DNA from: Bacteroidota bacterium
GTDB taxonomy: Bacteria > Bacteroidota > Bacteroidia > B-17B0 > Aurantibacillaceae
Direction of reading: 5' to 3'
Assembly (NCBI GenBank): GCA_016194985.1
Contig: JACQAK010000172.1
Location: 1 to 46,651 of the forward strand
Length of the DNA stretch: 46,651 nucleotides
Shown: positions 1-46,651 of the stretch, piece by piece
How positions within the stretch are numbered: position 1 is the stretch's first letter
Layout: each line of letters opens with the position of its first letter
The notes under the pieces: model-generated
Database searches by the model: none
What the model saw: the letters and a program-made list of their open reading frames with translations, nothing else
What the model was told of the DNA's origin: nothing
Translations under genes and position numbers: made by a program

Positions 1-756
1 ACCTCTGAGGCGAGAAAACGATTAACAGCTATTGTGGAGTTTAGTGACCTTGGAAGCGGTTTTCAAATTGCCATGCGCGATTTGGATATTAGAGGAGCGG
101 GAAATTTATTAGGAGGGGAGCAAAGCGGTTTCATTAATGATATGGGCTTTGATACCTATATGAAAATATTAAATGAAGCCATTGAAGAATTAAAACAGGA
201 AGACTGGTATAAACAAACCATCGAAGAGGGAGAATCGGCAAACGTTGATAAATCTGTATTCTCGAGACAATTCGTTAAAGAAACGGTGGTTGATACAGAT
301 TTAGCGTTATTGATTCCTGATACATATGTTAGTAACCTTACAGAACGCTTATTATTATATCGCGAACTGGATAATGTTGCTAAACCGGAAGAGTTGGTGG
401 TTTTTGAATCTAAATTAAGAGATCGCTTTGGGCCGTTGCCAACAGAGGCTATTGAATTGATCAATGTGGTAAGAATGCGTTGGGCGGCTATGCAACTTGG
501 TTTTGAAAAAATTACATTGAAGAACAACAAAATGATCGCTTATTTTTTAAGCAAACAGGATAGCGAATATTACAACTCTCCGATGTTTAAGGCCGTGTTG
601 TTATATGCACAAAAGACGCCAAAACAGGCCGCATTAAAAGAGCAAAATAATAAGTTATGGCTCACGATCGAAAACATTAAAAGTGTAGACGAAGCGATTG
701 TTGTGTTTGAAAAAATTACCAGCTTGTTAGTTAAGTCAACACAAGAATTAGCATAA
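1..756 (+). CDS. mfd: Transcription-repair coupling factor Mfd, C-terminal part (5' end outside window)
   Basis: The frame is open from base 1 and runs to a TAA at 754-756, giving about 251 residues of the C-terminus. Mfd is a DNA translocase that removes RNA polymerase stalled at lesions and recruits the excision-repair machinery. The stretch RGAGNLLGGEQSGFI just inside the window is the conserved region at the end of the RecG-like translocase module. The remaining ~200 residues fit the TRCF C-terminal regulatory domain, including a run resembling the family's 'IPDTYV..LTERLLLYREL'. A GTG at 34 could be mistaken for a start, but the frame continues upstream with Mfd-like sequence, so this is the tail of a longer gene. 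A strong bidirectional hairpin follows. Confidence 0.95.
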   Translation, partial: TSEARKRLTAIVEFSDLGSGFQIAMRDLDIRGAGNLLGGEQSGFINDMGFDTYMKILNEAIEELKQEDWYKQTIEEGESANVDKSVFSRQFVKETVVDTDLALLIPDTYVSNLTERLLLYRELDNVAKPEELVVFESKLRDRFGPLPTEAIELINVVRMRWAAMQLGFEKITLKNNKMIAYFLSKQDSEYYNSPMFKAVLLYAQKTPKQAALKEQNNKLWLTIENIKSVDEAIVVFEKITSLLVKSTQELA

Positions 757-778
757 TTTTAGCAGTAGGGCATAAAAA

Positions 779-804
779 AACCCGGTTCGTAAATGAACCG
801 GGTT
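779..804. terminator. Bidirectional rho-independent terminator between mfd and the minus-strand T9SS gene
   Basis: A perfect 10-bp stem, AACCCGGTTC / GAACCGGGTT, with a 6-nt loop lies between an A-tract (from 774) and a T-rich tract (to about 815). It can therefore stop transcription in both directions between the convergent genes. Confidence 0.9.
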
Positions 805-828
805 CTTTTATTTATTAAAAAGTGTAGA

Positions 829-2075
829 TTATTCTACAATCATTTTTTTAGTTGTAACGTGTCCGTCAACGTTTAATGAGTAGTAGTATACACCAGCAGC
901 ATAAGCACCTAATTTAATAGAGTGAGCTCCTGCAGCAGTATTAGCTTTTTCAGAAGTGATAACACGACCCATGATGTCTGTTACTGTAAATACAGCAGAA
1001 GTAACATCTTTAGCTAATTGGTAGTTAACAGTTGATTCAGATGTGAATGGATTAGGAATGTTTTGACCTAAAGCAACACCATTGTTTGCAGCAAGTTCTT
1101 TTACTCCTGTAACTGTGTTATCAGAAACGTAGAAAGAAATTAAGTGGTGCTCAAATCCGTAAGCAGCAGTATAAGCCATTGCCGGGATAAAACGACCATT
1201 CCAAGATCCAGCCATGTTGTAACGCACGTCTTGAGGTAAGATGTGAGAAGCGCTGTAATCACATAAAGCAGAACCAAAACCACAATCTTGGTAGTTAAAT
1301 AAAGTACTAGCACCCATTTCTTCTAATGAAGTAAATAAGAAAGTATTTGCAGTTACGTCAACTTGTTCTGTTAAAGTATAAGTATAACCTGGTTTGAATT
1401 GAACGCTAGCACAAAATAAACGGTTTCCTGTACTTGTAAAAGGAGTTGGTAAAGCAAATGATTTTTCTCTGAAAGCTGCATTAGCAGTATCAGTAGCTGT
1501 TAATAATACTTTAAACACAACTTGACCTGCAGGAACTGCAGTAGTTGGAGACGCAGCAGCTAATGTATTAGTAGGTTGTTTATATCCTAATCTTCTGAAG
1601 CTTAATGTATCAGCTCCACCAGGATATCCTGCAGAGTTTAAGAAACCACCTGTTGCATAAGTTCCTGTACCAGTAATCGGGCCATCAAAGAAAGTAACGA
1701 TTAAAGTATCAGTTACGTTTTTGTTACGAGTATAACCGTAAACAATAGATACTGAATCTACGTGTAATGATGCTGTTGGAGCAGCAGCAACCCAGTTTGT
1801 AGCTGCATCCTGAGAGAAAACGATAGATCTGAAATCTACAACTTCCGCTAAATGGTGAATCCAGATAGGAGCTGCAGTACCACCGAAATCAGCACACCGT
1901 TTCCAGAAGCTGTTCTTGAAACTGCAGAATTGCTTTGTTTATTAGTAGCACGTAATTCCGATTTGTTAAAAGAAGCTTTAGTTGTAAGCTTTTTACCCGG
2001 AACTAATAATTGAGACTGTGCAAAGCCCATTGAAGAAATGGCAATAGCACATACTAAAGAGTAAATTTTTTTCAT
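829..2075 (-). pseudogene. Secreted protein with T9SS C-terminal sorting domain, interrupted by a frameshift
   Basis: Translation starts at ATG 2073-2075 with a signal peptide (MKKIYSLVCAIAISSMGFAQ). The frame then breaks. The upstream frame hits a stop at 1848, while the adjacent frame is open from about 1900 down to the TAA at 829. Reading the second frame upstream gives continuous coding sequence (..ADFGGTAAPIW..), so one gene was split by loss of one base near 1895-1905. Restoring one G there gives ..SGNGGADFGG.. and about 415 residues. The last ~80 residues are a type A T9SS sorting domain (motifs NIPNPF, VNYQL, GRVI, GVYYYSL, KKMIVE). This domain directs export across the outer membrane and is normally removed. 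The next gene (2188-3480) is a paralogue of similar size. The central part has no recognised domain. It may be a real mutation or a one-base assembly error. Confidence 0.75.
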
Positions 2076-2106
2076 GTTTATAAGTTTAATTAAATTAAAG
2101 TTTACA

Positions 2107-2136
2107 CAAATATAATGAAACAATAATATAAAACAA
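2107..2136 (-). promoter_or_regulatory. Bacteroidota-type promoter for the frameshifted T9SS gene
   Basis: On the minus strand a TTG (2136-2134) is followed after 19 nt by TATATTTG (2114-2107), matching the TTG-N17-23-TAnnTTTG consensus. The start codon is 31 nt further on. The TTG lies immediately beside the terminator of the preceding paralogue. Confidence 0.6.
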
Positions 2137-2137
2137 A

Positions 2138-2165
2138 AAAACCGACCTGTTTTTAGGTCGGTTTT
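2138..2165 (-). terminator. Rho-independent terminator of the second T9SS-tail gene
   Basis: A perfect 11-bp stem, AAAACCGACCT / AGGTCGGTTTT, with a 6-nt loop is followed on the minus strand by a T-run. It lies 22 nt past the stop codon at 2188. Confidence 0.88.
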
Positions 2166-2187
2166 AACAATTATAGGTTTAAAAAAA

Positions 2188-3480
2188 CTACTCTACTATC
2201 ATTTTTTTAGAAACTACTTTACCATCTACATTTAAAGAATAGTAATATAATCCCGAAGCATAAGCTCCTAATTTAACAGAATGAGACCCTTTATCTGAGC
2301 TTACTTTTTCAGAGTAAATAACGCGACCTGTAATATCAGTAACATTAAATACAACAGAATTAGCATCATTGGCTAATTGGTAATTAACAGTAGACTCTTT
2401 AGAGAAAGGATTAGGCACATTTTGGTTTAAAGCAAATCCATTAGCTTCTAATTCTTTTACCCCTGTAATGGCAACAGTTAATTTATAACCAATATCATGA
2501 CTTTCGTAAGGGAAAGGATCAGTATAGGCATAAGTAGGAATAAAATAGCCATTCCAGCCCTGAGTACTAATATTATATCTGGTATCTGTAGATAAGAAAT
2601 AAGACATATTCATATCCGTGGTATAGTCAGAAGGAGTACCATAAATAGTAGGAGCTGTACCTGCACCATTTTGCTCAGAACTTAAAACAAAAAACACATT
2701 TTTATTAGCAATATTGGTTCCATCACCAATTAACAAATCGGTTAATGTATATGTGTATCCTGGTTTGAAAGAAACAACACAACCAATTTTCTTAGAGTTA
2801 GTTTGTGGAGCTATTCCGGAAGTTCCTACTTTTATTTGTTTATAAACACCACCGGAACATGTATCTGCATAAGTTAAACCAACAGAAATTCTTTTTAACA
2901 CCTGCATGGTTGATTTAAGTTCCTGTGCCGCAAAGTCAAATTGGATATCCTGATAAGGGAAATTACCCCCTAAGGTATAATCAAGAGAGTGATTTTCTGC
3001 AATAACCTGAATAATCAGTGAATCTGCAGTATTATTCGCTAATCCGGTATTTCTTTCATATAAATAACCAATAGCAATAGAATCCAGCGTATAGGTTGCT
3101 AACTTATCGGTAATAATAGTTTGCTGAGCCATAAAACTAGGATCCATATAATTAGCCACCTTGTGCACATAAGGATTAACAGGCGTATTACTAGAATTAT
3201 ACCCTAAAGTAATTGCTGAATCAGGAAACACATGCATTGCGCTGATTACCTGAACTCCGGGGTTAATTAATTCAATAAAATCAAGTTGATTAAACCAAGC
3301 AGATCCGTTAGAATTAGTTGTTTTATGTGCTAAAGAAGAGCCTGTGTTTCTGAAATTAGCAGCCTTCACTTTTTTAAAGTGCTGAACAGGTTCTGCCGGA
3401 ACTGTATTAATCCGTAATTTGTTTTGAGCATTAGCCAAAACAGAAACGATTAACATTGAAGAAAGTAGAATTTTTTTCAT
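2188..3480 (-). CDS. Secreted protein with T9SS type A C-terminal sorting domain
   Basis: 430 residues. I chose the ATG at 3478-3480 because it opens a clean signal peptide (MKKILLSSMLIVSVLANAQ); an earlier in-frame start would put unrelated charged sequence before it. The last ~80 residues are a Por-secretion sorting domain (NVPNPFSKESTVNYQL, GRVIYSEK, GLYYYSLNVDG, KKMIVE), so the protein should cross the inner membrane by Sec and the outer membrane by T9SS. The central ~320 residues match no domain I can name. They resemble the neighbouring frameshifted gene in layout and in short stretches (for example FKPGYTYTLT, RYN, FIP.. before the tail), so the two are paralogues. It has its own promoter and terminator, suggesting independent expression. 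Confidence 0.85.
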   Translation of the reverse strand: MKKILLSSMLIVSVLANAQNKLRINTVPAEPVQHFKKVKAANFRNTGSSLAHKTTNSNGSAWFNQLDFIELINPGVQVISAMHVFPDSAITLGYNSSNTPVNPYVHKVANYMDPSFMAQQTIITDKLATYTLDSIAIGYLYERNTGLANNTADSLIIQVIAENHSLDYTLGGNFPYQDIQFDFAAQELKSTMQVLKRISVGLTYADTCSGGVYKQIKVGTSGIAPQTNSKKIGCVVSFKPGYTYTLTDLLIGDGTNIANKNVFFVLSSEQNGAGTAPTIYGTPSDYTTDMNMSYFLSTDTRYNISTQGWNGYFIPTYAYTDPFPYESHDIGYKLTVAITGVKELEANGFALNQNVPNPFSKESTVNYQLANDANSVVFNVTDITGRVIYSEKVSSDKGSHSVKLGAYASGLYYYSLNVDGKVVSKKMIVE

Positions 3481-3513
3481 GTTTATTTTTTTTAGTGAAT
3501 AATAGTACTTATA

Positions 3514-3543
3514 CAAATGTAACCCCTTGATTTTTAAAATCAA
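3514..3543 (-). promoter_or_regulatory. Bacteroidota-type promoter for the intact T9SS-tail gene
   Basis: On the minus strand TTG (3543-3541) is followed after 19 nt by TACATTTG (3521-3514), 33 nt upstream of the ATG at 3480. Spacing and sequence fit TTG-N17-23-TAnnTTTG and match the promoter of the paralogue. Confidence 0.62.
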
Positions 3544-3611
3544 AATAAATGCAGTAAAAATAATTAGTTGAAAAAATAAACAACCACAGTAATTATACGC
3601 ATGAATACAGC

Positions 3612-3619
3612 TATCTTTG
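3612..3619 (+). promoter_or_regulatory. -7 element TATCTTTG four bases before the thioesterase start
   Basis: TATCTTTG fits the TAnnTTTG -7 consensus, with only 4 nt before ATG 3624. No TTG lies at the expected -33 distance. If used, transcription would begin at or next to the start codon. Confidence 0.35.
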
Positions 3620-3623
3620 AAGC

Positions 3624-4037
3624 ATGTTAAAAAACAAAACAGAATCCCAAATAAAATTTAGTGAAGTAGATTCTCTCAGAGTGGTGTGGCACGGACATTA
3701 TGTTAGATACTTTGAAGACGGAAGAGAAGCTTTTGGAAAACAATACAATTTAGGTTATCTGGATATATACGAACATGGATTAGCTGTGCCTCTGGTTGAT
3801 CTTCAGGTTAATTTTAAACGAATTTTGGAATATGGAGATTCTGCCATAATCGAAACCATATTTATCAACTCTCCGGCTGCTAAACTGATTTTTGAATATA
3901 CAATTAGTAGCGCAAAACATGGATATGTAGCATGTACAGGTAGAACCACACAAGTGTTCATGAATCCTGTAAACAAGGAGCTTTTCATTACAATGCCGCC
4001 ATTTATGGAAGAGTGGAAAAAAAAATGGAACCTTTGA
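3624..4037 (+). CDS. Acyl-CoA thioesterase, 4-hydroxybenzoyl-CoA thioesterase (YbgC/FadM) hotdog family
   Basis: 137 residues, the usual length for a single hotdog-fold thioesterase. The N-terminal motif is VDSLRVVWHGHYVRYFEDGREAF. It matches the 4HBT signature (D..g.v.H..Y..yfE.gR), with Asp16 at the catalytic position. The protein should hydrolyse an acyl- or aroyl-thioester in the cytoplasm. It opens a same-strand run with a LolA-like carrier, a LolB-like lipoprotein and a FabZ-like protein. This combination is typical of flexirubin and aryl-polyene clusters, where a thioesterase, periplasmic carrier and dehydratase sit beside ketosynthases. No ketosynthase, acyltransferase or exporter is present here, so the substrate is unknown. 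There are 64 nt to the next gene. Confidence 0.85.
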   Translation: MLKNKTESQIKFSEVDSLRVVWHGHYVRYFEDGREAFGKQYNLGYLDIYEHGLAVPLVDLQVNFKRILEYGDSAIIETIFINSPAAKLIFEYTISSAKHGYVACTGRTTQVFMNPVNKELFITMPPFMEEWKKKWNL

Positions 4038-4089
4038 TGATCTTAATGTTTCTTAACACTATCCTGCATTTTTCATCCTGATTTATGTT

Positions 4090-4097
4090 TATTTTTG
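4090..4097 (+). promoter_or_regulatory. -7 element TATTTTTG four bases before the lolA-like start
   Basis: TATTTTTG fits TAnnTTTG and sits 4 nt upstream of ATG 4102, the same spacing as at the thioesterase gene. No convincing TTG at -33 was seen. Confidence 0.3.
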
Positions 4098-4101
4098 ATA
4101 T

Positions 4102-4722
4102 ATGTATAAAATAATACTTTTCATTTTAGTGCCGTTTATTGGTTTTTCTCAAAACTTTAAAACAGTTAAAGATACCACCGCTCTTAAACAAAAAATTGAG
4201 AGCATGAGCAAAGCAACAACCTCTATCGAAGCAGATTTTGTGCAGGAAAAAAACCTGAGTATGATGTCCGAAAAAATAATCAGCAAAGGGCATTTTGTGT
4301 TTAAAAAAGAAAACCTCTTGCGTTGGGAATACGTAACGCCATCCAGGTATTTAATTGTCATTAATAAAGAAAAAATTATTATCAAAGACGAAAAAAAAAC
4401 CTCTAAATATGATATGAATAGCAACAAAGTGTTCAAAGAAATTAACGACATCATGCTGTCGTGTGTTCAGGGGACTATTTTTAAATCCAATAAATTTAAA
4501 ACCGGCTATTTTGAAAATGAGAAATTTTATAAGCTTGAATTGACCCCACAGGTAAAAAACATGAAAGAAACATTCAAAAAAATTAACCTGTATTTTGATA
4601 AAACCGTAACTTCGGTGGCTAAAATGGAAATGATAGAAAATAATGAGGACCTTACCTCTCTTGATTTTTCGAACAAAAAATTAAATGCCCCAATTGCCGA
4701 AACGATATTTACTGTTAAGTAG
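4102..4722 (+). CDS. LolA-like outer-membrane lipoprotein carrier protein
   Basis: 206 residues with a Sec signal peptide (MYKIILFILVPFIGFSQ). The mature part follows the LolA pattern: IEADFVQEKNLSMMSEKIISKG, then GHFVFKKENLLRWEYVTPSRYLIVINKEKI, a region corresponding to the LolA core where the concave beta-sheet binds an acyl chain. LolA proteins carry lipoproteins or other lipids across the periplasm. This one lies between a thioesterase and a LolB-like lipoprotein and overlaps the latter by 38 nt, so the two are translationally linked. That suggests a dedicated carrier/acceptor pair for a lipid made by this unit rather than the housekeeping LolA, though I cannot exclude the latter. Confidence 0.8.
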   Translation: MYKIILFILVPFIGFSQNFKTVKDTTALKQKIESMSKATTSIEADFVQEKNLSMMSEKIISKGHFVFKKENLLRWEYVTPSRYLIVINKEKIIIKDEKKTSKYDMNSNKVFKEINDIMLSCVQGTIFKSNKFKTGYFENEKFYKLELTPQVKNMKETFKKINLYFDKTVTSVAKMEMIENNEDLTSLDFSNKKLNAPIAETIFTVK

Positions 4723-5332
4723 CTTTATAGTTTGTTTGCTTGGGCAATCCTGTCTGATTTCAAAATATAAACACCCTTCTCAGTGCCATCGTGTTGTTAT
4801 CACCAAACAAGCAGTTACTCCAATATTAAAAGAAACAAACGCGTTGAAATTTAAAACATCAATTGATGTTTTAAAAAATCATTTAAGCGGAATAGTTATT
4901 GTTAAACAAACAGATTCGGTATCCACACATATTATTTTTGTTACCGAACTGGGCATGAAAATGTTTGATTTTGAATGGAAAAACAAAGTCATGAATCCTG
5001 TTTATGTATTTGAACCGCTTAACAAACCGGCACTCATCAATGCATTGCTGGCAAATTTTAAATACATGTTTTTATTAGATGTGTTTGATACCCACGCAGG
5101 CCTTTGCAGTAATAAGAATATTAAGACCTACTATGTATTGGAGGGCTATAAACACAGATATATTGTGGCGGATACATTGGGCAGAATATATTCTCAAAAC
5201 GTGTTCAATAAAAATAAAAAAAGCTGTTTTATAAATTATACTTTTGTTCCCGAAACCGGATCATATACTACTATTAACTGCATACAGTTCGGATTAGTAA
5301 AGATCCGTACAGAGCTTAACCTAATTGAATAA
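4685..5332 (+). CDS. Putative outer-membrane lipoprotein, LolB/DUF3261-like
   Basis: 215 residues. The hydrophobic N-terminus ends in LLGQSC, a relaxed lipobox, so Cys23 may be lipidated. The stretch SGIVIVKQTDSVSTHIIFVTELGMKMFDF looks like the LolB/DUF3261 half-barrel, where a beta-strand 'sG.l..........r......G..lf..' pattern recurs. I base this on pattern and context, not on a profile match. The start overlaps lolA by 38 nt. In aryl-polyene clusters a LolA-like protein is commonly paired with a DUF3261 lipoprotein that receives cargo at the outer membrane; the arrangement here is parallel. It could otherwise be an uncharacterised lipoprotein. Confidence 0.6.
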   Translation: MPQLPKRYLLLSSFIVCLLGQSCLISKYKHPSQCHRVVITKQAVTPILKETNALKFKTSIDVLKNHLSGIVIVKQTDSVSTHIIFVTELGMKMFDFEWKNKVMNPVYVFEPLNKPALINALLANFKYMFLLDVFDTHAGLCSNKNIKTYYVLEGYKHRYIVADTLGRIYSQNVFNKNKKSCFINYTFVPETGSYTTINCIQFGLVKIRTELNLIE

Positions 5333-5336
5333 TAAG

Positions 5337-5717
5337 ATGACAACGACTTTTTTGCTGAATGATTTTTACACGGTAATGTCTGCTAAAAAAACCGAAAACG
5401 GCGTACTACTTGCGACTATTGTGTTAAATGTGAATCATCCCATTTTTAAAGGACATTTTGAACAAATGCCTGTTGTTCCGGGAGTGTGTCAAACACAATT
5501 GATTAAAGAATTATTGCAGGAAGAAACAGGTAAAAATCTCACATTATCGATAGGTAATAATATAAAATTTACCGGAATGATTATTCCCACAACACACCCT
5601 ACTGTTCAGGTTGAATTGAATTACACCGAAGCAAATGAGCAATACATTGTAGATGCTCAACTGTTTTTTGAAAACACTATCTTTACAAAATTTAAAGGAA
5701 CTTTTAGTCAAAATTAA
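5337..5717 (+). CDS. FabZ/FabA-like hotdog protein (3-hydroxyacyl-ACP dehydratase family)
   Basis: 126 residues from ATG 5337. The frame also opens at a TTG (5325), but the ATG sits directly after the upstream stop (5330-5332) and gives the normal family length. The diagnostic stretch is HPIFKGHFEQMPVVPGV. It corresponds to the FabZ motif H..GHFPg.P..PGV and contains the expected catalytic His40. Where canonical FabZ has an acidic partner seven residues after PGV starts, this protein has Gln54 (PGVCQTQL). Similar small hotdog proteins occur in flexirubin-type clusters. The role would be dehydration of a polyene-acyl-ACP intermediate or simply binding it. It follows the LolB-like gene by 4 nt and precedes the DUF420 gene by 3 nt, so it is co-transcribed. 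Confidence 0.8.
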   Translation: MTTTFLLNDFYTVMSAKKTENGVLLATIVLNVNHPIFKGHFEQMPVVPGVCQTQLIKELLQEETGKNLTLSIGNNIKFTGMIIPTTHPTVQVELNYTEANEQYIVDAQLFFENTIFTKFKGTFSQN

Positions 5718-5720
5718 ACC

Positions 5721-6320
5721 ATGGAAACTCAGGAATTATTAAATAAACAAAACGATAAAACCGTTTTTAAAATTGTATTAGGCGTAAGCATTTTAGTATG
5801 TTTGATAGTTATTGTACTTAATCAAAAATTAATTCCGGTTCCCGACACATTTCCTCATTTCATTTACAAGTTACCATTGGTAAACGCCTTTATTAATGGC
5901 ACCTGTAGCCTGCTTTTAATTTTTTCGCTTTTAGCTATAAAGAAACGAAACATACAACTTCACAAGAAGCTTAATATCACGGCCTTTATCTTATCAGCGT
6001 TATTTATTATTTCATATGTAACAGCCCACTACTTTATTCCTGATACTATTTTTGGCGACACAGACCATAACCATTTTTTAGATGATAGCGAAAGAGCAGC
6101 TGTTTCAGGAGTAAGAATGCCATATCTGGTGCTTTTATTGAGCCATATTTTTTTGGCAGTGGTAGTTTTACCATTAGTGTTATTATCATTTTATTATGGC
6201 TTAAAAGACGACAGAATAAAACATAAAAAAATCACTCGCTTTAGTTATCCTATTTGGTTATATGTAACTATCACCGGCGTTATTGTTTATATAATGATTT
6301 CGCCATACTATAATTACTAG
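5721..6320 (+). CDS. DUF420 integral membrane protein (CtaM-like)
   Basis: 199 residues with about five hydrophobic segments (around 18-35, 52-72, 84-103, 137-160 and 178-195). The middle motif LPLVNAFINGTCSLLL, the segment LHKKLNITAFILSALFIISYVTAHY and the conserved histidines mark it as DUF420. Members such as Bacillus CtaM are needed for assembly of active haem-copper cytochrome oxidase. An insert rich in Asp, Asn and His (GDTDHNHFLDDSE, about residues 113-125) interrupts the loop after the third hydrophobic segment. It is only 3 nt after the FabZ-like gene. Its function is probably unrelated to the lipid unit, so I read it as co-transcribed by proximity. A terminator follows. Confidence 0.8.
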   Translation: METQELLNKQNDKTVFKIVLGVSILVCLIVIVLNQKLIPVPDTFPHFIYKLPLVNAFINGTCSLLLIFSLLAIKKRNIQLHKKLNITAFILSALFIISYVTAHYFIPDTIFGDTDHNHFLDDSERAAVSGVRMPYLVLLLSHIFLAVVVLPLVLLSFYYGLKDDRIKHKKITRFSYPIWLYVTITGVIVYIMISPYYNY

Positions 6321-6340
6321 GTTTCTTTCAATTAAATTTT

Positions 6341-6365
6341 GAGCTCCGAATTTTATTCGGGGCTC
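6341..6365 (+). terminator. Rho-independent terminator after the DUF420 gene
   Basis: The stem GAGCTCCGAA / TTCGGGGCTC (one T-G wobble) has a 5-nt loop followed by TTTTTTTG. It closes the 3.6-6.3 kb transcription unit. Confidence 0.85.
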
Positions 6366-6372
6366 TTTTTTG

Positions 6373-6380
6373 TATATTTG
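6373..6380 (+). promoter_or_regulatory. -7 element TATATTTG upstream of rpoN
   Basis: TATATTTG, 10 nt before the rpoN ATG, fits TAnnTTTG and directly follows the preceding terminator. No TTG is at the optimal distance (the nearest, at 6339, is 31 nt upstream). Confidence 0.4.
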
Positions 6381-6390
6381 CTAAAGAATT

Positions 6391-7878
6391 ATGGCACTTA
6401 AGCAAACACAGCATTTAAAGTTATTACAAAAATTATCACCTCAACAAATTCAGTTAATGAAATTGTTGCAGTTGCCTACTGTTGCTTTAGAACAAAGAAT
6501 AAAAGAAGAACTCGAATTGAATCCTGCTTTGGAAGAAGATAATAGCGAGATAGAAAATGAGGAAACAGACAATGAGTATGATGAAGTAGATAATTCGGAA
6601 TCGGAAGATGCCAATGACTTTGAAGAAAAAGAAGTTGATAAAATAGATGACGGGTACGAGTTGGAGGATTATATGGACGCCGGAGATCTGGATGCCTATA
6701 AATATGAAATCTCCAACAGAAGTGCTGATGATGAGGTCTTTCAATCGGTGGTAGTTGAAGGGCCTGACTTCCATTCACAGTTGGAAGAACAACTAGGACT
6801 AAGGGATCTTACCGAAAAACAATTCGCCATTGGATTATATCTTATTGGATGCATTGATGAAGACGGTTATATCCGCAGAGATCTGGATCTGATTGTTGAT
6901 GATCTGGCCTTTTCTCAAAATACACAAACCACTAAAGAAGAACTGGAAGCGGTTTTAAAAACCATTCAGGAATTTGACCCTGCCGGTGTAGGCGCAAGAA
7001 CTCTTCAGGAATGCTTGTTAATTCAATTGGAGCGTAAGCCTATAAAAGCAAAAGAAACCCATTTGGCCATTGAGGTAGTAAAAACCATGATGGATGAGTT
7101 TTCTAAAAAACATTACGATAAAATCGTCAGAAAACTGAATATCGAAGAAGATGATTTAAAAGATATTATTGCTGAGATCACACACCTGAACCCTCGTCCC
7201 GGAAACTCCGAAGGAGACAATAAAGGACAACTATCGGAAGTGGTTCCTGATTTTAACATCAGTGTTAATGACGGCGTGGCAGAATTGAGCATCAATCAGC
7301 GTAACCTGCCCGATCTGAAAATCAGCAATGATTATATTGAAATGCTGAAAGAATATTCTCGGGCTAAAGAAAAATCAATTAAAGAAGCCAGCTCTTTTGT
7401 AAAAGGAAAAATTGAATCAGCACAATGGTTTATTGAGGCCCTGCAACAACGCCATCAAACCATGTTGGTATCAATGCATGCCATTATGGAATATCAGCAG
7501 GAATATTTTTCGAGCGGAGATGAATCCAAGCTTAAGCCAATGATCTTAAAAGACATTGCCGATAAAGTAGGTTTGGATATTTCTACTGTTTCGCGCGTGG
7601 CTAACAGTAAATATGTACAAACCCCCTACGGCACCTTTTTATTAAAGACCTTTTTCTCAGAATCATTAAGCACTGATGGCGGCGAAGAAGTTAGTACCAG
7701 AGAGGTTAAAAAAATTCTTCAGGAATGCATTGCTAATGAAGATAAAAAGAAACCATTAACCGACGATGCCCTTTGCGAGATTTTGAAAGAAAAAAAATAC
7801 AACATTGCCCGCCGAACAGTGGCCAAGTATCGTGAGCAATTGGACATCCCTGTTGCCAGAATGAGAAAAGAGATATAA
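6391..7878 (+). CDS. rpoN: RNA polymerase sigma-54 factor RpoN
   Basis: 495 residues, normal family length. Residues 1-45 form the Gln/Leu-rich activator-interacting region (QTQHLKLLQKLSPQQIQLMKLLQLP). Residues about 47-110 are a very acidic spacer. The core-binding domain follows, then the helix-turn-helix region (DIADKVGLDISTVSRVANSKYVQTPYGTFLLKTFFSE). Near the end is the signature RpoN box ARRTVAKYRE (residues 473-482), which reads the -24 promoter element. Sigma-54 needs an AAA+ enhancer-binding activator for open-complex formation; none is encoded in this window, so its targets cannot be inferred here. The gene has its own -7 element after a terminator, and I saw no clear terminator downstream. 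Confidence 0.97.
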   Translation: MALKQTQHLKLLQKLSPQQIQLMKLLQLPTVALEQRIKEELELNPALEEDNSEIENEETDNEYDEVDNSESEDANDFEEKEVDKIDDGYELEDYMDAGDLDAYKYEISNRSADDEVFQSVVVEGPDFHSQLEEQLGLRDLTEKQFAIGLYLIGCIDEDGYIRRDLDLIVDDLAFSQNTQTTKEELEAVLKTIQEFDPAGVGARTLQECLLIQLERKPIKAKETHLAIEVVKTMMDEFSKKHYDKIVRKLNIEEDDLKDIIAEITHLNPRPGNSEGDNKGQLSEVVPDFNISVNDGVAELSINQRNLPDLKISNDYIEMLKEYSRAKEKSIKEASSFVKGKIESAQWFIEALQQRHQTMLVSMHAIMEYQQEYFSSGDESKLKPMILKDIADKVGLDISTVSRVANSKYVQTPYGTFLLKTFFSESLSTDGGEEVSTREVKKILQECIANEDKKKPLTDDALCEILKEKKYNIARRTVAKYREQLDIPVARMRKEI

Positions 7879-8066
7879 GCGCGCCTAAACTGTTTCAGGT
7901 AGCTTTTAGACACTCCAATTTTCACCTTTGAAATCTTTCGATATTATTTATTAAGAAGTTTGTTTTTCTACAAAATTTCTACAGAAATCATTGTTTTACA
8001 ATCACTTAAATGAGTAAACAGTGAAACTTACTTATTAAAAAAGCGCTCGTTTTTTTAGCTATATCA

Positions 8067-8074
8067 TATATTTG
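8067..8074 (+). promoter_or_regulatory. -7 element TATATTTG upstream of the small secreted protein / adhesin unit
   Basis: TATATTTG fits the -7 consensus and lies 22 nt before ATG 8097. Its last four bases overlap the start of a perfect inverted repeat. No clear TTG at -33. Confidence 0.4.
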
Positions 8075-8095
8075 TCTAATTATAACTTAGACAAA
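8071..8095. promoter_or_regulatory. Perfect 9-bp inverted repeat directly before the start codon at 8097
   Basis: TTTGTCTAA (8071-8079) and TTAGACAAA (8087-8095) are perfect reverse complements separated by 7 nt. The repeat overlaps the -7 element and ends one base before the ATG. It could be an operator or a 5'-leader hairpin hiding the start codon. Confidence 0.6.
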
Positions 8096-8096
8096 C

Positions 8097-8474
8097 ATGA
8101 ATTTAAAAATTAAAGTATTCTTTCTTGGTTTATTCTTTTCCCACTCTCTTTTCTCTCAAACACTTGAAAGTTCTGAGGTTAAATGTGGATTCAAAACAAT
8201 AGAGTCTGTAAAAGAAATGTCCACATCTGATTACGAAAAAATTCAACAAACCAACTTCGATCAGTACAGGTTTTTTAACATACGCCAAAAAGTACAAATA
8301 GTTCGCGGCCCCCTTATCGAATTGCTATCAGTTAACGAAATGCAAAAACAAGGCGCTGATTTCTCAAAAGAATATGTTGATATGGTTAAAACCAAATCAG
8401 AGGCATTTAAACATGAAACGATTGTGAATTTAGATTTAGGACTAGGAACTTATCCGGCATATGAACCAAAATAA
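8097..8474 (+). CDS. Small secreted protein of unknown function, upstream of the giant adhesin
   Basis: 125 residues. The N-terminus MNLKIKVFFLGLFFSHSLFSQ is a Sec signal peptide, leaving about 104 mature residues with one Cys and mixed charge. I do not recognise the family. The stop (8472-8474) lies 4 nt before the adhesin's likely start at 8479, so the two are almost certainly co-transcribed. Adhesins of this type are usually paired with a PorP/SprF protein, but this protein is far too short and has no barrel-like pattern. It may be an accessory to the adhesin or unrelated. Confidence 0.7.
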   Translation: MNLKIKVFFLGLFFSHSLFSQTLESSEVKCGFKTIESVKEMSTSDYEKIQQTNFDQYRFFNIRQKVQIVRGPLIELLSVNEMQKQGADFSKEYVDMVKTKSEAFKHETIVNLDLGLGTYPAYEPK

Positions 8475-8478
8475 TATT

Positions 8479-11400
8479 ATGAAAAACATTATAAACCTTT
8501 TTTTAGCTTTATTTATTTCACTATCAACCTTTGCAGCACCGGGGGATGATTGTAGTACCGCCATATTAGTATCATCGAACGGGTGTTCTGCTGCGGGAGC
8601 ATATAATAATACAGGTATTGTAGGAACTTTAGCACCTCCAAGTTGTTTTGGAGGGGGAACAAACAATGGTATGTGGTTTAAGTTTATTGCGTCTGGACCT
8701 GTTGTAAATATTACAGTGAATGGCGGAACCTTGGCCTCTCCGATGATAGGTTTATTTTCCTCTAGTGGTGCATGTGTAAGTCCTTTTACACAACTAGGCT
8801 GTTCCAATCCGGGCGGAACGACAGCATCCTTACCATATAGTGCATTAGTTTCGGGCAACACCTATTATATTTATGTTGATGGTGCAAATAATAATGTAGG
8901 GACCTTTCAATTATGTCTTACTTCTCCGGCTCAACCGGCAAATGATGATCCTTGTAATGCGATTACTTTACCAACCTCCAATTTTTGTTCGGGTTCAAAT
9001 GCGTATACAACAGTAGGGGCAACGGGAGAAAATTTAACATCTGTTTTTATTCCTACGTGTTTTGATAACCCCGGAGTTTGGAATAGTGTATGGTTCAAAT
9101 TTACAGCAGTCGGAACAACAGCAGTGGTTAGTATTAATGGAGGAATTGTTCGCCCTCAGGTAGCTATCATTCAATTAACAGGAGCATGCTCAGGAACAAC
9201 ATACAATAACTTTGGTTGTTCTCAGGCAGCTGCCGGTAATACAACAACACTTACGGTGGCAAACGTAGTTCCTGGAACAACCTATTATATAGTTGTAGAT
9301 GGCTACAGTTCTAATACGGGAGCTTTCGAAATATGTTTGAATAATTATAATCCTACCGGAACCGTTATAAATGATGATTGTTCAAATGCAACACCGTTAT
9401 GCCCTAATAACCATTATTATTCTACCACAAATGGAGCAACACCAGTAAATGATCCCGATATCTCACAATGGAGTTGTAATGGCGTTGTAGATAATTCGGT
9501 TTGGCTTAAATTTACGACCACAAACCCTGTTCAGGCAGTTAACTTTGCTATAAACGCCACATGTAGTGCAGATGCCCTACAGTTTGAGGTGTTTAGAAAA
9601 ACGACCGGAGCAGCGAGCCCATGCGCAACAACTACCGGGTGGACCAGCGTAGGATGTAACAATTCTATTAGCCCGAGTGGTTCAGCTGTTTTAAATATTC
9701 CGGCAGCCAGCTTAGTAGCGAACACAGACTATTATGTAGTAGTTGATAATTGGCCTGGAGACTATTGTGATTTTGACTTTGTTATTACAGGTAATCAAGG
9801 CGTAAATGCTGCAGCGGACCAAACTGTTTGTGCTAATGCGGCTGCATTTACCCTTCCGGGTTTTGCCCCGTCCGGAGGAACATGGAGTGGTCCGGGAGTA
9901 ACAGCAGCTGGTGTTTTTAATCCCGCAACAGCTGGGATTGGAACGCATATGTTATATTATACATTAGGCCCCTGTACGGATTCTAAGATAGTAAAAGTGA
10001 CCGGACCTGCTGTAAATGTTTCTAACAGTGTTTCTGTTTGTCCGGGAGTTTGCACAACCATTTTAGGAGATGCAACAATGCCTCAAATTATAACCACATC
10101 GCCTTCGTTTTCAACGGCGGCAAATATTACAATTCCTACAGCCGGGACATCAACCGCAACTTCAGTAATTAATGTTTCCGGATTGGGAAATGCCTCATTA
10201 TCTTCTATCTGTTTGAACATTAATCATACGTATGATTCGGATTTAGATATTTACCTGATTTGCCCTAGTGGAGCAACATTAGAACTTTCGACTGATAATG
10301 GCGCAGGTGGCGACAACTATTCCGGAACCTGTTTTAATACTACATCCGGAACTAATATCACATCCGGAGCGGCACCATTTAATTTAGGAGCAGGATATAT
10401 TCCGGAAGGAGGATCGCTAACAACTTTAAATAATTGTACAATGAATGGTAACTGGACTCTAAAGGTTGTTGATGATGCTTCCGGTGATGGAGGAACATTC
10501 GTAAACTGGACATTAAACTTTAACAACAACGTCACAAATACAATTCCTGCCACTTCATATACCTGGTCACCAACAACAGCCATGACCGGAGGGACCACGC
10601 TTTCACCTACTGTTTGTCCGGTAGCGACCACTGTTTATTCTTTAACAGGAACAGATTCTAATGGTTGTACGGCTACTGATGAAATGACCGTTACAGTTAC
10701 ACCTTTAGCTATTTCGGTTACACCAAATCAAAACATTTGTGCCGGTGCATCTACAACGTTAACGGCTTCGGGAGCAACATCTTATACCTGGTCTCCGGCT
10801 ACTGGTTTATCTTCTGTTTCAGGTGCTGCTGTTGTAGCGAGTCCTACGGTTACAACAACCTATACAGTTGTTGGTGCTCAGGGAACATGTACAAATACAA
10901 AAACAGTGACGGTGACTGTTGGTACGGTTACACTTGCAGCAACAGGTACCACTTATTGCGCCGGAGGATCCGGCAGTATTTCTGCCAGTGGCGCAGTAAC
11001 ATATACCTGGTCTCCGGCTACAGGCTTATCATCGTCTAATGGAGCTGCTGTTACAGCTAATCCAGCATCTACAACCATATATACAGTTAACGGAACAACA
11101 GCAGGAGGCTGTATCGGAACCCAAACGGTTGCTGTTATAGTAAATCCAAACCCTGCGGCAACATTAAGTTTTACAAATCCAACCTGTGGATTAAATAATG
11201 GACAAATTTTTATTAATAATACAAGTCTGGGTGTTCAAACAGTAACCTTATTTGCGAGCAGCTTAGGATCTGTCAGCGGGCAAACCGTTACAGGATTAGG
11301 AGCAGGAACACCTGTAATTACTCTAACAAACAACTCCGGATGTACGTTTACGGTTTCTGCCACATTAACGATGACACCAGGGCCAACAAACATTACCATT

Positions 11401-14400
11401 ACACCAACAAATGCCACTTGCGGAAATAGTAACGGCAGTTTTACATTTGGAACTCCAACAGGAGGAACATCGCCTTTTACCTATGCAATTAATGGAGGTG
11501 CATTTACGGCTACTTCCCCAACAGTATCTCTTCCTGTAGGAACCTACTCTGTTACGGTTAAAGATCTAAATAATTGTACATACACAAAAACAACAACAAT
11601 AGTTAATGTTCCGGGACCAACTGCTATAGCAGGCACAAGCTCTCCTGCCGGATGTTCATTAAGCAACGGATCGTATACTATTTCCGGAGTTACCGGAGGG
11701 ACACCAACCTATAGTTTTGCTATTGATGGTGGAGCGCTTACAACAACAAGTGTTTCGGCAGGATTATCATCAGGAACACATACTGTTTCTGTAAAAGACG
11801 CAAGTGCCTGTACTTATAGTACAACGTTTAATGTAGCAACATCTTCTGGTCCAACATCCGCCACAATTGCTACAGGGTTGGCTACTTGCGGAAGCGCGAA
11901 CGGATCGGCAACGGTTACGGGAGTTACCGGAGGAGTAGCAACCTATAGTTTTTCATTTGATGGCGGAGCTTTTTCAGCAACGAATAACACGGGCGGATTA
12001 ACTGCCAGCAATCATACCGTAGTTGTTAAAGATGCTAATTCATGTACATTAACGGTAACCTATAATGTTTCAAATGCCGGAAGTCCAACGGCAACCGTTA
12101 CAGGATTTACAAATCCTTTATGCTCGGGTGGTAGTACAGGAAGTTTTAGTGTAAGTGCCAGTGGTGGTAGTGGCGCGCCGTTTACCTATACACTCACATC
12201 CCCTTTTCAAACAAACACAACCGGTATTTTTTCAGGCTTACCGGCAGGAGCCTATAATCTTACAATCAGAGATGTGTCTAATTGTATAACAACAGCTTCT
12301 GTAACCTTAACGGATCCGGCTCCGGTAGTTATAACCGCAACAGCGGTTCCGGTAAAATGTTTTGGTACAGCTACGGGAACAGTTAACGTTACAGGATCGG
12401 GAGGTACGCCAACCTACTCCTATAATTTAAATGGAGGAGCATATCAGACATCAACAGCATTTCCGAATCAGTTTGCTGCTACTTATATAATGGGAGTAAA
12501 AGACTCTCACGGTTGTACAGGAACACAAACAGTAACCGTAACACAACCGGCAGCTTTGGCGATTGTTGTTTCAACTCAAAATGCAAATTGTACAGCTGCT
12601 AACGGCGTTGCATCAACCACTGTAACCGGAGGAACAGGAACAATTACGTATACCTGGACAGGAGGTGGAGGCGCAGCAGCGATATCCAATAATGTAGTTG
12701 GAGGATCGTATACTGTTACAGCAACAGATGCGAATAACTGTTCTATTTCAAGCCCGGCTGTTATTGGAATAACCCCGGGAGGAACAGCGGCTATTACCGC
12801 ATCAACCAATATCACCTGTAACGGTGCCAATAATGGAAGTATGACAACTGGTATGACCGGAGGAACGTCACCATTTACGTATTCATGGACAACCACACCT
12901 TCACAAACGGCAGCTACTGCTACTAATTTAGCTCCCGGGACTTACACTTGTAAAGTAACTGATTTTTATGGATGTATTGCATTTGCAAGTGGTACACTAA
13001 CTCAGCCTCCGGTATTAAATGCTATTATGAATTCCAATAACGTAAAATGTTTTGGAACAGCTACTGGAACAGTTTCTGCAGCAGGCAGCGGAGGAACAGG
13101 GCCTTACAATTATTTATGGACATCCCCAATAACCAGTACGTTATCTACTATCAATAATGTAGGTGTAGGAAACTATAGTTGTAATATAACGGATGCTAAC
13201 GGATGTACTATTACCAGAACAATAACAGTGACACAACCAACATCTGTTACATTAACATCAACAGTAACTCCGGCAAGCTGTAATCAGTCAAACGGGTCTG
13301 GTACAGTGACGGCATCCGGTGGTGCACCGGGAGCATATACGTATACCTGGAGTTCGGGCTCAAATACTGTTGTTCAAAATGCGGTACCCGCAGGAACATA
13401 TACCATTAACGTTCAGGACGCGAATAATTGCTTACAAACATTGGCAGTTACTATTCCAAATTTATCAGGCCCAACCATTAGTATTACAAGTCAAACAAAT
13501 GTAAGTTGTTTTGGAGGCAACAATGGTTTGGCAACAGCGTTAGCATCGGTTGGAACAGGAACTTATAATTACTCCTGGAGTCACGGGGCAGTAACATCAA
13601 CGGCAGCTAACCTTACGGCAGGTATATATACCGTATCAGTTACTGATCAAACAGGATGCGTTGCATCAACAAGTGTTAATATTACACAACCTACCCCACT
13701 GTCTCTAACCATTACCCCAACGAACCCAAAATGTTTTGGTGCAACAAACGGAAGCGCAAATGCAACAGTATTAGGGGGAACACCAAGTTATAGTTATGCC
13801 TGGACTTCAACAGGTGGTACAGCAGCAACAAGCAATCCGTTAGGAGCAGGAAATTATGGATTAACCGTAACAGATGGTAATGGCTGTGTTATTACATCCA
13901 GTGTGGCATTGGTAAATCCACCGGCCATGTCGGCAAGCATTACTTCTACAAATGTTACCTGTTTTGGAACATGCAATGGAGTTGCCGTAGCCTCTAATTT
14001 GAATGGTGTAGGAGCAGTCAATTATCAATGGACCGGGGGAGCCAGTCCTGTTGCCTCTCAAACATTAACAGGAGCCTGTGCCGGTTCTTATACAGTTTTG
14101 GCAACCGATCAAAATAATTGTACAGCCAGCGCTCAAATCACTGTTACAGAACCACCGGTTCTAACAGCGAACATCTCTTCAACAGGAAGCATAACCTGTA
14201 ACGGCGGCAACAACGGTTTTGCTGTTGTTACTCCCGGAGGTGGAACAGGGGCGTATAGTTATAACTGGACGCCAAGTGGTGGAAATGCGGCAAATGCTAA
14301 TTCTTTAACAGCCGGGGTATATGTTATTACAGTGAAAGATATTAATTTATGTTCGGCAACGGCAACGGCAACAATACTAGAACCAACTGCGCTATCGACA

Positions 14401-17337
14401 ACATTAACTTCTACGAATGTAAAATGTAATGGGGCCTGCGATGGAACTGCCAATATTGCTTTTTCAGGTGGAACAGGAACAACAACCTTTTTATGGCTTC
14501 CCGGATTACAATCCGGAAATTCAGTAAACAATTTATGTGCAGGAAATCAAACAGTTAATATTACATCAAACGGATCCTGTGTAACAACGAGAACATTTGT
14601 GATAACCGAACCAACAGCATTGGTAGCAGTAGGGTCAGCTACTTCTTCAAACTGTGGACAGGCTAATGGTAAAACCTGCGCGACTGTTTCGGGAGGAACA
14701 GCGCCATATTCCAGTACGATATGGAGCAATAATGTAACCACATTATGTAATAATAATATTTTAGCGGGAGCATATACATTTACGGTAACGGATGCTAATG
14801 GTTGTGTAGCTTTAGCAAGTGGATTAATAAATGATATTGCCGGTCCTGTAGTAACAATTACAGGAAGCACAGCGGTTAAATGTTTTAATGGAATGGATGG
14901 AGCAGCCACGGCCACAATTTCGGGAGGAGTAGGAACATATTCTATATCATGGACAGGAACACAAGCAGGGCCTAATTCAACCACAAATCCAACAAATCTT
15001 GGTGCGGGATTACATCAGATAACCGTTGTGGATGGTGCCGGATGTATAGGAACAGATGCCGTAACAATAACACAACCAACACAATTGGTAAGTGCTATAG
15101 GCAGCTTTACAAATGTTAGCTGCAATGGATCTAGTGATGGGGGTGCTACTATTCTGGTTAATGGAGGAACGGCTCCTTATGGTTATACCTGGACACCAAG
15201 TGCACAAACCTCATCTGTGTTAATCAATGTACCTGCAAATGTTTATACGGGAAATGTAAAAGATGCTAATGGTTGTTTAACATCATCACAAGTAACTATT
15301 TCTCAGCCTCCTGTATTAGCAATGATTGCATACAGTGTTACGAACATTACGTGTTATGGAGCTAACAATGGGCAGATTTCAACAACTATACAAGGAGGAT
15401 CCCCGGGATATACTTTCTCCTGGACACCAACAGTAGCATCTCCCGGAGGGCTTATTACAGGTTTAGCGGCAGGATCTTATACGTTAAAGGCTGTAGATAT
15501 GAATGCCTGTTCTATTAATGCCAACTTTACGATATTAGAACCGGCAGCATTAACATCAACCTATACATCTTTACCGGCTACCTGTGGGTTGGCCAATGGA
15601 TCTGCTACCGTATTTGTAGCAGGAGGAACACCGTCCTATAATGTTGTTTGGAGCTTACCCGGAACACCAACAGGCTCGGTAGTTTCAAATATGGCACCGG
15701 GTAATAACTGGATAGCTAATATTTCTGATGCACACGGATGTTCTATAACCCAAACGGTAGTGGTTGCAAACCCACCTCTGCCAAGCATCACAGGCTTTAA
15801 TGTGACTCCACCAAGCTGTTTTGGATTTTCGGATGGGGATATTACAGTTAACTACACATCAGGAACGGCTCCATATACAATTGCATGGGCAAATCCTATT
15901 TCACAAACGGTTACCACTTCTGCTTTAAGTCAAAGTGTGGCAGGTGTGGCAGGAGGGTTTTATACAGCCACAGTAACAGATAATTATGGATGTTCTGTGT
16001 CACAAGGACAAAGCGTAACGCCACCACAAAAATTAACATTAAATGTTAGTTCGGATGCAACTATCTGTTATGGAACCTCTACTCAGATTGATGCTTCCGG
16101 ATCCGGAGGAAATATTGGGGCTTATTCATATACCTGGACGCCAACTGCTTTTTCGGGAGGAGGGCCTCATATTGTAAGTCCAACAACCACCAGTGCTTAT
16201 AATGTTTCGGTAAGTGATGTGAAAGGATGTACATATGGCCCTAAGGTTATTACAATAAACGTAAAATCGCCGCTAAATGCCAGCGGAACAACATCTACTA
16301 TTTGTCATTTAGGGCAGGCCACATTAAAACCATCCATTGATAGTCCCGGAAATGGAGGACCGTATACATATACCTGGACACCTACAGCATTAAATACCAG
16401 TTCAATTACCGTAACAGGTGCTGCGCCAGTATCGATAACAACAAATACATATGCAGTTACAATAAGTGATGGCTGTTCGATACCGAATGCGATAGCCATA
16501 TTTACAGTGAACGTAAATCCATTGCCTGTTGCTTCCTTCACAGCTTTCCCTCTGCAGGGATGTGCACCTTTATCTGTAACACTTACCGGAACATCAAATG
16601 GTGCAAGTGATGTGTTTTACTGGTCGGATAATAAGCATGAAAGTTTGGGACAAGGAAATCCTTCTATATATCCTGTTTACACGGATTCCGGAAAATACTC
16701 GATAAAACTAACGGTTATTAACCCGGTAACAACCTGTTCAGCATCCATCGTTAAGTCACAGTATATTGAAGTATATCCTCAACCAATTGCTTCTTTTTAT
16801 GCAACACCTTCGGTGGCAAGTATTTTGGATCCTAATTTTAATTTTACTAATACATCCCAGGGGGCCGTTTCATATTATTGGGATTTTGGAGATCCGGCAG
16901 CTGTAAACGGAAATAATAACTCAACAGTCACAAATCCAAGTCATGGCTATACTTATACAGGAGAATATGCCGTTAATTTGATGGCTACATCATCAAAAGG
17001 ATGTAAGGATATTGCGAGGATTTTAATTGAAGTTAAGCCGGATTTTGCCATATATATTCCAAATGCATTTACACCGGATGGTAATGGATTAAATGATGTT
17101 TTCCAACCATTGGGTGTAGGGATAGATGAAGATGATTACCGATTGGATATATTTGACAGATGGGGCGAAAACATCTTTACAAGCAATAATTTCCGAAAAG
17201 GATGGGATGGCACCGTAAAAGGAGGCAGTAAAATGGCAGAACAGGGCGTTTATACTTATAAATTGGTGGTGAGAGACATACAGGGAGGAAAACACCCATA
17301 TGTAGGGCACGTAACAGTTATTAAGAAAGACAACTAA
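8479..17337 (+). CDS. Giant SprB-type surface adhesin with gliding-motility C-terminal (CHU_C, type B T9SS) domain
   Basis: 2952 residues. I chose ATG 8479 rather than the in-frame ATG 8461 because it gives an immediate signal peptide (MKNIINLFLALFISLSTFAA) and does not overlap the preceding gene. Domains in order: three pre-peptidase C-terminal-like modules (about 20-150, 155-295, 298-435; each begins DDCS/DDPC and ends near the motif 'YYIYVDG'); an Ig-like module (437-510); a proprotein-convertase P-domain (about 535-690, with HTYDSDLDIYLICPSG and NGNWTLKVVDDASGDGG); three Ig-like units with a YTWSP motif (692-890); 21 tandem SprB-type modules (891-2516); two further Ig-like modules; two PKD domains (from about 2684 and 2769, WDFGD in the second); and a CHU_C sorting domain (2856-2952; IPNAFTPDGNGLNDVF, DRWGE, GWDG, GVYTYKL). 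Such proteins are exported by T9SS and moved along the cell surface in gliding or used in adhesion. There is no PorP/SprF gene next to it. A strong terminator follows. Confidence 0.93.
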   Translation: MKNIINLFLALFISLSTFAAPGDDCSTAILVSSNGCSAAGAYNNTGIVGTLAPPSCFGGGTNNGMWFKFIASGPVVNITVNGGTLASPMIGLFSSSGACVSPFTQLGCSNPGGTTASLPYSALVSGNTYYIYVDGANNNVGTFQLCLTSPAQPANDDPCNAITLPTSNFCSGSNAYTTVGATGENLTSVFIPTCFDNPGVWNSVWFKFTAVGTTAVVSINGGIVRPQVAIIQLTGACSGTTYNNFGCSQAAAGNTTTLTVANVVPGTTYYIVVDGYSSNTGAFEICLNNYNPTGTVINDDCSNATPLCPNNHYYSTTNGATPVNDPDISQWSCNGVVDNSVWLKFTTTNPVQAVNFAINATCSADALQFEVFRKTTGAASPCATTTGWTSVGCNNSISPSGSAVLNIPAASLVANTDYYVVVDNWPGDYCDFDFVITGNQGVNAAADQTVCANAAAFTLPGFAPSGGTWSGPGVTAAGVFNPATAGIGTHMLYYTLGPCTDSKIVKVTGPAVNVSNSVSVCPGVCTTILGDATMPQIITTSPSFSTAANITIPTAGTSTATSVINVSGLGNASLSSICLNINHTYDSDLDIYLICPSGATLELSTDNGAGGDNYSGTCFNTTSGTNITSGAAPFNLGAGYIPEGGSLTTLNNCTMNGNWTLKVVDDASGDGGTFVNWTLNFNNNVTNTIPATSYTWSPTTAMTGGTTLSPTVCPVATTVYSLTGTDSNGCTATDEMTVTVTPLAISVTPNQNICAGASTTLTASGATSYTWSPATGLSSVSGAAVVASPTVTTTYTVVGAQGTCTNTKTVTVTVGTVTLAATGTTYCAGGSGSISASGAVTYTWSPATGLSSSNGAAVTANPASTTIYTVNGTTAGGCIGTQTVAVIVNPNPAATLSFTNPTCGLNNGQIFINNTSLGVQTVTLFASSLGSVSGQTVTGLGAGTPVITLTNNSGCTFTVSATLTMTPGPTNITITPTNATCGNSNGSFTFGTPTGGTSPFTYAINGGAFTATSPTVSLPVGTYSVTVKDLNNCTYTKTTTIVNVPGPTAIAGTSSPAGCSLSNGSYTISGVTGGTPTYSFAIDGGALTTTSVSAGLSSGTHTVSVKDASACTYSTTFNVATSSGPTSATIATGLATCGSANGSATVTGVTGGVATYSFSFDGGAFSATNNTGGLTASNHTVVVKDANSCTLTVTYNVSNAGSPTATVTGFTNPLCSGGSTGSFSVSASGGSGAPFTYTLTSPFQTNTTGIFSGLPAGAYNLTIRDVSNCITTASVTLTDPAPVVITATAVPVKCFGTATGTVNVTGSGGTPTYSYNLNGGAYQTSTAFPNQFAATYIMGVKDSHGCTGTQTVTVTQPAALAIVVSTQNANCTAANGVASTTVTGGTGTITYTWTGGGGAAAISNNVVGGSYTVTATDANNCSISSPAVIGITPGGTAAITASTNITCNGANNGSMTTGMTGGTSPFTYSWTTTPSQTAATATNLAPGTYTCKVTDFYGCIAFASGTLTQPPVLNAIMNSNNVKCFGTATGTVSAAGSGGTGPYNYLWTSPITSTLSTINNVGVGNYSCNITDANGCTITRTITVTQPTSVTLTSTVTPASCNQSNGSGTVTASGGAPGAYTYTWSSGSNTVVQNAVPAGTYTINVQDANNCLQTLAVTIPNLSGPTISITSQTNVSCFGGNNGLATALASVGTGTYNYSWSHGAVTSTAANLTAGIYTVSVTDQTGCVASTSVNITQPTPLSLTITPTNPKCFGATNGSANATVLGGTPSYSYAWTSTGGTAATSNPLGAGNYGLTVTDGNGCVITSSVALVNPPAMSASITSTNVTCFGTCNGVAVASNLNGVGAVNYQWTGGASPVASQTLTGACAGSYTVLATDQNNCTASAQITVTEPPVLTANISSTGSITCNGGNNGFAVVTPGGGTGAYSYNWTPSGGNAANANSLTAGVYVITVKDINLCSATATATILEPTALSTTLTSTNVKCNGACDGTANIAFSGGTGTTTFLWLPGLQSGNSVNNLCAGNQTVNITSNGSCVTTRTFVITEPTALVAVGSATSSNCGQANGKTCATVSGGTAPYSSTIWSNNVTTLCNNNILAGAYTFTVTDANGCVALASGLINDIAGPVVTITGSTAVKCFNGMDGAATATISGGVGTYSISWTGTQAGPNSTTNPTNLGAGLHQITVVDGAGCIGTDAVTITQPTQLVSAIGSFTNVSCNGSSDGGATILVNGGTAPYGYTWTPSAQTSSVLINVPANVYTGNVKDANGCLTSSQVTISQPPVLAMIAYSVTNITCYGANNGQISTTIQGGSPGYTFSWTPTVASPGGLITGLAAGSYTLKAVDMNACSINANFTILEPAALTSTYTSLPATCGLANGSATVFVAGGTPSYNVVWSLPGTPTGSVVSNMAPGNNWIANISDAHGCSITQTVVVANPPLPSITGFNVTPPSCFGFSDGDITVNYTSGTAPYTIAWANPISQTVTTSALSQSVAGVAGGFYTATVTDNYGCSVSQGQSVTPPQKLTLNVSSDATICYGTSTQIDASGSGGNIGAYSYTWTPTAFSGGGPHIVSPTTTSAYNVSVSDVKGCTYGPKVITINVKSPLNASGTTSTICHLGQATLKPSIDSPGNGGPYTYTWTPTALNTSSITVTGAAPVSITTNTYAVTISDGCSIPNAIAIFTVNVNPLPVASFTAFPLQGCAPLSVTLTGTSNGASDVFYWSDNKHESLGQGNPSIYPVYTDSGKYSIKLTVINPVTTCSASIVKSQYIEVYPQPIASFYATPSVASILDPNFNFTNTSQGAVSYYWDFGDPAAVNGNNNSTVTNPSHGYTYTGEYAVNLMATSSKGCKDIARILIEVKPDFAIYIPNAFTPDGNGLNDVFQPLGVGIDEDDYRLDIFDRWGENIFTSNNFRKGWDGTVKGGSKMAEQGVYTYKLVVRDIQGGKHPYVGHVTVIKKDN
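11149..16026 (+). repeat. 21 tandem SprB-type protein modules, ~77 residues each
   Basis: Within the adhesin, 1626 residues divide into 21 modules averaging 77 residues. Each has an early Cys followed by a (N/D/T)G turn, a central GG(T)..Y.Y.W core, and a late 'G.Y.v.v.D...C' before the next module, usually joined by a TQP, TEP or similar linker. The two conserved Cys per module probably pair. Sequences have diverged, so the DNA is not a simple tandem repeat. Confidence 0.88.
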
Positions 17338-17354
17338 CAGACCATAACAGACAG

Positions 17355-17389
17355 AAAAGCGCCGTTTGCTGACTGCAAACGGCGCTTTT
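17355..17389. terminator. Strong rho-independent terminator after the adhesin gene
   Basis: A perfect 15-bp stem, AAAAGCGCCGTTTGC / GCAAACGGCGCTTTT, with loop TGACT is followed by a T-rich tract. It starts 17 nt after the adhesin stop. Confidence 0.93.
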
Positions 17390-17414
17390 GTTTTATATAT
17401 TTTTGTGGCTATTC

Positions 17415-17443
17415 TTGTAATTACGCTCAATAATGTATCTTTG
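17415..17443 (+). promoter_or_regulatory. Bacteroidota-type promoter of lepA
   Basis: TTG (17415-17417), an 18-nt spacer and TATCTTTG (17436-17443) match the housekeeping consensus. The ATG follows 19 nt downstream. Confidence 0.7.
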
Positions 17444-17462
17444 CAAACTTATTTTACTTTAA

Positions 17463-19253
17463 ATGAAAAACATACGTAATTTTTGCATTATTGCCCATAT
17501 CGATCATGGTAAATCTACTTTAGCAGATAGACTATTGGAATATACTAATACTATATCCAAAAGAGAGATGCAGGATCAGGTATTGGACGACATGGATCTG
17601 GAGAAAGAACGCGGCATTACTATTAAAAGTCATGCCATTCAAATGGATTATGTATACAAAGGAGAAAAGTATATTTTAAACCTGATTGACACTCCGGGCC
17701 ACGTAGATTTTAGCTATGAAGTTTCACGTTCTATTGCCGCTTGTGAAGGCGCTTTGTTGATCGTAGATGCCGCTCAGGGAATACAGGCACAAACTATTTC
17801 CAATTTATATCTGGCATTAGAACATAATTTAAAAATCATACCTATTCTTAATAAAATAGATTTACCAAGTGCGGAGCCGGAAATGGTAAAAGATCAAATC
17901 GTGGATTTATTGGGTTGTGATAGAGAAGAAATCATGTCTGCTTCCGGAAAAACCGGGTTGGGGGTTCATGAAATTTTAGAAGAAATTGTTAACCGTATTC
18001 CACCTCCAAGTGGAGATGAAAATGCTCCGTTGCAGGCATTGATCTTTGATTCTGTATTTAACTCATTCAGAGGAATTATTGCTTATTTCAGGATTTATAA
18101 CGGTAAAATTAAAAAAGGTGAAAAAGTAAAATTCTTTAACACCGGGATGGAATATAATGCCGATGAAATTGGGGTGTTGAGGTTAAAACCGGAACCCCGA
18201 GACACCGTTTATACGGGAGACGTAGGATATATTATTTCAGGGATCAAAGAAGCGAAAGAAGTAAAAGTAGGGGATACCTTAACAACGGTTGCAAACCCCT
18301 GCCCTGAAGGTATTCATGGATTTGAAGAGGTGAAACCAATGGTATTTGCCGGAATTTACCCTGTAGATACAGAAGATTTTGAAGAACTACGCTACAGCAT
18401 GGAAAAGCTTCAGTTAAATGATGCATCCTTAACCTGGGAGCCGGAATCTTCATTGGCATTGGGCTTTGGATTCCGTTGTGGATTCTTAGGGATGTTGCAT
18501 ATGGAAATTGTGCAGGAGCGTTTGGAGCGTGAATTTAAAATGACAGTTATTACAACGGTCCCTAACGTATCGTACACTGCTTATCAAACAAACGGAGATA
18601 TTGTAAAAGTTAACAATCCTAGTGATTTACCGGATCCCGCAAGAATTGATTATATTGAAGAACCATACATTAAAGCCAATATCATAACAAAATCTGATTT
18701 CATTGGACCGGTAATGAGTTTATGTATTGAGAAACGCGGTATTATTGTGACTCAAAATTATTTAACTGCCGATAGGGTAGAATTAGTGTTTGAAATGCCT
18801 TTAGGAGAAGTTGTATTTGATTTCTTCGACCGGTTAAAATCTATTTCAAAAGGCTATGCTTCTTTTGATTATCATCCTATAGGAATGAGAGAATCTGATT
18901 TGGTTAAATTGGATATCTTATTAAAAGGTGAGCCGGTGGATGCTTTATCCTGTTTGATACACAGAAGTAATTCTTACCAGTTTGGGAAGAAGATCTGTGA
19001 AAAATTAAAGGAGTTGATCCCCAAACAACAATTCGAAATTCCTATTCAGGCGGCTATTGGCGCTAAGATTATTTCCCGTGAAACCATTAGCGCTATTCGT
19101 AAAGATGTAACCGCTAAATGTTATGGTGGCGACATTAGCCGTAAACGTAAATTATTGGAGAAACAAAAAGAAGGGAAGAAACGCATGAAATCTGTTGGTA
19201 ATGTAGAGATTCCGCAGAGTGCTTTTATGGCGGTGTTGAAGCTGAATGACTAG
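17463..19253 (+). CDS. lepA: Elongation factor 4 (LepA), ribosome-associated GTPase
   Basis: 596 residues, the standard length. EF4 is a translational GTPase that acts on stalled or initiating ribosomes. The G1 loop AHIDHGKST is at residues 11-19; G2 (RGITIKSH), G3 (DTPGH) and G4 (NKID) follow. The C-terminus shows the LepA-specific domain ([24 protein letters not shown]), which separates it from EF-G and TypA. It has its own promoter and sits between two strong terminators, so it is monocistronic. No anomalies. Confidence 0.98.
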
Positions 19254-19272
19254 TAAGCAAATATATGAAAAC

Positions 19273-19304
19273 AAAAAAGAGCTGTAATACTACAGCTCTT
19301 TTTT
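19273..19304. terminator. Bidirectional terminator shared by lepA and the convergent O-antigen ligase-like gene
   Basis: A perfect 14-bp stem, AAAAAAGAGCTGTA / TACAGCTCTTTTTT, with a 4-nt loop. The stop codon of the minus-strand gene (TAG, 19292-19290) lies at the stem-loop edge, so the last codons of that gene form one arm. Confidence 0.9.
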
Positions 19305-20867
19305 GTTTTCAGGATCATTGGCAGAAGCCAGCCACAGGAATAAGGTTTGAAAGAAAATAAAAAAGGTAACACCCGATTGTGTTTCTAAAGTGTCTTCGGT
19401 TACGAACGACAATAAAGCGATTAAAAAAAACGGCCAATATAAATAGTGTAGTTTTTTTCTTAACACTATAGCCGGAAAAATTAAGTAAAACAAAAACAGG
19501 ACCAAGCCCACAAACCCAAATGCTACGGTAATGGCCAGGTATTGATTATGACAACGTAAACGCCAAACCAGATCTAATTTAGTATGAATTTCGTCGTACA
19601 TTTTATTAAAGGAGTCTTGTATGTCACCAGTACCTACACCAAATACAGGGTGTCGGTAAATGATATAGCTTGCTGTTTTCCAAAATTCCAAACGCATACT
19701 CAGTGTATGCCCTGATGGATTTTCGCCACGTTTGTATTTTGTATACTCCCAAACAAATTCGCGCCATTTCGAAATCAAGCCACTATTGATATTGTATTTG
19801 TAATTGGTATAACCATTCTCAATGTTTGAAATATCTTCGTTGGAAAGAGAAGCAATACCAACTGAATCTTTGGTTAAGCCTTTACTCGCCATATACCTTA
19901 ACATGGTGTAGCGAAGTTCATTTCCTTTTTTATCAAGGCCCATGAAAGTTATCGGACTTCTTGCATACCATTCTTTTTTCAATTCTTCTTCATTAATATT
20001 GATCATTATCAGATTTCCATTTTCAGCCGTTTGAAAAGAAGGATCGTGATAATAATAGCGCCCGTTTTTTGTTTTTCCTAACATGATATTTGCTGAATTA
20101 TCAGACATTTTATCAAACATATTCAAGCTTTTAACAGCTTGATTCAACACAAATAAAAAACAAATTGCAAGAACAGAGATAAAAGCAATGGCCATTTTTT
20201 TGTTTAATTGACGAATACTGAAAAGCACTAACAATAAGCTTCCCACGACGATTAAACACAAAAACCCTGTGGCCATTTCGAGCTTATACATAAAAAATAA
20301 AAGCCACAAAGTCATTGCAACACACGTGGCTTTAACAAGCATACTCTTTTCTTTAATGCTGTAATAAAGCAAACTGATGATAGCAAATGCTATAAATAAA
20401 GAAAACCGGATATGCGACATAAACACAGAGGCCTTACGAATATCTATGATCACTTTTTTTGTATAGCCCGCGTACACTAGAAAACAACAGATGGAGCTAA
20501 CGAACACACTAAAAAAGAAAAACCCGAACAATAACCGAAGCTCCTTTGCCGATAATGGTTTTGTAGAAAAAAGAATGAGCGGTAATACCAATAATGGAAG
20601 TTTGTTTCTAAGGTCGTCTAACCCGCGCGGAATATTTTGAGTATATAACATCCCTGCCAGATGCAATAAAAATAAAGACGCCAGTACCCAAAAGATTTTA
20701 GTTGATTTTAATTGCTGCCATTTATATGAAAAGTTTTTTTCTAATAACCAGTTGGCTGCTAAAATAATCTGCGGAATGCTGGTTGGTACAGTTCCAAAGA
20801 GCATTCCGGCGGCAAGGCCAATTAACCCAAATAAAAATATATAGCGATGCCAGAGTGCCGGAAGCAT
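19290..20867 (-). CDS. O-antigen ligase / polymerase-like integral membrane protein (Wzy_C family)
   Basis: 525 residues. About ten to twelve hydrophobic segments are arranged in two groups, with a large polar stretch (about residues 250-405) between them. The motif RHPVFGVGTGDIQDSFNKMY after that stretch is typical of the Wzy_C/WaaL region ('hP..GvG.g....'), where catalytic residues of O-antigen ligases and polymerases lie. Members transfer or polymerise undecaprenyl-linked glycans on the periplasmic side; in Bacteroidota, relatives also act in protein O-glycosylation and exopolysaccharide synthesis. The polar loop is unusually long and may bind substrate. It follows the halogenase homologue by 73 nt on the same strand. 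No glycosyltransferases are adjacent, so the glycan is unknown. Confidence 0.78.
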   Translation of the reverse strand: MLPALWHRYIFLFGLIGLAAGMLFGTVPTSIPQIILAANWLLEKNFSYKWQQLKSTKIFWVLASLFLLHLAGMLYTQNIPRGLDDLRNKLPLLVLPLILFSTKPLSAKELRLLFGFFFFSVFVSSICCFLVYAGYTKKVIIDIRKASVFMSHIRFSLFIAFAIISLLYYSIKEKSMLVKATCVAMTLWLLFFMYKLEMATGFLCLIVVGSLLLVLFSIRQLNKKMAIAFISVLAICFLFVLNQAVKSLNMFDKMSDNSANIMLGKTKNGRYYYHDPSFQTAENGNLIMININEEELKKEWYARSPITFMGLDKKGNELRYTMLRYMASKGLTKDSVGIASLSNEDISNIENGYTNYKYNINSGLISKWREFVWEYTKYKRGENPSGHTLSMRLEFWKTASYIIYRHPVFGVGTGDIQDSFNKMYDEIHTKLDLVWRLRCHNQYLAITVAFGFVGLVLFLFYLIFPAIVLRKKLHYLYWPFFLIALLSFVTEDTLETQSGVTFFIFFQTLFLWLASANDPENKKEL

Positions 20868-20940
20868 AGTGTTTAGTTAATACCGCAATAACGTAAAAAA
20901 GTGCTTATTTATTGCGCAACGACAAGATTTATTCAAAAAA

Positions 20941-22629
20941 TCAGGAGGCTAAAACCGCATCTTCATAAAACCACATTTTAGCTACATCCGCTTTAATAGC
21001 ATTATCCACCAATAAGCCATTACTGTGCTCGGATTTATCGTAAGGAGTTTTCAGGCTTATCAAATATGGATCTACGACAATATCCAAAGAGGTGTGATTT
21101 ACCTGATGGCTGATTAAGCGGAACAATTCTGCAGCCACTTTTTCTAACACAACCATATTTTCGGCAACCTTAGTCACAATCACCTGTGTGCCATGCATTT
21201 CATCTATGCCACGTTGAAAGCTTTTTAAATAGTCCAGATCTAAAGGATCAATATAACGGTTTTCGAATATCGCTTTTTCGTAAGGCAGCCAATCTAAGAA
21301 CATGTCCTGAACAGCTTTGTTTAACTTCCCGAATTTCCGACCTAAGCTTTTTTCAGACACAAACAACTCCTTCAACACTTTCAGATCCGTGAAACCATGA
21401 TTGGTAAACAACAAACAAGGTACCGACCAGTATATAGCCCAATCCCAAAAGATCTTGAATACCATAATCTGAGTATTACCCATCAATTTGTATTTATCCT
21501 GATAAATCGGCAGCCAGCTTTCAAACCAGGATAAATGAGTTTGTTCGTAGATTTGAGCACGAACAGCAATATCTTCACCTTTATGATCCCGTAATATTAA
21601 ATCACTTAACCAGGTATTATTCAAAGAAATAAAATCACTTCCGGGAGAATAAAACGGATCCAGAAACACACCTGCTTCGCCCGTTACGGCCCATCTGTCA
21701 GACGAATAAATACGCTTACTGTCGTGTGCAAAATGTTTTAATATTCTGAAATCTAAGATGTCCTCTTTGTTAGGACATACATATTTGGCAGCCTGTGGCT
21801 CATGTTTATGGATCCATGCCACTGCCTTTTCGTATGTATTAATGGTTTCAAACGGATGAATATCCTCATCAGCCACAATACCTATACTGGTGTTTTTTGA
21901 ACCCAAAGGAATCACCCATAACCAATAGCCTTTATCTATAAAATGTACCGTACTTAGGTAACGCAGCTTGGGAGCTAAAAACGTTTTCCACTCCTTGTTC
22001 TCACTCCATTCATCAATATCCACAACGCCTTTTACTCTGAACCAGGCAGCGTTCACATTGTGCGGCGCTTCTTTCTGAAAGCCCAGCTTTTTCTTGAGTA
22101 AACTGATTCTGCTCGTAGCATCTACCAACCACTTTGTACGAATGGTTTTATCTTCTCGCTCATGAGCATAAGTAACGGTATGCAAACTGCCATTCTCTCC
22201 AAAAACCACATCTTTTGCACGTGCGGCCAATAAAAAATCAGTTCCCAAAGATTTGGTATGCTTTTCTAAAAAATTTTCAAAAGTCCCTCTGTCTAATTGA
22301 TGGCTTGGCACAGGTAATTTTAAACGAGGGCCAAGCTCTACACGATTTGATAGTTCTGTTTTTTTCTCATCTGTAAAAAAGAAGCGAAGACCGTGTTTGG
22401 GTAATTCAAATTCCTCCAGATAATCCTTTAGTCCAAGAACTTCTCTGAAATAATGTGTTGCTAATTCTACGGTTGATTCCCCCACTTTATGAGCCGCTAC
22501 AGCTGCAGCTTTGTCACGACTTTCTAAAATTAAAATAGAAATATCCGGATTGGCTTGCTTTAATTGTATTGAAAGCGTTAATCCGGCCAAACCGCCCCCT
22601 GCTATCACAACATCATATTCTTGCTTCAT
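20941..22629 (-). CDS. Flavin-dependent halogenase-like FAD oxidoreductase
   Basis: 562 residues. The N-terminal Rossmann motif VVIAGGGLAGLTLSIQL (GxGxxG) binds FAD. KVGEST (residues 48-53) is typical of the tryptophan-halogenase/CmlS superfamily. Two motifs regarded as diagnostic of flavin-dependent halogenases are present: WxWxIP as WLWVIP (236-241) and FxxPxxSxG as FLDPFYSPG (322-330). A second FAD contact is GEAG (317-320). The C-terminal ~180 residues show no similarity I can name. The likely reaction is halogenation or hydroxylation of an aromatic group using FADH2 and O2, which needs a separate flavin reductase not seen here. Related enzymes occur in flexirubin clusters, where they modify the aryl headgroup; a fragment resembling such a cluster lies at 3.6-5.7 kb. 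The substrate is unknown, and a plain monooxygenase cannot be excluded. Confidence 0.75.
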   Translation of the reverse strand: MKQEYDVVIAGGGLAGLTLSIQLKQANPDISILILESRDKAAAVAAHKVGESTVELATHYFREVLGLKDYLEEFELPKHGLRFFFTDEKKTELSNRVELGPRLKLPVPSHQLDRGTFENFLEKHTKSLGTDFLLAARAKDVVFGENGSLHTVTYAHEREDKTIRTKWLVDATSRISLLKKKLGFQKEAPHNVNAAWFRVKGVVDIDEWSENKEWKTFLAPKLRYLSTVHFIDKGYWLWVIPLGSKNTSIGIVADEDIHPFETINTYEKAVAWIHKHEPQAAKYVCPNKEDILDFRILKHFAHDSKRIYSSDRWAVTGEAGVFLDPFYSPGSDFISLNNTWLSDLILRDHKGEDIAVRAQIYEQTHLSWFESWLPIYQDKYKLMGNTQIMVFKIFWDWAIYWSVPCLLFTNHGFTDLKVLKELFVSEKSLGRKFGKLNKAVQDMFLDWLPYEKAIFENRYIDPLDLDYLKSFQRGIDEMHGTQVIVTKVAENMVVLEKVAAELFRLISHQVNHTSLDIVVDPYLISLKTPYDKSEHSNGLLVDNAIKADVAKMWFYEDAVLAS

Positions 22630-22648
22630 TTTATGGAGTTTTATCTAA

Positions 22649-22656
22649 CAAAAGTA
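22649..22656 (-). promoter_or_regulatory. -7 element TACTTTTG upstream of the halogenase-like gene
   Basis: Read on the minus strand, TACTTTTG lies 19 nt before the ATG at 22629 and fits TAnnTTTG. No TTG at the ideal distance was found. Confidence 0.35.
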
Positions 22657-22730
22657 CAACTTTATTGGCGCTTGCCAGCAGTTTATAGAAATAAAAGAGT
22701 CCGTGCCGTTTTGTTTAATTATTAGTATTA

Positions 22731-23204
22731 TTGTGTGCTATTTTTAACATAATTCTTAAACAAAAACAAGGGCTTATTAACTCATTATTTATAATTCCCC
22801 CACATGTTAGCGACTTTGAGTTGATCAAAGAGTTCATTCGTCAATTTGAGTTAGACAACAGGGCGTTGTTGAGCCATCAATTTTTGGTGGCTAAAGAAAA
22901 CAATGAAGTGCTTGGCTTTGGAAGAATCAGAGAGCATGAGGATTGTTCGGAATTATGTTCGTTGGGCGTCACAGAACCCAAGCGTTTACAGGGAATAGGG
23001 AAACAGCTGGTAAAAGCTCTGATCTTAAAAGCACAGCAACCTTTGTACTTGGTATGTATTATCCCGGATTTTTTTATCCCGTTTGGATTTACGGTTGTTT
23101 CACACTATCCAAATGCGCTGGAAGAAAAAGTACAGTATTGTACATCAGAGCTGATAGTTCCTGAAAAATATGTAGTAATGAAATACACCCGACGTGATTC
23201 GTAA
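22731..23204 (+). CDS. GNAT-family N-acetyltransferase
   Basis: Up to 157 residues. The acetyl-CoA loop is R-L-Q-G-I-G (RxxGxG) within CSLGVTEPKRLQGIGKQLVKAL. The upstream half (SDFELIKEFIRQFEL.., FLVAKENNEVLGFGRIREHEDCSELCSLGV) fits GNAT motifs resembling the ArgA/YhbS-type subset. The substrate is unknown. The start is uncertain: TTG 22731 is the first in-frame candidate and no ATG occurs before the conserved region. Family members usually begin close to the FIIPPHVSDF stretch (about 22785), so the true start may be a non-ATG codon further in. It stands alone between the divergent halogenase gene and the VOC gene. Confidence 0.7.
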   Translation: MCAIFNIILKQKQGLINSLFIIPPHVSDFELIKEFIRQFELDNRALLSHQFLVAKENNEVLGFGRIREHEDCSELCSLGVTEPKRLQGIGKQLVKALILKAQQPLYLVCIIPDFFIPFGFTVVSHYPNALEEKVQYCTSELIVPEKYVVMKYTRRDS

Positions 23205-23241
23205 CCATTTTAATGTTTAATTTTGCAGTTTTAATCTACTT

Positions 23242-24303
23242 ATGAGCTATATAATTTCAGGTATACAACAATTGGGTGTTGGAAACACAAATGTACAGGA
23301 GACCTTTAAATGGTATCGAAAAGCATTTGGAACAGATATAAAAATATTTGAAGAAGCAGCGATGGCTGAGCTGATGCTCCCATACACTGCTAATATGCCT
23401 CATGCGCGCCATGCTATTCTGGCCATCAGTATGAATGGCGGTGGCGGTTTCGAGATTTGGCAATATACCAGTCGTCAGGCGCAAAATGCCGATTTTGCAA
23501 TCCAATTGGGAGACATTGGTATTTTTGCAGGAAAAATAAAATCATACAATATTCAGGCATCCTATACCCATTTAAAAAACTTTGGGGCAACCATGCTGAC
23601 GGAAATAACAACAACCCCTGATGGCAGAAAACATTTTTACATTCATGATTTATGGAATAATGTGTACGAAATCATCGAAGAAAAAACATCCTGGTATCAA
23701 CAAAAGGACTTTACAACAGGCGGCGTATTGGGCGCGGTGATAGGTGTGAAGGATATTGACAAATCAATTGGGTTGTATAAAACTGTATTGGGTTTTGATA
23801 AAGTGGTAAGTGATACAACTTCTGTATTTGAAGACTGGAAAGGGGTTGAGGGAGCACAAAAAAAATTCAGAAGAGTGGTATTAAGAAACAGTAAACCGCG
23901 TGAAGGCAGCTTTGGCCCTTTATTAGGCGACAATGAAATTGAATTGATACAGGCATTTGATTACACTCCGAAAAAAATATTTGAGAACCGCTTATGGGGC
24001 GATTGTGGCTTTATCCATTTATGTTTTGATATTAAAAACATGAAAGCATTGGAAGAAGCCTGTGTAAAAGCCGGACAGCCATTTACAGTTGATGGAGGCG
24101 CGGGTTTTGAAATGGGCGAAGCAGCCGGGCATTTTACATATATCGAGGATGCGGATGGAACCCTGATCGAATTTGTAGAAACTAAAAAATTACCGGTTAT
24201 TAAAAAAATTGGCTGGTATCTGGATTTGCGAAAACGTGACCCTAAAAAAGCACTCCCGAATTTTATTTTAAAAGCACTGAGGTTTAGTAGAGTAAAAGAC
24301 TAA
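23242..24303 (+). CDS. VOC-superfamily protein with two glyoxalase-like domains
   Basis: 353 residues. Two vicinal-oxygen-chelate halves are visible. The first (about 1-150) begins with IQQLGVGNTNVQETFKWYRKAFG and ends HFYIHDLWNNVYEIIEE. The second (about 155-325) begins VIGVKDIDKSIGLYKTVLGFDKV and ends with HFTYIEDADGTLIEFVETKK. Members include glyoxalase I, extradiol dioxygenases and bleomycin-resistance-type binding proteins; the metal ligands and substrate cannot be assigned by eye. A TAATTTTG -7-like element (23218-23225) precedes the ATG. The stop is 6 nt from the convergent transglutaminase gene, with no terminator hairpin between them. Confidence 0.82.
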   Translation: MSYIISGIQQLGVGNTNVQETFKWYRKAFGTDIKIFEEAAMAELMLPYTANMPHARHAILAISMNGGGGFEIWQYTSRQAQNADFAIQLGDIGIFAGKIKSYNIQASYTHLKNFGATMLTEITTTPDGRKHFYIHDLWNNVYEIIEEKTSWYQQKDFTTGGVLGAVIGVKDIDKSIGLYKTVLGFDKVVSDTTSVFEDWKGVEGAQKKFRRVVLRNSKPREGSFGPLLGDNEIELIQAFDYTPKKIFENRLWGDCGFIHLCFDIKNMKALEEACVKAGQPFTVDGGAGFEMGEAAGHFTYIEDADGTLIEFVETKKLPVIKKIGWYLDLRKRDPKKALPNFILKALRFSRVKD

Positions 24304-24309
24304 AAAGAT

Positions 24310-26499
24310 CTAACGGTTTTTTCTGGCAGCCTCTCTTCGCTCTTTACGGAGTTTCTTTAAAAATTCCCGCTTTTCTTTTCTAACCACCCGGGTTTGGAAA
24401 TTTACAACTTTGGTATTATTTAAAACTATTTTCTTGTATTTACGTTTTCGGCGATCTAATTCTTTATTGGTTAGCTTAAAACGCCTGTTTTCTATATTAT
24501 TTTCTTTTTTAAGAATGGACTCCGCTGTTTTTTGATGATTGAGTAATTCATTGAATGAAGAAAATAAAACATTCAGATTAGGAGTGCTTGTTTTTATCCA
24601 GCAAATGTCCTGTCGGTTTTGGGTACGTAAATATAATTTGTAGTCTTTTAAGGCTGTAACAGGCATTTGGCATCTTCTCACAAGTTCTGCTTTTATTTTA
24701 AATAAAAACTCCTCATAGCTGTTACGTACAGTTATAGTAGTAAATAAACTGTCGCCAAGGGTTAAGCACAACGCTGCGGGAGTGTATATTTTTTCTTTAA
24801 GACCGCTGAGGTAATGTTGTTCGGATATATTTATCTTTTTTCTTACGTCCACCACTTCTTTTTTATAATTGTCCTTCATAATATATCTCATATAGGTTGA
24901 AGCCTGAAAAGGGATAAAAGCCGAATCGTGCTGGATTAGTTTTTGTTTTAAATCTGCAGATAAAGTGCCGACTGTTTTTTCAAAGGTTTGTTTTAAAGAA
25001 AAAACGGTTTGATCCAATGCATCAATAATAGAGTCGGTTTGTTTTAATTTATAATTTAATTCAGCTAATTTGTAATCAGTATTTTTCAATTTAGGGTTGG
25101 CTATTTCATTAGCATCGTAATTTCTGATACGGTTAATGCGCCGTATGAGCTTCTTTTCGCTCATTTTGGTTTTCCGTTCTAAGTCTTTTATGGATTTAGC
25201 GCCAAGTCTTGTATTAAACTTATCTCTGAAAATAAATTCCCGATGCTTTTCGTTTTCGGCATATAATATATCGGCTTTTATTTTATTTTTATTTTTTTGA
25301 AGCAGATTGTCAATCTCAATATTTTGCAGAGACTTCAACAAACTTTCTTTTGCAAAAGAGAGGTAAGCTAACGATGTATCAATGACGGTTACCTTGGAGA
25401 TAGAATCCTCGAATGCCTTACTTTCAATATATTTTAATTTGCCAATATTATACTCGCAGATGGTGGTTATAAAACGATTTCTTGGATTAAACTTCAAACT
25501 GGCTTTTCGTAAGATGTGTTGTTTGTTCAATTCATCATTCGCTAAAAACCCATCACAGTCAGGACAGGGTCTTCCGTATCTTATGTATGAAGCATAAGTA
25601 CTGTCGTTTAAGTGATAAAAGGCGCTATCGCACTCAAATTTCCGAAGAGGTTGACTGTTTGTTAACGACCATGTTGGGTCATCCGGAAAATGGTTAATAG
25701 CAAAGGCTTCAGGATTGCATAAATAATAATTCGGATTTATTTTTTGATTATTGACACGAACGGTTTTTAATTTAAAACGAAACAATTGCTTTAATAATAA
25801 TCTATTCCAGAAACGCTGTTTAAAATAGGTAATTTCCAGTGGCGTTTTTGTTAATGCAGAATCACAGTAATTAATCGTAAACAACTGCTTACTGATGACT
25901 TTTTTTGTTTTATATTTAGGAGGATGTTTTAAGTAAATGTTATAAATAAAAGCACTGAACTTTGTTAGCTTATATTCGGTAGCGCCCGATGCCCAGGTAA
26001 CATCATATACATACCATAATCCATCCAAGTTGACGGCATTCCAGGCATGATTATCAATGTAAATAGAATCGTTCACATCAAAAATGTCATCCTTGGCATA
26101 ACCATAAACAGACACATTTGTGATATTTGCTAAGCGGCATAAGGTATCCATGAGATAAGCATAATCCAAGCAAATGCCGCTTTTGTATTTTAGAATAGCC
26201 GTTACTTTTGGCATTCCGGCCCCGCCCGAAGAATAATAGGAATCAAAATCATATTTAATGTTGGTGGCCACCCAGGTGAAAATAGCATCAAACTTCTCCT
26301 TGTCAGAGGCTTTCCCTTTGGTAAGATAATTAACCAGTGTGACAGGATGTTTCGTTAATAATCCGGGAACATTCATATCGCTTTTATGGACCTGTAATTC
26401 AATACCGGATCCGGACTGACCATATATGCCAATAGAAATTCCCAGTAATAAAAAAGCGAGTAAATATTTGTGAAAGGAAAGAATAAACGTGTTTTTCAA
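24310..26499 (-). CDS. Exported transglutaminase-like protein with long basic coiled-coil tail
   Basis: 729 residues. A hydrophobic N-terminus (to about residue 28, ..GIYGQ) is a signal peptide. The transglutaminase-like core spans about 45-180 with an apparently intact Cys-His-Asp triad: Cys110 in KSGICLDYAYLMD, His151 in DNHAWNAV and Asp166 in WYVYDVTWA. Such domains act as proteases, amidases or cross-linkers. The middle ~280 residues contain Cys-rich CPDCDG and are unfamiliar. The rest is rich in Lys, Arg and Glu and predicted to be helical or coiled coil, ending in a strongly basic tail (REFLKKLRKERREAARKNR). Residues 1-190 resemble bacterial transglutaminase-like proteins seen beside cell-wall functions; the tail looks lineage-specific. 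It is divergent from the suf operon. Confidence 0.75.
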   Translation of the reverse strand: MKNTFILSFHKYLLAFLLLGISIGIYGQSGSGIELQVHKSDMNVPGLLTKHPVTLVNYLTKGKASDKEKFDAIFTWVATNIKYDFDSYYSSGGAGMPKVTAILKYKSGICLDYAYLMDTLCRLANITNVSVYGYAKDDIFDVNDSIYIDNHAWNAVNLDGLWYVYDVTWASGATEYKLTKFSAFIYNIYLKHPPKYKTKKVISKQLFTINYCDSALTKTPLEITYFKQRFWNRLLLKQLFRFKLKTVRVNNQKINPNYYLCNPEAFAINHFPDDPTWSLTNSQPLRKFECDSAFYHLNDSTYASYIRYGRPCPDCDGFLANDELNKQHILRKASLKFNPRNRFITTICEYNIGKLKYIESKAFEDSISKVTVIDTSLAYLSFAKESLLKSLQNIEIDNLLQKNKNKIKADILYAENEKHREFIFRDKFNTRLGAKSIKDLERKTKMSEKKLIRRINRIRNYDANEIANPKLKNTDYKLAELNYKLKQTDSIIDALDQTVFSLKQTFEKTVGTLSADLKQKLIQHDSAFIPFQASTYMRYIMKDNYKKEVVDVRKKINISEQHYLSGLKEKIYTPAALCLTLGDSLFTTITVRNSYEEFLFKIKAELVRRCQMPVTALKDYKLYLRTQNRQDICWIKTSTPNLNVLFSSFNELLNHQKTAESILKKENNIENRRFKLTNKELDRRKRKYKKIVLNNTKVVNFQTRVVRKEKREFLKKLRKERREAARKNR

Positions 26500-26524
26500 A
26501 TTAACGATTAATGCATCAAAATAT

Positions 26525-26555
26525 TTGCACTTATACCGTAAAAGTGGTATTTTTG
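26525..26555 (+). promoter_or_regulatory. Bacteroidota-type promoter of the suf operon
   Basis: TTG (26525-26527), a 20-nt spacer and TATTTTTG (26548-26555) match TTG-N17-23-TAnnTTTG. The predicted transcription start leaves a ~60-nt leader to sufA at 26622. The spacer contains the inverted repeat described next. Confidence 0.68.
26533..26550. promoter_or_regulatory. Candidate operator ATACC-N8-GGTAT inside the suf promoter
   Basis: An 18-bp inverted repeat with 5-bp arms (ATACC 26533-26537, GGTAT 26546-26550) and an 8-nt spacer lies between the -33 and -7 elements and overlaps the -7 box, as a repressor site would. The identical arms and spacing recur upstream of feoA at 44833-44850. The regulator is unknown. 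Confidence 0.5.
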
Positions 26556-26621
26556 TACCGCGTTTAGAATTAATCTAATTAAGGATATGGCGCAAGTAAC
26601 TAACAATTAATTACTTACAAA

Positions 26622-26948
26622 ATGATAACAGTTAGCAATGCAGCAAAAGAATATGCTGTAAATTTAATAAAGGAAGAAAATAAACCGGCCGATACATTCA
26701 TTCGTGTGGGGGTTGATGGGGGAGGATGTTCAGGATTAATGTACAATTTAGTATTTGACAATATTTTGAAAGAAGGCGACCAGTTATTTGAAGATAATGG
26801 CATTAAGGTAGTGGTTGATCGTAAAAGTTTTTTGTATTTAGTAGGCACTGAGTTGGATTATAGTGGCGGATTGAATGGAAAGGGGTTTATTTTTAAAAAT
26901 CCTAACGCTACGCGATCTTGTGGTTGCGGAGAATCCTTTAGTGTTTAA
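26622..26948 (+). CDS. sufA: A-type iron-sulfur cluster carrier (IscA/SufA family)
   Basis: 108 residues, standard for A-type carriers. The three cluster-binding cysteines are present: Cys36 in GGGCSGLMY, and Cys100 and Cys102 in the C-terminal SCGCG. A-type proteins accept [2Fe-2S] or [4Fe-4S] clusters from the SufBCD scaffold and hand them to target enzymes. It is the first gene of the suf operon, 65 nt before sufB; the gap holds a repeat element. I name it sufA from context; sequence alone does not separate IscA, SufA and ErpA. Confidence 0.92.
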   Translation: MITVSNAAKEYAVNLIKEENKPADTFIRVGVDGGGCSGLMYNLVFDNILKEGDQLFEDNGIKVVVDRKSFLYLVGTELDYSGGLNGKGFIFKNPNATRSCGCGESFSV

Positions 26949-26958
26949 ATATTCCATG

Positions 26959-27010
26959 TTTCTAGTTTCTAGTTATTCTTAACCCGAAACCCGAAACGTG
27001 TAACTAGAAA
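26959..27010. repeat. Palindromic repeat element between sufA and sufB
   Basis: The element has tandem heptamers (TTTCTAG twice, 26959-26972; CCCGAAA twice, 26983-26996) and perfect 10-bp inverted arms: TTTCTAGTTA (26966-26975) and TAACTAGAAA (27001-27010) around a 25-nt loop. It ends 3 nt before the sufB ATG. It resembles the short intergenic repeats common in Bacteroidota genomes. Confidence 0.7.
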
Positions 27011-27013
27011 AAA

Positions 27014-28465
27014 ATGGCAAACGAGATATTAGAAGAACATATACAGAACGAATATAAGTGGGGGTTTACCACAGATATTGCAGCTGATGAAGCTCCCAGG
27101 GGCCTCAACGAAGAAATCATTAAATTTATTTCTGCTAAAAAAAACGAACCCGAATGGATGCTGGAGTTTCGTTTAAAAGCGTTTCGTAATTGGCAAAACA
27201 TGGTAGAGCCTGAATGGGCGCATGTATCATACACCAAACCAAATTTTCAGGATATCATCTATTACTCTGCCCCTAAACCTAAAAAGGAATTGGCAAGTCT
27301 GGATGAAGTAGATCCTGAATTATTAAAAACATTCGAAAAGCTTGGTATATCACTTGAAGAACAAAAACGCCTAAGTGGTGTGCAAAGTAATATCGCTGTT
27401 GATGTTGTATTTGATAGTGTGTCTGTAAAAACAACGTTCAAAGAAACGCTGGCAGAAAAAGGAATTATTTTTTGCTCTTTTAGTGAAGCCGTTCAGGATC
27501 ACCCTGAACTGGTTAAAAAATATATGGGTATGGCAGTGCCTGCAACCGATAATTTTTATGCAGCATTAAATTCGGCTGTATTTACAGATGGGTCGTTTTG
27601 CTACATTCCAAAAGGAGTTCGTTCTCCTATGGAATTATCTACATATTTCCGAATAAATGCAAGTGGCACAGGACAATTTGAGAGAACCTTAATTATTGCA
27701 GATGAAGATTCATATGTTTCTTATCTCGAAGGTTGTACCGCGCCTCAACGTGATGAGAACCAATTACACGCCGCTGTGGTTGAAATCATCACACATAAAA
27801 ATGCTGAGGTGAAATACAGTACCGTACAAAACTGGTATCCGGGCGATAAAGAAGGTAAAGGTGGGATTTTTAATTTCGTAACCAAGCGGGGTTTATGTTT
27901 AGAAGATAATTCTAAAATCAGCTGGACACAAGTAGAAACAGGCTCTGCCGTTACCTGGAAATATCCTTCCGTTATTTTAAAAGGAAACAATTCAGTTGGC
28001 GAATTTTATTCGGTAGCAGTAACAAATAACTATCAGCAAGCTGATACCGGAACCAAAATGATTCATATTGGAAAGAATACACGTTCAACCATTATCTCAA
28101 AAGGGATTTCCGCAGGCTTTAGTAACAATAGTTACAGAGGCCTGGTGCAAATTAAAAAAGGAGCAAGCAATGCCCGTAACTTCTCACAATGTGATAGTTT
28201 ATTAATGGGAGATAAATGTGGAGCCCACACCTTCCCATATATTGAAATCAAAGATAAATCAGGTGTTGTAGAACACGAAGCAACAACCAGTAAAATAGGA
28301 GAAGATCAGTTATTCTATTGTAAACAACGCGGCATCGATAACGAAAAAGCCATTGGTTTAATTGTTAACGGATACTGTAAAGAGGTATTGAATAAATTGC
28401 CTATGGAGTTTGCGGTGGAAGCACAAAAATTATTAGCAATCAGTTTAGAAGGAAGTGTGGGATAA
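27014..28465 (+). CDS. sufB: Fe-S cluster assembly scaffold protein SufB
   Basis: 483 residues, the normal length. SufB is the cluster-building subunit of the SufBC2D complex in the cytoplasm. The start [22 protein letters not shown] and blocks such as [39 protein letters not shown] and [24 protein letters not shown] are characteristic. Its beta-helix cysteines are kept, including the one in GDKCGAHT known in SufB to receive sulfur or contact the cluster. It is followed by sufC after 78 nt containing another short repeat, then sufD and sufS. Confidence 0.98.
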
Positions 28466-28503
28466 TTTATAAGTAAAATTTAAAAACGACGCAATACAAA
28501 AAT

Positions 28504-28532
28504 AAATCTGCGGACATTTGCGAAATCTGCGG
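28504..28532. repeat. Short direct-repeat element between sufB and sufC
   Basis: AAATCTGCGG occurs twice (28504-28513 and 28523-28532) with a related ATTTGCG (28516-28522) between. It sits 11 nt before the sufC ATG. It is similar in type to the 'aatctgcgg(g)aaa' intergenic repeats I know from Flavobacteriia; the similarity is from memory, not a search. Confidence 0.55.
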
Positions 28533-28543
28533 GAAATAATAAA

Positions 28544-29302
28544 ATGATAAGCATAAAAAATTTACACGCTTCCATCGGCGATAAAGAAATATTAAGAGGA
28601 ATTAATTTAGAAGTAAAAGCCGGAGAAGTTCATGCCATTATGGGACCTAATGGCTCCGGAAAGTCAACGTTGTCAAGCGTTTTGGCGGGTCGAGAAGATT
28701 ATGAAGTAACGGAAGGTGAAGTAACATTCAATGGAAAAAACTTATTGGAGTTACCGGCTGAAGACAGAGCACGCGAAGGCCTTTTTCTGGCGTTCCAGTA
28801 TCCGGTAGAAATTCCGGGAGTTAGTAATATTAATTTCTTACGTACGGCTTTAAATGAAATCCGTGCTTACCATGGGCAGGAAGAAATGACGGCGAAAGAT
28901 TTTTTAGCGCTGGTAAAAGATAAATCCAAATTAGTGGAACTGGACTCAAAATTAGCAAGTCGTAGTGTGAACGAAGGATTTAGCGGTGGAGAGAAGAAAC
29001 GTAATGAGATCTTTCAAATGGCGATGCTGAATCCAAAACTGGCTATTTTGGATGAAACAGATAGTGGTTTGGATATTGACGCGTTGCGTATTGTAGCAAC
29101 AGGTGTCAACAAATTGAAATCAAAAGATAATGCAACGATTGTGATTACTCACTACCAACGCTTATTGGATTATATTGTTCCTGATTTTGTACACATCCTT
29201 TACAAAGGCCGTATTGTTAAAAGCGGAGGAAAAGAATTAGCCCTTGAATTAGAGGCCAAAGGATATGATGAAATTAAAAAAGAATTTGAAATAGCAGATT
29301 AA
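28544..29302 (+). CDS. sufC: Fe-S cluster assembly ATPase SufC
   Basis: 252 residues, an ABC-type ATPase that binds SufB and SufD and drives their rearrangement during cluster assembly. Walker A is GPNGSGKST, the signature motif GFSGGEKKRNEI and Walker B LAILDETDSGLDIDAL. SufC-specific features are the acidic ETDSGLD after Walker B and the FLAFQYPVEIPGV stretch in the Q-loop region. It has no membrane-spanning segments. The stop is 1 nt before the sufD ATG, so translation is probably coupled. Confidence 0.98.
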   Translation: MISIKNLHASIGDKEILRGINLEVKAGEVHAIMGPNGSGKSTLSSVLAGREDYEVTEGEVTFNGKNLLELPAEDRAREGLFLAFQYPVEIPGVSNINFLRTALNEIRAYHGQEEMTAKDFLALVKDKSKLVELDSKLASRSVNEGFSGGEKKRNEIFQMAMLNPKLAILDETDSGLDIDALRIVATGVNKLKSKDNATIVITHYQRLLDYIVPDFVHILYKGRIVKSGGKELALELEAKGYDEIKKEFEIAD

Positions 29303-29303
29303 T

Positions 29304-30593
29304 ATGTCGTTAGTAGTAGATAATAAAAGTGCTGTAACACAAAATTTGCTGGAACAATTGCAAAAAAAATCCGGAAAAATTGCGTTCATGCCGGATGCTG
29401 AAATCATTTCAGCCATCAGGTATTTAGAAGATAAAGGCATTCCCAATAATAAGCACGAAGACTATAAATACTGCAATATTGAAGCCGTACTTCGTAAAGA
29501 ATTCAAATCGGTTGAACAATCGTTTAACGAATTAACCAATGCGGATATTGCACCTCTTAAAATTGACGAAGCCATTAATTTAGTAGTGGTGAATGGCGTT
29601 TACAACGAAGGCTTAAGTGAAAAAATGATCGTGAAAGGCTTAACGGTTAAGTCATTAAACGAGTTGTCTTCTTCAGAAAAAAATATATTGTCGTCTCAGG
29701 CAAAAGCAGACACAGATGCATTAATTGCTTTAAACACGGCGTTTTCAGCTAACGGTTTGTTTTTACAGGTAGATAAAAACAATGTTATCCCAATGCCTTT
29801 ACATGTTATTTATGTAAACAGTGGAAATGCGAACATTGTAGCCAACACCCGCAGTTTTATTAATGTTCAGGCAAATGCACAGGCAACTCTTATCGAAAGT
29901 TTTTATAATATTGGCTCCGCCAAAGTATTCTCTAATTTTGTGAGCGAAAAATGTGTTGGCGAAAACGCCAAATTAATCTGCTATACATTTCAAAATGAAG
30001 GTCCTTTATCCTATTCGGTAAATACTAATCAGGTTAAGATCGGTAAGTATTCTAATTACAACAATACCACAATGACGCTTAGTGGAGAGTTGGTACGAAA
30101 TAACCATAATGTCGTACTGGCCGACTCTAATTGTGAGGCGCATTTGAATGGATTGTTTATTACCAATGGAACACAACAGGTGGATAATCATACATTGATT
30201 GACCATCAAATGCCTAATTGTGAGAGCAATGAATTATACAAAGGCATTGCTAAGGACAGATCTACAGGAACATTTAACGGAAAAATATTTGTTCGTAAGG
30301 ATGCGCAAAAAACAAATGCCTATCAAAGCAGTAAAAATATTTTGATGAGCGACGATGCCACCATTAACACCAAACCCCAATTAGAAATTTATGCCGATGA
30401 TGTTAAATGCTCTCATGGAACTTCAACCGGTAAAATAGATACAGAAGCCCTGTTTTATTTAAAAGCCCGTGGCATTGGTGAAGAAAGCGCACGTAAATTA
30501 TTATTACAGGCCTTTGCACAGGAATTAATTGATAAAATTGAAATTCCTTCTTTACAGGAAAGAGTATTACATTTGTTCGAAAAAGCACTTTAA
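29304..30593 (+). CDS. sufD: Fe-S cluster assembly protein SufD
   Basis: 429 residues. SufD is the SufB paralogue in the SufBCD scaffold and takes part in iron loading. The N-terminal region (..PNNKHEDYKYCNIEAVLRKEF) and C-terminal blocks (ELYKGIAKDRSTGTFNGKIFVRKDAQKTNAYQSSKNILMSDDA, KCSHGTSTGKIDTEALFYLKARGIGEESARKLLLQAF) are classic SufB/D beta-helix sequences, with the conserved Cys-Ser-His (CSHGTS). It starts 1 nt after sufC and is followed by sufS 4 nt after its stop. Confidence 0.97.
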   Translation: MSLVVDNKSAVTQNLLEQLQKKSGKIAFMPDAEIISAIRYLEDKGIPNNKHEDYKYCNIEAVLRKEFKSVEQSFNELTNADIAPLKIDEAINLVVVNGVYNEGLSEKMIVKGLTVKSLNELSSSEKNILSSQAKADTDALIALNTAFSANGLFLQVDKNNVIPMPLHVIYVNSGNANIVANTRSFINVQANAQATLIESFYNIGSAKVFSNFVSEKCVGENAKLICYTFQNEGPLSYSVNTNQVKIGKYSNYNNTTMTLSGELVRNNHNVVLADSNCEAHLNGLFITNGTQQVDNHTLIDHQMPNCESNELYKGIAKDRSTGTFNGKIFVRKDAQKTNAYQSSKNILMSDDATINTKPQLEIYADDVKCSHGTSTGKIDTEALFYLKARGIGEESARKLLLQAFAQELIDKIEIPSLQERVLHLFEKAL

Positions 30594-30597
30594 CAGT

Positions 30598-31860
30598 ATG
30601 GTGACTGAGGTTCTCGAAGTTACCATGAAACAAAACAACATGTTCGATATCCATAACATACGCAAAGATTTTCCTATTCTCCACCGAACAGTTAACGGAA
30701 AACCATTGGTATACCTGGATAATGGAGCTACCGCTCAAAAACCGAAGGTTGTTATTGATGCGATTACAAATTACTACACAAACCAAAATGCCAATATTCA
30801 TCGTGGGGTTCACACATTAAGCCGCGAAATTACTATTGCCTACGAGGAAGCCCGTAAAACCATTCAAACCCACATCAATGCCCAACACGCTCACGAAATT
30901 ATTTTTACAAGAGGCACAACAGAGTCCATCAATTTAGTAGCACATTGTTTTGGAAAAATAAATGTTTCTGCCGGAGATGAAATTGTGATCACACAAATGG
31001 AGCACCATAGTAATATTATTCCGTGGCAACAATTGTGCGAAGAAAAACAAGCCGTTCTAAAATACATTCCTATCAACGAAGCTGGGGAATTAGTGTTAGA
31101 GGATTTGCAAAAACTCATTACATCTAAAACCAAACTGATTGCTTTTACCCATATTTCCAATACTCTTGGAACAATCAACCCGGTTAAAGATATTATTAAA
31201 ACCATTCGTTCCTTATCATCAGCGGCTGTTTTAATTGACGGAGCGCAAGCTGTACCTCACTTAAAGCCAAATGTTCAGGATCTGGATTGTGATTTTTATG
31301 TGTTTAGCGGGCATAAATTATTTGGCCCAACCGGCGTAGGAATTTTATATGCAAAAGAATTATGGCTCAATAAATTCCCACCCTATCAAACAGGTGGAGG
31401 AACAATAAAAACAGTAACGCTTGAAAAAACAGAGTTCGCCGATTCTCCCTTAAAATTTGAAGCAGGCACCCCTCATATTGAGGGAGGCATTGGATTAGCA
31501 GCAGCTATTGATTATGTGAATAGGATTGGTTTGGATGCCATTGAAGCCTACGAACAACAACTCATGCATTATGCTACTGAAAAATTACTGGCAATAGAAG
31601 GGGTTAGAATTTATGGTTCAGCAAAATATCGTACATCAGTTATATCATTTAATGTTGGCACAATTCACCCTTTTGATGTAGGAACCTTATTGGATAAATA
31701 CGGAATAGCTATTCGCAGTGGCCACCATTGTACGCAACCAATTTGTCAGTTCTATGGCATTCCCGGCACTATCCGCGCATCCTTTGCATTTTATAATACA
31801 ATGGAGGAAATAGATTTGTTCATTGAAGCACTCAAAAAATCTATTAGGTTGTTGAGCTAA
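30598..31860 (+). CDS. sufS: Cysteine desulfurase SufS (class V aminotransferase fold, PLP-dependent)
   Basis: 420 residues from ATG 30598, the first ATG after the sufD stop. ATGs at 30625 and 30640 are alternatives, and relatives usually begin near the latter (MFDIHNIRKDFPIL). SufS removes sulfur from L-cysteine for cluster assembly. Marks include RGTTESINLVA, the PLP lysine in FSGHKLFGPTGVG, and the persulfide-forming Cys in IRSGHHCTQP. The motif RGVHTLS near the N-terminus is typical. It ends the operon; no sufE/sufU-like sulfur acceptor follows here. Confidence 0.95.
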   Translation: MVTEVLEVTMKQNNMFDIHNIRKDFPILHRTVNGKPLVYLDNGATAQKPKVVIDAITNYYTNQNANIHRGVHTLSREITIAYEEARKTIQTHINAQHAHEIIFTRGTTESINLVAHCFGKINVSAGDEIVITQMEHHSNIIPWQQLCEEKQAVLKYIPINEAGELVLEDLQKLITSKTKLIAFTHISNTLGTINPVKDIIKTIRSLSSAAVLIDGAQAVPHLKPNVQDLDCDFYVFSGHKLFGPTGVGILYAKELWLNKFPPYQTGGGTIKTVTLEKTEFADSPLKFEAGTPHIEGGIGLAAAIDYVNRIGLDAIEAYEQQLMHYATEKLLAIEGVRIYGSAKYRTSVISFNVGTIHPFDVGTLLDKYGIAIRSGHHCTQPICQFYGIPGTIRASFAFYNTMEEIDLFIEALKKSIRLLS

Positions 31861-31969
31861 TTCAGCTTGATTTTTGAAATTATTACAATCCAAAAGAATT
31901 AACGACTTACCACTTATTGGCTATGCGTCGCCAATTACAAAGTTGTAAATACCTATTTAGTTAATTCTG

Positions 31970-31977
31970 TATATTTG
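31970..31977 (+). promoter_or_regulatory. -7 element TATATTTG upstream of the PstS-like gene
   Basis: TATATTTG lies 13 nt before ATG 31991. A TTG at 31943-31945 is 24 nt upstream, slightly longer than the usual spacing. This supports a transcription start separate from suf. Confidence 0.45.
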
Positions 31978-31990
31978 ACAAACAAATAAC

Positions 31991-32908
31991 ATGAAACTTT
32001 TTTTTGCAACAATCATAGGTGTAGTTTTTTTTACTTCCTGCGGCATGCAGGATGATATCACTAAAAAAGATACACCAACATCCGGAAAAGCCAATCTGTT
32101 TTTTGATGAAGGATTAACACTACACATCAATAATCAGATCTATACATTTAAAACAACCTATAAATATGCAGACATTACATTACGTTCCTCTAATGAAAGG
32201 GAATGCATAGAAGCTCTGTATAATGATAGCTCCAAGGTTATTGCGATTTCAAGACCCCTGACCGAAAAAGAACTGCAACAATTCAAAACAAAGAACATCA
32301 TTCCTCAAACATCTGTTGTGGCCGGCGATGCCATTGCATTTATCGTGAGTAAAGAGTTTGCAGATTCTACCATATCTCTTCAGGAATTAACAGAACTTTT
32401 AAAAGGAAATGATAGCACGCTTATTAAAGGCCAGCATATCAAAGTAGTGTTTGATAATCCAAACTCCGGAAGCACACGCCAACTAAAAGATTCATTAATT
32501 CCTTCAGGTTCCTTTGGAAAAAACTGCACAGCATTAAACAATACCGAAGAGTTGGTTAAAGCAGTTGCCTCTGATTCTGTATCCATCGGCGTATGTGATT
32601 ACGCCTGGTTAAGCGATAAGGATGATACCAAAACAAAAGAGTTTTTAAAAACAGTTAAAATTCTGGCAGTCTCCAAAACCAGTAAAGAAACCGCTTATAT
32701 GCCCGATCAGTCTAACATTGCCACAAAGGCATATCCTTTATGCCGAAGTATTTGCATCATTCGCCGATCAGCAGAATTCAGCCTCGGAAAAGGCATCGAA
32801 ACTTTTATTGCCGGCCCAACAGGGCAGTTAATGTTTCTGAAACAAGGCTTACCTCCAAACAGACAGGAAGAACGCCTTATTGAAGTAGATATGACCCCTT
32901 TAAAATAA
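31991..32908 (+). CDS. PstS-like phosphate-type substrate-binding lipoprotein
   Basis: 305 residues. The signal sequence ends in FTSC, so Cys17 is probably lipidated. The fold pattern is that of the PstS/PBP-like family: IAISRPLTEKELQQF, VAGDAIAFIVSKE, IKVVFDNPNSGSTRQLKDSL (resembling the phosphate-binding 'SGT' loop) and GVCDYAWLSDKDD. A true high-affinity phosphate transporter would be next to pstCAB, which are absent. In Bacteroidota such proteins often accompany exbB-exbD-exbD-tonB and a TPR protein, suggesting a role in TonB-linked uptake rather than ABC transport. Here that set is on the opposite strand, 2.9 kb away. The ligand is unproven. Confidence 0.72.
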   Translation: MKLFFATIIGVVFFTSCGMQDDITKKDTPTSGKANLFFDEGLTLHINNQIYTFKTTYKYADITLRSSNERECIEALYNDSSKVIAISRPLTEKELQQFKTKNIIPQTSVVAGDAIAFIVSKEFADSTISLQELTELLKGNDSTLIKGQHIKVVFDNPNSGSTRQLKDSLIPSGSFGKNCTALNNTEELVKAVASDSVSIGVCDYAWLSDKDDTKTKEFLKTVKILAVSKTSKETAYMPDQSNIATKAYPLCRSICIIRRSAEFSLGKGIETFIAGPTGQLMFLKQGLPPNRQEERLIEVDMTPLK

Positions 32909-33071
32909 AATTCTATGATTTCTCCTCCTGAGATGGCAGAGAAGATGAGTTGATTATACGAGACCGAAACATTAAAATTATGTTAAATTTACTCTCGTTT
33001 TAAAGGCAACAGGGAGCGTGGCAGGTAAATTGATTTTAAAATGAAGTACTTTTAACATAAACAAAACCAAA

Positions 33072-33632
33072 GTGACTATTAAGCATAAAATAATCGTTGT
33101 ATTTCTTACCATTTTAAATGTGAAGATGGTTTCCCAAACCAGCAATATCTATCTAACGGAAGCAAGATTGATTATTGCTTCTGAAGATAAAAAGGGAAAG
33201 GCCTTTGAAGCCAATACAGAATATGCATACATGATTTTGAATTTAACCAATGGAGACTTTACATTAAACGCAGATTTATCAAACTTGAAAACAGGGGATA
33301 GAAAGCTGGATTCGGTTATTGTTTCGCAAGGACAGCAGGCACTCAGTTTCAAAGGAAATATTTCTGAAAACCTGTTTTTATTTAACCAACAAGTTAACGA
33401 CGAAAAAGATTACAATATGCCAGGACAACTTATTCTTAATGGAGTTTCCCTGCCTTGTATAGCCCAATTTGATCCGGTTAATTTTGGAGAAAAAAGTGAG
33501 TCGAAAAATTACAGAATGGACTTCAAATTAGTCGTTGATGCATCTAAAATAGCTATATTAGGGCTCGAAAATAAAACCAATAAACAAGTAGTTTTTGAAA
33601 TAATTGATGGGAAATTAAATACCCAGTTATAA
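33072..33632 (+). CDS. Secreted YceI-like protein
   Basis: 186 residues from a GTG at 33072, which gives a plausible signal peptide (KHKIIVVFLTILNVKMVSQ); the next ATG, 33126, would remove it. Mature features such as NGDFTLNADLSNL, LSFKGNI, LFLFNQQVNDEKDY and YRMDFKLVVD fit the YceI/lipid-binding lipocalin-like pattern, but the match is by eye and weak. YceI proteins bind isoprenoids or act in stress tolerance. It lies 17 nt before the TPR gene and 163 nt after the PstS-like gene, and is probably co-transcribed with the TPR gene. Confidence 0.6.
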   Translation: MTIKHKIIVVFLTILNVKMVSQTSNIYLTEARLIIASEDKKGKAFEANTEYAYMILNLTNGDFTLNADLSNLKTGDRKLDSVIVSQGQQALSFKGNISENLFLFNQQVNDEKDYNMPGQLILNGVSLPCIAQFDPVNFGEKSESKNYRMDFKLVVDASKIAILGLENKTNKQVVFEIIDGKLNTQL

Positions 33633-33649
33633 AACAGAGTAAACACATC

Positions 33650-35320
33650 ATGATCGATATGAAAAACATAACAGTAATCAGTGCCGGAATTTTTTTAGCG
33701 AGCACATCCTTTGCACAAACATTGCAGGAGGCTATTATTAAAACAGATAACGAACGTTATCAGGCAGCAGCAGCAGATTTCAGAGCATTAATAGCAAAAG
33801 AAGCCGGCAAAGGCGACAATTATTTCTATTACGGAGAAAATTTCTTTAAAAACGGAGATCTGGACTCTGCCAATATTTATTACCAAAAAGGGGTTGAAAC
33901 TAATGCGACCTACCCATTAAACTATGTTGGTTTAGGAAAAGTGTTATGGTTCAAAGGGAAATCAGCAGATGCAAAAACACAGTTTTTTAAAGCGGCTACG
34001 TTAGGGGCTAATAAAAACACAGAGGTGATGCGTAAAACAGCAGAAGCCTATATTGATGCCGATACTAAAAGTTTGGATGAAGCTATTACGTTGTTAAATG
34101 CAGCCATTAAGATCGAGCCTAAAAACGCCGAAAACCATTTGTTAATGGGTGATGCATTATTAGAAAAAAATCCAACCGAAGGAGGGCCCGCTATTAAGGA
34201 ATATGATAAGTTTACAGAGTTAAATCCAAAATCACCCAAAGGAATTTTGCGTGCCGGTAAATTATACCAACGTGGCCGTAACTATCAATTAGCGTTGGAT
34301 TTATACAAAAAAGCCCAGGACCTTGATCCTACATACGCTCCGGCTTACAGAGAAAAAGCAGAGTTATATCACCTTGCCGGACAAAAAGCAAACGCCGTTG
34401 AAAGCTATAAAAAATATTTAGAGCTAAACAACTCTGACGAGGCTCGTCAGCGTTATGCAGGTTTTTTATTGAATAATAAACAATACACGGAAACAATTAC
34501 CGAAGTAGAGAACTTGCAAAAAAGTGGTAACACCAGCATGTATTTAGACAGATACCTGGGGTACTCTTATGCTGAATTACCTGGAAAACAGGACACTGCT
34601 ATGTATAGAAAAGGATTGAACGCCATGAACCGTTTCTTTGATAAATCTTCTGCAGTAGCTAATTTTAAATACCTGGCAACGGATTATAAATACAAAGGCT
34701 TACTATTATCTAAAGTTGGTAAAGACAGTCTTGGTGTGATTGAAATGGAAAAAGCAATTGCGATTGACCCTAAAATGGCAAACGACGTATTAAGAGAAAT
34801 TGCAAAATCAAATATTAAAGCTAAAAAATACAACAAGGCTATCGAAACCTATGAAAGAATTATGGGCGGAGATCCTAAAAACCTGAATGCTCAGGATTGG
34901 TATGAGTTTGGACGCGCTTACTATTATGATGGTGGGGTGAAGCAAAGAGAGAAGAAGGATGCAGAAGCCTTGGGGCAGTTTGTAAAAGCCGACACTTGTT
35001 TTTCTAAATTATGTCAGATAAGCCCTACATATGCTATTGCTTATTTCTGGAGAGGAAAAGCAAATGTACAACAGGATTTGAAAGATGAAAAAGGCCTGGC
35101 TAAACCATATTATGAAAAAGCGGTGTCATTGGTTAAACCTGAAGAAAAAGCAGGCGTAAAATCTAATATTATTGAAGCCTATTTATATTTGGGGTCTCAT
35201 TATGCATTCTCAAAAGAAAAAGATTTAACGAAAGCCAAAGAATATTTTAATTTGGTTAAAGAACTTGATCCTACCAATAAAGCGGCTAATGATTTCTTTA
35301 AAAGCCCGGCAGGAAAATAG
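33650..35320 (+). CDS. Exported tetratricopeptide-repeat protein
   Basis: 556 residues from ATG 33650; ATG 33659 is equally possible. A signal peptide (MKNITVISAGIFLASTSFAQ) precedes about ten TPR units spread over the sequence, for example IKEYDKFTELNPKSPKGILRAGKLY and LDLYKKAQDLDPTYAPAYREKAELY. TPRs act as protein-interaction scaffolds. In Bacteroidota a TPR protein of this length often ends the ExbBDD-TonB-PstS-like gene set. The direct partner is unknown. A perfect terminator follows 28 nt after the stop. Confidence 0.85.
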   Translation: MIDMKNITVISAGIFLASTSFAQTLQEAIIKTDNERYQAAAADFRALIAKEAGKGDNYFYYGENFFKNGDLDSANIYYQKGVETNATYPLNYVGLGKVLWFKGKSADAKTQFFKAATLGANKNTEVMRKTAEAYIDADTKSLDEAITLLNAAIKIEPKNAENHLLMGDALLEKNPTEGGPAIKEYDKFTELNPKSPKGILRAGKLYQRGRNYQLALDLYKKAQDLDPTYAPAYREKAELYHLAGQKANAVESYKKYLELNNSDEARQRYAGFLLNNKQYTETITEVENLQKSGNTSMYLDRYLGYSYAELPGKQDTAMYRKGLNAMNRFFDKSSAVANFKYLATDYKYKGLLLSKVGKDSLGVIEMEKAIAIDPKMANDVLREIAKSNIKAKKYNKAIETYERIMGGDPKNLNAQDWYEFGRAYYYDGGVKQREKKDAEALGQFVKADTCFSKLCQISPTYAIAYFWRGKANVQQDLKDEKGLAKPYYEKAVSLVKPEEKAGVKSNIIEAYLYLGSHYAFSKEKDLTKAKEYFNLVKELDPTNKAANDFFKSPAGK

Positions 35321-35348
35321 AGTATAATCTTCTGGTTATTATAAAAAG

Positions 35349-35375
35349 AAAGGCTTTGCATTGTGCAAAGCCTTT
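35349..35375 (+). terminator. Rho-independent terminator after the TPR gene
   Basis: A perfect 12-bp stem, AAAGGCTTTGCA / TGCAAAGCCTTT, with a 3-nt loop is followed by further T's. Confidence 0.88.
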
Positions 35376-35475
35376 TTAATTTGATCTATGTCTTTCTAAA
35401 CAAGGCCGAAAGAGCTACTGGTTTATTCCTGAAATGCACCTAAAAGCAATAATAAACAGACAGAAGATTGTGGGC

Positions 35476-35685
35476 TTATTCTTTGTTTTTAAACACACCG
35501 TACATTCTATAGGAACGATAAATAGCATAGGCTAAGAATACAATACCTAACACGATGCGTTTACTGCCAAATGCCTTATCACTCATTAAATCCGTAAATA
35601 AGAATACTATAGAGCCTGTAAAGGTTAGCAGTACCATTACAGCGCTAAAAGTTAAGTTGATTAATTCTGTGGGAGATCGTTTCAT
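35476..35685 (-). CDS. Small membrane protein, unknown function
   Basis: 69 residues with two hydrophobic segments (about 10-31 and 43-58) and a Lys/Arg-rich loop, ending YGVFKNKE. No family recognised. It lies 160 nt downstream of tonB on the same strand but beyond tonB's terminator, so it probably has its own promoter. Small proteins with two membrane segments of this kind recur between TonB and PstS-like genes in related bacteria; that is context, not proof. Confidence 0.55.
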   Translation of the reverse strand: MKRSPTELINLTFSAVMVLLTFTGSIVFLFTDLMSDKAFGSKRIVLGIVFLAYAIYRSYRMYGVFKNKE

Positions 35686-35797
35686 TATATAATCTATTGG
35701 TTTGCTGATGTTGTCTCGTTATCACATAATTCGGCATTTTTGATATTCTGAATCACGTTTCGGTGCAACAGTAAGGTTAAGAAAACACTTTAAAAAA

Positions 35798-35827
35798 AAT
35801 CCCCTCAGCCTGTTGGAAGAGGGGATT
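35798..35827 (-). terminator. Rho-independent terminator of the exbB-exbD-exbD-tonB operon
   Basis: A 9-bp stem, AATCCCCTC / GAGGGGATT, with a 12-nt loop is followed on the minus strand by a run of T. It is 18 nt past the tonB stop. Confidence 0.85.
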
Positions 35828-35845
35828 GTTATAGGGAACTAACTA

Positions 35846-36649
35846 TTATCGTAATTGGAAATTGATTGGTAAGTTAAAGAACACATTTACAGCTCTACCA
35901 TTTTGTTTCCCGGCTTTCCAGTTTGGCATGGCTTTCACCACTCGAATCGCTTCTCTGTCGCATTCTCCACAACCTGGTACACCTTTTAACACGGTTACAT
36001 CTGTAATGTTACCATTTCCATTAACAACGAATTTCAGGAAACATTTACCACTTAATCCGGCTTCTTTAGCCATTTGAGGGTACTGAATGTTTTTTTGAAT
36101 AAACTTCATCATTTCCATTGGTCCACCCGGAAATTCAGGCATTTCTTCCACCACTGTAAAAATTTCAGGGGCTTTTTCTTCAACTACACCGTTACCGTTT
36201 CCTTCTGTTGGAACAACAACCGCATCTCCATCACCTTCCTGAGTTACCGTACTAACATTGGTATTCTCTAATTTTTCCTGTGGTGGCGGTGGATCTGTTT
36301 CAACCGCATCATCCTTAATAACCGGAGGCACGAATTTTACCGTTTCTAATACCGGTGGCGGTGGCGGCGGTGGTGGTGGTGGTGGTTCGTTTTTATCTGC
36401 CGGCGGCGGTGTTAAATCGATAGTGGTCATGTCCAATACCGGTTCTTTTGCTACCTCATCACCTTTTAATCCTAATACAAACTTGATACCCATCCCTAAT
36501 GCTAATGCACCTACCATGCAGCCAAGGATTATGGTAACAGTCCAATTGTATCTACGACGTATCTCATACGCTCCGTAGTCTTGGTTGCGGCCTGCAAAAA
36601 CGATATCGTTTCTGGAGTCGTCAACAACGCTATTCCAATTTGCTGTCAT
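35846..36649 (-). CDS. tonB: Energy transducer TonB
   Basis: 267 residues. Cytoplasmic N-terminus, one membrane segment (about 36-58), then a periplasmic proline-rich arm with 11 consecutive prolines (89-99) and acidic stretches. The TonB C-terminal domain (about 175-267) has YPQMAKEAGLSGKCFLKFVVNGNGNITDV and ends in FNLPINFQLR. It couples the proton motive force from ExbB/ExbD to TonB-dependent outer-membrane receptors. It follows exbD directly (1 nt), is the last gene of the operon and has a terminator. The motif PGCGECDREA near the C-terminus, with three closely spaced Cys (including K-C-F earlier), is usual for Bacteroidota TonB. Confidence 0.95.
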   Translation of the reverse strand: MTANWNSVVDDSRNDIVFAGRNQDYGAYEIRRRYNWTVTIILGCMVGALALGMGIKFVLGLKGDEVAKEPVLDMTTIDLTPPPADKNEPPPPPPPPPPPVLETVKFVPPVIKDDAVETDPPPPQEKLENTNVSTVTQEGDGDAVVVPTEGNGNGVVEEKAPEIFTVVEEMPEFPGGPMEMMKFIQKNIQYPQMAKEAGLSGKCFLKFVVNGNGNITDVTVLKGVPGCGECDREAIRVVKAMPNWKAGKQNGRAVNVFFNLPINFQLR

Positions 36650-36650
36650 A

Positions 36651-37292
36651 TTATTTTATTTTTTCTTGTAATAATGCAAACTCAGGAGCCGACATTTCAA
36701 CACCTAATACACGCTTTCCTACATTACAAATTTTTAATTCATCCAACATATCAATGGCATTTTTATAAGTAGCCTGATCGTCGGTTTTAATTAAAACAGT
36801 AATGGCTCTGGAGTCAGCGGTAGCGTCAACAGCCATACGTTTGTAGGTTGTATCAGCCAATTGTTTGTTTTTATTTTTTTCGGTTAAGCCTTTGATTTCG
36901 TCTATTGCCCATTTATTTTGCTCCATTAACAACGTGTGTAAACCTTCAGGGCTAAAGTTTGTTTCTTTTAATTCTGTAGCTGGTTTTCCTGCCGGATTGC
37001 CCGGAGCATTAAACTGGCCTACATAATAAAATATCCGATCATCTTTAGTCAATAAAAAGGTAACCCCGTTTTTAACTTCAGGTGGTGGTGGGCTATTCGG
37101 AGGTGGTTCTGCCGGTAAGCTTAACTCCATACTTTTTGGTTTACTAAAGGTTGATGTTAAAACGAAGAACGTTAATAACAGGAACGCTAAATCTACCATT
37201 GGAGTCATATCCACGCGGGTACTCTGTTTCTTGGCGCGTTTTTTACCGCCTTTGCCATGCCCGCCGCCGCCGCTTTCTGCTATTTCTGCCAT
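36651..37292 (-). CDS. exbD: Biopolymer transport protein ExbD (second copy)
   Basis: 213 residues. A Gly/Lys-rich N-tail precedes VDMTPMVDLAFLLLTFFVLTSTF, the single membrane segment, with the proton-pathway Asp34. The periplasmic domain has the typical ExbD ending ..AITVLIKTDDQATYKNAIDMLDELKI. It works with ExbB as a proton-driven stator for TonB. It is 1 nt upstream of tonB and 24 nt downstream of the first exbD. Two different ExbD proteins in one operon are common in Bacteroidota. Confidence 0.95.
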   Translation of the reverse strand: MAEIAESGGGGHGKGGKKRAKKQSTRVDMTPMVDLAFLLLTFFVLTSTFSKPKSMELSLPAEPPPNSPPPPEVKNGVTFLLTKDDRIFYYVGQFNAPGNPAGKPATELKETNFSPEGLHTLLMEQNKWAIDEIKGLTEKNKNKQLADTTYKRMAVDATADSRAITVLIKTDDQATYKNAIDMLDELKICNVGKRVLGVEMSAPEFALLQEKIK

Positions 37293-37316
37293 GTTAAATT
37301 AGTTTTTTAATTAATA

Positions 37317-38000
37317 TTATTTTTTAGGTTCAGCTGCAGGAACTGACGACCCGCCTTCCATTGATGTAATCAAATTGAAGGTATAAATTTTCATATCAGT
37401 AAAGGTTTTGAATACATCTTTTACATAAATGTATTTTGCTTTTGCATCTGCTTTAATAGCGTAGCGAGGCTTTTCTCCTTTAAATTCCTGTCCGCTGGAT
37501 TCAGCTTTTTCACGATTTCTTGTATAAATAACATTCAACTCAGTGGCTGAAATTTGAATCCAGTCTCTCAATTGGTTATTTAATGAATCTAAAGGAACAC
37601 CTTTTTGTGGCTGAAATTTTAATCTTTCTGCTTCAGAAGCGTCCAGATATCTTGGTAAATCTTTTATTTCAACACCAAAACTAGACAATCCACCAAATTT
37701 TTTAACCTGGTCGGCATTAAATTTAACGCCATACTTTTCGCTCATTTTAGCTAAAGTATTTGTTCTAGCTTCGCCATTACCTACTCCAAAGAATGCTCTA
37801 CCAATGTTATCCACTGTAATTAATACGGTGTTTTCCGGTAAAGTTTTATCAGAAACGGATGATGGTGGATCCACAATCACCGGTTCTGCCATACGAAATG
37901 AAGCAGTCAACATAAAGAATGTAACCAATAAGAACGCTAAATCCACCATAGGAGTCATATCTATGCTCGGTGCATGTTTTGCTGGTTTTATCTTTGGCAT
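37317..38000 (-). CDS. exbD: Biopolymer transport protein ExbD (first copy)
   Basis: 227 residues. The membrane segment SIDMTPMVDLAFLLVTFFML carries Asp20. The periplasmic domain is about 40 residues longer than in classical ExbD and includes a long central insert (about 60-135, ..KKFGGLSSFGVEIKDLPRYL..). The C-terminal YAIKADAKAKYIYVKDVFKTFTDMKI is ExbD-like. The low similarity to the second copy suggests distinct roles, perhaps forming heteromeric stators. It lies 65 nt after exbB. Confidence 0.93.
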   Translation of the reverse strand: MPKIKPAKHAPSIDMTPMVDLAFLLVTFFMLTASFRMAEPVIVDPPSSVSDKTLPENTVLITVDNIGRAFFGVGNGEARTNTLAKMSEKYGVKFNADQVKKFGGLSSFGVEIKDLPRYLDASEAERLKFQPQKGVPLDSLNNQLRDWIQISATELNVIYTRNREKAESSGQEFKGEKPRYAIKADAKAKYIYVKDVFKTFTDMKIYTFNLITSMEGGSSVPAAEPKK

Positions 38001-38065
38001 GACTTATTTTTTAGTTACTAATTAATAGATGAAATTTGTTTTTTATTTCCATAAGGGAAACAAAA

Positions 38066-38869
38066 TTATTTTCCTGAAGTTTGGAATTCCTGAATGATAG
38101 AGAATCCTGCTTCATCCATTGCATAAGTAATTTGATCTACACGGTTTGAGAAGAAGTTGTAGAAAATAATAGCTAACGCAGAAGATAAGATACCTACTAA
38201 TGTATTAACCAAGGCTTCAGAGATACCTGTTGCTAAGGCTGCTGTATCAGGAGTACCAGCTGCAGCTAAGGCACCGAAGGCACGAATCATACCTACAACC
38301 GTTCCGATTAGACCAACTAAGGTACCAATTGAAGCACATGTAGAAATAACGCTTAAGTTTTTAGATAACATTGGTAATTCTAATGCTGTAGCTTCTTCTA
38401 ACGCTTTAGAAATAGCTGCAACTTTAGCCTCTTTATCCATTGTATTATCGTTTTGAACGAATTGGTATTTCATTAACCCTTCGCGAACCACATTTCCTAA
38501 AGATCCTTTTTGTTTGTCGCAAGCTGCAATAGCTCCTTCAAAATCTTTAGCAGCAATTAATTCCTTAATTTTTGATACAAATTTATCTGTATTACCAGCA
38601 CCGTTTGCTTTTTGAATGGTAATTAAACGCTCAAAGAAAAAGCATAATACTGTAAATAAAGTTCCTAATAAGATTGGTACGATAAATCCACCTTTGTACA
38701 TGATACCAAAGAAATTGTGAGGATGTCCTTTTTCAGGGCCTTCGGCATCAAAATTACCGGCATCACCTAATACAAATTTATAAACTACGACTCCGATTAC
38801 TAAACAGATAATGATAGCAATTGCTGAAACGATTAATGGAAAACCGCCTGATGTTTTTTTGTTACTCAT
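38066..38869 (-). CDS. exbB: ExbB/TolQ/MotA-family proton channel protein
   Basis: 267 residues. Three hydrophobic regions (about 10-30, 57-75, and a pair in 150-230) fit the MotA/TolQ/ExbB fold, plus an additional N-terminal membrane segment seen in Bacteroidota ExbB. The segment TCASIGTLVGLIGTVVGMIRAFGALAAAG and the ATGISEALVNTLVGILSSALAII stretch are the conserved channel helices. It forms the pentameric stator with ExbD and drives TonB. First gene of the operon, with a consensus promoter 44 nt upstream. Confidence 0.95.
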   Translation of the reverse strand: MSNKKTSGGFPLIVSAIAIIICLVIGVVVYKFVLGDAGNFDAEGPEKGHPHNFFGIMYKGGFIVPILLGTLFTVLCFFFERLITIQKANGAGNTDKFVSKIKELIAAKDFEGAIAACDKQKGSLGNVVREGLMKYQFVQNDNTMDKEAKVAAISKALEEATALELPMLSKNLSVISTCASIGTLVGLIGTVVGMIRAFGALAAAGTPDTAALATGISEALVNTLVGILSSALAIIFYNFFSNRVDQITYAMDEAGFSIIQEFQTSGK

Positions 38870-38912
38870 AATAGTTGTTTTTTTAGTTAGTTTCTAATTT
38901 TTAGAATGACGC

Positions 38913-38943
38913 CAAACATAATAAAAAGGTTTTTAAATAACAA
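38913..38943 (-). promoter_or_regulatory. Bacteroidota-type promoter of the exbB operon
   Basis: Minus strand: TTG (38943-38941), a 20-nt spacer, and TATGTTTG (38920-38913), then 43 nt to the exbB start at 38869. The rest of the 346-nt gap 38870-39215 holds the repeat at 39097-39211 and nothing else I can support. Confidence 0.68.
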
Positions 38944-39096
38944 TATTTGAATGCTATCTTTTTGTTAATGTTAATAACGCTTCTATTTGTCTAATTACGC
39001 TATTTTTCTACAAATATGATGAGTTTTTGGAAATAAAATCAGATGGGTTTGTAACTGGTTGATTTTGGGCAATAAGTGGTTGAAAAGAAGTCTAAT

Positions 39097-39211
39097 TTCA
39101 ACACAGAGGCATGGAGTTTGGGAGAACACTGATAAAAAAGCGAGGTTTGGATATTTGAAGGGATTAAAAAAAACTCCGCCAACATAATTCCTCATATTCC
39201 TCTGCGTTGAA
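39097..39211. repeat. MITE-like palindromic repeat element next to the truncated OmpA-type gene
   Basis: The outer arms TTCAACACAGAGG (39097-39109) and CCTCTGCGTTGAA (39199-39211) are inverted repeats with one mismatch. Inner sequences (GGAGTTTGG.. and ..AACTCC) show weaker similarity in the same sense. The 115-nt element has no ORF of its own, as in non-autonomous repeats of Bacteroidota. It ends 4 nt before the stop codon of the truncated gene. Confidence 0.6.
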
Positions 39212-39215
39212 TAAG

Positions 39216-40708
39216 TTACTTCAAATAACTAATCGCAATGATCTGTATTTTCCGTTCGCTGGCCGCAAAAGGGCTATAAACCGAGTAGTCCTGCATGCCG
39301 GCATCTACACTGTCTTCAAAGAAATTCTCTACCCGGTTAAGGGCGTAGTTTTTGGCTTCACCTTCCAACCCTTTTGGGTATTCGGCCAGGTACTTTGGTT
39401 TTAATATTGTATAATCTTCGTAAGTTTTTTTGTAATTCTTTTTTGTTACAATCACTTTTGTTTTGGGTTCAGGTTCGTCGTTGTGAAAATAGAGTGTCAG
39501 AGGAACCAACACTTTCATTTGATTAATTAACAGAGCTGTTGTATCAATGGGCTTTGGCGGTTCTGTTAAAGGTGTAATCGGGAAACTATAGATATCATTA
39601 CAGCAATTGGGTTTATCCTCAAAATAAGAGCCTTCTCTTTTACGAACCAGGGGGTAATATCGTCTTCGATCGTATTTACTTTTTTTCCTGCGTTGATAGG
39701 TGTTTCAAAGGTTCCGTCCGCATTCATAAAAGTGTACCATATATCCATTCCACCTTCGCCGGCGCCTCTGTCGCTTGAGAAGAATAAGGTGGCTTTTCCA
39801 TTGAGTTCACTTAGACATGGCTGAGTGGTATTGCTTCCGCTCACATTAATGGGGGGTGGTAGTTTTTGCAATTCGGTCCAGTGTCCGTCTTTAAAATCAG
39901 ACACATAAATTTCGCAGCGGTATTGACTGTAATTTAATGCTCCGCATCTGGATACAAATACTTTTGTAAAATCAGCATTAAAGCTGGTGTTGGCGTTATG
40001 TATACCGCTTTTGTTAAATAAAGAGTCGAGCTCTTTGGCTTTGAGGAATTTGTTTTCTTTTTTTGCTGATTTTTTGGAAGTATAAAGTTTATTAAATCCC
40101 ACGCCGGCTGCATCCGTTTTTGACTTATCCCGCAGCGAAGAAAAATAGAGAAGGCTGTCATATTCGAAAGGGGCATATTCGCTTACTTTACTGTTTACAG
40201 CACTATCCAAGTGTACAACTTTTACATCCACCGGATTTTTAATTAACACCTGTGCTATATCGCAAGCTTCAAATTCCTGTTTTGCTTTGGCGGCCAAACG
40301 GGCTTTTTCTTTGTCTTTACTGTTGCGTTGTTTCTTGTAATATTTATCAAAGTATTTTTTGGCGTCTTTGTATTTACCGGAGCTTTTTAGCAATGTGGCA
40401 ATATAAAAAGGCACTTCTTTGTAGGTTTTGCCATTGTCTTTTTTATAAACTTTTTCATACCAATGCAGGGCTACATCATAATCTGAGTTTAAGCGTGAAG
40501 CATCGGCAAATAGTAGTTGATAATCTGTTTTTGAAGAATCCATTAAAATAACCTGATTGTAATATTGGGCCGCCGAGGAATAATCTTTTTTAGAAGCAGC
40601 CTCGGCGCCTAGTTTTAAAAACTGTTTGAGACTTTGAGAAAACAAGCCGGATCCAATGAAGATACCAATTATTAAAAGTACTATATGTGTTTTCTTACGC
40701 GTGCTCAT
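39216..40708 (-). pseudogene. PD40/OmpA-type T9SS-associated protein, frameshifted and C-terminally truncated
   Basis: The gene starts at ATG 40708 with a signal peptide (MSTRKKTHIVLLIIGIFIGSGLFS). It then has TPR-like repeats (about 27-135) and a beta-propeller/PD40 region. Near 39650 the frame is lost: one frame runs to a stop at 39566 with nonsense sequence, whereas the adjacent frame continues with family sequence (REGSYFEDKPNCCNDIYSF, then LPLTLYFHNDEPEP-like VPLTLYFHNDEPEP). Adding one C to the five-C run at 39651-39655 (as GGGGG on the plus strand) restores DITPLVRKREGSYF. Such proteins normally finish with a periplasmic OmpA peptidoglycan-binding domain, but here the sequence stops just as that begins (..KIQIIAISYLK), next to a repeat element. 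It lies 1 nt downstream of a PorP/SprF gene. It may be an assembly error, a pseudogene, or a shortened functional version. Confidence 0.75.
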
Positions 40709-40709
40709 A

Positions 40710-41747
40710 TTACATGTAAACCGGACAAACTCTTGTTTTTGGAACGAATGGAATTATTTTTTTGAAAATGTATGTTACGTATATTTCAAAACCACCCCGG
40801 CGATTAGTTGCAGCGATAAACTTGCTGGTATTAACATCGTAACTTACGCCTGTAGTTAATGTTTTAACCTGATAGCCCAGCCTGGCAATCACGGCATCTT
40901 TTGCCCTGTAGTATAAACCAACAGAAGCGGCCTGATTTGTTTTTTGGTCTAAATGAAATTTGAACTGTGCTCCTGGAATTACTTCATTGTATTTTCCCTG
41001 ATGGGAGTAAAGTATTTCAGCTATTACATCTGTTGTAGCACCAATAGGGTAAGCAACGCAGAGATAGTTATTTAACTTTGCATCAATACGGATATTGGCA
41101 TTATTTTGAAAGCTTATTTTTGGATTTGTGAAGTGATGGTAGGAAATACCGTATTGAACGAATGCCCGTTGCTTAATGGCATATTGTAGCGCCGTTCCAA
41201 AATTGAAATCTCCAAAGGTAGTGGCATTTTTTGCAAAGCCTTCGCCGGTGCCGTTGGAAGAACTGTAACTATTGTTCTGATATTGGTCGTCAAAGGTCAT
41301 GCGACTATAGTTAAACCCAACGCTTGAGATCCCCATCATAATTCCTGTTGTCCAGAGTAGGGTTGAATCTTTATTGATTTTGTGAATATAGGATCCGGAA
41401 AGATATAATTGATTGGTGCCGTAATAGGTGTCGCCCGACTTATCATTATTAAACATAATACCGGCACCAAAGCAATCGCTTCTCATGTTTTTGGGTTTAA
41501 AACGGGCGTCTCCGGCAATAGAAAAAGAGCGATAAGGAACAGGAACACTGCTCCACTGGCTTCTTAAAATACCATTTACTCTATAATCGCCATCAAAAAA
41601 ACCGGTAAAGGCAGGGTTGAGGTTAATGACCGAACCGTTATATTGAGAGAAATGAACATCCTGAGAAAACGTGAATTTAGAATTCAAAGCGATGAACACT
41701 AAAAGCAAGAACGTTTGTAATGAAACATATGTTGGTTTGATTTTCAC
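40710..41747 (-). CDS. PorP/SprF-family outer-membrane protein
   Basis: 345 residues. Signal peptide to about residue 29, then DVHFSQYNGSVINLNPAFTGFFDGDYRVNGILRSQWSS, the hallmark start of PorP/SprF proteins. A beta-barrel-like pattern follows, and the sequence ends in VCPVYM, like the C-terminus of the family. SprF-type proteins are needed for surface delivery of their partner CHU_C-domain adhesin, here probably the product of the preceding gene (41752-43479), 4 nt upstream. It has the opposite order to many genomes only in that the OmpA-type partner downstream is broken. Confidence 0.93.
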   Translation of the reverse strand: MKIKPTYVSLQTFLLLVFIALNSKFTFSQDVHFSQYNGSVINLNPAFTGFFDGDYRVNGILRSQWSSVPVPYRSFSIAGDARFKPKNMRSDCFGAGIMFNNDKSGDTYYGTNQLYLSGSYIHKINKDSTLLWTTGIMMGISSVGFNYSRMTFDDQYQNNSYSSSNGTGEGFAKNATTFGDFNFGTALQYAIKQRAFVQYGISYHHFTNPKISFQNNANIRIDAKLNNYLCVAYPIGATTDVIAEILYSHQGKYNEVIPGAQFKFHLDQKTNQAASVGLYYRAKDAVIARLGYQVKTLTTGVSYDVNTSKFIAATNRRGGFEIYVTYIFKKIIPFVPKTRVCPVYM

Positions 41748-41751
41748 GGCC

Positions 41752-43479
41752 TTATCTGATTAATGTCACGTTTCCTTTTTTGAAGACTTCTTCGCTTTGT
41801 TCATTACACTTCGCTTTTACGTAATAGCCAAAAACACCGGGATCTGAAGGTTTGCCTTTAAAGTTACCATCCCATCCCTGTGTTGGATCATTCGTTTCAA
41901 ATAACAATTCCCCCCATCTGTTATATACGGCGAAATAAAAAACAGAGAACAAAGGACCTCTGACTTTGAAAATGTCGTTATGCCCGTCTCCATTAGGGGT
42001 GAACGTGTTTGGAATATAAAGCTCCGGATTGGTAACCACATGAATGGTTTGCGCAGATAAGGTGTCGATGCAATTTATAGAATTCGGAATTTGTGTGACC
42101 AGGGTTACCTGAAAACTTCCTCCTGAAGCGTAGTAATGACCTGGGTTTTGGACAGAAGAAGTGTCTCCGTCACCGAAATTCCAGCTCCATACCGGTGTTG
42201 TTCCGGGTGGATTTTCGACAGATGCGCTAAATTTTACCAGATTTTCGGTGCAGGGAATAGCGGTATATGTAAAGGCGCCTTTAAAAGCATTACTGATAGA
42301 GACAACCGTATTTACGGTATCGTTGCATAGTGGTTTTGTACTGATGTATGCTACCAGAGATACAGAATAACTTCCGGTGCCCGGATAAGTATAAGACGGT
42401 GTAACGGCATGAGAGGTATCGGCAGTCGTTGTAGGATCGCCAAAATTCCAGTTGAACCCTAAGCCGGAGCTACCGGTACTATTATTGGAAAAAGAAACAG
42501 AAGTTGTTCCACAAATGGCCTGTGGTGCCTGTGCCGCTGCCACCACAACCTGTGGACAAGGCTTTACGATTAACTGAAAATCGCGTTTGGTTTCACTTAA
42601 AAACACACCGTGGCGGTACTCTTTTACTTTAATGCCGATTACAAAATAACCTAATAAGTTGGGAGTGGCAGTTACGAGACCGGTTGAAGGATTAATTTGC
42701 ATAGGAACGCCACCTAACATATCGCTTGTTGAGTATGGAGATTTCCACACAATGGGTGTAAACGGTGGATTTACAGGAACGGGAGGGCACGATGCTACTG
42801 TATTTGGGCACGATGTTCCTGCGGGAGACGGAACCGGTAATGTTACTATAGGGCAGTCCGGTGTTAAGCCATCATAGGGTGTAAATAATTCATACACTAA
42901 AGAATCTCCATCGTAATCAATAGCTGAGTTATCAAACACCCAAGGTTTGTTCACACAAATAAATGGCGGCGGCCAAAACTTAATAACAGGATTGCTATTA
43001 ACGGCTACAGTTTCCGGCCCCGGAATACTTGCATAATAGGTTGCTCCTACACAACTTGGATTTACAATATTTAAGATGTTTACGTTTCGGCAACAACGCT
43101 GGTAAGAAATTTGGTAACCTCCGGTTAAAGGAGGTAAATTTACAGTATCTATATATGTGGTTACTTCGTAGCAAAAATCCAAAGGAGGAATAGTGCAGGG
43201 GTCATTAATTGTTGGGGGAAGAGTGTCTAGTCCTCTAAAAGACATTTTTAGTGTTTTAAGCAATTGATTGTTGCTGTTAAATATTCCTACAAAAGCGGGG
43301 TCATCAAACGGAGGAATGCCTACATAGCAATCTCTGTATACCGTTAAGCGAATCTCGTAGTTGTTTGATCCTAAATATTTATAGTTTAATTCGCCTCCAA
43401 CAATATGAGTTGCCTTGGCTTCAAAAATGCTCAAAAGGCAACAAACAAATAAAAAAAATGAAAGTATTTGTTTACGCAT
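41752..43479 (-). CDS. PKD-domain surface protein with gliding-motility C-terminal (CHU_C) domain
   Basis: 575 residues. Signal peptide to about residue 24, then HIVGGELNYKYLGSNNYEIRLTVYRDCY, the typical N-terminus of this Bacteroidota surface-protein type. A Cys-rich, Pro-rich region follows (with YQRCCRNVNI, PPPFICVNKPW). Two PKD domains lie at about 305-395 (WNFGDPTTTADTSHAVTPSY) and 400-480 (WSWNFGDGDTSS). A C-terminal CHU_C domain spans about 485-575 (LYIPNTFTPNGDGHNDIF, VYNRWGELLFET, GWDGNFKGK). The product is exported by T9SS. It is followed by PorP/SprF and the OmpA-type gene, the usual three-gene set. The start sits just after the terminator of the adjacent small gene. Confidence 0.9.
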   Translation of the reverse strand: MRKQILSFFLFVCCLLSIFEAKATHIVGGELNYKYLGSNNYEIRLTVYRDCYVGIPPFDDPAFVGIFNSNNQLLKTLKMSFRGLDTLPPTINDPCTIPPLDFCYEVTTYIDTVNLPPLTGGYQISYQRCCRNVNILNIVNPSCVGATYYASIPGPETVAVNSNPVIKFWPPPFICVNKPWVFDNSAIDYDGDSLVYELFTPYDGLTPDCPIVTLPVPSPAGTSCPNTVASCPPVPVNPPFTPIVWKSPYSTSDMLGGVPMQINPSTGLVTATPNLLGYFVIGIKVKEYRHGVFLSETKRDFQLIVKPCPQVVVAAAQAPQAICGTTSVSFSNNSTGSSGLGFNWNFGDPTTTADTSHAVTPSYTYPGTGSYSVSLVAYISTKPLCNDTVNTVVSISNAFKGAFTYTAIPCTENLVKFSASVENPPGTTPVWSWNFGDGDTSSVQNPGHYYASGGSFQVTLVTQIPNSINCIDTLSAQTIHVVTNPELYIPNTFTPNGDGHNDIFKVRGPLFSVFYFAVYNRWGELLFETNDPTQGWDGNFKGKPSDPGVFGYYVKAKCNEQSEEVFKKGNVTLIR

Positions 43480-43497
43480 CTTCTAAGATAAATAAAA

Positions 43498-43523
43498 AAA
43501 CCCTGATTACAAAATCAGGGTTT
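43498..43523 (-). terminator. Rho-independent terminator of the DUF6341-like gene
   Basis: A perfect 11-bp stem, AAACCCTGATT / AATCAGGGTTT, with a 4-nt loop is followed on the minus strand by a run of T. It lies in the 75-nt gap before the CHU_C gene. Confidence 0.88.
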
Positions 43524-43553
43524 AACTATAAAATGTTCAAAAAAGAGCTAAAA

Positions 43554-43754
43554 TTATCTTAACGTGCCGTTTTTATCGGCTTCTTTGTTTTGCTTAATAA
43601 TTTGTAATGTTTGGTAAATCAATAAAAAGATAATGATTGACCAAAGAACGATGTTTGGCCCGTGACCTAAAACACGCATTCCTTTCCATACATATTGAGA
43701 AAAATCACCAATACCATAAAAAACATCTGTCATTGTAATCATTAAAGAAGTCAT
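43554..43754 (-). CDS. Small membrane protein, DUF6341-like
   Basis: Up to 66 residues; ATGs at 43754 and 43733 are both plausible, the latter giving MTDVFYGIGDF. One membrane segment (about 36-52) precedes a short Lys-rich tail (QIIKQNKEADKNG). In Flavobacteriia a protein of this size and shape (DUF6341) sits next to a DUF6427 protein, as here. The match is by pattern and gene order. It is transcribed divergently from the DUF6427-like gene, 72 nt apart; the gap has a TAnnTTTG box on each strand (43762-43769 plus, 43790-43783 minus). The function is unknown. Confidence 0.65.
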   Translation of the reverse strand: MTSLMITMTDVFYGIGDFSQYVWKGMRVLGHGPNIVLWSIIIFLLIYQTLQIIKQNKEADKNGTLR

Positions 43755-43826
43755 ATTAATCTAATTTTGTAAGTTTACAGCACAAAAATATAATTTTTTC
43801 TTTATAAAAGCGATTTTCTACAAAAA

Positions 43827-44816
43827 ATGATTGTTGGCCCATTAAAAAACAATATTCAATTATCGGTTATTATACTGTTGCTGTTTTGTATAGGGGCCTG
43901 GGTAACCACATTTGCTTTTGTTAATGTAGAGACTTCGCCTATTAATTATAAGGAGCACATACTATACTCCTTTCTTCTGGGAAACGGTTTTTCTTTTACA
44001 TTCAATCAAATGATTAGCCTGTTTGCCATTTTACTGGGAGCTTTTTTTGTGAATTTTTTAGCGATTGAGCAGGAAATTACTTCGAAAACCAATTACCTGC
44101 CTGCCTTTTTTTATTTATTGTTTGCTTTTTCGGCCACAACCAAGAGCATGATAGAACCTTTGTTAACGGCTAATTTGTTCGTATTACCGGCGTTATATTT
44201 TTTAATAAACAGTTACCGTCAGGATTATGCACTGGCAGAGTTCTTTAAAGCTGGAATATTTATGGGGTTGGCCTCGTTTTTCTGTATCGATTACATTACT
44301 GTTTTTCCGTTAAGTTTTATTGCGCTTATTATTTTGAGGCCATTTAACTGGCGGGAGTGGGTTATTTTGCTGATCGGATTACTGACCCCTTTATATATTT
44401 ATATTGGTATTTGCTATTTAACTACCAACGATGCTTTTACTGTATTTGATATGATGAAAGAAGCCATATCTACCATACAAAAACCAATTATTTCAGAATA
44501 CTATGTAGGCTTTATTTTCATTACGATTCTTGCCCTTGCGTTTGCTCTGATTCACTATCTGGGGAAGGGATTTGGAGGAAAGGTAAAGACACAGAAAACA
44601 AAATACATTTTGTTATGGATGATGGTATTTTGCTTATTTATGGTGTTTTTTGAGCAAATGTCGGATATGATTTTATTATCCGGCATTATTCCCCTGAGTA
44701 TTATTATTGGCGATTATTTGTCGGAAATCAAACAGCTCAAAATTGCCAATACGTTATTGGTGTTATTTATTGGAGGTTTTTCCATTATTTATTTGCATGC
44801 GTTAGGTATTATCTAA
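43827..44816 (+). CDS. Multi-pass membrane protein, DUF6427-like
   Basis: 329 residues with about nine to ten hydrophobic segments and only short charged loops. The N-terminus (MIVGPLKNNIQLSVIILLLFCIGAW), the conserved LFAFSATTKSMIEPLLTANLFVLPAL block and ALIILRPFNWREWVILLIGLLTPLYIY fit DUF6427, a Bacteroidota-specific membrane family of unknown function. It is paired with the divergent DUF6341-like gene. A feo operon follows after a 76-nt gap holding inverted repeats, with no terminator seen. Confidence 0.75.
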   Translation: MIVGPLKNNIQLSVIILLLFCIGAWVTTFAFVNVETSPINYKEHILYSFLLGNGFSFTFNQMISLFAILLGAFFVNFLAIEQEITSKTNYLPAFFYLLFAFSATTKSMIEPLLTANLFVLPALYFLINSYRQDYALAEFFKAGIFMGLASFFCIDYITVFPLSFIALIILRPFNWREWVILLIGLLTPLYIYIGICYLTTNDAFTVFDMMKEAISTIQKPIISEYYVGFIFITILALAFALIHYLGKGFGGKVKTQKTKYILLWMMVFCLFMVFFEQMSDMILLSGIIPLSIIIGDYLSEIKQLKIANTLLVLFIGGFSIIYLHALGII

Positions 44817-44832
44817 ATTTTCAATAAAGTGT

Positions 44833-44850
44833 ATACCCTTTTTTAGGTAT
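44833..44850. promoter_or_regulatory. Candidate operator ATACC-N8-GGTAT upstream of feoA
   Basis: ATACC (44833-44837) and GGTAT (44846-44850) form an 18-bp inverted repeat, extended by a T-A pair to TATACC / GGTATA. It has the same arms and 8-nt spacer as the repeat in the suf promoter (26533-26550). It starts 60 nt before the feoA ATG, near where a -33 element would lie if the TAAATTTA at 44873-44880 acts as -7 box. Confidence 0.5.
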
Positions 44851-44873
44851 ATAGTCCGGGGTTTAAAAAGGGT
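44835..44873. promoter_or_regulatory. Second inverted repeat upstream of feoA, overlapping the candidate operator
   Basis: ACCCTTTTT (44835-44843) and AAAAAGGGT (44865-44873) are perfect 9-bp arms with a 21-nt loop. The left arm shares bases with the ATACC-N8-GGTAT repeat, so the two structures exclude each other if both form in RNA. Confidence 0.4.
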
Positions 44874-44892
44874 AAATTTATCCACTCTATCT

Positions 44893-45147
44893 ATGCCAAC
44901 ACTCGATACATTAAAGATTGGCCAATCGGCTACTATACTGGAATTTACCGATAATTTTTTATCGTTAAAGCTTATTGAGATGGGCTGTTTGCCGGGCGAA
45001 AAGGTAAAACTGTGTGGAATTGCTCCTTTTGGAGACCCTATTGCTATTGAAGTTTCGGGATATGTCCTGAGCTTAAGAAAACAAGAAGCCTCTACGGTGG
45101 TTGTAAAAATTAATGTTGAAAATACGGTAGCCTCTTGTGTTAGCTAA
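44893..45147 (+). CDS. feoA: Ferrous iron transport protein FeoA
   Basis: 84 residues with an SH3-like FeoA pattern: TLDTLKIGQSATILEFTDNFLSLKLIEMGCLPGEKVKLCGIAPFGDPIAIEVSGYVLSLRKQEA. FeoA is a small cytoplasmic partner of the FeoB ferrous-iron transporter. The stop overlaps the feoB GTG start by 11 nt, so the two are translationally coupled. The region upstream has two overlapping inverted repeats. Related bacteria use iron-responsive repressors here, but the regulator is not encoded in the window. Confidence 0.95.
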   Translation: MPTLDTLKIGQSATILEFTDNFLSLKLIEMGCLPGEKVKLCGIAPFGDPIAIEVSGYVLSLRKQEASTVVVKINVENTVASCVS

Positions 45148-46651
45148 AAATGCACATATCTCTATTGCCCTGGTTGGTAATCCCAATAGCGGGAAATCCA
45201 CTTTGTTTAACTCATTAACAGGGCTTAATCAAAAAACAGGGAATTATGCCGGTGTTACGGTTGATAAGCATTACGGCGCTTATAAGTTTAAGGGGGTGGA
45301 GTATAAAATTACTGATCTTCCCGGAACCTATAGCTTATATCCAAAATCAATAGACGAAGAAGTCGCCTGCAAAGCATTATTAAGCAAAGACGAAGAAGTG
45401 GATGTTGTGGTCATTGTAACAGATGCCTCTAATCTTAAACGCCATTTATTATTGGCAACACAAGTTATTGATTTAAAAAAACGATGTGTACTGGCCTTAA
45501 ATATGATTGATGAGGCAGACAAAAACAATATTACGATTTATAAAGAAGAACTTGAAAAGCTGCTGGGTATTTCTGTTGTTGCTGTTAATTCGAGACTGAA
45601 GAAAGGGATAGAGGAGCTTAAAGAAGCTATTGTTCAGGCAAGAATATCTGATTCATTATTTTATCATTTCGAAAAACAAAAGCAGCTATTCCCTCAATTA
45701 GAGTCTTACCAAAGTATCATTGAAGCACAGTTCAAAGGCAACACGATAAAGGAATTTGAATTAGCGGATAATATTCACCGTTTTGCCAAAATAAATTACA
45801 TTATAGCCAAATGCATTAAACAACCGGAGCAATTAAGCAAAAGTATTACCCAAAAGCTGGATGCGTTCTTCACTCATAAAATTTATGGGTTTGCCTTTTT
45901 CTTTTTAATTCTCTTTGTCATTTTTCAATTTATTTTTTATGTGGCTGAATATCCGATGACCTGGATTGAGGACAGCTTTGCTTATCTGATGAATTTAACA
46001 GCGTCTTCATTACCACAAGGTCAATTGAACGATCTTTTTGTAAATGGAATATTGGCGGGGATTAGTGGCATTGTAGTGTTTGTTCCACAGATCGCTTTGT
46101 TGTTTTTCTTTATTGCTATTTTGGAAGATACGGGTTATATGGCACGTGCCAGTTTTATTTTGGATAAAGTAATGCGTCGTTTTGGATTAAACGGCAAATC
46201 GGTTATTCCAATGATCAGTAGCGTGGCCTGTGCGGTTCCTTCTATTATGAGTACAAGAACCATTACTAACTGGAAAGACAGGATCATTACCATTTTGGTA
46301 ACACCCTTAATAAGTTGTTCAGCACGGTTACCGGTGTATACGTTGCTTATCAGTATTATGTTTGCCGGAAAAAAATCATTGGGTATTTTTAATTATGAGG
46401 GTATTGTGTTAATGAGTATGTATTTGCTTGGTTTTGCAGCTGCGTTATTAGCTGCCATTATTTTAAAGTATGTTTTAAAAACAACAGAGAAAAGTTATTT
46501 TATTATGGAGTTGCCGGTTTACCGCAAACCACAGTGGCAAACGGTTGGGATGTTGGTTTTTGATAAAGTAAAGGTGTTTTTATTTGATGCCGGTAAAATT
46601 ATTCTGGCTATTTCTATTGTATTGTGGTTTTTAACTTCACACGCACCCGGA
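45137..46651 (+). CDS. feoB: Ferrous iron transport protein FeoB, N-terminal part (3' end outside window)
   Basis: 505 codons are visible and the frame is still open at the end. The start is GTG 45137, the only candidate after an in-frame stop at 45128-45130; an ATG at 45150 is in another frame. The G-domain has G1 GNPNSGKST (14-22), G3 DLPG (60-63) and G4 NMID (122-125). A GDI-like linker region follows (to about 245), then membrane segments with the 'gate' motifs SSVACAVPSIMSTRTI and SCSARLPVYTLLI that hold the conserved cysteines. FeoB imports Fe2+ across the inner membrane. It overlaps feoA by 11 nt. Confidence 0.96.
   Translation, partial: MLAKNAHISIALVGNPNSGKSTLFNSLTGLNQKTGNYAGVTVDKHYGAYKFKGVEYKITDLPGTYSLYPKSIDEEVACKALLSKDEEVDVVVIVTDASNLKRHLLLATQVIDLKKRCVLALNMIDEADKNNITIYKEELEKLLGISVVAVNSRLKKGIEELKEAIVQARISDSLFYHFEKQKQLFPQLESYQSIIEAQFKGNTIKEFELADNIHRFAKINYIIAKCIKQPEQLSKSITQKLDAFFTHKIYGFAFFFLILFVIFQFIFYVAEYPMTWIEDSFAYLMNLTASSLPQGQLNDLFVNGILAGISGIVVFVPQIALLFFFIAILEDTGYMARASFILDKVMRRFGLNGKSVIPMISSVACAVPSIMSTRTITNWKDRIITILVTPLISCSARLPVYTLLISIMFAGKKSLGIFNYEGIVLMSMYLLGFAAALLAAIILKYVLKTTEKSYFIMELPVYRKPQWQTVGMLVFDKVKVFLFDAGKIILAISIVLWFLTSHAPG

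Follow-up and report, generated by a model that had tools for sequence, protein, structure and literature searches.

The two exact copies of the inverted repeat ATACC-N8-GGTAT present in the window (the whole stretch of DNA analysed here, 46,651 bases), one in the promoter of the suf operon and the other upstream of feoA, mark an iron/Fe-S regulon, a conclusion supported by the retention of the repeat at both operons throughout the family and in other families. Judging from the sequences, we consider it reasonably probable that these repeats are operators of a single conserved iron/Fe-S regulon of Bacteroidia, read by a NarL-type protein with three invariant cysteines.

The repeat and the promoters that carry it

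The copies are located at 26533-26550 (ATACCGTAAAAGTGGTAT) and 44833-44850 (ATACCCTTTTTTAGGTAT), against a mean of 0.05 expected in the whole window, and none of 100 shuffled sequences contained two, in agreement with the first-pass annotation, which had judged a chance origin unlikely. When all spacers of 0-30 nt from ATACC to GGTAT were considered on the + strand of the window, N8 gave two matches, N30 gave one and the remaining spacers none; the earlier impression, gained by eye, that the window has no third copy was thus confirmed, though the own genome holds 13. The relevant features are as follows:

26524..26527, + strand: -33 box TTTG of suf, read from the sequence, 20 nt before the -7 box
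26533..26550, + strand: putative suf operator ATACC-N8-GGTAT, filling the -33/-7 spacer; core in 30/30 family suf loci
26548..26555, + strand: -7 box TATTTTTG of suf; GGTAnnTTTG in 29/29 loci with a sufA match
26563..26578, + strand: Fur box TTTAGAATTAATCTAA, found in 29/29 family loci with a sufA match
26622..31860, + strand: suf operon, sufA and sufB followed by ORFs that we take, by sequence recognition, to be SufC-, SufD- and SufS-like
26622-26948, + strand: sufA, Pfam Fe-S_biosyn
27014-28465, + strand: ORF, presumably sufB, named by sequence recognition
44833..44850, + strand: putative feo operator ATACC-N8-GGTAT, in what would be an activator position; core in 29/29 family loci with feoA
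44873..44880, + strand: -7 box TAAATTTA of feo, 22 nt downstream of the repeat
44893..45147, + strand: feoA, Pfam FeoA
45137..46651, + strand: ORF, presumably feoB (named by sequence recognition), cut by the window end and used as query for searches in relatives

At suf, the promoter coordinates bear out the initial placement of the repeat between the -33 and -7 boxes, overlapping the latter by about TA/TAT. The 30 suf loci of the family yield 31 matches to TACC-N8-GGTAnnTTTG, of which 24 have a TTG at the 20-nt gap and 7 do not. Lying inside the -33/-7 spacer and beside a Fur box, the suf repeat may occupy a blocking position. In line with the first-pass annotation, the repeat is distinct from a Fur box: the Fur box at 26563-26578, which resembles that of Riemerella in the available text of the corresponding report (PMC5609570), is a separate palindrome whose sequence, TTTAGA-N5-TCTAAA, differs from TACC-N8-GGTA, and it was detected in none of the 29 family feo promoters.

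At feo, the distance from the repeat to the -7 box is 22 nt in 23 of the 29 family loci and 20-23 nt in all of them, a placement that would suit an activator. The feo promoter of the window also has an extra repeat, TACCCTTTTT...AAAAAGGGTA, which visual inspection did not reveal in the other feo promoters compared.

Conservation and genomic distribution of the sites

The check in relatives suggested with the original observation came out in favour of the regulon, given that the TACC-N8-GGTA core precedes suf and feoA in every family locus examined, with a phasing to the -7 box that is fixed at each operon yet different between the two. A composite suf pattern was found in 26 of 119 class genomes, in all 26 before sufA, while the reversed control gave 0. 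The repeat was also found upstream of genes encoding HmuY-, TonB-receptor- and imelysin-like proteins, in line with the iron/Fe-S regulon first supposed. All 58 aligned suf and feo sites read TACC-N8-GGTA, a count that follows from the search pattern used to collect them.

That the repeats arose by chance, or act as leader-RNA hairpins with no operator function, has a negligible probability in our judgement. Inverted repeats can form hairpins, and 2 of the 13 own-genome copies are inside ORFs, but the phasing to the -7 box is fixed in 30/30 suf and 29/29 feo loci. Because the repeats lie upstream of the -7 box or overlap it, they are not transcribed from these promoters, and the leader hairpin was rejected on this ground; chance is refuted by the family conservation together with the composite suf pattern and its empty control.

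The genome-wide expectation that copies would cluster before iron, Fe-S or oxidative-stress genes held for position and failed in part for gene function. The 13 own-genome copies (6 for the reversed control) include 10 that begin 0-72 nt upstream of an ORF with a length of 70 aa or more, two within ORFs and one intergenic copy with the next ORF 219 nt away, and the genes downstream are partly unrelated to iron. In some relatives the bare ATACC-N8-GGTAT does not exceed its reversed control (for example G004, 4 vs 5; G008, 5 vs 6; G010, 2 vs 4; G023, 5 vs 5; G033, 3 vs 7), indicating that the signal is carried by position and core and not by the bare arms.

In the genus, many copies, most of them of the form TACCC..GGGTA and one base nearer the -7 box, precede genes for small secreted proteins or lipoproteins. 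These were treated as a second promoter class, and the notion that every copy is purely iron-specific was rejected.

A three-cysteine NarL-type protein as candidate reader

The first-pass annotation had likened the half-sites to some Rrf2-type, IscR-like sites. The functions of the target genes would fit such a regulator, and Rrf2 genes were found in 20 of 32 genomes covered by the search, among them the own genome. However, no match at E<=1e-10 was obtained in nine genomes that keep the repeat at suf and/or feo (G003, G017, G021, G031, G036, G083, G087, G109 and G121), so that Rrf2 is not detected wherever the sites are kept, whereas five genomes with an Rrf2 gene (G084, G089, G098, G103 and G025) are without the site at their suf and feo promoters. 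Reading by an Rrf2/IscR-type Fe-S regulator was rejected on this phyletic pattern and is very improbable; only an Rrf2 gene diverged beyond detection could rescue it.

We favour instead a candidate of 218 aa, an orphan response regulator of the NarL/FixJ type whose gene lies outside the window (G000:C15:12278-12934). In this protein a receiver domain (PF00072) and a GerE/LuxR HTH domain (PF00196) both score above the cut-offs, the architecture shared by NarL, VraR and LiaR. Its nearest solved relatives are VraR, LiaR, ChrA and NarL.

Response regulators are phosphorylated in a pocket made up of an acidic pair, an Asp and a Lys. In the candidate this pocket is decayed: among 111 aligned rows, Asp55 is kept in 110 and Lys104 in 78, while the second acid is present in only 4, so that the intact pocket of the NarL/FixJ family is missing. 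Three cysteines are invariant in all 111 rows: C106 lies in the loop that leads into helix alpha5, C126 where alpha5 meets alpha6, and C151 where the interdomain linker ends. In the structure model C151 adjoins a low-confidence stretch of this linker. The five aligned PDB relatives have no cysteines at the C106 and C126 positions, and in a relaxed search the three cysteines were missing from 26 of 30 loci.

The repeat has the geometry of a NarL 7-2-7 site, inverted heptamers 2 bp apart, whose spacing corresponds to TACC-N8-GGTA according to the portion of PMC4549865 available, and it matches only partly the full NarL heptamer TACYYMT, as given in the accessible part of PMC4886647.

A profile search detected the candidate in 58 of the 119 class genomes, with the three cysteines in 57 of these (the exception being G099); the three-cysteine protein is also present in G152 and G033, which brings the total to 59 class genomes. 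Taishania pollutisoli CZZ-1 is among its carriers. Of the 26 genomes that show the composite suf pattern, 25 have the protein; in the remaining one, G094, none was detected. By genome, regulator and suf pattern co-occur with a Fisher value of 4e-8, calculated on a 60/59 genome split in which G099 still counts as positive, and by family the figures are 16/31 versus 1/27 (Fisher 8.5e-5). Among the outgroup genomes, the feo core was found in 9 of 13 with the regulator and in 0 of 13 without it (12 readable; p 5e-4), and the suf site in 8 of 15 promoters with the regulator compared with 0 of 13 where it is absent. Not every carrier has the sites: among the 59 class genomes encoding the three-cysteine protein, 34 show no strict composite suf pattern, and 7 of the 15 outgroup genomes with it have no suf site.

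The same co-occurrence would be expected of any co-distributed regulator, the reader family compared so far being Rrf2, and the sites could be read by a different factor, such as a Crp/Fnr protein or a second NarL-type regulator, with which the three-cysteine protein shares its distribution. Crp/Fnr proteins, too, are suited to a class II position. NarL-type candidates are numerous in the genome (a first look for P0001 gave 36 in G000), and the promoter of the paralogue P0001 itself carries the site, in 4/4 close orthologues. We regard reading by such a factor as unlikely, since the three-cysteine protein tracks the sites by family and, in some lineages, Fur boxes or the site lie before the gene that encodes it. 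P0001 itself was rejected as the family-wide reader: the sites occur throughout the family, but close orthologues of P0001 (at least 71% identity) are present in only 4 of its 61 genomes.

Within 250 nt upstream of the candidate gene, a Fur box is found in 16 of 136 loci versus 0.6 expected, and a TACC site in 6 of 136 versus 1.7 expected; the family loci of this gene are generally without a TACC site of their own. The three invariant cysteines are compatible with an Fe-S-sensing factor of the IscR/FNR type. They are also compatible with a zinc site or a redox switch based on thiols, in which case oxidants or zinc, instead of iron or Fe-S status, would be the signal; this is somewhat unlikely given the functional context, in which the presumed targets belong to suf, feo and heme/iron uptake and the regulator gene itself has Fur boxes at the loci just mentioned.

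Proposed mode of control and its implications

We infer that these sites are bound by the three-cysteine protein, whose cysteines would carry iron or a cluster; the binding state and polarity outlined here are likewise inferred. In NarL, the hinge between the domains holds or frees the DNA-binding domain. In the candidate, an Fe-S cluster or iron bound at the hinge cysteines might replace phosphate as the signal, and a dimer of HTH domains would grip both TACC half-sites in the manner of NarL on its 7-2-7 sites. The suf promoter is complete, and protein bound in the interval separating its -33 and -7 boxes would block it, resulting in repression; at feo and the heme/iron-uptake genes, where the -33 box is missing, a protein bound some 22 nt upstream of the -7 box may help RNA polymerase. 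Fur would act as a second, repressing layer at suf and some uptake genes. NarL is likewise both repressor and activator, as stated in the part of PMC4549865 available, but the candidate differs from it in its decayed pocket and in its proposed targets, suf, feo and heme uptake instead of nitrate respiration.

In the available text of PMC5609570, the suf and feo genes of Riemerella appear together among the Fur-independent genes responding to iron restriction, and their presence in one such list fits poorly with simple opposite control.

If the proposed reading is right, the protein would share with IscR and other Rrf2 regulators the Fe-S-linked control of suf and iron uptake through one operator family, although it has no Rrf2 domain and Rrf2 was undetected in the nine site-bearing genomes. 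With the Fur of Bacteroidota, whose box adjoins the suf repeat, it would share the iron control of suf and uptake genes. SsoR of Shewanella, in the description available (PMC12442407), is an atypical, phosphorylation-independent response regulator that acts in iron homeostasis beside Fur; compared by description only, it differs in belonging to another phylum, and that text names no cysteine cofactor for it. A search of the open-access literature found no description of this operator or of this regulator.

The analysis yields a defined putative operator, a promoter layout in which Fur forms one of two layers, and a named candidate regulator with specific residues. It is quite possible, if short of probable, that NarL-type pseudo-receivers with three cysteines in place of phosphorylation form a new family of Fe-S- (or iron-) sensing factors. 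They would be the counterpart of IscR in many Bacteroidia, acting through a NarL-like 7-2-7 operator to repress suf and to activate the uptake of ferrous iron and heme, and Fur would supply the second layer. Should a cluster be bound by the cysteines, the fold of a response regulator would have been turned into an Fe-S sensor. If Riemerella has the protein, the findings could also explain the Fur-independent iron response of its suf and feo genes, as far as the latter is described in the accessible part of PMC5609570.

The repeat in the suf and feo promoters

The inverted repeat ATACC-N8-GGTAT occurs exactly twice in the window, against 0.05 copies expected, and none of 100 shuffles contained two. 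The first-pass annotation had reported these two copies, seen no third by eye and judged two chance copies unlikely; the observation holds, and more strongly than it was put. The promoter features are:

26524-26527, suf -33 box TTTG
26533-26550, suf copy of the repeat
26548-26555, suf -7 box TATTTTTG, 20 nt after TTTG
26563-26578, suf Fur box TTTAGAATTAATCTAA, a palindrome 3' of the -7 box
26622, sufA start
44833-44850, feo copy of the repeat
44873-44880, feo -7 box TAAATTTA, 22 nt past the repeat end
44893, feoA start

As had also been proposed, the suf copy occupies the -33/-7 spacer, overlapping the -7 box, and the feo copy lies just ahead of feoA. TTTG is the -33 element of promoters of this kind. 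The flavobacterial sigma-A -7 box is given as TAnnTTTG in the available part of PMC9723704. We name the palindrome at 26563-26578 a Fur box from its likeness to ATTTAGAATTATTCTAAAT, which is reported for the Fur protein of Riemerella and supported by EMSA (PMC5609570, available part); its separate presence beside the suf repeat agrees with the earlier remark that the repeat is unlike a Fur box. Since no TTTG was seen at -33 of the feo promoter, the feo repeat appears to occupy the place of a class II activator. An extra inverted repeat, TACCCTTTTT...AAAAAGGGTA (44835-44875), overlaps the feo operator and promoter; inspection by eye did not show it in the other feo promoters viewed. The longest ORF of the window encodes 2958 aa (8461-17337).

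Conservation and extent of the regulon

Among 61 family genomes, sufB was found in 57 and feoB in 55. In the best 30 of 57 suf places the core TACC-N8-GGTA precedes suf in all 30 (up to 700 nt upstream in 25, farther in five), and the 29 of these with a sufA match all carry GGTAnnTTTG and a Fur box. Among the best 30 of 56 feo places, the core is present in all 29 feoA loci (the 30th, L126, starts within feoB and was left out). Its distance from the -7 box is 22 nt in 23 of these loci, 21 nt in four, 23 nt in one and 20 nt in one, and none of the 29 has a Fur box. The joint consensus is approximately ATACC-A-Y-W-TTT-A-W-GGTAT, with the AT core oriented oppositely at suf and feo. The composite suf pattern (core, GGTAnnTTTG and Fur box) was found in 26 of 119 class genomes, against none for the reversed control, and always ahead of sufA (25 by tblastn; the 26th lies at a contig end, where the start of sufA can be read). 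The upstream comparison that the first-pass annotation had advised thus supports its suggestion of an undescribed iron or Fe-S regulon, and it is close to certain that site and regulon are real.

In the genome-wide search that it had also proposed, ATACC-N8-GGTAT was found 13 times in the own genome (4.23 Mb, 236 contigs) and the reversed pattern six times. Ten of the 13 copies lie 0-72 nt ahead of an ORF of 70 aa or more, two fall within ORFs and one has its next ORF 219 nt away. Among the genes that follow these copies are suf and feo, genes for a TonB receptor and a NarL-type response regulator, a PagL-type gene and genes for small secreted proteins and lipoproteins. The bare pattern occurs in 39 of 41 genomes searched, but in several (e.g. 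G004, G008, G010, G023, G033) no more often than the reversed control. DUF7793 proteins (L001:1928-2356 and L004:1737-2126) lie near two own-genome copies.

When TAnnTTTG was required 21-24 nt past the core, 20 genomes yielded 63 matches (reversed control, four), which we sorted by our own rule. The AT-core group (25 matches, 18 with total length 47) includes sites ahead of feo and of genes recognized by sequence as HmuY-like (L153, L167, L190), TonB-receptor-like (L137, L170) and imelysin-like (L173). A Fur box stands between site and -7 box at L137, L167, L169 and L188. The TACCC..GGGTA group (22 matches, 15 of length 46) mainly precedes small secreted proteins and lipoproteins (own genome C210:3367-3384, C210:3722-3739, C219:30230-30247; L147, L160, L171, L181, L186), and its sites are for the most part one base closer to the -7 box; we treat it as a second promoter class, probably read by another NarL-type factor. 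Sixteen matches belong to neither group, and the iron regulon is not definable from the arms alone.

Candidate regulators

The Rrf2-type (IscR-like) reader suggested previously was not borne out: Rrf2 was detected in 20 of 32 genomes searched, but among the others, where it was not found, are nine (G003, G017, G021, G031, G036, G083, G087, G109, G121) that keep sites at suf and/or feo. The spacing of the repeat is also that of an engineered NarL 7-2-7 site, TACCCCTAAAGGGGTA (PMC4549865, available part).

The NarL-type paralogue P0001 bears the site and is followed by an HmuY-like gene in 4/4 close orthologues (PF14064 for the own-genome copy, resemblance for the other three), but with these in only 4 of 61 family genomes we rejected it as family-wide reader; a related protein matches at E<=1e-30 in 56 of 61. 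In its cluster (L192:2053-11669; also L193, L045, L046) P0001 has extra cysteines, and the own-genome cluster holds besides two TonB receptors, a second HmuY gene and a DtxR/MntR-type gene.

The likely reader is this widespread relative, an orphan NarL-type response regulator with three cysteines (own genome, G000:C15:12278-12934). Of the 26 genomes in which the composite pattern occurs, 25 have it, with the cysteines read in each (24 at profile E<=1e-45, plus G152), the exception being G094 (460 contigs); some negatives may be missed, since the second search, at 1e-25, covered 22 genomes. Because the genomes are related, the following p values are optimistic. By genome, the pattern occurs in 25/60 with the protein versus 1/59 without (Fisher 4e-8; 2.5e-7 under the strict threshold alone; G099 belongs in the second group), and by family, counted by hand, in 16/31 versus 1/27 (8.5e-5). 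With one genome per family, the feo core occurs in 9/13 with the protein, plus G090 with a single mismatch, versus 0/13 without, including G037 with unreadable upstream (p 4.6e-4), and the suf core in 8/15 versus 1/13 (p 0.016; 0.0025 on dropping that one case, G098, which reads as inside sufA). In 34 of the 59 genomes that carry the protein, the strict suf pattern is missing.

C106, C126 and C151 are all present in 31/31 rows of one alignment and 111/111 rows of another (80 contigs, 30 loci and the own protein, picked by similarity, some genomes twice), and C106 is always separated from C126 by exactly 19 residues. Of 58 profile-positive class genomes, 57 have all three and G099, the weakest match, none; in the relaxed control search of 22 genomes 4/30 loci had all three, and the first two were seen in G091 and G102. 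In the 111 rows the phosphorylation pocket retains the second acidic residue in four, Lys104 in 78 and Asp55 in 110. The model (mean pLDDT 87.9, pTM 0.63) comprises a receiver, helix 127-134, a low-confidence linker (142-150) and an HTH. C126 and C151 flank the segment matching the NarL alpha5-alpha6 loop and helix alpha6, which influence output-domain release and DNA binding (PMC4549865, available part). A cysteine cofactor is plausible, and we infer that it would sit at this hinge.

The first-pass annotation had advised looking for an Rrf2, DtxR or Fur gene with the site in its own promoter. Among NarL-type genes, the site stands in the promoter of P0001 and in 6 of 136 three-Cys loci (within 250 nt upstream, at 75-80 nt from the start; four distinct sequences; 1.7 expected), but the site is generally absent among the family three-Cys loci examined. 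A Fur box lies within 250 nt upstream in 16/136, versus 0.6 expected from the remainder of the same loci (L232, L234, L235, L237-L242, L245, L247, L250-L252, L282, L290; several labelled Flavobacteriales).

Polarity of control

The position of the site says block at suf and activation at feo. Two states of the regulator would fit: one starved of iron, boosting uptake and sparing iron at suf, or one loaded with a cluster at low oxygen, as FNR is. In the relative Riemerella, suf and feo genes are listed among those that iron restriction changes both in the wild type and in the fur mutant; the change seems to be upwards, but is ambiguously worded (PMC5609570, available part). This shows a Fur-independent iron response and does not fit simple opposite control of suf and feo.
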